A stretch of 64,000 nt of DNA from Anadara kagoshimensis (Eukaryota > Mollusca > Bivalvia > Arcoida > Arcidae): NCBI GenBank assembly GCA_021292105.1, contig CM037874.1, positions 33,096,185 to 33,160,184 on the forward strand, in the 5' to 3' direction. Below are positions 1 to 64,000 of the stretch, piece after piece. Below the pieces are notes generated by a model that did not search any database, was not told the origin of the DNA, and saw only the letters and a list, made by a program, of their open reading frames with translations. A program made the translations under genes and the position numbers. Each line of letters starts with the position of its first letter. Position 1 is the first letter of the stretch.

Positions 1-422
1 CATGTAATGGTGCATGACGTTGGTACCTAATAAAACTGGAACTTTGGAGTTATACTGGCTATCTGGTACAACGAGTAGCAAACAATCATGTGTAGATTCA
101 GCCGGTATACCAAAAACTTCCAATTCAACTTCAACATAACCTTCGTATGGCAACATTTGTCCATCAGCACATTCTACATTCAAGATGGTATCCAATGACT
201 TAATAGCACAATTCTGTAAATTCTGAGTATAAAATGTCTTGCTCACAGTTGAAACTGTACTACCAGTGTCCAACAGGGCTTTGCTCTTTACTCCCTCCAC
301 CTTAATATCAACTTCATTAGCCTGTCCTACTAAACCGCATGGAACATTAGATGAAATCTGGTTAACTATAGGACCTTGTGAGCTAAAGTCTATGGGCGGC
401 CCCTGTATGTCATAGACTTCCT
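1..422 (-). CDS. Retropepsin region of the fossil LTR element (partial)
   Basis: On the minus strand just after Gag the sequence encodes a retroviral-type aspartic protease with the motif ALLDTGSTVST, followed by typical strand segments and ending towards VLLGTN at the window edge. The motif and the position after a zinc-knuckle Gag support the call. It is cut by the window start, so only the protease part is visible. Confidence 0.65.
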
Positions 423-1940
423 TCAGTTTAAATTACTTCCTCTTCTATGATCTGTTATAACACGACAACCAATCTGTATGTGACCACGCTGTCCACAACG
501 ATAACATACTGGCTGGTGATCCTGTTCCTGTTGATATGGCTCAGTATGTGGTTGTTGTTCCTGTTCACTTGGCTGTCCAACATTATTTGTATATCCACCA
601 CGATGTCCACCTCGGTATCCTCTTTTACCTCTATAACTTGACTGTCCTCTATATGGTCTGTTCCCCCTTGACTGTTGAGTGTAGTTGTTAAAATTACTGT
701 ATGGTTGATGTTGTTGATGAAGTTGAGTTTTGATTGATGAAATGTCTGTGCTTAACCTGTTGACAATACCACGGATTTCTTTCAACTCGGATGTAGATGT
801 GTCCTGGGAAGTGGCTATCATCTTAGAAGTTGCTGTTTTCTGGCTTCCAACTGAATCTTTCTGCCTCCTGTTCCTAATATGTTCCACTTCTCGTATTTCT
901 TCCCTCAGGCTATCAAAATCTGTGATTGACCTATACAAATGCCCACATACATCTTGTAAATCTTGTTTAAGTCCTGTCCAAAACATAGCTCTCAATTTGT
1001 TGTTGACTTGTGATGTGGGTAACATGCCTTTTTCCACTGCCTTGTTCAGAATTTCCTCCAACCTGCAACCCCAAGTAGTGACATCCTCATTTGGTAACTG
1101 TCTCGCGCTGTAAAATTCTGACATAATGTTTTCCTCAGCTTCTATACTACCATAAATCTTGTCCAGTTTATTCAATATCTCCAGAACTGTAGCTGCTGAT
1201 CCAAGACGCATTGAAGCTCTAAGTGCTGAACCTTTTAATGATCTGTCTATGCTGTTCTTAATAGTAGGTTCTGAATATCCGGACTCCAACAGTCTCCTGA
1301 CCTGAAAACGCCAGATGTCATATGATGTTTCACTTTTTCCAGAATCACCAGAAAATGTCTCAAGGCGAGGTGGTGGTTGAAATGTAGATAATGTAACGGT
1401 GACGTAGTACTTGTAGTAGTGGTTGACATAACTGTTGCAACCGGTGGTGCAGGAATAGATGCTGATGTTAATGGTGGTAGAGATAAACTAGGATGCGGTA
1501 ATGTAGGCACGAATTCAGTGGTGGTTGGAATAGACGGTTTAACATCGGTTTCTGTTGTAACCATATAATCCTTCATAAAATTCAGCAGATCCAATTCAGA
1601 TGATATTTTTGGTTTAGCTCCCATCTTTTTAAACATTTCCTTGAGTATATTCATTTCATCACCAGACGGTTCCAATCCTTCCTTAGTTTCCTTAGTTTCG
1701 CTATCCTTCATGTATCCTTCAGATCCGATTCCTTTCCGCCAGTTGCCATAATGAATGGCTAACAACAAAACTAAGACCCAAAGACAACAAACTAAGTACA
1801 ACAGCAAAACCAAGTGAACCAACAAGACTGAAAACTATGATAGTGACAAAATGATGCCAAAAATTTGACAAAGTACAACTACCTGTACAATATTTTACCA
1901 ACTTATTGTACAGCCACTTGATATCTGTAAACAAAAACAA
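423..1940 (-). CDS. Gag region of the fossil LTR element (PNMA-like)
   Basis: This is the Gag part of the retroelement at the window start. The readable C-terminal part has a helical capsid-like segment (GYSEPTIKNSIDRSLKG near its start), as in PNMA/Ty3 Gag proteins, then an Arg/Gly/Gln-rich linker and one CCHC zinc knuckle (C-x2-C-x4-H-x4-C). The N-terminal side is Lys/Glu-rich, then Pro/Thr/Ser-rich. In life such a protein builds the particle and binds the element RNA. The region is not whole in this copy and is treated as a fossil. Confidence 0.65.
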
Positions 1941-3687
1941 CTATATAACTGAATATTTACAAATACCAAACCTAGCAAAACTGATACCAAGAGAAATATT
2001 CCCCTGAATATTCACTCTTAAGATTACAATGCATTGAAAATATAATACAAAGAATGTTATGATATAAATAGCATGCCACAAAATTACAAATCAAAGATAA
2101 TACAGATACAAATAAAGCACAAATACAATTATGAATGCAAGCAAAGTAGTTATAATATTAAATAAGGGCAAATACAAGTTACACAATTAATCAAAATATA
2201 CCAATACACAAAGATAACACAAAAATACAAAGTTATGCAAAATAAACAAAAAATGGCACTTAAGTACAATAATATGCAAACAAATTAATACAATAGTAGT
2301 AGAAATAAGTAATTAATGTAATAAAATGATTGCACCAATACTTACCTAAATACTGAAAAAGAAAAAAAATGAATTAAATTGCCAAATCTGAAATGAAAAA
2401 TGAATTTAATGTTTAAATTATTTGAAATATATGGCGTAATGATGACAGCATCTACAATAAATAGAAATAAATAAATAATTTGGATTAGAAAGCAATAAAC
2501 CTGCAATTGAAAACAAAGTTAAATTATTATGATATTTTGGAATATTCTGCAAAATAAAATAAATAATTAATTAATTAGCAAGTAAACAACTACAAATTGA
2601 AGTAAACTATACTACATAACACTTAATTACAATTTATGTAGAACACCTGATTTGTTGTTTAAAATGAACAGTGTTATATATGTTTTGTTTTTTTTATAAT
2701 GTAAGGTCAATTGTTTTTAAATGTGATTTGTAACCAGGACAAATGCCAGTTGAGTTTGTATTGTAGGGTAAATGACCAGGGATTGGTAGACTAAGTACAA
2801 GTAAGTCAAGAATCTAGGCCAAGATATAAAGAAAATGTGCAAAATTAGTGCTGCTTGTTAACATGCATATAAAGTTACATACACACATGTCACACAAACA
2901 AAAAAAATGTAAACAAAAAAATAAAAATAATAGATTCAAAAAGGGCTGAGAAAAAAAAAACCAAAGCACTGTTATACAAAACACTTCAGTAAACAGTACT
3001 GTGTAACCTTTGAACCCTATACTGATATGTATGCATGGACACACAGACATTCATGCATATAATTTGCATATCAAATACCATACATGTATGCATGTAGATC
3101 TACATATACTATTACTATATATACTTAGAAAATATATGGCTTGACAAAACACTGGGACACACGGGCTATTCTATAAACAAAGGACACACGGACTAATATA
3201 CATATGGGACAAACATACACATGGACATACATAAATATAACATGGGTCACACGGACTAATAATAGATTCCAGGTCACACGGGCATGCAATTGCAAATGTG
3301 CAATTAAATAACATAAACACAAAGTCAATAAATTCACCTGAAAAGGAAGAAAATGTTGCACAAGCAACAATGCATTTTAATCTAAATTAAATGTCAACTG
3401 TAGCTGTACGATGTCGATGAATCCGCTGATATACTCAAACACACGTGTCTATTAAACAGCTAATAAAGCCAAACACGTTGTAAAATGTTTATGTCCAAAT
3501 AAAACAGATTTGTCAGTAATATAATATACTACGTATATTTACCATTGTCCGATATGCTGTATAGATGAATCACATAGCTGTATATGAGAAACAATTCACT
3601 TTTCTCAAAACACAAAAAGTCAGAAATTAAACCGGAAATCACTGTACGACGACCTTCACTTCCGCTGCTGGGAGAGTCCATTATACT

Positions 3688-3699
3688 ACGTGGGCGCCA
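3688..3699 (-). other. Candidate tRNA primer-binding site of the LTR element
   Basis: On the minus strand TGGCGCCCACGT begins a few bases after a TGTTACA sequence that would be the LTR 3' edge. A TGG start and this spacing are what is expected of a primer-binding site. The matching tRNA was not identified. Confidence 0.5.
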
Positions 3700-4299
3700 T
3701 TTTGTAACAGGGTTTTACCCGCCGTTATAAAGAGTAATTACACATCAGACTGGGTTTTATTATCAGGTTCTTTATTATATTATTCCATCAAAAACATCCT
3801 GCATATAAAACAAATAAACAATATGAGTGACAATACAAAAATACATTTACCCGTTCTACCTATACAATAACAATAAAATCGTCATACATTTCACATACCA
3901 GACTAATCACGTGATAATCATGTGACTTGAAACAATGAACAAAAAGGTAATATGCTTACGTTTCGTAGTACATTAAACAAAGATATAATTTATCAAAAGG
4001 ATAAATTATATTTCTACGGAACATGATAAACATTTATTTACAAAAAACTGATAAAAACATAAGCTATGAGCTAAGGGCAACGTTTAATAAGGCACTATAA
4101 AATGAGACCTACATGAACTTCACGTGCCTCGATCGGAATAATGTACTATATAACAACAGTACAGATTTAATGAGCAATTAATATTATAAATATATATAAA
4201 TAGATAGATAGACTACCGTACCCGTGATATGGTCACAGAACTCTCCGGACCCTCACCAAACACAGTCGTCTCGGGTACCGCTCCTAGGAAACAAAATAC

Positions 4300-5089
4300 A
4301 AACACTGAGTACAAAGATTTTACTTAGTACGTGCCACGGCAAATACAATAAATACATATTTTATTATTCATAAAATATGAAGAATGAACACTTCCGGCAC
4401 AGAATAAATTCAATAAATACACACCTTGTACAGCCCTCGCGAATAGTAAATATAAAGAGTAAAATACGCGATATATGTAATGAACTGAATGAAAACCACG
4501 AGCACTCACATCTATCTCACATTCATGTTAAAATAATTAGTAGTGCAATAAAAAGTATGAAAGACAAAGGACAAGACAAGACTGAAGTTATTAAGAGCTG
4601 GATTATAGAGAAATTGGGCATAAATGGACTGTAAGGTTATAAGGACATGTATATGGAATATTTACCTGCTTGTGTGAAATATTATTAATCTTGACTGGTA
4701 AATATGCGACTATCTTAATGTCTTTCACAAATACAAAGTACTCTAGAGTAAGCTCTATACAAGATGTCTTCCAGGTATATAATAGAATAAACAAGTAAGT
4801 ATAAACTGACCAATCAGAAGCGAGTGGTCAACAGAACAAAGAAAATGACCATGTTAGGTAACTCTACATAACTTTATTATAACCTCAATCCAATATTACA
4901 ATTATCAATATTACAATGACACAATTACAATAAACAATTACAATGACCAATAGACAACAAAATGAAAGAAGACAATAGAAATACAATGACTTACAATACA
5001 ACACAAGACTAAAACATTATTTAATACCTAAAAGAAAAACAATAGAATATAATAAAAGTTACACCTGCCACACATGTTTGATCATCGTA
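4300..5089. other. AT-rich stretch, nothing recognised
   Basis: The open frames here are short, low in complexity and overlap on both strands. No splice-site pattern, repeat family or protein motif is visible. Confidence 0.4.
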
Positions 5090-5599
5090 ACTCAGTCGGA
5101 ACGCCAACCCCGTCGGCGTAGGGATTCATTAAAATTTGTGAACTTGCAAAAGTGATGTAAAATTTGACAAAAAATGGCGAACCTTTGAACGACACAAAAT
5201 GAGGAACTGTGTTGAATGTATCACAGATTACCATAGATTGGGATGTAAAATAAAAAAATTCAGAATATTTGAAAACCGACAAAATCTATTTTTTATAATT
5301 CCGGTTACAGTTTAATTTCGTAATTTATAGTGAAACGTGAGCCACAGGCTAAAACTCAAAATGTTATCCGTCACAAGATTCCTTCCCATTTCTTACACAG
5401 CTCGTGCTCAGAAACAATATTTATACCAAATGAAAGACCTTTTTACAAGGTACAATTCCATATATAATACATCAAATAATTTTCTGTACACAAAAAACGT
5501 CCAAGTTTTAAATGCGAAAAAAAACGCCGCCGTCAATCCGGAATCTTGGATGGGGTCGGTCCATTTTCCGTCTAATTTGACCTAGAAAGTTTGTTAGTA

Positions 5600-6084
5600 C
5601 TGCTTCCTAACTATGTTCTATATATAGTTTGGACACACAGAAGACGCAGAATGGTATTTACGGCTGAAATAAAGTAAGTTTTGGCGATTATTAGCATCTA
5701 TTTCGTCAGATTTTTCAAGATTTATGCCGAATTTTAGGACCTACTTTCAGTCTCCATATTAAATTTGGCCACATGCCGCTTCGATCGTTCATTTCACAAA
5801 TCTGAATTTCACAGGCCAATCTCGTGCATAAATATTGTGTTGGTTGACCCCTTACGGTGTATATTAAGTATCAATGAATTGGTGGTACACTTGAAAACAT
5901 GCACAACCGTTTATTAAGTGTGTGCGAGTTAGGCCTAGGACTAGGATGCCAAAATGGCTTGTCATGCTTTCTGTAACTTTTGCCTTGAAATTTTAATTTA
6001 TCATTCTATAATCAGTCAGCCTGTGCCTTTCTGAAAATAGGCACAACTCCCCATATCTGTTAAAAAACCAGTGTCTTGCATGTC

Positions 6085-6128
<44 letters not shown>

Positions 6129-7217
6129 ATAAGCTGATAGGCCTAATGAAATTAAGAAATGTGCAACAGATATGGTTTTCAGTTGTTCTAAGGTTTAGTA
6201 CTTGGTGTTGTTAAGAAATTTTAAACAGCCATATGGAACCTACATTTGATTAAAAGCTTTTTGCTGAATGCGGCATTATCTTTGGCAGAAAATTAAATGC
6301 CAATTTGGTTTTATATTTTACAATGCAGTTTCACTGTCCAAAGTGTAAGTAGAACAAATTGTGCAAAATAGCAAGAACCAAGCTGAAACTCAATAAGAAG
6401 ATTAGGTTTCACACCAGTAGTGTCACATAACAAAACAGTGCAACTAGAAGGGTGTTATATAAAATCCTCATCCATATTCACTAAAAGTTTGTTTTTATAA
6501 ACAATCAACACCTGAGGTATGCTAAACACAAATATCTAAAATGAAACTTGCTGCTTCCAAAATCAACAAATTAATAATCAGTCAGATTACTGGTACTGAA
6601 AATTAGTAAATTCCATTAAATGGACATGTTTATCAATTATTTTTATTTAAAGTGAGCATTCTTTAAATGTATAGTGTTTGATAAACATATTTGGTTCCAG
6701 TTTTACAGTCATTCCTAAACTAAGATTTTCCTTAATTAAAATCTGACAACTTTTGAAATAATTTTATGCAACTGAAAATAAAGTTTCAACAAAATTCGAA
6801 TATAAATGTAAACAAATCCTCAAGAATGGTCTTCAAAATGTCCCCTTAAATTTATGAACATCTTGAATACAGAAAAAAAAGTATTCAGCTTTCAAATTTG
6901 CTAAATTCAAGTTGAGGAAAATCTCAAATAAGGAATGAATGTTAAACTGGAGTCAGCAGTCTTAAGACCATCACTTTTACAGAATATTCATATCTAAAGG
7001 CATAGTACCAGGCAATAATTACCACTACCATTTCTCAGGTCTTTGTGTTCAAACCCATAACCCATTTACAGAACAAATCCTCTCCCAAAGGAGCTACTCT
7101 AACTGGACAGGCTGTAATGTGTCACAAAATATACCAGTATATATGTATTTTATATAAAAAACATTGTATATAAATACCATGAAGAATAGGCCTACATATT
7201 GTGTGACAGTAAAATTA
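5600..7217. other. Transposon interior: (CA)n and a decayed MITE
   Basis: This stretch of the outer element has no coding signal. It holds a (CA)n microsatellite at about 6085-6127 and a degenerate copy of the 'TTTCACAATCATTCCTTAGC' MITE at about 6700-6970 whose two ends can still be recognised. Confidence 0.45.
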
Positions 7218-8885
7218 CAGTAGGATAGCCAACCCGGCCAGCGCATTGATTCATCAAACAAAATTTCACGCGCAGACAAAGTGAAAAAATTGTCAAAAAT
7301 TTGAATTCACTCGAGGCGGTAAAATTACACAATATTTATTTCACTGTGAGTTTTTAATACTATTTGCAGTATTTTATCGTCTTTTGAGGACAAAAGTAAG
7401 TCATTAATGACGATTTTTATCAAAGTCGGTGAGAATTTAACAATTTAAATCGTAATTGAATGTTAGGCACCGGCGAAAAATTGAAAATTGAAACTTTAAA
7501 AAATATCATTCTGTGTACGCAGTTCCTCATGCACCAAAGATGTTTTTATATGAACGGAAAGAACTTTTTTTCACGGTTATTTTGATGTATAATTTGTCAA
7601 ATAATTTTCTTTACACAAAAAACGTACCAGTTTCAAATGTCGAAAAAATCGATGACATTGCCGGATTCTCGATCATGGGCCGCCCCCTTTCCGGCTATTT
7701 TGACACAGAAAAAATGCTAAGACAGCTTCCTTATTGTATGTAATGTATAAATTTGATAATCGAGAGACGCTGTGGAAATATTTTTGTTGAAATAAAGTAA
7801 GTTTTTCCTTAAAAATATTGTATTTTCACTCCATTTCTCGTCTAATCTGCCGATTTTTTTGGAACTACTTCCAGTCGGACATATTTGATTAGCATTCCTC
7901 CCGCTTCGATCACAATTTTAGCATGCAGAAAATGTCATCGTGTATTTTGGACAAAATAGTCAAGCTTTTTTGCCTTATTTGTCATGTATGATCGATCTGC
8001 ATGGCTGCCGAACACATTAGATATTCATGTGTTCTAATTTTACCCATATGGACTCGGAATCTGTACCAATACAGTGTACAGTGCAACCTGCTCATGTAGG
8101 GCTAGTTAGGGACTCAGAATTACTGAAAATTACCAACTGATTTTGCTTTGCTGGCAAAATATAAACAGGACCTGTCTGTCATATCAGTACATATCATTGG
8201 ATAAATAAGCTAATATCATTAAAGGGGGTTAGATTGGATTTTTCTTTATGAAATATTTCCCAAAAATGAGGAAACATCTCCCATGTTAGTTTAGCCAGAG
8301 TCAACACAACATTGGTCTTTATTATTTGAATTTTTGTTTCTGTTCTGATGCCAATAACCCCGGCATTATTATTTTAGTACAATTTAGACATGAAAAGTTG
8401 ATTATTTTGCTTCATTAAAAGTTTTAAGTCAACTTGACATAGCACAAATAACATTTAAAATAGACTATGTGGAAGTAGGAAATAGGAAAAGTGAATACTA
8501 ATCATGTGGATTTCATTTGACTTGGTTAAAAATTTAACTCCATATTATAATGATTAAAAACAGATCTGTAAAATATTTAGGAATTTCAGTAATTTCTGTA
8601 AAATTGTAAAATTCTAATAAATAAATATCACCTTCTTTTAGGAAAATTCATGGGAACTGGTTTGATAATGGCATTAAGAAATAAGTTGATGCAAATGCAG
8701 TGAAATTCATGACACAGTGTAGAATTCAAAATAATTGTAACACACTAGGCCTATTCCAGATTTATTGATTTATCAGTTAAATTTAGAATTGATTGGTTGG
8801 TATACACACCCCATTCAAGATTATTTCAATTATAATCAGGTAAATGAGATTAAGGAGAAAAATAGGTACAGGGATGAAGATTTGC

Positions 8886-9012
8886 AGGGATGGCTTCTAA
8901 ATTCGAGTATGGGCCACTTAATGTTTACACATTTAAGCCATTTAGTACTGTTACAAATTTTGTTATGAAGTGGGCTGGCCCCAAACTCGAAATATTCAGG
9001 CTTCATCCCTGA
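8886..9012. repeat. Small hAT-like foldback MITE
   Basis: The stretch opens with CAGGGATGGCTTCTAAA, runs through TTCGAGTATGGGCC, and closes with the approximate reverse complement (GGCCCCAAACTCGAA ... CATCCCTG). CAGGG termini and the size of about 127 bp fit a hAT-derived MITE. No clear 8-bp target duplication was found. Confidence 0.4.
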
Positions 9013-10179
9013 GGTAAATCACACCCCTCAACAAGAGAACTGGCAAACTTTCTGACATAGTAAGATTTTAACCTATGCTGTTACCTGTATGCTACACTTC
9101 AGGCAAGGGTGCATGAAAAGCATTTTATGTGGTGAAAAAGAGGTATTCTGTATCAAGAGAAGCATTCAATTCATAAATGTGTAATGGTATATAATTTCCA
9201 GTATGTTAAGGATATTGATATGTGTTGATTTTTTTAATTCTATATAAAATGAAACATTCATAAATGTCTAATGATATCTAATTCCTAGTGTATTAATTAA
9301 AGATATTGTTATGTTTTAATTTTACATGAAATGAGACATTCAACATTATTACAATTTACAAAGTTGGTTTAGACACACATAATGCATTTTTCTTTGAAAA
9401 ATGTTCTATTATGTGTAAATAGTAATAACCATGAGTGTTCATTCTAGGATTTTTTCAGATGGGTTCATTTCTAATAAAATTCCTCTAATAACAAGTTTAA
9501 TAACATCAATGATTTTGCATACATCTAATTTTTGATGTGACTTGTAGTCTTTTAGGCTGATGTAAAAGCTTTTGTAATGAAGTATTTAAAAGTTTCATAT
9601 AATGTAGCTTTTATATATGACAATGCTATCAAATATTTTGAACTTGCATTTGAAATCTAATTTCAAATGTGGCCAACTATGGCCTTTACAATGGTGCCAT
9701 TTGGCAAAATAAAGGATCAACAGCCCCTTTCTAGAATGAACACTGCCATATGATCCCATAGTTTTTTATTTATTTGTAAATTATTTATCTATTTATCACA
9801 GCCAGAACAACTAGAAAGTACCTGTCCCCCCCAAAAAAACCACCTGTTTGTGTAGTTTCTAAATTAATTTTGATAATTTAGACAATTTTAGTCCTTTTAA
9901 ATGTTATTATGGCCCACTTGTCATTCATTTAACAAACAACAATATGACAAAATTTCTAACTATCTGCCTGTTCATAAATTTTTCTAACTTTTTAATTCAA
10001 TATCTTTTATTTTTTAAATGTTAATTTTGTTCATATAAAAATATTTGTTTTATTTTTCCAAAAAATATCTGAGGTTACTTTCCATGGTACCCATGCCACA
10101 TTTCATGTTAGTACCTTGAGGAAAGACAAAATGCACCTTATTTTGATCTATTTTTATGTATTTACCCTATTTATCATTA

Positions 10180-10237
10180 CTAACCTGTCAAGATATTGTG
10201 TCCCAGCTCTAACTTATTTCTCTGTAGAATGTCTGAT

Positions 10238-10268
<31 letters not shown>

Positions 10269-10510
10269 TTATCATCTCTAACCTGCTAGACATTTTGTAA
10301 CCTGCTCAACATACTGTGTCCCAGCTCTAACTTATTTCTCTGTAGAAATTCTGATTTATTTATTTATTTATTAACAACTGCTGACATATTGTGTCCCAGC
10401 TCTAACTTATTTCTCAATTTAATTTCTTAATTATTTATTTATTTATTTATTAACTGAGCACTGACATATTGTATCCCAGTTCTAAATTATTTCTCTGAAC
10501 AATTTCTGAT

Positions 10511-10557
<47 letters not shown>

Positions 10558-10642
10558 TTATCATCTCTAACCTGCTAGACATTTTGTAACCTGCTCAACA
10601 TACTGTGTCCCAGCTCTAACTTATTTCTCTGTAGAAATTCTG

Positions 10643-10679
<37 letters not shown>

Positions 10680-10690
10680 TCTTTTTTTAA
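10180..10690. repeat. Compound tandem repeat: (TTTA)n blocks with ~65-bp spacers
   Basis: A spacer containing TGTGTCCCAGCTCTAACTTA and TTTCTCTGTAGAA recurs about five times, each copy followed by a run of TTTA. The spacer copies at 10290-10350 and 10560-10640 are nearly identical, so whole blocks have been duplicated. Confidence 0.7.
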
Positions 10691-10814
10691 TGTAGGCCCT
10701 ATTTATTTATTCCTGTTGGGGTCCTAAAGTATCTCCATCAACAAACACATGTCATATGATGTGTGCCAGATGAGGATGCCTGTTGCAAAAAAAAAAAAAA
10801 AAAATCGATAAATA

Positions 10815-11026
10815 CAGTACAGACCTGTACAAAGTTTAGCACCCAGCTAACGAATTAGTGCCGACAGTCCATATTGGTTCCTCGTTTGGTGTTTATATCG
10901 ACAGCAGTTGCCATCCATCTCTTAGCAGCTTTTCGACCGCTACCTTTCCATACCTTAGGCACTCGGCAGTCGAGCTTTGACTTATTTTGGTTAGCTTAGT
11001 GTTAAACTTTCGACAGGTCTGTACTG
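10815..11026. repeat. MITE family M1 (CAGTACAGACC ends)
   Basis: This complete 212-bp copy starts CAGTACAGACCTG and ends CAGGTCTGTACTG. The inverted ends extend over about 28 bp and include AAGTTTAGCAC / GTGTTAAACTTT. The other copies in this window are at about 33317-33560, 33663-33894, 33997-34243, 36105-36320 and 62497-62706, with fragments near 29435, 35168, 35860 and 49740. Confidence 0.8.
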
Positions 11027-11754
11027 CACATTGCGTGTACTGTGTACATACAGTAGACAGTTGACCTATATATTTGACACGGGGAACGTTGTTTACGTTA
11101 TTTAACTTATTACGTTAGAAGGTCGCGGCCATATTTGTTTTCATTGACAACAAGACGTACTGAAATTATGCTGTTGGATTTTTGCTATTTTCGCATATTT
11201 AACCCTCATGCACCAGGTACGATAATTTACTGGCGTATACTGTAATAATTTTCTGACATTGTATTAGAATTTCTAGGAAAATAATTCTTTACACAAAAAA
11301 CGTACCAGTTTCAAAAATGGAGAAGAAATTTCTGTTGATTTTCAAGAGAAATCGGTTATCGTCGAGATATCAGTAATTTTAAATAAATGTGGCGTTTTAT
11401 CTCGGACTTTTTGATACATGTAGAAAGTTTAGTTAATTCCTCACACGCTTGCATCATATTCGTAGCTAGAAATGTTAATTTTATGGTATAAAAACGATTC
11501 TAAAAATGGCAAATTTTTTTCGGATTCAGACACTTGCCAAAAAGTAATCCCTTTTTATTTACCGCGGAAGGTCTCAAATTTTAAAACCAACGCACATTTT
11601 GGACTTGGCTATCCTACTGTTATGGACCAATAATAAAGATGCAAATAATTTTAACAAAATTATGCACTGGGATAAAGCTATTGACCTGCCTATATGCACA
11701 CATCTTGAAGGGCCAGTATGTATACAGTCTAGCTTTGACAGGTCAGTATGTATA

Positions 11755-11862
11755 GGATATAAGCCGAAAAACTGTCCAGTATGTAAAATATTGGACTTGT
11801 CGAGGCGCGAAGCGCCGAGGCCAGTCCAATATTTTACATACTGGGCAGTTTGAGGCTTATAT
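11755..11862. repeat. Long hairpin with GC-rich tip
   Basis: The left arm (AAGCCGAAAAACTGTCCAGT ... ATATTGGACT) and the right arm (AGTCCAATATTTTACATACT ... GCAGTTTGAGGCTT) are near-perfect reverse complements of about 45 bp. The tip is CGAGGCGC-GAA-GCGCCGAG. It lies in the outer CACTA-like element. Confidence 0.75.
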
Positions 11863-12469
11863 CTTACTTAAAATATTGCAAAGACAAACATAAAAGGAAA
11901 AAGAAAAAATCAAGTAAATCAGGCAAAAATTTATGAATTAATCAATCGGTATCACAAATTAAGAAATAAGAAAATAAAAATATAAAACTTGTATTCCTTT
12001 ATGTAACCCCTTAATCAATTCGTGAACAGAGTTAAAGATAGTAGGTCACCAGTCGTTTACGTGACTATTAACACGGTTTTCGTGAAATATAATCAGTCCC
12101 CGTTAGTGATATTGTCATCACGCAAATGCACGAAGCGCGCCAAAAATATTTACATTCAACCTATACTGTCAATGTGTTTGGATTTAATCGTGAAATCATT
12201 CCTAGGATTTGGAAACTTAATTCGCTAAAACAGGTATGTTCAATACTACATTTTAATATAATATATGCAACGATTTTATTTGATATGCATTCAATTTACC
12301 CGTGATTAATCTTTACAAAAATGTGTTGGTATTGTGCCCGAATTAAGTTATAATGTGTCAGACACGTAACTTTAACCCAATAAACCTGTTTTACAGCTTG
12401 TAGACGTGTGTAGATCGTCCGGTTTTATAATTGTTTATTAATGAAAAGTTGGTCAACCTGTGTAATCTG

Positions 12470-12528
12470 CGTATATAAGAGTGAATGGTGTGTGTGTGGT
12501 GGTGGTGAGGGGGGGGGGGGGTTCGTGG

Positions 12529-12561
<33 letters not shown>

Positions 12562-12565
12562 TTCC
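12470..12565 (+). repeat. G-rich and (TG)n/(GA)n simple repeat
   Basis: A GGTGGTGG segment, a run of about twelve G, then (TG)n and (GA)n follow one another. This is low-complexity sequence with no gene signal. Confidence 0.8.
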
Positions 12566-12800
12566 TTGTAAAATATCTAATGTTTATATTTTGCAGGTCA
12601 AAGTAATTTAATATAAGGGCAATAAACGGATCCGTGTTGTTGTAACGAACCCTGCATCATTTGAGATATTTGCTTTCGCGTATCGGATTTTGCTATGATT
12701 TGTCTGATTTTGATTGTAAATAATGTTTAGTTTTGGTGTTAGTAAAATCAATATACTGGTGTTTTGTTGTTTTTTCTTTCTTTCCGATTCCAGTGTTCTT

Positions 12801-12908
12801 GAACTGGACTGGTGCCAACAATCCAATATATTGTGAAAACAGTCCAATAAGTTTGAAAATATTGGACTGTTGTCACAACATATTGGATTGTTGGCACCGG
12901 TCCAGTTC
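12801..12908. repeat. Second long hairpin of the same element
   Basis: GAACTGGACTGGTGCCAACA at the left is mirrored by the reverse complement ending in CCGGTCCAGTTC at the right. The arms are about 50 bp with few mismatches and the loop is only a few bases. Like the hairpin at 11755-11862 it contains an ATATTGGACT core. Short open frames here are products of the palindrome. Confidence 0.75.
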
Positions 12909-12974
12909 ATGTATGTTGGATATTAGACTCAAGAGAACAAAGGATGACGTCATAGCAATATTTTAAATATACAG

Positions 12975-14245
12975 TTAAGCTTTGAGGAGCCAGTATGTAT
13001 ATAGTATATATCTTGACGGGCCTGTATGTATACAGTATATATCTTGACGGGCCTGTATGTATACAGTATATATCTTGACGGGCCTGTATGTATACAGTAT
13101 ATATCTTGACGGGCCTGTATGTATACAGTATATATCTTGACGGGCCTGTATGTATACAGTATATATCTTGACGGGCCTGTATGTATACAGTATATATCTT
13201 GACGGGCCTGTATGTATACAGTATATATCTTGACGGGCCAGTATGTATACAGTATATATCTTGACGGGCCTGTATGTATACAGTATATATCTTGACGGGC
13301 CTGTATGTATACAGTATATATCTTGACGGGCCTGTATGTATACAGTATATATCTTGACGGGCCTGTATGTATACAGTATATATCTTGACGGGCCTGTATG
13401 TATACAGTATATATCTTGACGGGCCTGTATGTATACAGTATATATCTTGACGGGCCTGTATGTATACAGTATATATCTTGACGGGCCTGTATGTATACAG
13501 TATATATCTTGACGGGCCAGTATGTATACTGTATATATCTTGACGGGCCTGTATGTATACAGTATATATCTTGACGGGCCTGTATGTATACAGTATATAT
13601 CTTGACGGGCCAGTATGTATACTGTATATATCTTGACGGGCCTGTATGTATACAGTATATATCTTGACGGGCCAGTATGTATACTGTATATATCTTGACG
13701 GGCCAGTATGTATACTGTATATATCTTGACGGGCCAGTATGTATACAGTATATATCTTGACGGGCCAGTATGTATACAGTATATATCTTGACGGGCATAT
13801 TTGTATACAGTATATATCTTGACAGGCCTGTACCTATACAGTATAGCTTTGACAGGCCAGTATGTATACAGTATATATCTTGACGGTCATGTATGTATAC
13901 AGTATATATCTTGACGGGCATGTTTGTATACAGTACATGTATATATCTTGACCGGCATGTTTGTATACAGTATATATCTTGACGGGCCTGTATATATACA
14001 GTATAGCTTTGACAGGCCAGTATGTATACAGTATATATCTTGACGGTCATGTATGTATACAGTATATATCTTGACGGGCATGTTTGTATACAGTATATAT
14101 CTTGACGGGCATGTTTGTATACAGTATATATCTTGACGGGCCTGTATATATACAGTATAGCTTTGACAGGCCAGTGTATACAGTATAAATCTTTATATGC
14201 CTGTATGTATACAGTATAGATGTGATGGGCCAGTGCACAATTGTG
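12975..14245. repeat. 31-bp minisatellite, about 40 copies
   Basis: The unit is CTTGACGGGCCTGTATGTATACAGTATATAT with the period fixed at 31 bp (for example GGG at 13018 and again at 13049). Units are near-identical in the left two thirds and become more variable towards 13800-14245, where TGACAGG and 'AGCTTT' variants appear. Because 31 is not a multiple of 3 and the unit lacks stops in the reverse frames, the array reads open for more than 470 codons on the minus strand. That reading is not a gene. Confidence 0.95.
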
Positions 14246-15410
14246 CATTGATCTTGATGGACAAATGTAAACTTCACTAAATCTTGACAGAGAAGTGTCA
14301 GTATGGTTTAGCTTTATATTATACAGTATATATATTGGGGAGCAGTTGAGGTATGATAAACATAAGTACATATAATGCTACATAGATACTGCCATGCCAG
14401 AATAGGTTGGCTTGATGGGAATACATGATATGTATGGTATAGCTTTTGACAGTCCAACATTGGTTTAACATGTTAAAACAACAATTATAAAATTCAAACA
14501 ATCCGTAAGTTTACATGTAATGAATTTAAAGACATTAGGTGATGAGAATTCTTGCTGCATCTGTAACTGAAACACTACTCATGTAGCTATTTAATTATGA
14601 AAATGCAAAACAGTCATTTTTTTTCAAATGTTAATAGAAATCCAATATACAATGGCCATTCAGTTGTCCAAATCTATGTGTTCAAATGCCACAGTATATG
14701 TTATAAATATATTTGAAAATAATGCATGTTAGCAAGCTAAAAATTTAAAAATACACTTAGCATTCCTAATATTCACAAAAAATTACTTTAATTATAGCAA
14801 TAAATGTCTCTTTTTCTTTTGTAAATCCATCTGATTCTGTAGTGAGATAGGCAAATATTAAATAAATAAATAAATAATCAATTAAATAAATATATAAATA
14901 AATAAATTTATTTTTATCAATAAATAAATAAATAAATAACCATAAAATCTAAAATGTGCCAATATTAATGCACATGGAATTGGTTTTTTCATTTCTTCAG
15001 TTTGTCAAACTGTGTCATATAGGCCTTGTCTTTGTTCACAATGCATAAAATCAATCCCATGTGTGATAATGGGAATTGTTTGTCATCTCAGAGAGAGAGA
15101 GAGAGAGAGTATGGTGCTAAGAGAGAGAGAGTATATGGTACTCAAGTCAGGACCAGGCATTGAATTGGAATACAGATTTTAAACAAATTTGTGGGGCTTC
15201 AGTTAGGCAAGGCAAAGACTTCTTACGACAGAAAGTTCTATGCAAGACAAGAGAGATAACTCTCATTTTCGTAAATGGCTCTTTGACACTGACCAATGGA
15301 ATACGTAAATTAGCCGTTTATTTCGTCGAATGATTCATCAACATACAGTAAAATTTGATTATGTGTAGTTTTATGAAAGAATTTGAAATCGTTATCACGT
15401 GAGTTTTATT
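14246..15410. other. Non-coding part of the outer transposon
   Basis: The stretch holds decayed minisatellite-like units at its start, (AAAT)n runs at about 14858-14940 and (GA)n at about 15090-15132. No gene or named repeat was seen beyond these. Confidence 0.4.
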
Positions 15411-15965
15411 AAAATTAGTTGCAACGTCATTTGAAACTTGATATTGAAGCATCGATCATCGCGGGGGCAGCCATATTTGTTTTCATTGACAACCAAATGT
15501 ACTACCCAGTTTTTCGGGTTTTTAAGATATTAACAGGTCGTGCTCAGAAACCATTCTTAATTGAATTTAATTCTAATTGTGTGATGTCCCATTCTACACA
15601 ATATAAAGTGGTAATTTTGTGTACACAAAATTCGTCCAAGTTTTAAAGATTGTCGAAAATTTCGGGGCAATTGTGAGAAGAAATTGATTGTCATCAAGAA
15701 ATCCGAAAAATGTGTAAATAACAGTATCTTATCGCCAAATTGAAAATTAAATCTCAAACTGTTGTTTATTCGGCATATAATTCAAAAGTTTCATCGATAA
15801 AATTTACTTTATTATGTCCGAATATAGGTTTAAAAACGGGTGTCTTTTCGCCCCTCAGACACTTGTCAAAAAGTAATCCCAAATTTCCATACGGCGGAAG
15901 GATACAAAATTTTTAAAGCCGAAACACAATTTGTGGAAATTGCCGACTTGGCGTTCCGAGTGACT

Positions 15966-16860
15966 GTTGCTGTCATTTTGTTACTGGAGGACTTTCCTCC
16001 AGCATGCCTTCATCATTAACTCATACATAAAGCAAGCACTGCGCATGTGTTATATGCTGCTGTACGATTGGTTAAAATCTTTCGTTTTACTCCGTTTTCG
16101 TGAAAATTAAAGAAAATTATTATACATTAATTTTTATATATTTCTTCTCATCATAGTTAATCATTAAAGTCATTTTGATAAAAAATTTGATAAATTAACA
16201 TAATTCTACCGATGACAACGACGTTTGTTGAAATATTTTTAACCAATCAAATAGCAGCTTACAATAACGACATGTATAGTTTAAAGATGGAGGCATGATA
16301 GAGGAAAGTAGGTCGGTGTGGGAACAAAATTGGAGGTAACAGCGTGTATATTTAGTAGTGAGTAATGGTACCTTTGGAACTTCTTGCTTTTGATTTATTT
16401 TTTTTCGGTTCACATCAGCATTTGTAGTTGACATGGACCCGGATAGTGAAAAACATGATTGTAATGCGAATTTGAAGCTACTTTTTCATGGACGGGTGAA
16501 ACTACATCTGGCATAAATACAGCGTTTTTCTTAAAGAACTTTAAAAGGTATTTGATAAAAGTGCAATATTCGTGACTTGGGCGTAAAACACCATTCAACC
16601 AATCTTGTTTCAATATGCGTTTGTTTTGAACTTCTGATATAGTGGTTCTACCATTGTAAATAAAAATGCAATGCAGAAATTACCAACTATAGAAACACAA
16701 ACTTAATACAAATAATTGAATCTACTTTAAAGACATGTATATTTTACTTGCACTGAGACATCCCCATTGATAGTGGAGCTATTTTGTTAAATTTCGATTT
16801 CTCAATACGGTGTTGTTGGGCTTAAAATACTACCCTAAAGTCATACTTAAATTATACCCT
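15966..16860. other. No feature recognised
   Basis: Small overlapping open frames on the minus strand (16195-16613) have no start context, motif or splice signals that I trust. Confidence 0.35.
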
Positions 16861-16867
16861 ATCGGAC

Positions 16868-17215
16868 ATTCTATCAATGCGTCGAGAGTTGAGTAATGGT
16901 GTTTAACGTCTCAGTCAAGAATATTTTGCTAGTATCGAGACGTCGCAAGTTATAGGCGAAGATGCAAAAATTTTGTCCGTGCGTTGCGCTGATGGCATTA
17001 TACAGCAGGATTCTTTATCGTGCCAAGCCCACCACGACACGGTACCTCGTTTATTTTAAGTTCCTATCGGAAGGAACCGCGACTTTCATTTCGTAATGCC
17101 GAGTGCTTGGCGAAAGAACATTCACTACCCACTTTAAAGTCTTGGGTCAGACCCAGTCGGGGCTAGAACCCACGACCTCCCACTTATGGAGCGAGCACTC
17201 TACCAACTGAACGGT
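16868..17215 (-). repeat. tRNA-derived SINE (minus strand)
   Basis: On the minus strand the copy begins with a tRNA-like head: an A-box region, then a B-box reading GGTTCTAGCCCC (plus strand GGGGCTAGAACC). A body with the ACGAGGTACCGTGTCGTGG segment follows, and the copy ends in the TTGACTGAGACG...ACCATTACTCAACTC tail. Six or more relatives share this layout in the window. Confidence 0.75.
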
Positions 17216-17582
17216 TATGTGTGATTTTATTTTCATTCTTATTTTTTTAACACAGCAAGCTTAGAATATTTTATTTAATTTAAATAAAAAAGCACGGCAG
17301 TATTACAATTACAACCTACTCATCCGAGAGTCACTTTCACTTCACAATGATTAAACAGAACCATCTAAAATTAAGTGGAATGGTTAAATGGAGTGTCACG
17401 CCAAGTCAAGTATTTTTTTATTTATATCAAGATGGTCAATTCAGTGATGGTTGGGTAATTGAATGCATAGAGAAACCCGACCTTCGGCAAACTAACTGAC
17501 AATTTTTCAAACACTAGCATCTGTCTTGAGTGGGATTAAACTCTTTAGACCACCCGGGTACCGAGACCACCTTAGAATAAAC

Positions 17583-17751
17583 ACAGTCAAATCTGGCTAT
17601 AAAGACCACCCAAGGGAACCAGTAATGTGCAGGTCGTCTTTTATACAGGTTTAAATAACATCAATAAAGAAAAAATTGGCATATAATTTTACTGGTCTTA
17701 ATGAGCAGGTTGTTCTTAGATAGAGGTGGTCTTTAAGGCAGGTTGAACTGT
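17583..17751. repeat. MITE family M2 (ACAGTCAAA ends)
   Basis: ACAGTCAAATCTGGCTATAA at the left and TTAAGGCAGGTTGAACTGT at the right are inverted ends of a 169-bp element with an internal second inverted motif. Sister copies lie at 18692-18859, 29192-29360 and 50133-50311, and a split copy flanks the nested hAT element (25390s and 28963-29130). Confidence 0.7.
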
Positions 17752-17949
17752 ATAAATAAAAAAAAGAAACATAAGAATTGTCAAACAGAATCTATTGGAA
17801 ATGAGACAATTTAAAAACAAAATATGATGTGATATAAATGACAAGGAAATACCAATCCAAGATAAAATATGTCTCCTTAGTTTAAGGAAACTCCTTAAAA
17901 AAATTAACACATCCGCGAGTTAAAATGTTCATGCCATCCAATTCATCTT

Positions 17950-18197
17950 TTGACCTGGGTTTAGTTTCAAAGATTTTCCTTAACTTAACTTTAGCACATA
18001 TTGGTAATCGGATTTTTTTAAAACTAATAATGAATTTTTGAAACAAAAATAAATACAATTGTTAAGCTAGAAATGATCTTCAAAATGATACCTTAAATTC
18101 TTAAATATCTTAAAGATTAACAAAATTATAGCGGTTTGAAAATTTTACAGATTTAAGTTAATGAAAATGTTAGCTAAGAAATGATTGTGAAACTGGG
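17950..18197. repeat. MITE family M3, degenerate copy
   Basis: GATTTTCCTTAACTTAACTT near the left and TTAGCTAAGAAATGATTGTG near the right are the inverted ends of the family whose intact copy is at 37543-37801. Confidence 0.6.
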
Positions 18198-18225
18198 GTC
18201 TGCCACTTCTCACGCTATGGATCAA

Positions 18226-18490
18226 TACTGTAGATTTTTTATTGTTCGTGGGGTTTTAATTTCGGGGCTTTGTCATTTGAAATATATTAAGTATTATGTT
18301 GAAAGAATATTTCGTGGAATTGTGTTATGTGAAAAATAAATCCTATTGAAAGTCAAGGTATGTTGAACTTTTTGACGATAAATTTCGTGGGTCGTTGTAA
18401 ACTAACAAAACACGAAAATTAATCCCCCAAGAACATTTTCGATTTCACAATAATTTGCGATTCACGACGCGAAATGAAATGCCAGCTGTC
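18226..18490. repeat. Foldback repeat rich in TTTCGTG motifs
   Basis: The segment starts TACTGTAGATT and carries several TTTCGTGG / CCACGAAA-type motifs in both orientations. It resembles the elements at 58209-58420 and 63489-63703 in style, but the right end is not clean. Confidence 0.4.
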
Positions 18491-18691
18491 ATATACCATT
18501 AAAAAAAATTATCATTATACCATACAGATTTTCACCTTTTAAAACCTAATTGGGGTTAATAGGCAATTTTGCTCCTGATAATAAAAAAAGCCGACTTTAC
18601 TGAAAATCAAAATGTCCGGGATATTCGCATAAAATCCCAGTTAAAATGGCAGATTATTTTGTTTAATGTCATGAATTTGAAATTTTTAATT

Positions 18692-18859
18692 ACAGTCACG
18701 CCTGTCTATAAAGGCCACCCAAGGGAACCTGTAAAAGTGGCATCTGTGGGCAGGTGGTCTTTATATACAGGTTCAAATAATATGAGGGATACAATTATAT
18801 GGCTTTTATAAGCAGGTGACCCTTATATAGAGGTGTACTTTAAAGCAGGTTGGGTTGTA
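18692..18859. repeat. MITE family M2, second copy
   Basis: Starts ACAGTCACGCCTGTCTATAA and ends with GCAGGTTGGGTTGTAT. Its internal GGCCACCCAAGGGAACC block is shared with the copies at 17583 and 50133. Confidence 0.7.
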
Positions 18860-19077
18860 TAACATGTATTGGATTAATCATTGTTATACTAATTTACAAT
18901 ACTAATACCATTTGTCATGTGCTGCTTTTGAATGTATTACTTTATAAAAAATTCAAAAGTAGCACATGGCAATTTTTTAAATGTATTGAATGACAAAATT
19001 CTAAAAAAGGTACATGTATATGCCATAGCTATAAAGGTGATTTTCAATTTTAAAAATGCCTATTTTGAGTCATAAGT

Positions 19078-19267
19078 TCAAAGTTCATCATGGACTGTTA
19101 AATTCATACTGTGTAAAATTTTTGGTACATCTTCCATCCAAGTCTTCATTCTGGTTTTGAAGTCGTCACTCGCATTCTCTGTTTGTGACCTGTGATTAAG
19201 ATTCATGAATTCCATATTGGTGCTTGTATACTTAGCCCATCTTGGTAACGAATCGGAATTTGGATTT
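19078..19267 (-). CDS. Carboxylesterase gene, last coding exon
   Basis: This minus-strand exon follows a good acceptor (TTTTTTTTATCTCCAG, ending at 19268) and continues the phase-2 reading left by the donor after codon 520. The junction makes NFAKTG followed by NPNSDSLPRWAKYTS, the usual 'FAxTGNPN...WxxYT' C-terminal block of the family. It codes 62 further residues, then TGA at 19078-19080. The C-terminus (...LTVHDEL) shows neither a GPI signal nor a membrane anchor. The intron before it, 19268-19949, carries a (GT)n run. Confidence 0.85.
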
Positions 19268-19499
19268 CTGGAGATAAAAAAAAGATGTTCTCTTAAAATA
19301 AATGTATGAAGTTAATAAATATTGTGTGTACGTGTTGGCAGTGGGAACCATTTTATTTAGCAACGTAATCAACATATGTAGTGGAGTAGGGTTATGGTGA
19401 TAAATGAATTCATTGAAATCGAGACAGTCAGTTTTGGGATAGTCAAGGAAATCAGATAGGGAATCAAACCTAAAATTGCAAAATATGTTTTCTGAAGTG

Positions 19500-19540
19500 G
19501 CGATGTGTGTGTGTGTGTGTGTGTGTGTGTAGGGGGGGGG
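19500..19540 (+). repeat. (GT)n with a G run, intron of the esterase gene
   Basis: About 13 GT units followed by a run of nine G. It lies in the single coding intron. Confidence 0.9.
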
Positions 19541-19949
19541 TATTCGTACAAAAGACGTTGCTAAAAATTCTTTCCAGGTTCTGATCTCAAAACTTTAACA
19601 GCAAAATCGGCAAAATTAATAAATCAAATTTAATAACCCAGAAAAATTTGAGTGACAATTTTATGCGATGCAGTCTTCCGCTAAAATAAAACTGCGCTAA
19701 AATGAAACACAAGTACCCGGCGAATTTGCAAACAAAAAGCCGTCGCGCTAAAATAAATCTGTGCTAATGAAATTTTACTTCAGCGCCTTACGCGATGTTG
19801 CTTTTCTGCTAGAATACAACTGCGCTTGAAAGAAGCATAACCAACTTGGCGTGTACGTAAAAAGTTGGTGCGCTAAAATAAAACTGCTTATCCCTTCTAA
19901 AATTAAGTATGCTTTAATATAACGTTGTTTACAATATGTGCATACATAC

Positions 19950-21511
19950 CCGGTTTTTGCAAAGTTAGTCCAATATTTCATCATAGTGTCTGCCAGAACC
20001 ATGTCTGCTGGTGTAATAGTAAAGTTGGTTATCGTAGAAAAATGTTTTAAACCAAATAAAAACGCTAGTTCCGACCCATGCGGCGCTCCTTTAAACCATT
20101 TTGGCATCTCTTGTCCAAACTTTGTATCATAATGACGGGAGAAGACGTATCGGTATGTGCTACCGGAACTGCTAGATTGACTTTTGACATGCGCATTAAG
20201 ACTGTTTATGGTGGAAACGAAGGTAGAGAAATCCCCGTAAGCATCTAGAGTTTTCATGGCTTGTTTGAATTTGTTTGTAGTATTACCATTTTCAACAGAA
20301 TAGAGTTTGCAGAGCGCTTCTGAAATCGGCTGATAATTGTAATAATAAATACCGACTATTTGTGGAAGAAGGATGTTACACATAAAGTCTGTGCTGATGC
20401 CATCTGTTAGGTTTACGGCATGATCAGGATCTATGGTGTTTTCGGCATTATATAGCACGCCATCGCCATCAGCGTCAGTGAATCCAGCCATGTAGTCAAG
20501 CGATCTAAATAATTTCGTACCCGGGTTATTATCGTCTGCTAGGATATTCTCTGGCGCGTAATAAATCAAATCATTATCAATTCTTGGTGCATAAGGGATC
20601 ATGAAATGGTTTAAGCCCATATAAAATGCTCTATCGGAAACGTTCGCAATTTTCTCAGCCGCAACATGCCTCAGACATTCAACAATGGCATAACTGCCGG
20701 CAGTAATGTTTGAGCACCCGACCTCTTCAACAAGAGACGGTAAATAAGAATGCATATTATTATAAGCATATGGTGAAATTGCCACACCGCTCTGTGTGAT
20801 GACCCTTTGAAACAACCCGTGATTCTGGGGTATCAATGCCATAAAACCCGCACTAAATCCACCTGCCGATTCACCAAATATTGTTATTGAGTCCGGATTC
20901 CCGCCAAAATTTTCAATATTGTCTTTAACCCATCTAAGGGCCATGACCTGATCCCAGAGACCATAATTCCCTAAAGCGGCGGGATCCCAAGTAGAAAGAA
21001 AACCAAGGGCATTAACTCTGTAATTAAAGGTGACAACAATAACATCGCCAGTCAGCGCCAGGTAGGATCCATCGTACATTGAAGCTTGGCCGAAATTGTA
21101 TCCACCTCCGTATATCCACACCATTACAGATTTCTTTTTCAGTGTTGATATTTCATTTGGCACATATATACTTAAGAACAAACAGTCCTCGGACATCTCA
21201 GAAGTCGGTAATAATTTGCTGAAGAATTCGAAATTTGCTTGTACACAGGACGGTGGATGTTGAGAAGCATCGATGACGTCATTCCATGGAACAACCGGCA
21301 GTGGTTTTCGGAATCGCAGATAGCCTACAGGTGGCTGTGCAAAAGGTATCCGGAGAAATTTATACATGGTTCCCTTTTCATGTTTAGAAATAATTCCTTT
21401 AACGGGGCCAGATCTTGTTTTTACAATTGAAACCTCATTGCTGGATACTTCATTTAAATATACAAAAACTGCTGACATACATATCAATGCTTTCCATGGT
21501 CCAAACGACAT
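19950..21511 (-). CDS. Secreted type-B carboxylesterase / cholinesterase-like, main exon
   Basis: This exon codes the first 520 residues of an alpha/beta-hydrolase of the carboxylesterase type-B family; with the last exon the protein is about 583 residues, a normal family length. Such enzymes cleave carboxyl esters, usually outside the cell or in the secretory path. Residues 1-24 look like a signal peptide. Visible motifs are the oxyanion GGG at 135-137, the EDCLFLSIYVP signature at 108-118 (Cys110 likely paired with Cys89), the nucleophile elbow GESAGG at 213-218 (Ser215) and HGSEL with His478. The acid position falls in GFTDADGDG (343-351), so Asp rather than the common Glu is likely. Several N-x-S/T sites are present. 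The ATG at 21509-21511 is preceded by an acceptor-like TTTTTCAG at 21523, so a non-coding 5' exon is likely; a GTAAGG donor near 23424 is the best candidate. The exact substrate is unknown. Confidence 0.92.
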
Positions 21512-22095
21512 ATTTTTGGTTTCTGAAAAATATAAATTAACACCTGTAGGTAGTTTGTTAATTGTAAATTTTGAGCAAATTTAAGGTAGTTTCTGGCACC
21601 TGAGGCAAACTATTTCCCTGAGATAGGTGCTTCTTAAAATTTGTAAACGTATTCGTGAGTTTGCGCTTTCTTGAATGAAAACAACAAAAACACATGTTTG
21701 GGTTTTCGGGGTTATTTTTAGTATCGCGCGCACTTAGATTAAACGTAACACGCCAGGCATTTAAGCATACATAATATGGCTTTTTATGAAATTTTGAGAG
21801 AATGACGGACGTTTTCTCCATCGATGGAAACGCCTGATGCCAAAGTTATGATGCATTTAATGATAAATAAATCTTTATCACCGATATTAGAGGAATTAAA
21901 AATTGTTAATATCATTATAACTGGAATAAATATCGCAGATTATTTTGCAGTGTACTTTGTGACTTTGAAATTGGAACATTATTTGGTGAATAGTAAAATC
22001 ATTTTTTTTTCGTGGTGTCCAATTTTCGTGGTTCTAAGAAAAAATACCATTGCATGGGTTGGTAAATTCGTTATGTTTGGTTACCGTTTAAGGTA

Positions 22096-22378
22096 AGTTC
22101 TAGTCCGACGAATCAGCTAACCCCTATTTTAATTTTTGACTTGTTGGAGGTTTGTGGTTTGACAGCCTCCATTATTGAATTCTTGAAATTTCTGGAGAAA
22201 TTAACAGAAACGTGAACATGCACCGATTGCTTCCAGTATTTCCCTACCTCGCTTAAATTGGAAGCAATCGGTGTCTGTTGACGTTTCCGTCGATTTCGCC
22301 AGAAATTTCAAGAATTCAATAATGGAGGCTGCTCCAACAAGTCAAAAATTAAAATAGGGTTTAGCTGATTCGTCGGCC
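22096..22378. repeat. Foldback MITE with TAGTCCGACGAATC ends
   Basis: TAGTCCGACGAATCAGCTAA at the left is mirrored by GCTGATTCGTCGGCCTA at the right, and the inverted match runs over about 110 bp on each side (including CCTCCATTATTGAATTC). The ends match those of the larger element at 25413-27629, so this is a short relative of it. Confidence 0.75.
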
Positions 22379-22396
22379 TAAGTTCGAATTCGTAAT

Positions 22397-22577
22397 AGTT
22401 CCATGTTCCTTTCACAAATTTGATTACACACGTGGCGGGTGTAGCTAGCTAAACAGGAGGTGCTTACCCTTCCGGAGCACCCAGCCTCACTTCCCTGGTG
22501 GAAGTTCACGTGTCTCACCTAACTTGTCAGTTCCAAAGTTTTTACCTTGCTTCTGGATTGTGATTCGGACATGGATT
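22397..22577 (+). repeat. R1 foldback family, single right arm
   Basis: Carries the R1 arm: TAGCTAGCTAAACAGGAGGT, then CTTCCGGAGCACCCAG, TCACTTCCCTGGTGGAAGTT and GATTGTGATTCGGACATGG. A second, weaker arm follows at about 22960-23105. The reference full copy is at 41503-42256. Confidence 0.7.
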
Positions 22578-23527
22578 AGTATGTTTGTTTTTTTTTATTA
22601 TATATTTCGTTAATGTGGTAATTCGTGGGCCAGAGTGTCTACAGTAATAAAAAACGGAGACTATCAAAATTAATAGTTTTATAGTATTTAACCTCGTTAT
22701 CAATTAATTTTTAAATCTAGCGTATATTTCAGAGCTCCAGATAAGAAAAGTACCTGTGTGAATTCCCTTTAATTTTTTGAAAAAAGCTTTTTAAATTGTA
22801 AATGTAAGGGTATCAAAACCCTTTGAAAATCCTTATTACCCTTATTACATTTTCATGGGTCAGTGTGGATACTGGATACCCTTTAGAAAAAAGTAGGGGG
22901 TAATAATCCTTCATGTCAAATTCTTATCTGGAGCTCTGTAGTTTTATACCCTACTGGGTCAACATAGCTAGCTATACAGGTGGTGCTTACACTTCCGCAG
23001 CACCCGGTCACACTTCCCTGGTGGAGGTTTAAGTGTTAAACCTAATTTTTCAGTTTTCAAAGTTTTAACTATATATGCATTTTCAATTGTGATTCGGACA
23101 TGAATTGGTGTGTTTTTTAATTTGTATACGAAAATTAATGGTTTAAATAAAGAACATCTTAGTTAAGGAATGAAAATGCAACTGGGGCCTATCTTGTCAA
23201 GGGAAGAGAAATATTTCATACGTTTTTTGAAACTGCTTGTACATGTATGCATGTTTTTTCAGATACACGTAGCATTTTCTCATGTAGTACACGTGTAATC
23301 AAATCTTTAAACCAAAACCAAGTAGATTGCACGTTACATTCATATCAACATTGCTTCAAAAACATCAAAATAAACACAAAACAAATATCACCGGCCATTT
23401 TAGGATAAATAAATACACCTTACCTCTCTCAGTGTGTATTACAAATAAAAAGACAAACGTGTATTTCCGTTCTAAGTAGTCCCCACACTTAAAATACACG
23501 TCATCTGTAAAGAGACAATCTGGGTGA

Positions 23528-23636
23528 TTCCCGACATACGCGATAAGCGAACCTCTTTTTAAACGTAGTAATGTCGTGTCGTTATCTTCATATCTTGGTA
23601 ACGTAAAGCTAAGGAATACTCAGGATTGAAGTAATA

Positions 23637-23676
<40 letters not shown>

Positions 23677-23916
23677 TATGGTTTAATTCATCAGTCCCAA
23701 CGCTTTATCGCCAAACCCTTTCAGATGACAACATTTTAAATTCTGATTTGCTGAACAAATGTTGGCGATGAATCGAGGTTTTACTACGTCTGTATTTATA
23801 TATATTTAAAACTTAAAAATATTTTAAGATAAAATGTTTTCTAAAAAAACTGAATGTGTAAAAATGTTTCACCATTGTGTACGTTTCCTCTTCTTACATA
23901 ATATTTGTGTGTGTGT

Positions 23917-23949
<33 letters not shown>

Positions 23950-24049
23950 TAATGCTTTAGTCTTGAGTATTCCTTCGCTTAAAGATACCAAGATAACGAC
24001 ATGACATTACTACGTTTAAAATGAGGATCGCTTACCGCGTTAGTCGGAA
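23528..24049. repeat. Foldback element with microsatellites at the inner edges
   Basis: The left arm (TTCCCGACATACGCGATAAG ... GGAATACTCAGGATTGAAG) and the right arm (CTTTAGTCTTGAGTATTCC ... TTACCGCGTTAGTCGGAA) are reverse complements over about 120 bp. The left arm runs into (CA)n at 23637-23673 and the right arm out of (TG)n at about 23907-23948, so the repeats themselves pair in the foldback. Confidence 0.7.
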
Positions 24050-25395
24050 CATTTATTTAATTTTTTTGGCAAAGTTTATCAGTTCGCTTGTCCGAAGGTA
24101 GATGTTTTTCTCCGGACATTCCGGTTTCCTCCCTAGTTCTTGAACTGACCGCCTCGTTGTAGGTGAAAGAATCTTGACTAAGGTGTAAAACAACATTACT
24201 CAAAAATATTGGCGATAAAACAATTTTACTCAACTCTCAAAAGAGGAAAATATTAGCGATAAAACAATTTTACCATGTGCTTTGCATCGTCTATGGGTTC
24301 AATGTGCGTCTGAAAAAGCTGTATTCAATTGATTTTTTAGATTGCATATCATAACTCTAATCAAATCAACATACCAGTCTATTATAAATCATAATCCCAA
24401 GCTTTCAAAACTGGCTAATTAAGTTACGCGTTTTAAAAATATTACTAAACCTGTTTTAATTTTGCACCATTAAACGAAATGAAATTTGGTTTCTATTCCT
24501 CGGACCAAAGTTGTGGAAAACAAAATGTTTTAGAAATGTAGAAATGATAAAAATTGAAGGACTAAAATGTATTTCACCAAATCCAACTTAGGCAATGCTT
24601 TGATGCTTTGAACGATAAAGCAAAGCTTGTTTTTTTTCTGGCACATGAATGCTTTGGCTCCTAAGAGATGTTTGATCCACTAAAAGAGATTAAGAGATTG
24701 TTTTAGATCACGTCGGTAAGTGATCCAGCTACATTTTAAATGTTAACGTAATGTCAGAGTTATCCCTCTTACCTTTACATTATTTGAGATTCGTAATGGT
24801 AGAAAGAGTGGCTTGTCGTGGAGTTGAGTGTAATGAAGTAACGGCGTTTTTAGATTGAATTATTTCTGTTGTCACTGGCCCTTTTAATTGATTAATGTAG
24901 ATCTTGGGACGACAAAACCTGCTGTCCATCTTACATGCAGAAATTCGCCGCCTCCGTTTAAGGACGGTCGATTCTACTCTCTCAACAAATCAATTTTCGC
25001 ATGGAGATCAATTACCCCGCTGTAGTTCTTTAACATTAATATGTTCTTATCGAAGTTACGTTAAGATTTCAGCAATATTCACCTTCTGACATTTGCATGA
25101 GGCCGTTTTCAACGAGACACAGAACTCGCCGTCTTGTTTTGGCTGCCATTTTGAAAATCACGCGATCCGTGATCTCTCACGTTGGCATGAAACGTCGATG
25201 CAGTGCAATATGTTTGGACATTTACATGCATATTAAGTTTTGAAATGTTTTCACTTCTTGCTGAATTAGAAAATCAAAACGTTGGACTTTTATTATATAA
25301 AAACGATTATACAATACAGGTATGTAAAAAGTTTTAACTGTCCGACTTAAGTGCCGATTCGGCAAATCATCTTGGCCCCTCGTTGTATAAGTCAA
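24050..25395. other. Mostly unassigned, with a SINE tail fragment
   Basis: At 24080-24200 the TTCGCTTGTCCGAAGGTAGA ... AAGAATCTTGACTAAGG segment is the tail block of the SINE family. The rest shows no gene or repeat that I can name. The right edge, near 25390, holds the first bases of a split M2 MITE. Confidence 0.45.
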
Positions 25396-25412
25396 ATCTG
25401 CATGGCCGTAAC

Positions 25413-27629
25413 TAGTCCGACTAATCAGCCCACTAAACCCCCATTTTAATTTTTTGACTTTTTGGAGGTTTGTGGTCTGACAGCTTCCATTATTGAATTC
25501 TTGAAATTTCTGGCGAAAACGGCAGAAACGAAAACACGCGTCGATAATTTCCATTATTTCCTTACCTCGCTCTTGTTGACAACATGGAACACTTCCAAAA
25601 ACATTATTCTACCGATCCATGCTTAATTTTTAATTAAAATCCATCGATATCGGTAGAAATACAAGGTTTTCTGATGTCTCTTCATCTCTCTGTCACTTTC
25701 ACATCGTGAAGACATTACTAATTTGCATTGACCAATCAGATCGCGCGTTGCATTTGGATGGTGAAACTCGCAGTTGAACTTTAGAAAGCACATGTCGATG
25801 TTTATTTACATTAACGATTCGCATTATTAATGATGTTTTCATGTTTTAATTAATGATTTATAACATATTATTTTAGTTATTTTATTTTTATCAATACCAT
25901 GTGAAGACATGTGTACTAATTGCAGTGAAGATTTCTCATGTTTGTTCTCGTTTATATCTACACAGGCGTAGGAGCAGGGGGGGGGAGACCCCGCAATATA
26001 TTGTGTGAAATTTTGTTTATAGTGTTAAAGTGCTAAAAAAAAGAAATAAACCAAGAGCTATAACAGGAAATGTCCATCTGGTAACCAATCAATTATCAAT
26101 TTCATCATTATACTTGTAAAAGGGCGTCTTGAAATTCACCCTTAGAAACGGCTCACAGCATCTCCAATGGCAGGGGCGGATCCAGGATTTTTTGAAAGGG
26201 GGGGGGGGTGAGAATTATATCAATGCTAGGCCCATGGCCAACTTAATGATGTACATCAAAGGTAAATGTAGATTGGTGTGGTTAATTAGTTTATTTATAT
26301 GGCACCAAACCTTCTTAGTAGCCAGAAGTCATGAGTTGAGTACCGTACGTTTGAAAATTAATCATTGGACTTAATTATGTCATGCAGTTATTTGTACAAT
26401 TTGTCTTCATATTTCACTGCTTTTCAGTCTCTCACTCAGAACGCTGCAAAATTTTCTGGGGTACCCCCATATCCATCTCCAATGAGAGGGTTGATTATGG
26501 AACTTGTGTCATACGCCGGGTTATTGTTTTTAATCTTGCCTTGATATCACAGTATTTTAACCTATCAAAACGCTGCAAAATACATTGAAGATGCGTCTAG
26601 ACAGGGGTTAGTTTTGAAAATTTTCCGGGGAAGGCCCCCTGGACCCCAACCTATGCGAGGGGTTTAGCACCCATACTCTCCCCGCCTCGTGCCATAGGCA
26701 CAAGGTCGTACCTGCGGCACGACATAGACATAGCTTCGGTTTGCCCCCCCCCCCCCAATATTAAAAACCCTCCTACGCCTATGATCTAAATTATTTTTTC
26801 TTTCAAATTGGGTAATATTCTATCATATCTGGGACTTACATGTTCTCCTGAAATGCTGTCAAGTGTTGTCCAATATTTTGTAGACCGTAGAATTATAAGT
26901 TTTTAAACCAATTGTAATATATAAAGCTCAACACAAGAGTACTTGTCCACAAGGTCATTAAAATTAATTCTCATTCTCCACACTGTAAATTTTTTCATAG
27001 GGTTCAATTTTACTGTATTTTGCGTGAACATACATATATACAGTGAGGTGCTTAATTTTTTCTCTCCAAAATTACCGGAAAATAATATTTCTAGGATACT
27101 AGTTCAGCCTGAAAAATGAGAGGGGTCAAGAATATAAAAATATATAGAGAAGATCGCGACTACTCTATTTGAAAGTCTACATATAAATTCTAAATATTTT
27201 GATACATTTTAATGTTACCTTTTGTAAGTACATGTATTAAACACCATGTAAAACATCCTTAATAACGCGAATTACCAATGTAAATAAACATCGCCATGTG
27301 CTTTCTAAAGATACAACTGCGAGTTTCACCATCCAAATGCAACGCGCGATCTGATTGGTCAATGCAAATTAGTAATGTCTTCACGATGTGAAAGTGACAG
27401 AGAGCTGAAGAGACATCAGAAAACCTTGTATTTCTACCGATATCGATGGATTTTAATTAAAAATTAAGCATGGATCGGTAGAATAATGTTTTTGGAAGTG
27501 TTCTATGTTGTCAACAAGAGCGTTTTCGCCAGAAATTTCAAGAATTCAATAATGGAAGCTGTCAGACCACAAACCTCCAAAAAGTCAAAAAATTAAAATG
27601 GGGGTTTAGTGGGCTGATTAGTCGGACTA
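25413..27629. mobile_element. Long-TIR DNA element with a perfect 9-bp target duplication
   Basis: TAGTCCGACTAATCAGCCCA begins the left end and its reverse complement closes the right. The inverted arms extend about 400 bp on each side, interrupted on the left by about 45 bp absent from the right. GGCCGTAAC flanks it at 25404-25412 and 27630-27638. A 9-bp duplication with long TIRs fits Mutator-like (MULE) elements, but no transposase is present, so the class rests on the ends alone. The core (about 25840-27290) contains G-run-bearing fragments such as CAGGGGCGGATCCAGG that look like hAT-type MITE ends. Confidence 0.7.
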
Positions 27630-27737
27630 GGCCGTAACTACCATTGAGGCAAGTGAGACAGTTGCCTCACCTAGAATTCTGCCGATTTTTATTATTATTA
27701 TTATTTATTTTTTTTTCTTAACCGATTTAAAATTTCA

Positions 27738-27900
27738 GCTGAAAAATAAATGAGTACCAGCAAAATGCTGGGGGTTAACCCTGCGATGGACCGGCGTCCC
27801 ATTCAGGGGAGAGTCTTGTACTCTCAGTCGCTTAACGCCACCGAAACCGGATAAGCTCCGGCCTGATGGGCCTAATGGCTCGGGACAGACTTTAACTAAC
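27738..27900 (+). repeat. SINE/LINE 3'-tail-like fragment
   Basis: GGTTAACCCTGCGATGGACC and GGCGTCCCATTCAGGGG resemble a tail sequence shared by several animal SINE and L2-type LINE families. It lies inside the hAT-like element. The family call comes from memory of the motif. Confidence 0.4.
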
Positions 27901-27917
27901 TTAACTATGGTGCGGAT

Positions 27918-28286
27918 TTGCCATATTCCGACAACTTTCCTCAAGAGATTAATAGGTGGTTAACTAGATGCAGAAACGGCAATTTAGATGCAAAATCTCT
28001 GCTAGATACCATGCCATTAGCAGACAAGACATTGTATCCGAATATTCACATTATAGTCAAACTTTTACTCACTATCCCTGCAGGTTATGCTCATGCGAGA
28101 GATCATTCCTCTGCCATGAGACGACTGAAAGTGTGGAATAGATCAACAATGACTGGAACTCGGTTCTGTAGCCTGTCACTGTTACATATTCATCGTGATG
28201 ATGTTATTGGAAACGTTTGTCCTGAAAAAGTCCTTAAGAAGTGGGACAGTACTGGAATTAGAAAAATCCCACTGGCTTACAATTGA
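27918..28286 (+). pseudogene. hAT transposase C-terminal (dimerisation) fragment
   Basis: The reading contains LYPNIHIIVKLLLTIPAG, then SSAMRRLKVWNRSTMTGTRF and SLLHIHRDD, which are the conserved blocks of the hAT C-terminal dimerisation domain (also seen in ZMYM1-like proteins). The canonical ERSFSAMRRLK reads ARDHSSAMRRLK here. The N-terminal zinc finger and catalytic core are absent, and the sequence just upstream is a foreign repeat tail, so this is a 5'-truncated transposase remnant. It belongs to the element at 25401-28962. Confidence 0.75.
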
Positions 28287-28859
28287 CATTGATGAATAGA
28301 TTAGTCGACTCGATCAGTATGTCCGATTTAGTGTCATGTAGTTATTAGATGAAAAATCTTCAGTCGTCATTATATCGTCACTAACAAGTAACTCAGCTTT
28401 TTTTTATCTACATATTCTAAAACTTTGAAAAAAAAACATTTCTTCTTTATGTATGTAAAAAAAGTCATAAGGGAAGATTTAAATGCAACACATGATGTTT
28501 AACTACACCATTCACAGAATTTATTTTATAGAGGACGTTAAGTCACTCTTGGTAGGCGGCACTTCGGTGCCTCATTGAAGAATTTCACCACAACTGACTA
28601 GATGAACATATCCAATGCATCCGGAGATGCTAGCTCAAACTTTGGCATTACACTTGAAGCTTTATCAACTTGATCTATTTTTTCAGATCATTCCCTTCTT
28701 TCTTTTTTTATACCGGACTTCTATGACTTTAGGGCTATCAAATATTTAATTGTCAGTTACAACCCAATTTGATATCAAAATACATGAATTGAGTAAACAT
28801 CTTTTAGCCTTTGAAATGCCAGGAAAATGCAGGAATTTGGCTTAAAGTTTTAAAAAATT

Positions 28860-28910
28860 TTAAGGGGGGGGGGGGGCATGCCCCCGGACCCCCCTAGAGA
28901 AACACACCTA
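28860..28910 (+). repeat. G-run MITE end inside the hAT element
   Basis: A run of about twelve G followed by CATGCCCCCGGACCCCCCTAG, a motif common at ends of invertebrate hAT-derived repeats. Short fragment only. Confidence 0.35.
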
Positions 28911-28977
28911 CGGCGCATCAAATTTCTACCTCACATACAACCAAGCCTTAGTTACGGCCTTGATCTGTCTGTAAAAG

Positions 28978-29410
28978 TCACCCAGGGGAATCAGTAAAAG
29001 TGGCCTTTATGGGCAGGTGGCCCTGATATATAAGTTCAAATGACATGAACAAACATCAATTGAGATAAATTTTAACTGGCCTTTAAAAGCAATTGGTCCT
29101 TATATAGATGTGGCCTTTAAGGCAGTTTTAACTGTACATGTACCTCGGCTGCTTTATGCTCAACACAGTTTAGCCCCTCGGTAGCCGAGATGAGTCACCC
29201 AGGGGAACCAGTAAAAGTGGCCTTTATGGGCAGGTGGCCTTGATATATAAGTTCAAATAACATGAACAAACAGCAATTGAGATAAATTTTAACTGGCCTT
29301 TAAAAGCAATTGGTCCTTATATAGATGTGGCCTTTAAGGCAGTTTTAACTGTACATGTACCTCGGCTGCTTTATGCTCAACACAGTTTAGCCCCTCGGTA
29401 GCCGAGATGA
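28978..29410 (+). repeat. Tandem duplication of ~214 bp spanning part of an M2 MITE
   Basis: The unit from TCACCCAGGGGAA to CGGTAGCCGAGATGA occurs twice in a row (about 28978-29191 and 29192-29410) with only a handful of differences, so the duplication is recent. Both units include the M2 right end and an M1-like fragment. Confidence 0.85.
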
Positions 29411-29819
29411 GCTGCCGATTCGACACTTATATTCGTGAGCTGAGTGTTAATCTTTCGACAGGTCTGTTTACTTTATGCTCAATGATAAACAAATTATTTT
29501 CTGTGTCCAACAGCATCAAAACAAATTATATATCAATTCTAACACGAAATACATTTGCCATATGTTGTCAAATCCGATGTTTTTAACGCCTTTTGTATTA
29601 TGATAATTTGTTTAGATTAAGTGATCAATATTTTTTATAATGTTTTGACATTTATCCATATTATTAATAACTCGGTGAAGCAAATGAAATACATTGTACT
29701 TATCCTGTTAAATGATTTGAACCACAGATTGTAATCCCTGCCTGTGACAAAGCCGAAGTCAATATATATCTAGGCTTTATAGAAAGTTTTACAATGTTAC
29801 ACGACATTTCTCTATTTCA

Positions 29820-30245
29820 CAAATATTTTCTAACTAAGATTTTCTGACAAATTTGAAATCTGCATGATTTTATTAATTTTTAAGATATTCGTGGATTTAA
29901 GATGTCATTTTAAAGATAATTTTAAGTTTCCATGTTCTTTTCACACAATTTTGATTAGACACGTGACGTGTGTAGCTAGCTAAACAGGAGGTGCTTACAC
30001 TTCCGGAGCACTCGGTCTCACTCCCTTGGTGGAAGTTCACGTGTCTAACCTAACTTGTCGGTTCCAAAGTTTTTACTTTGCTTCTGGATTGTGATTCGGA
30101 CATGGATTTGTATGTTTTTGATTATAACATTCATAATCAGTTCGTTAAAAAAACTGAAAATTTGTAGTTCCAAAAAAAATTGCCAAAATTTGCTAAATTT
30201 AAGTTAAGGAAATTGTTTATTTGAAGGAATCATTGCGAAACTGGT
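29820..30245. repeat. M3 MITE interrupted by an R1 arm
   Basis: CTAACTAAGATTTTC at the left and TTTAAGTTAAGGAAA ... ATTGCGAAACTGG at the right are the M3 ends. An R1 arm (about 29927-30104) sits between them. Confidence 0.6.
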
Positions 30246-30461
30246 ACCATATATAATGACAGTGTCAATTTTCGCGAAGTTAATAAAATGCATGAACAAT
30301 TTTCGGCAAGCAAATCTATGATACAATTGAACTTCGTTTTACTAAGGTTAGAATGGAATTTTAACTAGCTAGAAACGTCATAAAAGTACACGTTTCTACG
30401 CTGGAAGTTCACAATTTTAGAGACATTTTAAAATAGATGGACATCATGGACGTCATCCCTA

Positions 30462-30715
30462 CAACATTGTTGATAAGTCTGATGTCTCTATATCTAAAGT
30501 TGTCCTAAATATATTTGACATCGCATAGTGGTTCCATGTTTCTTTCTTTCACAATTTTGATTTTATACGTGGCAAGTGTATCTAGCTTACGGTTATGTTT
30601 GCTCTTCCGGAGCACCTGGCTCAACGCCTCTGCATGGTGAAAATTCTATTGTTTAACTAAACTGTCAGTTCTCAAAGTTTTTTCTTTGGTTTTGGGGTTG
30701 TAGTTTGGATCTGTG
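30462..30715 (+). repeat. R1 foldback family, single arm
   Basis: Reads through TTGTTGATAAGTCTGATGTC, TATATTTGACATCGCATAG and CTCTTCCGGAGCACCTGG in the order of the R1 right arm. Confidence 0.6.
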
Positions 30716-31138
30716 TTTGGTTCTTTAGGAAGGGGTGTGTGATATTGTAGCGTTGGTTATTTCGTAACAAATGTCAGACTAAAGAGGTATTTACCGATAG
30801 AAAAAAATTGAACGGAAAAAAGGGCATAATACAACAAAACTTTAGAAAGTAACAGTCAGACAAAACATAAAGAGGCAGCCACATAAAGACCATAGGTACC
30901 AAATCAACCAACATGAAAAGAAAAATCAAATTTTGAGACAAGAAAAAACTTGTACATGTAGTTTCTTTTTCTAATACACGCTGTGGAGAAATTTGATAAA
31001 ACGCTATGATTGTAAAAAAAATCTTGATGACTTATTGTACATACATAGACTGCTGCTGAGGGGTTTGATACAACCTAGAGGTCCATGTGTAACCAATATA
31101 AAATAAATTAAAACAAACATACTTGTATCTGAGCAATT

Positions 31139-31144
31139 TTTATT
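31139..31144 (-). promoter_or_regulatory. Polyadenylation signal of the two-module Cys-rich gene
   Basis: AATAAA on the minus strand begins a few bases after the TAA stop at 31150-31152. Such a short 3' UTR is possible but tight; other signals may lie further down. Confidence 0.4.
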
Positions 31145-31149
31145 ACTTT

Positions 31150-31601
31150 TTATCTAAACCCGACACATTTGCAGTAATTGTGATTTGAATTAGCGGAATT
31201 AACTACACATCTGGCGGTGTCCTCAGTTGAGCAGTAATTCATACTCTCACAATCATCGTTGGTTTCGCATTCAGCTTGTTTGTGGCAGTGGCAGGCGTTA
31301 ACATATCCATCAGCTCCGGGATGGCAGTAAGCGTTCGGTTTGTACAATGGGCAATCGGAATTTAGACAGTCTTCATCCCGGTCACAGTGTCCAACGCCTT
31401 TGTAACGTCCATAGCTGTTTCCATACCCGTATTGTCCATAAGCGTTGCCAAATATACCTCTATACAAGTTACTATTTTTGTATCCCCCGCCATAATATTT
31501 GTCGCCATAGTTACCGCCGTAGTTACCGTAATAACCTTGGCCGTTGTAGTTGTTGTTCTGGTAACCATAGTAACCGTTGGCAGTTACTATCGCTAGGCAA
31601 C
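31150..31601 (-). CDS. Secreted Gly/Tyr-rich protein with two C-terminal Cys modules, exon 2
   Basis: This exon follows an acceptor TTTTATTCAG (AG at 31602-31603) and continues a phase-1 codon from the exon at 33183-33213; the joined protein is about 160 residues. The signal peptide MSYTLALIFLGCLAIVTA crosses the junction. Next comes a Gly/Tyr/Asn-rich region (about 19-82) with YYG and GGNY repeats, then two cysteine modules: C-x5-C-x4-C-x8-C-x10-C-x-C and C-x5-C-x5-C-x7-C-x11-C-x-C, each opening C[DE]xxxDC. Gly/Tyr-rich secreted proteins are common in mollusc shell, periostracum and byssus, which makes a structural role possible. I cannot assign a named family. The module is shared with three neighbours at 37-57 kb. 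Confidence 0.85.
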
Positions 31602-31736
31602 CTGAATAAAAATAATAAGTTAAACTTCATTTCAACATTCATAGTACGATTTATTATTTCAAATTTATCTTCCCTAATTCACATAATTCATTTTTACAAT
31701 TCACAAATTATTTTAATATGGATGGTCATAGTAAAT

Positions 31737-31938
31737 GGGGTTCGCCGCTGTACCACGTGATACCCGCTAACGTTTATGCTGAACACTTATTTTCAATGGA
31801 TATTAAATAGCATCAGATAACGGTTTTCCACGAAAACGACGTCATTCCGAGAATCTGTGACATTGACGTTTTCCGAAGCCATCCGGACAAACGTTAAGAG
31901 GTATTGATCACATGGTACAGCGGCCAACCCCATTGATT
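31737..31938. repeat. MITE family M5 (GTTCGCCGCTGTACCACGTG ends)
   Basis: ATGGGGTTCGCCGCTGTACC at the left and GGTACAGCGGCCAACCCCAT at the right are inverted ends, with AACGTTT / AAACGTT just inside. A second copy is at about 32063-32246. Both lie in the intron of the gene at 31150-33213. Confidence 0.7.
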
Positions 31939-32062
31939 CTAGGTGGATTTGGTTATTGACAATAAAATAAATGTGACTACTTTCTTACGATGTCAATAAT
32001 TGGAAGACAAAAAAATGTGCCAAACGACTATACGTTGTACCATCTAAAAGACGAATCAAATA

Positions 32063-32246
32063 AATGGGTTTCGCCGCTGTACCACGTGATCAATACCTTA
32101 AACGTTTCTGCGGAACGTTTTGGCAAACGTCAACGTCACAGTTCCCCGGAAAAAGTAATCTAATGCGATTCCATATCCATTGGAAATAAGTGCTTCGCAC
32201 AAACGTTAAAGGGTATCTCTTGGTACAGTGGCAAACCCCATTGATC
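32063..32246. repeat. MITE family M5, second copy
   Basis: Starts ATGGGTTTCGCCGCTGTACC and ends TGGTACAGTGGCAAACCCCA. The ends match the copy at 31737 while the interior has diverged. Confidence 0.7.
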
Positions 32247-32937
32247 GTGGCGTCATCAAGAGGTATTGAGGTTTGCTTTGGCGGTTGGTGCAGTAAATGC
32301 ATCATTGCTTTTTTATTTTTATTTAGATACACAGATTTTTAAGTCGTAAAATGATATCAAATATCAATTTTTATTAAATATTTAGTTGTAAGCGTTGAAT
32401 TGTTCATTAAAATTCAAACATAGAAGCCAAAAAACATGCACAGCGTCCATTCAAGATGACCAGATTGAAAATTATATTTTAAGCCCATAGTAAACATAAT
32501 TCGGATGAGACTCTAACTTGACATTTCACGATAAATTTTCTGAAATTATTGTTTATTTTTAAATCCATATAAAATGCAATTGTAACATGAAGGTTCTGAC
32601 ATACTGAAAATGAATGAGTCATACATATTTATTATGAATACCTTGATAGGTCTAATATTGAAATAATAAAAAAGAGATAATACGCCACGATTCCTTCAAT
32701 TTTTTGCAAGTTTATAGCAAAACAGGAGGTGCTTACCCTCCCAGAGCAATTGACCTCACTACTCTGGTATAAGTTTACGTGTTTAATTTAATTTGCCAGC
32801 TTTTAAAATTTTACTTTGCAGTTTAAGTCGTTAATTAAAATAACGATTTGGCAATATTTGGGACGTGGATATTTGTCTTTGTATTTTTTTTAATCAATGT
32901 TGATTTTGCTTTGTATTTTTCCTCTTTTTTGTTTTTC

Positions 32938-32939
32938 TG

Positions 32940-32990
<51 letters not shown>

Positions 32991-33044
32991 TTATTTTTAT
33001 TTATTTATTTATTTATTTTTTTTTTATTTATTTATTTATTATTT
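32938..33044 (+). repeat. (TTTA)n microsatellite
   Basis: About 25 TTTA units with two interruptions. They produce open frames of Phe/Ile/Leu/Tyr on the plus strand that are not genes. Confidence 0.95.
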
Positions 33045-33182
33045 TGTTGGTTGGTTATTTGATTGCTTGCTTTTGGCATTTCTTGCTTAAAAGCTATATT
33101 AAATTACTTTTTACCATTTATATAATCATTTATCTTTTTTCTATTATTTGATAAATAATTCATATGAACAGAGTTGACTTAC

Positions 33183-33213
33183 CTAAGAATATAAGAGCTA
33201 ATGTATAACTCAT
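33183..33213 (-). CDS. Exon 1 (signal-peptide start) of the two-module Cys-rich gene
   Basis: On the minus strand ATG opens MSYTLALIFL plus one base, followed directly by the donor GTAAGT (33177-33182). Phase 1 matches the exon at 31150-31601, giving an unbroken hydrophobic signal peptide. The 1581-bp intron carries two small MITEs, an R1 arm and a (TTTA)n run. An M1 MITE lies about 100 bp upstream of the ATG. Confidence 0.8.
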
Positions 33214-33316
33214 TATGACGCCTTTAATCTTACCGACCGATGTTGTCGAGAACAGCTCCCTAAGTGCTCTAAGAAAAAAAGTAACCTCCGACTTGATTTA
33301 TTAAAAAAAACTTTAG

Positions 33317-33560
33317 TATAGACCCGTCGAAAGTTTAACACTGGGGTTACGACGACTTGAAGCTCGACCACCGAATACCCGAGATACGGATAACTGGTAC
33401 GCGAAAAGCTGCCCAGATATTGTAAACAGCTGTCGAAAGATACCAGTATATAGGATCTACCAAAACGCTACCGAAAAATAGCTAGCGAGGAGAGCGATAT
33501 GAAGAACCTATTTCGGTCCTTATTTGTAGGCTCTGTGTAAAATTTTCGACGGGTCTGTAA
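33317..33560. repeat. MITE family M1 copy next to a promoter
   Basis: Starts TATAGACCCGTCGAAAGTTT and ends ATTTTCGACGGGTCTGTAA. It ends about 100 bp upstream of the ATG at 33211-33213. Confidence 0.75.
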
Positions 33561-33662
33561 TGTCTTTTTAAATGTCAAAACGATTACAATTCCTAATTTG
33601 AATATTAAAAAACAACAATCCTGTTTTTTAAGATGCTTTGCTACTTTTGTTACAGATGGTGT

Positions 33663-33894
33663 AATACAGACCGGTCGAAAATTTAACACTGAGCACACAA
33701 AACAAAGTCGCAGCTTGGCAACTGTGTAGCCCGTCGAGATATGGAGAGCTAGTGGCAAAAAGGCTGTTGAAAGATCGATATCAGCAGCCGAAAAGCTGAT
33801 GCGATATGGCTAAAGAAGGGACTGAGATGCGCTTCAAATTCCGCACCTTCATTCGTTAGCTCGGAATTTAACTTTCGACAGATCTGCACTGTAT
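33663..33894. repeat. MITE family M1 copy
   Basis: ATACAGACCGGTCGAAAATT at the left, AACTTTCGACAGATCTGCAC at the right. Confidence 0.75.
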
Positions 33895-33996
33895 TAAAGA
33901 AAGGAGAAATATACAAAATGTTAATTATGCTAAGTCAATTTTTATACATAATTATTATATGCTTCACTGACTGCAGTTATGTTTACCACCACATAT

Positions 33997-34243
33997 AGTA
34001 CAGACCCGTCGAAAGTTTAACAATAGACTAACAAATTAGTGCCGAATAGTCAGCTAATGCCGTTCCCACGTTAGCAGCGTTTCGGTAGTTGCTATATAAC
34101 TCTTGACAGTTTATTACGACAGTTGCTATATACCTATTGATCTCAGTTTTGGTCACAAGCTAACCATATACCGTCCTCTCGACAGCAGAACTTCGAGTCT
34201 AATTTGTGGGCTCACTGTTAAACTTTCGACCGACAGGTTTGAC
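33997..34243. repeat. MITE family M1 copy
   Basis: AGTACAGACCCGTCGAAAGT at the left, AAACTTTCGACCGACAGGTT at the right. Confidence 0.75.
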
Positions 34244-35166
34244 TTACAAACAAACGATAAGAAACTTGAAAATTTACTCAGTTAAATCAGTACACTGATA
34301 ATCAATTTGTTATGCATAATTTTGCCATAAAGTTTTTTATTCCCAGCTTTTCAAAGAGAGAGGGGGCATTACATTCGAACTTCCATTGGTCCATCCGTCC
34401 GCCAAAATACTTCTTTTCCGGAAATTATCCGAAACGATGAGGCTCTATTTTATACGACACTTGGTGTTAAGCATAAACATTGATACATTACCCCAAGTTG
34501 GTTAGCTCATTTTCCTGAAGTGTTTTTGGGTCGAGTTTTGTTTGGGTGTTTTTTTTTCAATGACTTGCGTAGTGTTTTTGATTGGGTTATTTGTTGGCAA
34601 ACATGTATTCTTTTACCTTTATTAAGATAAGAAAAAAGTGTTTGAAAGCCTTTTTAAACGAATTAACATTCAGTACTAATAATTTCCTAATAATTCAATT
34701 GATACCAACACAAATCTATCTTTATCGATATGAGACATAAAATAAGATGCATGAAGCGAAAGCGAACTCAAAGAATGCCCATACCTGTCTGATTTTTTCT
34801 ATATGAACATGGGTGCTCATTGCATTCAGACTCTTACCCCGTTTGCATTTTCTGAACTGAAACAGTGGTTAAAGCCGGTTCCAACGCTAAGGTTCGAATA
34901 TCGCTCGGTCAGGTCACTTACCAGTTCGGTTGCCGAAGTGAGATGGTTAAGTTTCCTTCATCATTTTAGAACGTAACGTCTTGATATAATTGAAAGAATC
35001 TTGACTGAGATATAACACTCCCAATCTGTTTCTAATGTTCAAGCTTGGAATGCCAAATCTTTGTCAGTTAGTCAAATTGATGCAATGGTGCTGAATTAGA
35101 AAAAAAAGTGTTGTAAGATATTTCTGGTATTATTCTATGTGGTTTTCACATTTAAATTGCTCAGTT
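34244..35166. other. Unassigned, with a SINE tail fragment
   Basis: About 34895-35010 (AGTTCGGTTGCCGAAGTGAG ... GAAAGAATCTTGACTGAG) matches the tail block of the SINE family. Nothing else was recognised. Confidence 0.4.
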
Positions 35167-35524
35167 ACAGAGTGCAGGCTTGTCGAAATCTTAACACTAA
35201 CGAATTAGTGTCTGATCGACAGCCTATACCGGCCTTTCGTTTCCTATATATCATGGCAAACTTTATACACTGGCTACATATATCTCGGGCAATCGGAAGC
35301 TTGCATTTGACTCCTTTGCGTTATCGCAGGTGCACTGGAGCACCAAGCCTCACTTCCTTGGTGTAAGTTCACATGTTTAACTTAACTTGTCTGTTTCAAA
35401 GTCTTTACTTGGTTTTTAGATTGTGATTTGGATACGGCTATGCTTAACATTCACACACCAACAGTGATGTCAAGTGATAAAAACATACCTAGTATGATAT
35501 TCAAATAGGTGCTTTCCAAGCATC

Positions 35525-35715
35525 TTTTATGTCACTACTGTAGCTTAATTGGTAGAGCAGTGCTCGCTACGTATGTGCGAGCTCGTGGGTTCGAACCTTT
35601 GACCGGGACTGACCAAGACTTGTAAATAGGTAGTAGCTGTTCTTTCACTTACCACTTGGCATTTAGAAATGAAAGCCGAGGGTCCTTCGAAAAAGACCTA
35701 AAAAACTATTGAAAA
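35525..35715 (+). repeat. tRNA-derived SINE, truncated
   Basis: The tRNA-like head TAGCTTAATTGGTAGAGCAG (A box) and GTGGGTTCGAACC (B box) is followed by a short body. An M1 fragment follows. Confidence 0.7.
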
Positions 35716-36104
35716 CACTAAGCTAATAGATAATCGACAAATCAACATCTCATCTAGGCCCCTCGTTAGCTCTATCTTGATAGCAGTTTCGACTTCTCTC
35801 TACAGAGAAGAGCCTAGAGCTCTCATCTAGCAGCCAAGCTTCGACTCCCTTTTGTTAGCTCGGTGTTAAACTTTCAGCAGACCTGTACAGTATTCAAAAG
35901 ATTCAATATTTATCTACTTTCTGTAGTCGTCTGTGTTGATTGGGACATAGTGTCAAGTATAGGCAAACAACATTGATCCGTCCGCTTGACCTTTCTTCAG
36001 GAATTACCAAACCAAAACATCGGCAGTGTTAGAATTCGCAGTTAATACACATACAAGTACAACGCATGTGTTTATATCTTGAAATTGGTGTCTACCCCGA
36101 TGTA

Positions 36105-36320
36105 CAGTACAGACCTTTCGAAAGTTTAACACTTAAGCTAACGGATTAGTGCCGAATTGACAGCTCATTTCGACCCCTCAATTGTAGCTTTTTCTCGACA
36201 GCTTCTTTCTAGCTCTAGGTAGCGTTGAGTTAGTAACAATTCATAATTTTTACACTTGGCAACCATGTTTCGACGTTTTTTTGTTTGCCCCGTGTTAAAC
36301 TTTCGACTGGTCTATACTGT
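36105..36320. repeat. MITE family M1 copy
   Basis: CAGTACAGACCTTTCGAAAG at the left, AACTTTCGACTGGTCTATAC at the right; 216 bp. Confidence 0.8.
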
Positions 36321-37029
36321 AGACTAATACAATTGTTTCAATTACACTTATATATCAGCTAGTCCGTAATGGTTATTTCAAATTTTAAGTCAAGAAGCCA
36401 GGTCAATGTTGTTTGCCAATACATATAACATGTTATTCGGTTATATTTTTAATAAATAACTATACTTTTTCAACACTTGAAAAAAATTGGTTTCACAATT
36501 TTAGTCCAAGCACTACTGATGGAGAAATGGGGGTATTCCGAAACGGTCGTCCAGTGCTGTAAAATTAACACTGGTATAATATGTCAATATAATTTAAATA
36601 ATTACAAAAAACAATTGTAAAGTGAAATTATTTTTATTGGTGTACACATTTTAATTTAATTATTGCACAAAAATCACGGCACTACCATAAATGCATTACA
36701 GTAAAATTTTGTTATAATGCCCCTTGAAAACATTGCCACCTCATCCGTGTCCGCGTTATTTTAAAGGACCGAAATCGATTTCTTCTTTGCATTTCTTTTT
36801 TCACCATGTACTTATCACTACAATCCTTTTATAGCGCCAAACTTTGAGTGAACAAAATGTGACAATGAATTAGAATTATACTGTATGCAAATATGTAATT
36901 AAAACGAAATTGCCATATATACATGTGGTCAGCTCTTTGAACGATTATGACATGAAAATTGGATGATTCTTTGCAAATAAATGAAAAATTTGAAATTTGT
37001 ATACAGTTCTTGTAAAAGTTTTTATAAAA

Positions 37030-37487
37030 TTAACAATTGCATGACAGTTTTGCTCTTAAGGAGAGCGTATTTCCTCCCATGCAAACTAAAATACAATCAT
37101 CATCCATTGAATTTAATGCATTTAAAGAGTTAAGTCGGCCGCCTGGCAAAATGCTGTTTGACAAACCATTTCCCAAATTATTCAGAGATCGTGGAAGTAA
37201 GCCATTCATTCGTCCTCCTAATCTTCCAAGTAAATTGTTTGATGACAATCCCAATCGACTTCCAAGATCGCCAAGGTCCATGGAATTTCCAAGGCCGTTA
37301 CCACGGGCTCCAAGTAGAGAATTAATGGAACCTAAGTTGCCCCAACTGTTCTGATTTTGAAGCCTGTTAAGGATGTTGCTGTCAAGCATGTCCTCTATCT
37401 GGGATCTAGTGAGATGGTCTGGTAAGTCTAATCCTGATAATAAATTTCTCATCAGAGATTGTGACGCAACCTGGCTGATCATCACAA
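37030..37487 (-). CDS. Small secreted Leu/Asn/Gly-rich protein with reduced Cys module, exon 2
   Basis: The exon follows the acceptor TTTTTATTTCAG (AG at 37488-37489) and joins in phase 1 to the 10-base coding exon at 38317-38326; the protein is about 155 residues. The signal peptide MVFLVMISQVASQS is short. A mainly Leu/Asn/Ser/Gly/Arg body follows, with LGNLG- and NSLL-type near repeats and no cysteines. The end is DDDCILVC...KLSCNC: C-x3-C-x13-C-x-C, a module like its neighbours but lacking one cysteine. TAA is at 37030-37032. Function unknown; low-complexity secreted proteins with Cys-rich ends are typical of mollusc extracellular matrix. Confidence 0.75.
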
Positions 37488-37542
37488 CTGAAATAAAAAT
37501 ACATAATGTAAGGGCTAGGACACTTGAATCCTTATGTCTACA

Positions 37543-37801
37543 GGTCCCGGTTTCACAATCATTTCTTAGCTAAGATTTTCCTTAACTTAAATTTTTCAAA
37601 ATTACAAATCTTTATAATTTTGATAATTTTCAAGATATTCTGCAATTTTAGGTGTAATTTTTAAGATCTTTTCGAAATAAAAACATTGGCATTTAGTTTT
37701 GACAAAAATATTTATCAGTAGTTACAATTAGGGGTTACCAAAATTTGCTAAATATAAGTTGAGGAAAATCTTAGCTAAGGAATGATTGTGAAACCGGGAC
37801 C
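37543..37801. repeat. MITE family M3, intact copy
   Basis: GGTCCCGGTTTCACAATCAT at the left is the exact reverse complement of the right end; the arms run about 50 bp (AAGATTTTCCTTAACTTAAA). The copy is 259 bp and lies in the intron of the gene at 37030-38326. Other copies: 38453-38711, 17950-18197, 29820-30245 (interrupted) and about 6700-6970. Confidence 0.85.
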
Positions 37802-38316
37802 AGATGTATTTACATACTATGTAAGAAGAATCATTTACATGGTTAAAACATTTGCGATTTTCACGGTTACACTTGAATTGTGAATATATCTTCTCAGCGA
37901 AAATAGCTTATGTCCTTTGGCACACCTTTCCTAAAGTTGCAACCGTGAATATACCTTACCACTAATTAGTTTAGTATGTCAAAACCACGTAAGTTTCCTA
38001 CCGCTAATCTTTCTTCTTATACAGTAATGTATGTTTAACTTCTAACTTTAACTGACAAAAATGAAACTGTGTTTGTTGATTAAATAGAATTAAATGGAAC
38101 AATCAAGGTTGATTTAAACATATTTCAGCCTACCCAAACTATATTGTTGTCACTCATGTCTATCACGCCCACCCCTTAAAACAGTTTTAACGAAGCAAAC
38201 TGTGTACAAATAAATTATTGATGCAAGGGTATTGCAAACCTTTTTTGTCAATAACCAATTAGTCAGGTACTGGTGCTACCAACAATATTAAGAAATTAAT
38301 AAATAAATGGACTTAC

Positions 38317-38326
38317 GGAAAACCAT
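38317..38326 (-). CDS. Exon 1 (10 coding bases) of the Leu/Asn/Gly-rich gene
   Basis: On the minus strand ATG GTT TTC C is followed directly by the donor GTAAGT (38311-38316). An in-frame stop lies three codons upstream, so this ATG is the earliest possible in the exon. The phase fits exon 2. The R1 repeat ends only about 49 bp upstream, leaving almost no unique promoter sequence. Confidence 0.65.
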
Positions 38327-38374
38327 TATTTTCTATAAAACAGTGGTGTGTAAATAAAAAAAACCGTACTTATC

Positions 38375-39277
38375 AATGTCTAAATCACAATCCCAAAGCA
38401 AAGCAAAATCTTTCAAACTGACAAATAAGTTCCCGCAACGGAAGTAAGACCTGTCCCCGGTTTCACAATCATTCCTTAGCTAAGATTTTCCTTAACTTAA
38501 ATCTTACACAATTTTAAATCTTTATTATTTTGTTAATTTTTAAGATATTCAGGAACTTAAGGTGTCAACATTAAGATAATTGCTAGAATTAAGTATTTGC
38601 ATTTAGTTTTGGGAAAAATACTCATCAGCGGTTTTAAAAAGAGATTACCAAAATTTAGTTAAGTTAAGTTAAGGAAAATCTTAGCTAAGGAATGATTGTG
38701 AAACCGGGTCCTGGTGCTCCGGAAGGGTAAGCGCCTCTTGCTAAGCTATATACATCCACCATGTGTGTAATTGAAATTGGAAATGAAAGGAACGTGGAAT
38801 TACAGGACATCAAATATTAGATACAGAGACATCATATGTATCAACAATATTGTGATGAAGGCCACAAAACTATGTGAGGGCCCTGATAAACCTAGGGTTG
38901 TAATATCCCGTGTCAAACATTTATTTGTAAGCAGCATGCTTCGTTCTATAAAGTTCTCGTATTGGGAACACGATCTACCACATAGCGTATTGGTTATGAA
39001 AGAAATACACCATATGCAGGCTTATCAAGGCCCTCAAAAATATTATGACCCTCGTCACAATAATGCTGTTAAGTATGATATCTCTGTTCACATACTATCT
39101 TTGGTTTACTAGTATTTGAGGTCCAATAGTTCTATTTTCCTTTTATTCTTTATTTCTTTTTTATTTTTATTTGTAGCCAGCTAAATAGGAAGTGTTTACC
39201 CTTCGCAGTACGCGGCCTTTTTTTCCTGGTGGAAGTTTACGTGTTTAACTTAATTTGCCACTTATTATTTGGACATG
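38375..39277. repeat. R1 foldback element interrupted by an M3 MITE
   Basis: The left arm starts AATGTCTAAATCACAATCCC and continues after the M3 copy (38453-38711, flanked by CCTG on both sides) at CTGGTGCTCCGGAAGGG. The right arm ends at GGACATG. The long open frame at 38771-39112 is made of the two arms and is not a gene. Confidence 0.75.
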
Positions 39278-39518
39278 TCTTTTTTATAACAAACAGACTT
39301 GCCAGATGGTAAGTTACCAATAGAAGGTGGGGTTTCAATAGAAAATCTACAAAAGTGGCAAAATGGAGGTAACTTCATGCAATTGACAGGAAATAAGATC
39401 CTTGCTAAGTTTAAAGATAAAATTTTACAAAACGAGATTTACAAAAAACTAAAATAAAATGCACAAATTATAATCCTCGTAATTTTTATTATAAGAAATA
39501 ACGTTTGCACTTTTCAAT

Positions 39519-39655
39519 TTGTAGCTAACTTAACAGGAGGCGCTTATCCTTCCGGAGCACCTGGCCTCACTCCCCTGGTGGAAGTTCATTTGTCTAACTT
39601 AACTTGTCAGTTCCAAAGTTTTTACATTGCTGCTGGATTGTGATTCGGACATGGA
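39519..39655 (+). repeat. R1 foldback family, single arm
   Basis: Contains CTTAACAGGAGGCGCTTATC and CTTCCGGAGCACCTGGCCTC, then TTGTGATTCGGACATGG. Confidence 0.7.
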
Positions 39656-39809
39656 TTAGCATGTTCGGTTTTGATTATTTAAAATAATAGCATAACTTGA
39701 TAACAGGTAAAGCTCGCTGTTCAAATATATAAACAATGACAGGTTTTGATTAGAATCGTTACTGAAATTTTATCTTAAAAAAAAATTCCACAACAGTACA
39801 TGTCGAATA

Positions 39810-40205
39810 TCAATCCAAATACAAACCAAAGTAAAATCTTTGAAAACTAGCAAATTTGGTTAAATGCGCTAACTTATACCCCAGGGAAGCGAGGCCTGGT
39901 GCTCTGGATGAGTTAATACTTCCTAGCTACACCTACCGCGTGTAAAATCCAAATTGAAAATCATCAGAACATAAACCTATGGGGCATCAAACATATCGCG
40001 GATAAATGTGGATACAGATACATTAAAAATCTTGTTTCACATTTTTGGCTCAAGCACTACCGCTGAGAAATTGTATTCCGAAACGAACGTCTAAAGGTAT
40101 ACAATTAGCACTGGTATAAAATGTTATTGCCAAAAATTTTGTTATGACGGCCATAAAACTTTTCGAGGGCCTTGATATGCCTAGATTTGCAATATCCCCG
40201 AGTCA
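39810..40205 (-). repeat. R1 left arm with an inserted dispersed repeat
   Basis: R1 left-arm blocks (CCTGGTGCTCTGGATGAG, TTGTTATGACGGCCATAAAA, GCCTAGATTTGCAATATCC) are separated by a segment with CTCAAGCACTACCGCTGAG. That segment recurs near 36505, 42645, 50338, 58555 and 58880. Confidence 0.6.
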
Positions 40206-40209
40206 ACAA

Positions 40210-41500
40210 AATATTTAAAAGAAGTTACATTTCGAACTACTTTGGATACTTTAAAAATCATTTTGTGTCAACGTCCATGGTCACACTATGTGTGTATGAA
40301 AATTCTAATTGTTCTTTTTTGTTTATTTTTATGTTGTGTTTTCGGTTGAAGTTGCTAGCTAAAGCTACAATTATTAATAACTATTTCATTAAAACGATTA
40401 AAGTCTTACCTAATAATGGGATTAAGTGTAAATATTCCATTGTTATATTCTTCTTATCTTCGTGTGCTTTCTAGTTTCAGGTTTGTTGTGATCTGAAGAA
40501 AAACTTCAAGTTTACATATATTTATACAAAAAAGTTAAATATCAAGAGAATGGGGCACGCCAAATTAAGTTCCCCCTTTCTAAATCACGCAAAAGCATTG
40601 TCGTAATACGCATTCACCTGTAGGAAATTAACACCTGTATAGCGGAAGTAGTTTGCTCGCAAACAGAAGTAATTAACAAAAAGAAAGTCCATTGGTCAAT
40701 ATATTTTTTTCCGGATGATATTATTAAGTATGACTTGTCTGCGTGTTAAAACTTAAACGTATTTTAAGAACAAAAGCACCATTCGTGATTTAATTAATGT
40801 TTTAAGTTGCGTATAATTATGTTGGTAATGTTCTTTTGGTGATCGGATTGTGTCCCTTGTACTTCCTGTTTATTTGTGATATGCAATAACACTTTAAAAA
40901 CTCATTATTTTTTAGAAATAATTAAAAAAGAAGTAATAATACCGTTACAGGTAGTGTTGAATAAGACCACATGATTGGGTAATACAATATTAATTATTTA
41001 ATTAATAAATTAGCTAATCTGAAATGTCATTTTATTTCTACTTTGTTCTGATCTGTATTTTACAGGAAATTCGAGTCTTTCAAATATGAACTTTAGGTAT
41101 CGTGTTATGTTTTAAGCTGTATTACTATCATCTATAGCTTTCACAGGTGTTATTTCTAACAACTTCTTACATTTTCTTAAGGAAATATAATTTATGTGAT
41201 ATCCAAATTTTATGTTGAACATACATATGCCGGGTTTTTGTTTGGTCACCGGCTTTACTTTCCCGATGGGAGTTTATGCACTTAGCTTAATTTGACATTT
41301 TAAAAACATTACTTCGCTTTTGGGATTTTGATTTAAACACGGACAGGTGCGTTAGTTTGGAGTTTGTTCTTAAGGTTTAAAAATATATATGACGGTTTTT
41401 TGGCTTAATACAAGTACTTTAACCAAATCACTGGGTATCATTTTGCCATTATATCAAAACCTTGTCCACCCCATGTGTCTTAAATAATAAAAAATAGTAT
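40210..41500. other. Nothing recognised except a weak R1 arm
   Basis: A degraded R1 arm lies at about 41225-41350. The open frame at 40172-40474 runs through repeat sequence and lacks any protein motif. Confidence 0.35.
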
Positions 41501-41502
41501 TC

Positions 41503-42256
41503 CATGTCTAAATCAAAATCTCAAATAAAAGTAAAAACTTTGAAGCTGGCAAATCAGATTAAACATGTAAACTTCAAACCAGGTGCTCTGGAAGGTAAGC
41601 ACCTCGTGTTTAGCTAGCTACACCCGCCACATGTGCAATCAAAATTAAAAGTGAAAGCAACATGGAACTATGGGACGTCAAATATATCCAGGGCAATACT
41701 GGACACAGAAACATCATACTTATAAACAATGCTATGATGACGTCCATAAAAATTTTTGAGGGTCCCGATAAGCATATTCTTGCAATATCCGTGGTCAACA
41801 TTACGCTAAAAGCTTGCTTCGTTGTTTAAATTATACGTAGTGGGAACAAGCTATTCCACGTCGACCATCAGATGTTTTTGATATTGTTTTCTTGCTTCTT
41901 TGTTCGTTGTTTTAGATTGCATTGACTTTAGATCAGATTTTTTCAGTTATCAAATATTTTTGCAAGTCTAGGCTTATCAGGACCACCCAAAAATTTATGA
42001 TCGTCATCACAGTATTGTTGGTAAGTTTGATATCTTTGTGTCCAGGATTCCCCTGGATATATTTGACGTTCCATAGTGATATATTCTTTTTACTCAATTT
42101 TGATTACACACTTGGCGAGAATAGCTAGCTAAAAAGGATATGTTCACCCTTCCGGAGCATCCAGCCTCACTTTTCAGGTATAATTTCACCCGTTTAACCT
42201 CACTTGTCAGTTTAAAAGTGGTTTTTATTTTACTTCTGGGTTGTGATTCAGACATG
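41503..42256. repeat. R1 foldback element, reference full copy
   Basis: The 754-bp element has inverted arms of about 330 bp: CATGTCTAAATCAAAATCTC at the left, GATTGTGATTCAGACATG-like at the right. Each arm contains in order a TTTGAA / CTGGCAAAT block, CTCTGGAAGGTAAGCACC, TAGCTAGCTACACCCGCC, GACGTCAAATATATCCAGGG and ACATCATACTTAT...AACAATGCTATGATGACG. Further whole or partial copies: 22397, 22960, 29927, 30462, 32700, 35325, 38375, 39519, 39810, 41225, 44737, 46044, 52474-52982 (three), 55128, 57480, 57715 and 59160. No coding capacity. Confidence 0.8.
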
Positions 42257-42924
42257 GATTTGTGTGTCTATTTTTTAATTATCTTACTATTCAGAAAACA
42301 TTTTAAGACTTATAATACCAGATAAACTGAAATGCTACGAGGCATCTAGTAACTAGCATGAAGGACACTTTGTGTCGTATTTGGGACTATCATGAGTGAA
42401 CAGATGGGTATGTCAAATCAGATAGCTTTTCATGATTAAAGAATGTAACTATTTCTATTTTCATTATACATTTTGTTCTATTTCTCATGACATACTTTAA
42501 CATAATTATAAAATTGTATGATTCATGAATATACGTCAACGTGTGCCAATGAAGTAATAAAAATTAAAAAAGGTTTGTGTTCATTTCTGGTTCTGCTGTA
42601 TTAATTCAAAAACTCATATAAGAAATCGGGCTTCAGAATTTTGATCCAAGCACTACTGATGAGGAATTGTTTTTAAAAACAACCGTCTAGTAATGTAAAA
42701 CTAACATTTACATAATATGTCATTTGTACATTTTCCTGCATTTTGGAATCCGGAATATCGCAATTTCAGTGTGTTAGTTAAATATAAACAGTTTGGAATT
42801 GTCACTGTAAAACAAAATATAAAATGACAAGAAAAAAATAAGTGATGGGCTCTTTAATTTTCTACCTGTCGAGACACGAGGAATCGGTTTTAAGGTATAT
42901 TTTTTAAATTACTTTCATTTATAA

Positions 42925-43345
42925 TTGCCGAATGCTTGGCGAAAAAAACCCAACCGTCATCGCCTATATCCAAGTCTTGGTCAGACCCTGGTCGGTGTTT
43001 GAACCCACAATCTCTAACATACATCATAATAATGAGTTGGGTTGGGTTGAGTAATGGTATAACGTCCCAGTCAAGAATATTTCATTTATATCGAGACGTC
43101 GTCAGCTATATTGGCGAAGATGCTGACATTTTGCCTTTGCGTTGCACTGATGGCATTATCAGCAAGGGTACTTTATCGTGCCACACCTACCATGACAAGG
43201 GACCTCGTTTATTTTAAGTTCCCATCCGAAAGCATCATTTCGTAATGCCGAATGATTGAAAAAAAGAACCGTCTTTGACTATTTCCAAGTCTCGGTCTGA
43301 CCCCGGGCAGGATTTGAACCCATGACGTCTCGCATACATCACAAT
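42925..43345 (-). repeat. tRNA-derived SINE, one full and one partial copy in tandem
   Basis: On the minus strand 43345-43040 reads through a B-box-like GGGTTCAAATCC, a body block ACGAGGTCCCTTGTCATGGT and the tail GTTATACCATTACTC. A second head (about 43020-42925) follows with GTGGGTTCAAACACC. Confidence 0.7.
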
Positions 43346-43739
43346 CATGAGGTAGATTTTATTCACCTTTGACTTCTAATCCAGGTGTTAAATGATTAAG
43401 GAATAAAAATAAATAAATTGTGTTTACAAATAAATTTTATATGTATATTTATATATGATTGTGTTAACAAACTATATAGCAGGTGTAAAGGTTAATGTAC
43501 ATAACACAAGGTCCTGACTGTTTATGGTCGCTTTGATTAATTAGTTTCAAAGAGAGGAGTGTTATAATTTCTAAGCCATTTTTAATTTATACATATAGTT
43601 GTATTTTGCTTTGGTTTTTGTTTGTTTGCTTACGTGCGTAAATAACTAATTTGCCGGTTTCAAAGTTTTTACTTTCCTTAGAGAATTTCTTTAGACATGA
43701 AATTTCAATAACCATTTCGTTAAACTAAGGGAGTCTTGA

Positions 43740-43788
43740 ACGACAAGGGCCAGAGTTAATTGATGGTGTTTAAAGTCCCAGTCAAGAC

Positions 43789-43822
<34 letters not shown>

Positions 43823-44110
43823 TTGTTGTTGTTGTTGATGATTTTTTAAAATTTTATTATTATTATTATTATTTATTATTATTATTTACAGAGAACGTGA
43901 CTTTAACATTACCAAATTTCTCTAACATCTTAATTTTTAACTAGTGTATGCTATTCTATATTAATCTATTAGACTCGTTTGTCAGTTCGCTTACCGAAGG
44001 TAGGTGGTTTCCTTCGAACACTAGAGTTTCCTCTAGCATCGATATCTTTGGACTAACCGGTCCGCCCCGATATAAGTGAAAACATCTTGACTGGTGCGTT
44101 TAACACCATT
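43740..44110. repeat. SINE fragments around a poly-T / (TTG)n / (TTA)n tract
   Basis: A SINE tail (GATGGTGTTTAAAGTCCCAG) runs into about 30 T, then TTG and TTA repeats. A second tail block follows at 43970-44110 (TCGCTTACCGAAGGTAGG). Confidence 0.6.
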
Positions 44111-44224
44111 AATATTTTACTTATTGGAGTCGTGTGCATTCGTAAATCCGAGTTTTCGACATGCTTTTGTATCACTATTTGCTTTACAGTAATGTCCATT
44201 ACGCGTTAATTTTATAAACTTAAA

Positions 44225-44530
44225 GAGCTGAGATGAGTAATGGTGTTTAACGTCCCAGTCAAAATATTTTACTTATATTGACACATCACAAGCTATAGAC
44301 CAAGTTACAGAAATGTGTCTGTGTGTTGCGCTGGTGGCATTATAAAGCAGGTTGTTTTATCTGTCATGCCTACCATGACACGGGACCTCGTTTATTTCAA
44401 GTTCTCATCCGAAAGAACCCTGACTTGCATTTCCACTGCCCATTTTCTGGTCTTGGGTCAGACCCATTCGGGGCTCGAATACGCGACATCCAACCGAGCA
44501 AGCTCTCTACCTAATGAGCTACCGCAGTGG
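44225..44530 (-). repeat. tRNA-derived SINE (minus strand)
   Basis: The minus strand opens with a head reading GGTAGCTCATTAGGTAGAGA and a B box derived from TTCGAGCCCCG, then the ACGAGGTCCCGTGTCATGG body block and the GACGTTAAACACCATTACTC tail. Overlapping plus-strand open frames here are SINE shadow frames. Confidence 0.75.
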
Positions 44531-44736
44531 TGAAATAGATAAAGACAAAAACCTGGCATGTTTATAAAAATGTATTCATAGCTATAAAACTTAACTCTTG
44601 AATTAAATTAATACACGTGTATGTAATTTTAACCGAAAAACACCTTGAATAACATTCCATATTTCGATATGGGCAAATGATATAAACAGCCGAACAAGAC
44701 GATACAAGTAATGTCAAACACTGATCATAACATTAC

Positions 44737-44973
44737 TATCAAGGCCCTCAAAAAGTTTTATGGCAGTCATCACAGTATTGTTAATAAGTTTGATGTCTCT
44801 GTGTCCAGAATTCCCCTGGATATATTTGACGTCCCATAGTTCCATGTTCTTTTCAAACAATTTTGATTACACACGTGGCGAGTGTAGCTAGCTAAACAAG
44901 AGGTTTACGTGTCTAACCTAACTTGTAATTCACAAAGTTTATCTTTGCTTCTGGATTTTGATTCGGACATGGA
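44737..44973 (+). repeat. R1 foldback family, right arm
   Basis: Contains ATCAAGGCCCTCAAAAAG, GTCATCACAGTATTGTTAAT, CCCCTGGATATATTTGACGT, TAGCTAGCTAAACAAGAGGT and GATTCGGACATGG. Confidence 0.75.
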
Positions 44974-45733
44974 TTAGTATGTTTGTTTTTTATTCAAACC
45001 TGGACTGGGGGAAACGTTTAATAGTACTACGGTAGAGCGTTTAACAATCCTACTTATTAAAATCAGTTATTAAATTACACAACTTCAAAAATTGAATATA
45101 AGTTTATTTGTATTACTCAGCTTGCCACGCCTAGGCAACGGGAAATTTATGCCGAGGAAGCGTTAGGGATATGCCACAAAATGAAAATCAAACATGTTAA
45201 AATCACATTCAAAATACAAATTAAAACTTTGAAAATGGCAAATTTTAACAGTATTTGGACTCCATAGGCTTCAAATCGGGGTGTAACTTTACACGGCCAA
45301 TTACTACGCGCATAGGCGCTTAATCAGAAAATCCCTATTTGAAGACATCGGACAAGACATTCGGTGATATAGTTCAAATACTTTTGCAGGCCTCCATATA
45401 CGTCGCAGAGAAATTTATTTAAAGGCGTGAAAATGGCTCTAAAAAGGAAAAAGTCATGCTTGTTGAAACACAGCCAGAATTTGCCGGTATTTATGTCGCT
45501 GTGTGTTTTTATCACTTCCTTCGCATATCTTGCTAATACGTTTAAAACCACGTTAGTGTTCATAAAATAAGATTATTTTCCTTAAATGCAGGTGCGTGCT
45601 TTAGTCTTCGTGCGTTTTACATCCATTAAGTACAACATTTTTACAACAACATTCCAGGTGCCTCTCGACACGATTTGCACATGATTCACTTTATATTAGT
45701 CAAACTTAAGTAATTTGAAAAATAAATGAGTGA

Positions 45734-45741
45734 TATAAAAG
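45734..45741 (+). promoter_or_regulatory. TATA box of the Thr-rich secreted gene
   Basis: TATAAAAG lies 83 bases before the ATG at 45824. This would place transcription start near 45765 with a leader of about 60 bases. No other core element was identified. Confidence 0.5.
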
Positions 45742-45823
45742 AAGAATAAGGAATATTTCGACATATACATAGTTACATGTTATCTTGCCACAAAGTTTTT
45801 GTATCCATTGACGTTATTTTAAA

Positions 45824-45854
45824 ATGAAGAACTTAGTAATTCCATTTTTCTTCG
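45824..45854 (+). CDS. Exon 1 (signal-peptide start) of the Thr-rich secreted gene
   Basis: ATG opens MKNLVIPFFF plus one base, followed directly by the donor GTAAGT at 45855-45860. Phase 1 joins to the exon starting at 48582 and completes the signal peptide MKNLVIPFFFALIEA. Confidence 0.8.
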
Positions 45855-46043
45855 GTAAGTTTTTATACAATTACATTATGTCAAAATTTTAAATGTTTCA
45901 TATACTGTATGTTTGAAAATAAATTATTTGGTGATGTTGTGGTACTGAGTTAAGGTAGTTAAAAACATTATTTATTCATCAGTAAATACAAATAATACAA
46001 TACAAAACAAATTGTAAACTGGATTCATGAACAAGCGCAAGTC

Positions 46044-46545
46044 TTGGGTTTTATCGAGGCCCTAAATTTATGTCCGCTATCACCGTATTATTGATAAGTG
46101 CAATATCTTCGTGTCCAAAGTTACCCTGGATATATGTAACGTCTCATAGTTCCATGTGCCTATCATTATCGGATTTCAGTATGGCGCGTGGCGGGTGGGT
46201 TGGCTGGGCGGTGCCTGTCCTTCCAGATTCTCCTTATAAACCATGTCTTTACTGCTTCCAGATGGCGTTCAGCATCCTTTGTCATCATGTTGCGGTTTTT
46301 TACTTCTCTTATGTGATATTCTATTTATTGTAAATTGATGTTGCAGTTTTCAATGTTTTTCTAAAAAGTAAATTGGTTTTTTATTCATTGTTTTTGACGG
46401 CTATAGCTATCTAGACAATATGTACTTATCCTACTTGAGCACACGGTCTCACTTTCTGATGTAAGTTCACAATTCTATTTTAAAGTGGAAGTTTTCAAAG
46501 TTTTCACGTTGCTTTTGAGATTCTGAATTGAACATGGACCGGTTG
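46044..46545 (+). repeat. R1 foldback family, degraded copies in the intron
   Basis: ATCGAGGCCCTAAATTTATG, ACCGTATTATTGATAAGTGC and CTGGATATATGTAACGTC follow R1 order. A second weak arm runs to about 46545 (GAACATGGACC). Confidence 0.55.
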
Positions 46546-47350
46546 CTTGTTTTAATGATATTTATAATGTTATGTTTGATACACATATATCCATTTCAAT
46601 ACATGGATTGTCCTCTAAACATGCAATATTATATATCTTTGGATATACATACAACAAGCGAGCAAAAAAGCATGTAGCTCAGTTTTTATTGGGACGGGCT
46701 CAAGGTCCAAGAATCATCAGTTTGAATCCTGACGATGGCAAGTTGTATTGCTGCAGATTTACCCGATGTCAGGATAATGAATTGGTGAGGCAGCAACCTC
46801 TGTAACTGCTGTCTCGTTGCCTTAAAATCTTAAAAGTCGCCCCAAGTGTGTACACTAGAACAAAGCAGACATACGCATAGTAAACACTGTCGCTAATGGA
46901 TACACTGGGTGGGGGTAGTCTAGTGTAATCTGGTTGATACATGGACAGGAGTGCAAAGATTAAAAATGCGCCCATACAACCCTTATGCTCACTAAAGGCG
47001 TCTAATACAATTGAGTAAAGTAAAGGTGAATATACAGGTCCGTCCAGAAAGTTTTGAGCACCCCATAAACTACACTGGGAACAACACATATGTTCCAAAA
47101 TATAAATAAATATTTTTTTCTATGTCAAATGATACCAAGAAACACCTTTTTACAGTAGGAAAAGGACGTTATACGGAAAAAATACTCGTTAAATAAATAC
47201 ACTCTCCAAAAATCCAATTTTACAAAATTTCTAAATAGGCTAGTATTTTTTAATAAAGAATATATTGTAACTGATAAAAATGCATGTTTACCATTAAAAG
47301 TGCTTGATAATCACATGAAATTAAGTACTATGACCCTTTTCAGTGTTTTC

Positions 47351-48306
47351 CTAAAGAGGTATGGCGGGTTTGATGGGATTTTGTCCTAAATGGACCGTTT
47401 TGGTTTTTGAAAAATAGAAGTCTAAATATTCTTGCACTTAAATAATAAAGCAGTTGTATTTTATGTGGACTTTCAGATTTTGGCTCAAACAAAGGTCTAT
47501 TTTACTGGTATTTTTCTTAATAAGCTCATCTTTGTGCTATATTATGCTTAAATATGAAAAATTCGGGGGTTTTCCCGTCTTTGATAATTATTTTCAAAGT
47601 GTTCTCCTCGGAAGACCATTTTGTACGTTATTGTTTCTGAAAATATTTTCAAAATGCAATCATTACGAGTTTTCAAAAAATTGGTCCTCTTAGGAGAAAA
47701 TGGTCAATTTTTGAAAATTAGGGAAAATTAAAACTGACCACTGCACATATAACTGATGTTGCATGTTAACACAGATGGCACTAACTGCTGTGGTTAGCTC
47801 AGTGGGTAGCGAGGACGCTTTGCAACTTATATGGCATGGGTTCAAATCCCATCCGGATATCTTGGTTTTTATTTATTCTTCTTCTTATTTTTTTATTTTT
47901 ATCTTTATAAAATACTATTGTTAAATGTTTCCTTTACAAATATAAGTTTTTAAAAATGAGCATTTTCTTCCTCCAAAACACTACTAGCAGATCAAGCCAG
48001 GTTACATTTTTATAAATCTACACACATCACCCGTGAATTCTTAGTGAAGCGTGATGAAAGTAAATACTTTATTGTTCTAGTTTTTCTGTTTATTGTATAA
48101 AGATGAAAAATGAAGATTATGGATGTTAAGGGTTGTTCAGTATTTTCGGCTCTTCAAGGAAAAACAAGTTTATGTTTTTCATAGACTTGATCTAATTATA
48201 GAACGCGAAATCCTCAAGTGTTTAAAAATACATCGTTACGTCATTCATCTGTACAAGCAGGAGACAATGTGAAAAGCACCTATCAAACCCGCCATACCTC
48301 TTTAGT
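47351..48306. mobile_element. TIR element with a recognisable empty-site paralogue
   Basis: CTAAAGAGGTATGGCGGGTT at the left is matched by AACCCGCCATACCTCTTTAG at the right. The sequence around it (47100-47350 and 48307-48450) matches 50530-50900, which lacks this block, so the ~955 bp are an insertion. It lies in the intron of the gene at 45824-48976. No coding region. Confidence 0.65.
47785..47862 (+). repeat. tRNA-like segment
   Basis: TGTGGTTAGCTCAGTGGGTA (A-box-like) and GGGTTCAAATCCCATCC (B-box-like) are spaced as in a tRNA, but the arms do not fold cleanly. It is more likely a SINE head or tRNA pseudogene than a working tRNA gene. It lies inside the element at 47351-48306. Confidence 0.45.
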
Positions 48307-48581
48307 CCATATTTGAAGAAATTGAATTTTTCCCAAATTTTTACATTTGTTTTATTACTCGCAGTTCACTAAAACCAAAATGGATCCCTTTATCAGTTAT
48401 TCCTTTTGAAAAACATCCTATGTAGTAAATAAAATAGTCCTTCGACAAATATAAGTTAAACTGAAACTGTCAACACTGCTGTTTTACAAAGGTTCTATAA
48501 GGGGGCACAAACCTGTATAATCATTTGCTATCTAGTAATAACTCATTATTTCTTGTTTTTCATAAGCATTTTCTGCATTAG

Positions 48582-48976
48582 CGCTTATTGAAGCGGATGA
48601 AATCGACAACAATAGCACAACAACAACGACAACATCACCAACGACTCCTTCAACGAATGCGACAAATTCAACATCGACAACCGATGGACTGATTTCCAGA
48701 CTTGACGACGCAATTAAAGATGCCATCGATAAAACCGTGGACACCTTTGTGGACAAGAATAAGGATTCATTTAACGAAATCTTTCATATTAATCAGCTGG
48801 TTGGAAAAGCAGCAGCCAAAGGGAAATGGGATTTGATATTTCACAACCTTCATAAATTCATTCACATCAGTAGCTTGGTCGATGATCATTGTTGTTATAA
48901 CCAGTGTATCTTACATACTAAGGGACAAGATTGTGATCTTCATAATCCATGTGACTGCAGTGATTATCTGGAATGA
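48582..48976 (+). CDS. Secreted Thr-rich, helical, Cys-tailed protein, exon 2
   Basis: The exon follows the acceptor TTTTCTGCATTAG (AG at 48580-48581) and joins in phase 1 to 45824-45854; the protein is 141 residues. After the signal peptide comes a Thr/Asn/Ser-rich stretch (about 20-50, with N-x-S/T sites, fit for glycosylation), then an acidic amphipathic region (LDDAIKDAIDKTVDTFVDK and beyond) that is probably helical. The C-terminal module is C-x3-C-x8-C-x5-C-x-C ending CDCSDYLE. TGA is at 48974-48976. The last ~40 codons are partly duplicated twice downstream. It shares gene design and module with the genes at 31, 37 and 51 kb but runs on the opposite strand to them. The intron is 2727 bp and full of repeats. 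Function unknown. Confidence 0.82.
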
Positions 48977-49175
48977 TCTTTAACCCTTTTCTGACCTTGA
49001 CCCCGAGTTTGTTCATAAACGATTGCCGACAAGGTTATGATCTTCATAATCCAAGCAATTGCAGTGATTATTTGGACTGAACTTTTTCTGAGCTTGACCC
49101 CTAGTTTGTTCATGAAGGGTTGCCGCGAAGGTTGCGATCTTAATTCATGCAATTGCAGGGATTATTTGGAATGCC
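48930..49175 (+). repeat. Tandem duplications of the gene 3' end
   Basis: The segment TGTGATCTTCATAATCCA ... TGCAGTGATTATCTGGAATG at the gene end recurs at about 49036 and 49132, about 104 and 96 bases apart. The second and third copies still read like (N/C)xC-x-DYL[DE] but lie after the stop. Confidence 0.8.
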
Positions 49176-49409
49176 ATATTATTTTTTTTCTTACTTAATC
49201 TTGAACCCAAGTTTGTTCACAAACGATTGTCGTAATATTTATGTATACAAGTAGTGTAGAAGACTATTTTGAATCAGTATTTGAACCTCACGTGTACTAG
49301 AGATTATAATGTACAGTTTAATTATGTTATACAAGAAATAATGCATTGCCATTAAAATGTTATCAATACATCTTGTTTTTATTTGTATACTTAATACCTC
49401 TGGCCCTTG

Positions 49410-49738
49410 TCGTGCCACTATGGTAGCTCAGTCAGTACATTGCTCACTTCGTAAGTGGGAGGTCGTGGGTTCGAGCCCCGACTGGGTCTGACCCAGATGT
49501 AATTGGGTAGTGACTGTTCTTTTGCCAAGCAATACGCATTACTAAATGAAAGTCTGAGTTCTTAAAATAAACGAGGTCCCGTGTCACGGTAGGCGTGGCA
49601 CAATAAAGAACCCTGCTGTCATTAGCGCAACGTACAGGCAAACTTTCTGTACCTTCGTCTATAACTGGCGACGCCCCGATATAAGTTAGATATTGTTGAC
49701 TGGGACGCTTAACACCGTTACTCAACTCAACTCCTATC
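49410..49738 (+). repeat. tRNA-derived SINE, best full copy
   Basis: Head ATGGTAGCTCAGTCAGTACA (A box) and CGTGGGTTCGAGCCCCGAC (B box), body with AAACGAGGTCCCGTGTCACG and GTGGCACAATAAAGAACC, tail GACTGGGACGCTTAACACC...ACTCAACTC; about 325 bp. The 93-codon open frame on the other strand is a by-product of this SINE and recurs with the other copies. Confidence 0.85.
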
Positions 49739-50132
49739 TCAATGTTAAACTTTCCACAGGTCGCTTCTGAACGTATACTATTGAATTCTCAAAAATAACA
49801 AATACATGACGAAAATTTATTATTTAATTAAATCATCCAATTATAATTTAATATTCTAAAACGATGTGCAATTTTTCCTCTTTCCTTGATTTTCCGCATT
49901 CTGCCTACCTATAATTTAATAAAAAAAACCACGTATTACATTAGAAATGAAACTTTTATAACGAACACGTGCGCTATACAAAAAAGAAAACACATTGAAA
50001 TAAAAACTGTTGAAAAAATGGTTGTTTCACCATGTATCAAGCTATACTTAGTCTTTCAAAGTATTGTTATTGGTGCATTTTATAAAATAAATCTTGGACG
50101 TTTTGTTTTTCTCATTTGAATAACTTAAATCA

Positions 50133-50311
50133 ACAGTCACACTTGTCAATAAAGGCCATCCAAGGAAACCAGTAAAAGTGGCCTTTAAGGGCAGGTGGCC
50201 CTTATATACAGGTTCAAATAATAGAATAAAAACAATCAAGATACAATTCTACTGGCCTTTATAAGCAGGTGGCACTTATATAGAGGTGGCCTTTAAGGCA
50301 GTTGGGAATGT
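50133..50311. repeat. MITE family M2 copy
   Basis: ACAGTCACACTTGTCAATAA at the left and GGTGGCCTTTAAGGCAGTT at the right, with the shared GGCCATCCAAGGAAACCAG block. Confidence 0.7.
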
Positions 50312-50397
50312 GTTTGGATTTCTACAAATTTGGTCCTAGCACTACTGATGAGGAATTTTGTTCTGAAACGGTTTAGTGGTGCAAAATTAAAACAAAT

Positions 50398-50583
50398 TTA
50401 GTAATACTTTTTGCCTAGTACAATCTTTTCATCTAGTTGCTTGCAACATGGAGTATAGCAGGTAGAGTTTATCAGCTTGAGGCATCTGCTGTCCTTGGCA
50501 AAATGTTTCGGACACTGTGAACAATAGTTATGTTTCAAAACAAAAATGAAATTCAATTTATGTCGAATGAGACTGAGAAACAT
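50398..50583 (-). CDS. Doubtful Cys-rich open frame
   Basis: A 61-codon frame on the minus strand contains CSQC...C...CYTPCC and ends KKYY. It lies in sequence that is duplicated elsewhere in the window (46.8-47.1 kb), where the matching frame diverges after CSQC. It has no signal peptide, and its Cys spacing does not match the four-gene module. Possibly a repeat-derived frame. Confidence 0.15.
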   Translation of the reverse strand: MFLSLIRHKLNFIFVLKHNYCSQCPKHFAKDSRCLKLINSTCYTPCCKQLDEKIVLGKKYY

Positions 50584-51139
50584 CTATTTGCAGAAGGAAA
50601 TGGAATTTATACGAAAAATAAATACTTTAAATACACTCACCATTTCTAAATATTTTACAGTTTTCAATACAGAGTGCAATGTAACTGATAAAATCGTATC
50701 TTTTTTCTTTGAAAGTGTTTTGTAAAAACATAGAGCTAGATCTTTTCAATGTCTTGTATTCATTTAATTCATATTTCAAGAAATTTTAAAGCTTTCAAAC
50801 CTTTTTTATTTGTTTTACTACTTGTAATTTACTAGAACTAAAATTTAATCTTTTATAAATTATGTCATTTTAAAAACATCCTATTTAGTGGAAAAATAGT
50901 CGTTTGACAAAGGCTGTCTATATCTAAACCAATCCCAATCAAATTCCAATTCATTGCGTAAGGATATTTCACCGTAGTGAACCACTAGTACAAAAAGCAC
51001 GGTTAGTTGTTGGAAAATTTGTTTTGATTTTAAGTTGATGAGAATTAACATAAATCAGAAAGTTTATAGAACATTATTATTTTTTTTTATTTTATAAGGG
51101 TACCCTTAATAAGATTTAACATTAATCCTTGAACAATGA

Positions 51140-51480
51140 ATTTGATTGAATGGTGTTTTACGTACTAATCAATAATATATCACTTATATATATAGCAACG
51201 TCACTAACTATATAGGTGAAGTGGCAGAAATTTTATTTTTTGCATTGTGCTCAGTGCAATAGGCATGCAAGGTTCTTTAACGTGCCACGCCTGTCGGGTT
51301 TTTAAGGTCTCTTCTAAAAGACCCATTACGATTCATTTCTTAAACATTGCCGAGTGCTTGGTTAAAGAATAACGACTACTTATTTCAAGTTTTGTACAAA
51401 TCTCGACCGGGGATCGAGCCCATGACCTCTTTTATACGAAGCGAAAACTCTATCAATTAAACTACGTATACCATAGTGGT
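51140..51480 (-). repeat. tRNA-derived SINE (minus strand), diverged
   Basis: The head lies at the right end (B box GGCTCGATCCCC on the minus strand) and the tail at the left (GTAAAACACCATTCAATC). Confidence 0.65.
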
Positions 51481-51738
51481 AAAAACTGAAGAGAGAGAGC
51501 GTATATAAAAATGACAGTCTTTACCAATGAAAATGTATTTTGTTTGAATTTATCCATTTTGTAACGGGTATAAGGGTGTCTTATGCAATATGGTGTTTGG
51601 AATGAAACGTAAACATAGATCGGTCTTTACCCTGTGATTCCTTAGTGTTTTTGTCGTCTCAAAACGAATGAATGCAAATATATAATTACTATAAACACTA
51701 AAAAGTTTACAAAGTAATTCGAAAATAAACTTGCATAC

Positions 51739-51953
51739 CTAATCATCGAAGCAGTAACAACGTGAAGCATAGGCATTGTATCCAAGTGGCATAGCGGCTT
51801 TGTTGCAACAGTAGTAATTCTTGGTAGATGGAGCACAAAAATCCCGACAGTCGCTGTTGTTATCGCATTCCTTCGGGCCATCTCCATTTGGGTAATAGCT
51901 GAAATCTCCTGGGCTCTTATAGCATGCAGTATTGGTGGCAACTGTGACCGAAA
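51739..51953 (-). CDS. Small secreted single-module Cys-rich protein, exon 2
   Basis: The exon follows the acceptor TTGCTTTTTCCCATAG (AG at 51954-51955) and joins in phase 1 to the exon at 57124-57160; the protein is 83 residues. The signal peptide MSFKVFLFLAALVSVTVA crosses the junction. The mature part has one free N-terminal Cys (TACYKS), an aromatic stretch, and one module C-x5-C-x3-C-x8-CC-x15-C-x-C that opens CDNNSDC and ends CYCFDD. TAG is at 51739-51741. It is closest in module to the two-module gene at 31 kb. An alternative single-exon start at 52014 would read the polypyrimidine tract as a signal peptide; I prefer the spliced model because exon 1 fits in phase and sequence. Confidence 0.8.
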
Positions 51954-52295
51954 CTATGGGAAAAAGCAATGAAACTAATAACGCAAGAAAATTAAAAGGC
52001 ACAGCTGAAAACATGTACCTATAATTTATGCCAACAACCAAGGACATCATGCAGTATTAGTAGTAACAGTGACCGAAACTATGGGTAACAAATCGAAACA
52101 ATGAATGTAATAACGCAAGAAAAACAAAATGTGCACCTGAAAACATGTATCTGGCATATATGCTTACAATCAGAGGACGTCATGCAGTATTGGTGGCAAC
52201 AGTGACCGAAACTATGGGTAACAAATCGAAACTATGAATGTAATAACGCGAGAAAAATAAAAGGTACTGCTGAAACAATGCTTATGTCATATACC
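51922..52295 (-). repeat. Three tandem copies (~125 bp) of the exon 2 start region
   Basis: The block GCAGTATTGGTGGCAACTGT ... GAAACTATGGG ... ACGCAAGAAAA ... GAAAACATGTA recurs at about 51926, 52052 and 52180. Each copy contains the splice acceptor and the first coding bases of exon 2; only the first leads into the cysteine module. Confidence 0.85.
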
Positions 52296-52473
52296 ATCTT
52301 TTTAATGTATTTTATGATTAAATTAAAAAAATGGTATATGACACTTACAACCAAAGGACGTCACCTCAAAGAAATAGATTAAATCATGGATAATACATTG
52401 TATATATTGAGATTCGATTAAATCAATAAAAATAAATATAATGGAAAGATTGTTATCAAAGCAAACATACCAA

Positions 52474-52982
52474 TCTATGTTCCAATCCCAACCCCAAAGT
52501 AAAGTTAAAAGTTTGAAAATTTAAACAAATCAAAATTAAACACACGAATTTCTACCCGGGCAAGCGGGAAAGGTAAGCATATGAATATAAACCTAAAACT
52601 AGAATTTTTAGCAGTCCTCTACAACAATTAAAACACAAACATTCTGGTCTTTGTTCAAATCATAATCCAAAAAGCAAATCAAAATTTTTGAAAACTGGCA
52701 AATTAGGTTAACTTCCCGCATCGGGTGCTTGATGGAAATTTTGCATTTAGGATGATGATTTGAACATGGGTCCGTATGTGTGTGTGTTTTTTTAATAAGA
52801 ATGAAAAATACCATCATCAGAAGCACCAACAAAAATCCATACATGTCAAAATAACAATCCAAAAGCTAAGTAAAAATTTTGAAACTGACAAGTTAAGTTA
52901 AACACGGGAATTTCCGCCTGGGAAGTGAGGTCGGGTGCTCTTGAAGAAAAGCATCTCCTAAATAGGTAACTACACCCGCCAC
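52474..52982 (-). repeat. Three R1 left arms in a row
   Basis: Blocks starting near 52474, 52640 and 52842 each follow the R1 order (CAATCCAAAAGC-like, TTTGAAAACTGGCAAATTAG, then CGGGTGCT). The third reaches ACTACACCCGCCAC. Confidence 0.65.
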
Positions 52983-53727
52983 TTTTTTACTATTATTCTA
53001 CATCGAAGGTAGTAGTCAGGGGGCAGATCCCAAAAATGTGACACCCCCTAAACTTTTTTGTTAAAAGCAGGAAACATGGTGGATCTTATTGCCCTATATG
53101 TACTTAGTTAGGCTAGGTATGTTTCCACCTTGACTTTTTCCGTTTAATGGAAATATGGCTGCCATCCAAGATGGCCGCCAAAAAAGATAATTTAAGTATA
53201 ATAATTTAATATCAAATCAACCACTCAACCTTTTTAGTTGAAATTTGGTATTTGATCAATTAAATATTTATACTAATTTTCCATGAATAAACATTGGTTG
53301 TAAAATTCAATATGGCCGCCATTTTCAAGATGGCCGACTTATAATCATCGCGCTGCATTTTAAGTCAAATACAGCATTCGATGTCATTATTTTATGATAT
53401 TAAACCAATGTATTGTATTTAATATATATGTATTTAGTTAGGCTAGTATGTTTTCACCTTACTTTTTCCGTTTACTGAAAATATGGCTGCCAAATCAAGA
53501 TGGCCACCGAAAATGATAATTTTAAAATTAAAATTCAATAACAAATCAACCGCTTAACCTTTTGAGTTGAAATTTGGTATTTGATCAATTAAATATTTAT
53601 ACTAATTTTTTATGAACATTTTTCATGTGGTTGTAAAATTCAATATGGCCGCCATTTTCAAGATGGCCGACTTATTAATCATTGCGCTGCATTTTAAATC
53701 AAATACAACAAAGGAATGCATTTAATT

Positions 53728-53753
53728 GCTGCGCGCGCGCGCGTGTGTGTGTG
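53728..53753 (+). repeat. (GC)n(GT)n microsatellite
   Basis: GCGCGCGCGCGCG followed by TGTGTGTGTG at the inner edge of the left arm of the long-TIR element. Confidence 0.85.
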
Positions 53754-54087
53754 TTACATATTATGTGAAAATATTATTAATACAGCTCTTTAAACTTATT
53801 TTATGTAATTGAAATAACGAAGCTGAAACATTCAAGCATTTGAATCAATTTAATAGCTATGACTTTTGACGTCTGCAATAAAAAATAGTCATCTCGCCCA
53901 TTCAAACATTCAAAGAGGTCCAACAGCAACATGATTAACATCCACGGGCACTTTGCAGCAATATATTCTATACGTATATCCCTTATACTTATTATATTAG
54001 TATGATCAGAATATAACATATTTCCCCGGTTCAAAAATTCAACAGTTATAAATATAGGATTGAAAACAGTCTTTTATTTCCAAAACA

Positions 54088-54270
54088 TTAACTGTACAAC
54101 AAAAACCAAGACCATAAAAACATCTGCATCTCTACAAAGGATAAGCGTCTGACCATTATCTGTTTCTTTGGCTCCTTTGGCACAAAGAACAATTCTTGTG
54201 CCTGCCTCTTTATAGGTTGCTCAAAGACCTGATTTACCTCGCCCTGTACTCGAGAATGTAGTATTTGCAT
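54088..54270 (-). pseudogene. Open fragment with HSRVQGE motif, left of an inverted pair
   Basis: It reads LHSRVQGEVNQVFEQPIKRQ and ends shortly after with an AATAAA. The frame at 55579-55767 on the other strand reads LHSRVQGEIHQVFVQTINKQ, so one protein-coding ancestor is present twice, head to head, inside the long-TIR element. I do not recognise the family. It may be the tail of the element's own protein. Confidence 0.4.
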
Positions 54271-55578
54271 TAAAAAAACCCTAACCTAACCATCAACTGC
54301 TTGCCATACACCCTTTTTGTTTATCTCATTTGATATAAAACCAAAAAAAAATCAGATTCATTCTTTATTCTCGCCCATATATATTGAATTATTCCAATTT
54401 TCAACTTTCCATCTCTTTTTTCTGCATTACATGTATTATTCTTTGAATCGAATTATTCTTACCAGTTCTTACTGGTTTTAATACTCTATGATTGTGATTT
54501 GTGGGTGGATTGTTGTGTTTGTTTCTGATTTATTTTTTTCTTGCCAGACTTTATAAAATGCTCAAAATATCAATCAAACAATACATCACAAAACATCTAC
54601 TCTATCACTATTCCTTAAATGACACTTTGTGCTATCTGCAAATCTACAAACTTGTCAAAGGTTTGTGCATTGGTGCTTTCCGAATGCTGTTAACCAATGT
54701 CATACTCTCTATTATGGTACAAATCTTTATACCTTTTTCAGAACATTTCTGAATGACATCATCAACCTGTGGCTACATCAGATGTTTGTTGATTGGTCGT
54801 AAACTACCTGATGATGTTACTTAGAATACAGTTACTTCTTTTTATCCAGTATATCACTATCACCATTACCTCTTCCTGCTTTCACTGACACCATGATAAT
54901 TATTATTTAGCTATTATTGTTTTGATTTTTGAAACTCCATAATGGTACCGAAAAATATAAAGACCTGTACGATAATATATGGTACGGCATTGGAAAACCA
55001 CAATATGTACTTTGAAGATTGTCTCGCAGCAACCACAAAGTATCGTTTTAGAAAATAGTGTTAGAGTAGATTGTTTGCTTTATAAAGGCTTAAATCAGAC
55101 AAAAAGAATAAATTTGAATCAAACATACCAATCCATGTCAAAATCACAGTAAAATCTTGAAACTTTTAAATTAAGTTTAACACAGGAACATCCGCCAGGA
55201 AGTGAGAACGAGTATCCTGGAAGGGTAATTGAGCACCCCACACTTTTTAGAATGAAAGGAATATGAACTTTGGGACGCCACATATCCATGCATGTATTTT
55301 CGGATACAGAGTCACCATACTATATTGTGATGACAGCCACAAAACTTTATGAGGGTCTCCATAAGCCAAGGTTTGCACTATTCCTACATCAACAAATTCA
55401 TTTGTTAGCAGTTTGCACCGTTGTATAAACAGATTTAAAGAATGCAGAAGAGAGATGGAATTCCATGTTGCCTGAGAATTCGAAAAATTTTATAAATACA
55501 TTTACGGGAGAGAATAAGGCTTAACTGACCAGTTTTTTATCAAATAAGTTCTGCAAGAAAGTACAAGACAAGGAGTTA

Positions 55579-55767
55579 GTGGTTTGTGGAGGGTTGCGAA
55601 TCCAAATGCTACATTCTCGAGTGCAGGGCGAGATACATCAAGTCTTTGTGCAAACCATAAATAAGCAGACTCAAGACTTGTTCCTTATGCCAAGTGAAAT
55701 GGATAGAATAACGGATAATGATCAGACGTTTTTATTCTCTTGGCTTTGTTTCACAACTAAACAGTAA
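55579..55767 (+). pseudogene. Open fragment with HSRVQGE motif, right of an inverted pair
   Basis: This is the partner of the fragment at 54088-54270, about half identical over some 45 residues (LHSRVQGEIHQVF...QTQDLFLMPSE). Conservation at the protein level between the two arms hints at past coding. No start or full domain is visible. Confidence 0.4.
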
Positions 55768-56312
55768 TGTTTAAGTGAGTACTACAACAAAAAAGAAACC
55801 GAAATTTCCAGGAGTCAAAAAGAAATATCAGAAGAAAAACATTTAGATTTGTTGGTATTTTATCAACAGACACTGATTGAGCTTCAAGCATGGGAGTGTT
55901 CAAACAAATTACAGAGTTTGAAAACTGAACTGAAAGCTTATAAACATACGATAAAGTCGGTAATACTTTTATCAAGTGTAGATTCTTTTGTTTGTAATCT
56001 ATTTCAAACTACCATTCCTTAACAAAAACCTTCGTGAACTTCACAGTCATATGTTTCGCCATTGCCACTGTACAAGATACGTTCCGGTCATGCACATTAA
56101 ACACATTAATTATCAGAAATGGTTTGGAATCCTCAGTAAAAACTATCATTAACTCTTGTTAGTAGTTGGGAAATTGACCTTAAATATTTATGAATGTGGA
56201 GTTGTTGAATCTTTGTGTGTAATTATTACGAAAAACACATTCTACTGCACAGTTGTTTGTGGATGTGTGAATCATGCTGATGTAAAAAGCTTTTAAAGGA
56301 GGCAGTTAACTA

Positions 56313-56376
<64 letters not shown>
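56313..56376 (+). repeat. (TA)n microsatellite
   Basis: About 32 TA units at the inner edge of the right arm of the long-TIR element. Confidence 0.95.
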
Positions 56377-56379
<3 letters not shown>

Positions 56380-57123
56380 TTTATTGTATTTAAACAATGC
56401 ATCGTGGTGATTTTAAATCGGCCATCTTGAAAATAACGGCCATATTGAATTTTACAATCCGAAATTATTCATGGAAAATAAGTATAAATATTTAATTGAT
56501 CAAATACCAAATTTCAACTCAAAAGGTTAAGCGGTTGATTTGTTATTGAATTTTATTTTTTAAAATTATTTTTTTGGTGGCCATCTTGGATTTGGCAGCC
56601 ATATTTTCAGTAAACGGAAAAAGTCAAGGTGGAAACATACTTAGCCTAACTAAATACATATATATTAAATACAATACATTGGTTTAATGTCATAAAATAA
56701 TGAATTCTATGTTGTATTTGATTTCAAATGCAGCGCGATGATTATAAGTCGGCCATCTTAAAAATGGCGGCCATATTGAATTTTACAACCATGTTTATTC
56801 ATGGAAAATTAGTATAAATATTTAATTGATCAAATACCAAATTTCAGCTAAAACGGTTGAGTGGTTGATTTGATATTGAATTTTTATACTTAAATTATCT
56901 ATTTTGGCAGCCATCTTGGATTGGCAGCCATATTTCCTTTAAACGGAAAAAGTCAAGGTGGAAACATACCTAGCCTAACTAAGTACATATAGGACAATAA
57001 GATCCACCACGTTTCCTGCTTTTAACAAAAAAGTTTAGGGGGTCAATAAAGAGGCTACTTTTTGAGATCTGCCCCCTGACTATAGTGATTTTAGTTAACA
57101 ATTTACTTTATTCAAAAACTTAC

Positions 57124-57160
57124 CCAAAGCAGCTAGAAAAAGAAAAACTTTGAAAGACAT
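57124..57160 (-). CDS. Exon 1 (signal-peptide start) of the single-module Cys-rich gene
   Basis: On the minus strand ATG opens MSFKVFLFLAAL plus one base, then the donor GTAAGT (57118-57123). G plus TT completes Val and continues SVTVA, a classical signal-peptide end. The 5170-bp intron is mostly the long-TIR element whose right edge lies only about 40 bases from this donor. Confidence 0.75.
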
Positions 57161-57260
57161 GTCGAGATTCTTTAAAAAATAAAATCTTTGTCAAGAAAAA
57201 TGTGGCCTATCCACGCTAGGCCTAGTCTTGAATAAAATGTTTTCTGATAATTTTGTCCAC

Positions 57261-57268
57261 AATATATA
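57261..57268 (-). promoter_or_regulatory. Possible TATA box of the single-module gene
   Basis: TATATATT on the minus strand about 100 bases before the ATG at 57158-57160. In AT-rich DNA this is weak evidence. Confidence 0.35.
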
Positions 57269-57479
57269 CGTGTCACAAGTTAATGAAATGGTACTAAAAA
57301 TGTCATATTTGTTTCTTTTAAGAGACAACTTCTGTAATAAAATTACTATTATGAAGTTTTTTGGTAATTGCAGAAAAATAATGTTTTCTTTTTACTTGTG
57401 TATCTGAATACAAATTGTATCTAATGGGTAATGTCATAATTTCACTTTTCATAATGTATTTTTTAAACACCTGGTTCAT

Positions 57480-57970
57480 TTTTGAAGAAAGAATGATTAA
57501 GCACCCGGTCTCACTTCCCAAGTATAATGTCCCATTGCATTTCCAGTTTTGATTTCATAAATGGCGATTGTACATAGCTAGACAGGAAATCCTTATTCTT
57601 CTGGAGCACCTGGCCTCATTTCCTTCATGGAAGGTCGAGTGTTAAAATACTGTGTCGGTTGTGATTTGGGCATAGAACGGTAAATTTTTGTATTATATTC
57701 GTGCTTGCTGTTTCATGGACCACTCGTTCTCACTTTCCTATTAGATAAGTTTAGTTAAATACGTGAAATTCCAACAGGAAAGTGAGACCGAATGCTTCGG
57801 AATCCTTAACATATTGTGTTTAGGTAGCTACATCCGCCACATGTAAAATTAAAATAAGGAATAAAAGGGAATTGAAATATTGGACGTCAAATATATACAG
57901 GATAATTTTGGAAACAGAGACATCATACTTATCAACAATGTTGTCATGACCACAATAAAAACTTCCTAAG
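57480..57970. repeat. R1 family arms
   Basis: A right arm at about 57530-57680 (CTGGAGCACCTGGCCTCATT) and a left arm at about 57715-57970 (GGTAGCTACATCCGCCACAT, GACGTCAAATATATACAGG, TCATACTTATCAACAATG). Confidence 0.6.
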
Positions 57971-58161
57971 GGACTTTTTATTATTATATTTAGTTATTTT
58001 TGTCTATTTTGTGCGTGTTACGTCTTATTTGCGGTTTATCATACAAAATAGTGTGTAATATAATTATTTTCATGTATTCGCTTACAGTTTTACTGAAATT
58101 ACAAGGTTATATATAATGGTTTACTTGTTTACAATGGAATAAATTTATATAAATAGGCAGC

Positions 58162-58988
58162 ATTGACCTGTCCGCTTGACCTTTAATTTGAATATTTGTT
58201 ATTGACCAGTACTGTAGATTACTTCTTATTCACGAGTATCACATTTCGTGTGCCGATCCCTATGAGTCATTTCGCGATTATGTGAATTCACGACCACAAT
58301 CCATGTAAATTCGCGATTGACAGGCAATTATCTCCCTTTCTTAGGACGTATTGTAATGTTATATAAAAAACGATCGCGTGGAATTACGCGTTAATAAATC
58401 CCTCGCGTAGTCTACAGTACATCTATCTTTAGGGAATGCAGGTGCATATTTTGTTTATTTTTGTATTGTTCATGCATTAACTGTGAATCCTAACTCTATC
58501 GATGTATTAGGTAGCCCTTCATATATGAATATTTTAAGTCACAATCTTGGTCATTGAACTTCTGATGAGTAAATGAACTCCGAAACGGCTGTCTAGTGCT
58601 GTAAAATTAAGACTGGAATAATATGTAATTGTAACCACTGAGCCCGTATCTCTGCTGGTGGACTAAACATCATTGAGAATATCATAAACTCAGTATACAA
58701 TATTTTAACAGAAATATACTACTGTCTACTAGTATATATATATTTAGTGCTAGTTAAAATATTAAAATCCTAAAAAAAACTGAAGTATAGTCCCTCACGC
58801 ATACTACTTACTTAGATGCATTTGGTTTAATTTGTTTTTGTCCTTTGGAAATATTTTCAACCGCTTGAAAAATCTTGGTCGGAGAACTACTGATGAGTGA
58901 GATATTGTATTCCGAAACAGCCGTATAGTGCTGTATAATTAGTTATAATATGTAATTCTTAACAAAGGTCAAGCGGACAGGTCCATCT
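58162..58988. repeat. TIR element with GACCTGTCCGCTTGACCTTT ends
   Basis: TTGACCTGTCCGCTTGACCT at the left is matched by AGGTCAAGCGGACAGGTCCA at the right. The same end sequence also occurs near 35976 (TTGATCCGTCCGCTTGACCT). The segment CTACTGATGAG...CGAAAC..CTGT..AGTGCTGTA appears twice inside (58555 and 58885). Confidence 0.55.
58209..58420. repeat. Foldback MITE with GTACTGTAG ends and TTCGCG motifs
   Basis: GTACTGTAGATTAC at the left and GTAGTCTACAGTAC at the right, 212 bp, with several TTCGCGA / TCGCG motifs. It lies inside the element at 58162-58988. Confidence 0.6.
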
Positions 58989-59384
58989 TATAACTTAGAT
59001 AGTTGACTGAAATGTTTGTGTTTAGGTATTTAGTATTTTATAGTGATTGCCTAAATCAACTCTTAAATGAAACCGGAGAGACGAAGTAGTGTTAGCGAAG
59101 TTGTTGTTGTTGTTGTTGTTTTTTTTCCACTGAGGTAAGTCAATACAACGAAGCGGTCATTTATGATGTCTGTATCCAGAATTTTCTTTTATATGTCATG
59201 TATATGTATCTTAATTTCTTTTTTTTTCTCTCATTCTTCAATTTGATTTCACAGGTGAAGAATGTAGCTAGCTGGATAGAAGGTGCTTACCCTTCTGGAG
59301 CATCAAATCTCATTTCTTTGATGGTTCCATTTTATTCCTATATTTAAATTATACACTTCAGCTCAGTGTGTTATTTGTGGATAT

Positions 59385-59387
59385 ATA

Positions 59388-59463
<76 letters not shown>
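59385..59463 (+). repeat. (TATC)n followed by (TA)n
   Basis: About seven TATC units, then about 22 TA units. Confidence 0.95.
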
Positions 59464-59469
<6 letters not shown>

Positions 59470-60200
59470 AGCGAATTTTCTATATTTCATTAACATCGGA
59501 TCAATGTTCTAAATTTCTCTGGATTCATATGCCACTTGTCCATCTAGTGTATTGATATAAGCAGTTAAACATCAGGGTTATGTGAAACTTTTGCTTTTTT
59601 CTGAAGTTTATACCAATAAAAACGTCTTACAAATGTTATCAAAACACAACTTAGGAAATGGGAGTTGTCGAGCTTTGTATATGAAATGCAATAAATATTT
59701 TTAAGGCTCTGTAAGTTCACGTGATTTGATGAGATGATTCTGCTTGTAGATAGTACATGATGTAATTCTATTCCTTTATCCGATAGATAGGGAATTTGAA
59801 GTTTTTATTCAAATTTCGCAAGTGTGTACCGTAACGTTGTTGATAGGTTAACAAGAAAACCGGAAAGTATGACATGGAACTACTTGCTTGACTATCAATT
59901 ACTCAAGGGGGGCAATAGTTATTAACCAATAACATACCGGTATATTGCAGTATTGGTTTTGTATTAGCTAGCTCTGTAGTAACTTCTAATGAAATCCAAC
60001 GCCTCATAAAGTTCAGACTTTATAAGACGTTGAAATTACAACGACTAATGCAGTCAGGACTTCATTAAGCGGTGACAATTGCGATGGCTTATAAAGTCCA
60101 ATGATATATAGAAGCTCCAGACCAAAAGTCAAATTTGAGAATAAATTTATTTTGTAACACCAAAAAGACTTCTTGTCTATAGCCTCCTTCCTTGGACTTC
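59470..60200. other. Nothing recognised
   Basis: No open frame, repeat family or palindrome stands out in this AT-rich stretch. Confidence 0.35.
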
Positions 60201-60204
60201 ATTT

Positions 60205-60369
60205 AACAATTGAACTGTTTAGAAATGCGGTTCATAGTCGATATGAACGCAATTGATGATATGCAAGCAAACTGAATAACGCGCGTTAGCGCGTTATGAT
60301 TAGTTTGCCTTTTAAAATAAATTGCGTTCATATCGACTATGAACCGCATTTCTAAACAGTTCAATTGTT
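60205..60369. repeat. Hairpin with a perfect 50-bp stem
   Basis: AACAATTGAACTGTTTAGAA ... ATGAACGCAATT (60205-60254) is the exact reverse complement of 60320-60369. The loop contains its own palindrome, TAACGCGCGTTAGCGCGTTA. A single arm fragment recurs at 60768-60795. Confidence 0.9.
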
Positions 60370-60429
60370 ATATTTACGTTTAAATTAAAACTATTTTCTT
60401 TTCTTTTTCTTGGTTCAAAATCATTTTAG

Positions 60430-60659
60430 AAAATTTGAATTCCGCGCTTTGTCAACAACGATTTTCGATTAACGGAACAGCTGATGGAACAGCAGATCCA
60501 ACTGATCAGCTGTGCAGTTTGGCACCAGAAATTCTAGGACAAAATAGTGCGTGGAAAAAACAACAAATTGCATACAAAATTTCTACTAAATTGTTCAATT
60601 TTTTATTAAATACAATTATTTCGGTAATAAATAATCACAATTATGCAAACAATCAATAA
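60430..60659 (+). CDS. Candidate 3' coding exon, unknown protein
   Basis: A good polypyrimidine tract and acceptor (CAAAATCATTTTAG, AG at 60428-60429) leads into a frame that would start in phase 1 and read NLNSALCQQRFSINGTADG... to a TAA that overlaps an AATAAA. The phase and the placement resemble the four secreted genes, but the C-x-C module is missing and I found no matching first exon upstream. It stands 60 bases after a long hairpin. It could equally be a chance frame. Confidence 0.25.
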
Positions 60660-61318
60660 AACGTTAAAACTAAATATAGTTCCGAATTTGTGTATTTCAT
60701 ATTGTGTATTCATACGCCGATTGTTGTGAATGGAATTACCGTGACGTCACCAAGGTAGATCTTGCAGTTCATAGCCGATATGAACGCAATTGCTCTGAAA
60801 CCTTGTGTAGAAGACAGAAAACAGACAAAATGTAAATATTAGGCGTTGGACTGCAGTAGCTATCAGGGCTGAAGTTATTACAATTTTTTAAAAATCCAGT
60901 AACTCTGTTTTTTAGCATGGCGGGAGTAGTTGGACAGGAGGTGCTAACCCATATACGGAGCACCTGACGAACATGCAATGAGATACAATCATAAAAGCTC
61001 ATGTTAACATCTTTTGAACCTACATGTAACTTTGCTTTGTTATATTGGCTATGTATGGCGTAATTGTGTTTTATAATACTAGTGACACAAAGGATCATGT
61101 ATGAATAATACATTTTGTTTCCTAAATTAATAGATATTTTTGACACCCTCTTTCATCATTGTGCCTCTGTGACGTGACCGAGTCGCCGAAAGTGCTAGCT
61201 AATTGACGCACACAAGACCTCCCTGATGAAAATGCACGTGTTCCACTTAGTTTGCGAATTTTCAAAGTTTTTTAACTGTCTGTCTGGAATTTTGATGTAT
61301 CATTTTTATGCTTAATAG

Positions 61319-62490
61319 AAACAGTGCCTCTTTGTTTAGAATGGAATTCTGGTGCGAGAAATTTGAAATCTTAATGTGCCCGGGGTGCTAGACATTCCCA
61401 GATCTGAGAGTCTCAATACAATTCAAATACTCAGGTCACAAACATTTCACTCTCATCAGACCTTTTAAGTCAAATACATGTACCTTTTTTATCAATGGAA
61501 CGCATGGATAAGATTTTCATTTTTAATACGTTTATGTAATAAGGTCTCCTACCTTTTTACATACTTTTGCATTTTTCTATAATGAAACAGTGCGCAAAGT
61601 AAAATTGAATTTCATTCAGTAAATATTATTCAGTTGTAAGCCTTAATATAACTTTTACAAATTATATATCCGTAAAACAAACACAGAAAATATACTTATA
61701 CTTGTTTGCTTCGTAAATTTCTGATAAAGGATGCGAGACAAAAAATTCCAAACAACCCGACGTTGAGATGTCCAATACATTATGGTGGATGTTGATATCT
61801 GGAGGTGCTTGCTATTCTAGGACACATGGTCACACTTCCCTGGCCTAGTGGAAGTTCGTATTTTACTTAATTTGCCAGTTTTCAAAGTTTGTACTTTCCA
61901 TTTGGAAGTTTCTGTGAATAAAGGTATGTTTGTGCTTGATATCAATAGTGCCTCTTTGTCTAGGATGAAATTCCGGTGTGAGAAAATTTGAAATGTAAGA
62001 CATCAAATAGTCTTGGCCGCTGCGTAAAACACAATCATGTCACTCCCATCAGGCATTTTTAGTCAAATACCATTTTATCAACCAAACGCATGGATGCTAT
62101 TTTTTATTTAATTTATTTTTTTACGTTTATGGTATAAGCTTACATAACGTATAAAATACTAATGCATTTTAAACTTTGCCGTAAGCAAAGTAAAATTGAC
62201 TTTCATTTATTAAATATTATTCAGATGTAATTCTTAATATAACTTTTACAAATTATATATCCGTATAAAAACACAGAAAATTTATTTGTATTTGCTACGG
62301 ATAAAGGATGCGAGACAAAAGGATTCTAATCAACCCGCGTTAAGATGTCCAATACATTATGGTAGATGATGCTAACTGAAGGTGCTTGCTATTCTGGGAC
62401 ACATGGTCACACTTCCCTTCTGGAAGTTCGTGTTTAACATAATTTGCCAGTTTTCAAAGTTTTTATTTTCTTTTCGGATTGAGATGTGTC
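61319..62490 (+). repeat. Tandem duplication of a ~620-bp unit
   Basis: The unit starts at GTGCCTCTTTGTTTAGAATG (61324) and again at GTGCCTCTTTGTCTAGGATG (61948). Both units contain TTAATATAACTTTTACAAAT, GATAAAGGATGCGAGACAAA, GATGTCCAATACATTATGGT and an R1-like end (CACATGGTCACACTTCC). A partial third unit end lies at 61190-61318. Confidence 0.8.
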
Positions 62491-62496
62491 ATCTGG

Positions 62497-62706
62497 TACA
62501 GTGCAGACCGAAAGTTTAAACACTAAACTAAAAATTGGTAACGAATTGACAGCTCATTTCGCCCCCTCGTTGGTTATTAACCGACAATTTTTCAGTATTT
62601 GTGGTATATTTCCAGATCGCAGCTTTTCTTTCATTCGCTGTCTAAATCCCAGTCCTTCGATAAAAGTCTTAATATCAGTGATAAACTTCTTCCGACAGGT
62701 CTGACC
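62497..62706. repeat. MITE family M1 copy
   Basis: TACAGTGCAGACCGAAAGTT at the left and ACTTCTTCCGACAGGTCTGA at the right. It is inserted at the end of the tandem duplication. Confidence 0.7.
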
Positions 62707-62709
62707 CGT

Positions 62710-63480
62710 GTTTGTGATTTTCATAGTACCATTATGTCATATTTCAGACTTTTCGAATTTTTATGAAATAAAAACAAACAAACTAGTTTAATATTTTTAA
62801 GATTTATTCATAGCGGGGGAGACCTTGCACAGTTAAAAGAAATAAAATATCATTGATGTCCGAAAGTTTTAATGCATCACTTGAGTCGTATGGTTTGTTG
62901 TTTCAGTCGATATATCTAAAAAAGAAAGAAAACACAATCATTAAAAATAGAAGAGCAGAAAGTAATTAGCAACACTAGCAATGTATTTTGCAATAGCTAT
63001 GCAACGGAAAATACAAAGAAATAAACCAATATGATAGGACAGAAAAGCAAGTTAAATAAACAAACAAAAATACCGTCCATAATGGAATTAAAAAAAACAC
63101 GGACGGGAATTGTAATGACAAAAACACAGAACTTTTGAGGCTCCAGTTGTCAACATTTGTCCACAAATATGTACATGTCAAATTTATTATTTTTCTTGAC
63201 TATGAACCAGATGGCCCTGCATTTGTACTATATGTTATAATCCCCACCCCCTGAAAAAAAAATGATACATTATGTTTTTGTTTTGAAATAAAATCGGAAA
63301 TAAAAGATCTTTTATCAATATACATGTTTTATAAGGAACATTGTATCTGGCACTTTAATTATCTTAAAATAATAACGACCAACGTAGTAAACATCAGCAT
63401 ATCTGTTGTACTAATAACAAACTATTAATTCGGAAACAAAGTTTGGAAAAAGCCTGTCTAATGTTAAAGACTTAAACACG
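62710..63480. other. Nothing recognised
   Basis: AT-rich sequence with one low-complexity minus-strand frame (62975-63181) that shows no start context or motif. Confidence 0.35.
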
Positions 63481-63488
63481 TTTTTTTT

Positions 63489-63703
63489 ATACTGTTAATG
63501 TATTTAATTCCGTGTGTATTTATTTTCGCGGTATAGAATATTTAGACATATCTGCGTAGTTAGATTTTCGCGTTTTTGACATATGCTCTACAACATAATA
63601 AGTAAAATATAATTTTCGCTTTGTATTAATTTTCACGCAAAACTAATTACCGCGAAATAAGCGAAAATTAGTACACTGCGAAAATAAATACATTTACAGT
63701 ATA
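63489..63703. repeat. Foldback MITE with TATACTGT ends and TTTTCGC motifs
   Basis: TATACTGTTAATGTATTTAA at the left is mirrored by AAATACATTTACAGTATA at the right; TATTTTCGC and GCGAAAAT motifs alternate inside. About 215 bp. Confidence 0.7.
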
Positions 63704-64000
63704 TAAAATTGAAACCGAATTGGTAAATGCAATAAATCTGTATCGCGCTTAAATTGCTTTTTTATTTTTATTTTTATTTTGCATTGATTCATGGCATATT
63801 ACATATTTTCAGTTAGAGATTTCTTTTGTATAATAGTAATAACGGCTAGCCATGAACATTTTTAACAATATAGAATCTACATTACATAACTTGGTTCTAG
63901 TTGACCCAGATGCTTCAAATTAGATGATATGCTATTGATTCTTCAAAATTCCATTAGCTCAGTCGACCACACCGAATTGTGTTAAAATATCAGAAAGTAA

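What the first reader, a model, noticed from the sequence alone, without database searches (positions are those of the whole stretch)
31150..57160. Cluster of four small secreted genes with one shared gene design and a shared C-terminal Cys module
Seen: each gene has a first coding exon of 3-12 codons that stops inside the signal peptide, a GTAAGT donor, a phase-1 intron and one further exon. The last exons end in C-x(3-5)-C-x(7-8)-C-x(5-15)-C-x-C: twice in the gene at 31 kb, once at 51 kb and 48 kb, and reduced at 37 kb. The regions before the module differ completely (Gly/Tyr-rich, Leu/Asn-rich, Thr-rich plus helical, short aromatic). Inference: one ancestral secreted-peptide gene duplicated, and its middle part was replaced or expanded, as in mollusc shell, byssus or defence peptide families. 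I know no named family with this exact pattern.
Basis: partly seen in the sequence, partly recalled or inferred. Interest (0 to 1): 0.85.

Follow-up and report, generated by a model that had tools for sequence, protein, structure and literature searches.

The report
Small secreted cysteine-rich gene cluster
Four neighbouring genes appear to make small secreted animal proteins; two of them share a cysteine-rich module that looks distantly like a defensin, while the other two share only the gene layout, so this is an interesting but probably ordinary case of fast-evolving secreted proteins.

Summary
The four gene models are in the sequence: a short first coding exon, a phase-1 intron inside the signal peptide and one further exon. 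Two corrections: gene 2's first exon is more likely at 40440-40410 than at 38317, and gene 3's better acceptor is 48567, not 48582. The Cys pattern is far above chance, but the module is not shared by all four. A six-Cys module, C-x5-C-x(3-5)-C-x(7-9)-C-x(9-16)-C-x-C, occurs twice in gene 1 and once in gene 4. These modules resemble each other beyond their cysteines; genes 2 and 3 do not. Gene 1 has one relative in about 5.8 billion proteins, 77% identical over 93%, from a Tara Oceans metatranscriptome assembly, so a relative is transcribed. Genes 4 and 3 fit the defensin framework C..C-x3-C..C..C-x-C; low-confidence models of genes 1 and 4 give helix-strand-strand, with weak matches to defensins and scorpion toxins. 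Best reading: genes 1 and 4 are diverged members of a lineage-specific, defensin-like secreted family; gene 1 adds a Gly/Tyr-rich part. Genes 2 and 3 are secreted orphans. Host organism not determined.

The parts
33183..33213 (-). gene 1 exon 1, 31 nt coding, first half of signal peptide (MSYTLALIFL + G), donor G|GTAAGT
31150..31601 (-). gene 1 exon 2 with stop: end of signal peptide and whole mature protein
   Evidence: relative P0001 at 77% identity
31387..31578 (-). gene 1 Gly/Tyr/Asn-rich part, 64 aa (30% Gly, 27% Tyr, 17% Asn), no Cys
31285..31386 (-). gene 1 first six-Cys module (spacings 5,4,8,10,1)
31165..31269 (-). gene 1 second six-Cys module (spacings 5,5,7,11,1)
40410..40440 (-). 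gene 2 preferred exon 1, 31 nt (MEYLHLIPLL + G), donor GTAAGA, TATAAAT at -86; it would also fit gene 1's acceptor in phase
37030..37487 (-). gene 2 exon 2 with stop: Leu/Asn/Gly/Ser-rich protein, short C-x3-C-x13-C-x-C tail at 37033-37095
45824..45854 (+). gene 3 exon 1, 31 nt (MKNLVIPFFF + G), donor G|GTAAGT, TATAAAA at -90
57124..57160 (-). gene 4 exon 1, 37 nt (MSFKVFLFLAAL + G), donor G|GTAAGT
51739..51953 (-). gene 4 exon 2 with stop; mature peptide 65 aa, 8 Cys; module at 51751-51867
51937..52014 (-). gene 4 alternative single-exon signal peptide, starting in the intron and reading through the acceptor

Best explanation
Genes 1 and 4 are diverged members of one small, lineage-specific family of secreted cysteine-rich proteins whose module most likely folds as a cysteine-stabilised helix plus two strands (CS-alpha-beta-like, as in defensins). 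Gene 4 is a single free module with the canonical C-x3-C and C-x-C motifs. Gene 1 carries two modules with a stretched C-x(4-5)-C behind a Gly/Tyr/Asn-rich part. Proposed mechanism: the precursors enter the secretory route and the signal peptide is cut (inferred from hydropathy). Disulfides make the modules into small stable knobs (inferred from Cys spacing and weak models). In gene 1 the Gly/Tyr-rich part serves as a structural or cross-linkable part of an extracellular material such as a cuticle, shell cover or adhesive (inferred from composition only). Genes 2 and 3 are separate secreted orphans in the same neighbourhood that share the split signal peptide but not the module.
For: The six-Cys pattern C-x5-C-x(3-5)-C-x(7-9)-C-x(9-16)-C-x-C occurs three times in the window, all in genes 1 and 4, against one match in 200 simulated windows (the pattern was drawn after seeing the sequences). 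Leave-one-out profiles against Cys-fixed shuffles: gene 4 7 of 1000, gene 1 second module 29 of 1000, gene 1 first module 18 of 1000. A relative of gene 1 from a Tara Oceans metatranscriptome assembly keeps all 10 module Cys that its cut-off sequence reaches (10 of the 12 in gene 1), while the Gly/Tyr part is shorter. Models show helix-strand-strand in both gene 1 modules and in gene 4, with both Cys of gene 4's C-x3-C in the helix and C-x-C in the last strand. For gene 4, 4 of 4 Foldseek matches at E up to 10 and 29 of 29 chains of the second look (22 scorpion toxins, 6 plant defensins, the cystine-dense peptide 6avd) are small cystine-rich folds (that these are CS-alpha-beta is recalled, and the second look only re-aligns Foldseek's own list). 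For gene 1, 13 of 25 Foldseek rows and 11 of 17 second-look rows are scorpion toxins (one counted from a cut title). The defensin framework C..C-x3-C..C..C-x-C is stated in PMC5234102 (abstract). Defensin-like genes with repeated modules and a phase-1 intron after the signal peptide are described in Nasonia (PMC2853521, passages).
Confidence: 0.5

Rival explanations
1. All four genes descend from one ancestral secreted-peptide gene whose middle was replaced.
For: Shared phase-1 split signal peptide; with the corrected gene 2 the first coding exon is 31, 31, 31 and 37 nt; all end in C-x-C; genes 3 and 4 both fit the defensin framework; gene 2 versus gene 3 reaches p=0.03 in a full shuffle, 0.053 with Cys fixed.
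Against: Genes 2 and 3 show no module similarity beyond Cys (604 and 329 of 1000), though the test is weak, since gene 1's own two modules also fail it pairwise; first-exon DNA similarity is mostly ATG plus donor; gene 3 lies on the opposite strand.
Confidence: 0.2
2. The genes are unrelated secreted orphans and the Cys similarity is convergence.
For: Phase-1 introns at signal peptides are general; 9 of 10 module pairs do not pass Cys-fixed shuffling at 0.05.
Against: Gene 1-gene 4 similarity beyond Cys shows in three overlapping tests; D precedes the second Cys in all three modules and Y-C recurs in gene 1's first module and gene 4; modelled topology agrees.
Confidence: 0.25
3. Gene 4 and perhaps gene 3 are true immune defensins, and the cluster is a defence-peptide locus.
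For: Framework and weak structural matches.
Against: Acidic mature peptides, no Pfam defensin match above cutoff, Gly/Tyr-rich gene 1.
Confidence: 0.12

Closest known systems
CS-alpha-beta defensins and defensin-like peptides (plants, fungi, invertebrates)
   Same: small secreted peptide; gene 4 and gene 3 fit C..C-x3-C..C..C-x-C; modelled helix-strand-strand for gene 4
   Different: no Pfam match above cutoff, acidic, long loop (15) before C-x-C in gene 4, C-x(4-5)-C in gene 1, C1 next to C2 in gene 3
Atypical Zymoseptoria fungal defensin-like peptides (PMC5234102, abstract and discussion seen)
   Same: altered Cys framework next to typical members, linked by gene structure; overall anionic
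   Different: fungal; 195 members there (132 typical, 63 atypical); no sequence comparison made here
Nasonins of Nasonia (PMC2853521, passages seen)
   Different: insect; no sequence comparison made here
Insect cuticle-protein genes with one intron inside the signal peptide (PMC1626468, passages seen)
   Same: structural extracellular proteins with a single intron splitting the signal peptide
   Different: phase 0 there, phase 1 here
Schistosoma japonicum egg-protein genes with a similar signal sequence (PMC3434034, abstract and first part of one section seen)
   Same: short secreted proteins sharing core promoter and signal sequence, flanked by repeats
   Different: there the signal sequences are nearly identical; here they share only length and phase
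Mussel foot proteins and Gly/Tyr-rich shell proteins (recalled, no call)
   Same: Gly/Tyr/Asn-rich composition of gene 1
   Different: no homology found; host not shown to be a mollusc

Membership tests
CS-alpha-beta defensins | Cys framework C1..C2-x3-C3..C4..C5-x-C6 | tested here: met
   met by gene 4 and, with C1 adjacent to C2, by gene 3; not met by the two gene 1 modules or gene 2; framework from PMC5234102
CS-alpha-beta defensins | helix followed by two strands, C-x3-C in helix, C-x-C in last strand | tested here: inconclusive
   gene 4 model shows it but pLDDT is 63.9; matches weak; gene 3 not modelled
CS-alpha-beta defensins | match to a defensin profile | tested here: not met
   Pfam: gene 4 with part of its signal read AtDEF-like E 0.11 (13.2 bits, cutoff 25), absent for the mature peptide; gene 1 second module Nodulin_late E 0.024 (15.4 bits, cutoff 30.4) and AtDEF-like E 9.3; gene 3 tail none
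CS-alpha-beta defensins | disulfide connectivity C1-C4, C2-C5, C3-C6 (recalled) | not testable with these tools
   needs peptide mapping
CS-alpha-beta defensins | secretion signal | tested here: met
   by hydropathy only, no dedicated predictor
big defensins | phase I intron at the 5' end of the Cys-rich region, hydrophobic N-terminal domain | tested here: inconclusive
   the intron lies in the signal peptide, compatible with gene 4 only (PMC7203481 passages); the hydrophobic domain and beta-defensin spacing were not examined
shell matrix or byssal proteins | presence in shell or byssus proteome, expression in mantle or foot | not testable with these tools
   no RNA or proteome data; host unknown

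The most novel reading that the evidence does not exclude
One signal-peptide exon (about 31 nt, mid-signal phase-1 intron, clear TATA motif in genes 2 and 3, weaker in 1 and 4) has been copied and captured by unrelated downstream exons in this repeat-rich stretch, so that new secreted proteins, some with a defensin-like end, arise by signal-exon capture at one locus.
Probability: 0.15. Interest if true: 0.65.

Novelty: new variant of a known kind. Interest (0 to 1): 0.38.

Why it matters
If right, it puts a canonical defensin-like single module and a doubled, stretched version joined to a Gly/Tyr-rich structural part side by side in one genome, which would help in asking how defence-type folds are reused in extracellular materials. 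The decayed duplications at the ends of genes 3 and 4 show how such exons change.

Tried and rejected
Homology: gene 4 found no candidate sharing three words; a gene 3 piece and a gene 2 piece in one joined query found none at E up to 0.1 among 628 candidates. These are weak negatives because relatives must share exact 5-residue words. NCBIfam gave one irrelevant match at E 0.07 for gene 3; Pfam gave composition-type matches for gene 3 below cutoff (GLYCAM-1 E 0.017, New_glue E 0.37); PDB sequence searches at E up to 10 gave only matches of E 0.12 or worse, which I take as chance; viral contigs none; Rfam none at gathering threshold.

DNA comparison: exon 1 with donor, 4 of 10 pairs (gene 2 counted in two versions) at p up to 0.03, but ATG and donor are fixed in all, so not used; with 150 nt upstream and 60 nt of intron, 1 of 10 pairs (gene 1 with the new gene 2 exon, p=0.02); exon 2, 2 of 6 pairs below 0.03 (genes 1-3, 3-4), no consistent picture. 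Protein pairs: 1 of 12 below 0.05 with Cys fixed, 4 of 12 with full shuffles (gene 1 first module, second module and whole with gene 4; gene 2 with gene 3).

An earlier loose Cys scan returned 7 ORFs, two of them genes 2 and 3, missed genes 1 and 4 (0.675 expected, 40 simulated windows), and was replaced. In one search the exon at 40440-40410 also fits gene 1's acceptor and is slightly more hydrophobic there than gene 1's own exon (3.00 against 2.91), at 8.8 kb against 1.6 kb; a shared first exon is not excluded. ORF lengths of genes 3 and 4 alone are not strong (136 aa or more, 11 in the window, 1.6 expected; 100 or more, 29 against 13.5; 60 simulated windows).

Literature: 10 searches listed no paper that I could match to this module; only listings and the named passages were seen, so this is no claim that it is unpublished. 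Myticalin genes of mussels (PMC5577615, passages) differ: the whole signal peptide lies in one exon.
Full report
Observation. Splicing them gives open precursors of 160, 155, 146 and 83 aa, all through phase-1 junctions with GTAAGT donors. A scan of both strands for a hydrophobic first exon with any GTRAG donor returns three sites, those of genes 1, 3 and 4, all G|GTAAGT; in 100 simulated windows (order-2 Markov) the mean is 1.39 with any donor and 0.1 with G|GTAAG. Gene 2 is not found by that scan. The Cys pattern, slightly widened to admit gene 4, is met by three ORFs (four modules) against 0.13 ORFs per simulated window, n=150. So the genes are more than chance, though no RNA from this genome was available.

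Corrections. TATAWAW motifs are not rare here (0.15-0.21 per 71-nt slot), so this is support, not proof; and the same exon would also fit gene 1. With it, the first coding exon is 31 nt in genes 1, 2 and 3 and 37 nt in gene 4. Gene 3's acceptor is better placed at 48567; 48582 also works in phase. Gene 4 could instead start inside its intron end. Two upstream copies of its acceptor in a 133-bp tandem array would give 22-residue dead products.

Module. Genes 1 (twice) and 4 (once) carry C-x5-C-x(3-5)-C-x(7-9)-C-x(9-16)-C-x-C; these are the only three matches in six frames, and 200 simulated windows gave one match in all. The pattern was fixed after seeing the sequences, so the contrast is optimistic. 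Beyond cysteines: of 10 module pairs, one (gene 1 first module with gene 4) passes Cys-fixed shuffling, p=0.0065, repeated at 0.006 with longer pieces and local alignment (1 of 12 pairs below 0.05). Leave-one-out profiles give 7, 18 and 29 of 1000 shuffles for gene 4, gene 1 first and gene 1 second module; gene 3 gives 329 and gene 2 604 of 1000. The two modules of gene 1 do not match each other significantly (p=0.43; 314 of 1000), so the test is weak and a negative for genes 2 and 3 is not final. The three tests reuse the same sequences.

Relatives. Gene 1 has one relative, P0001, 77% identical over 93% of the query, among 10 candidates in about 5.8 billion proteins. Its source label is MERC, described in PMC10369885 (passages) as a protein assembly of Tara Oceans metatranscriptomes. 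It covers the modules up to its cut end, keeps the 10 module Cys it reaches, and has a shorter Gly/Tyr part. This points to a transcribed marine relative, but does not name the species. No relative was found for genes 2, 3 or 4, and no Pfam family reaches its cutoff.

Design. Phase-1 introns near the signal-peptide cleavage site are general (PMC7259759 and PMC1626468, passages), and PMC7259759 notes a depletion inside the signal peptide. The introns here fall about 5-9 residues before the likely cleavage site (by eye), so shared ancestry of exon 1 is possible but not shown; the DNA of the first exons shares little beyond ATG and donor. PMC1626468 also mentions insect cuticle-protein genes with a single intron inside the signal peptide, there phase 0.

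Verdict. Very likely real genes, partly related. Genes 1 and 4 form a small family that works like, and may belong to, defensin-like CS-alpha-beta proteins; membership is not established because profile matching fails and connectivity is untested. Genes 2 and 3 are unlinked orphans on present evidence.

Noticed in passing
window 48924-49170: The end of gene 3's last exon plus 3' flank is tandemly repeated (97 bp, 2.5 copies); the second copy has lost Cys, the third keeps CDLNSCNCRDYLEC.
   Followed up: partly
window 51923-52293: A 133-bp unit, 2.9 copies, duplicates gene 4's acceptor and first exon-2 codons; the two upstream acceptors would yield 22-residue products.
   Followed up: yes
window 19775-21580 (-): Carboxylesterase gene or part of one (Pfam COesterase, E 4.7e-126).
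   Followed up: no
window 423-1487 (-): Gag-like ORF (Pfam PNMA, E 3e-11, with a CCHC knuckle below its cutoff), probably a retroelement.
   Followed up: no
window 12982-14218: 31-bp minisatellite, 39.9 copies, open over long frames on the - strand.
   Followed up: no
   Followed up: no
window about 35540, 47800, 49425: tRNA-like heads that suggest SINEs (by eye; no Rfam match at gathering threshold).
   Followed up: no
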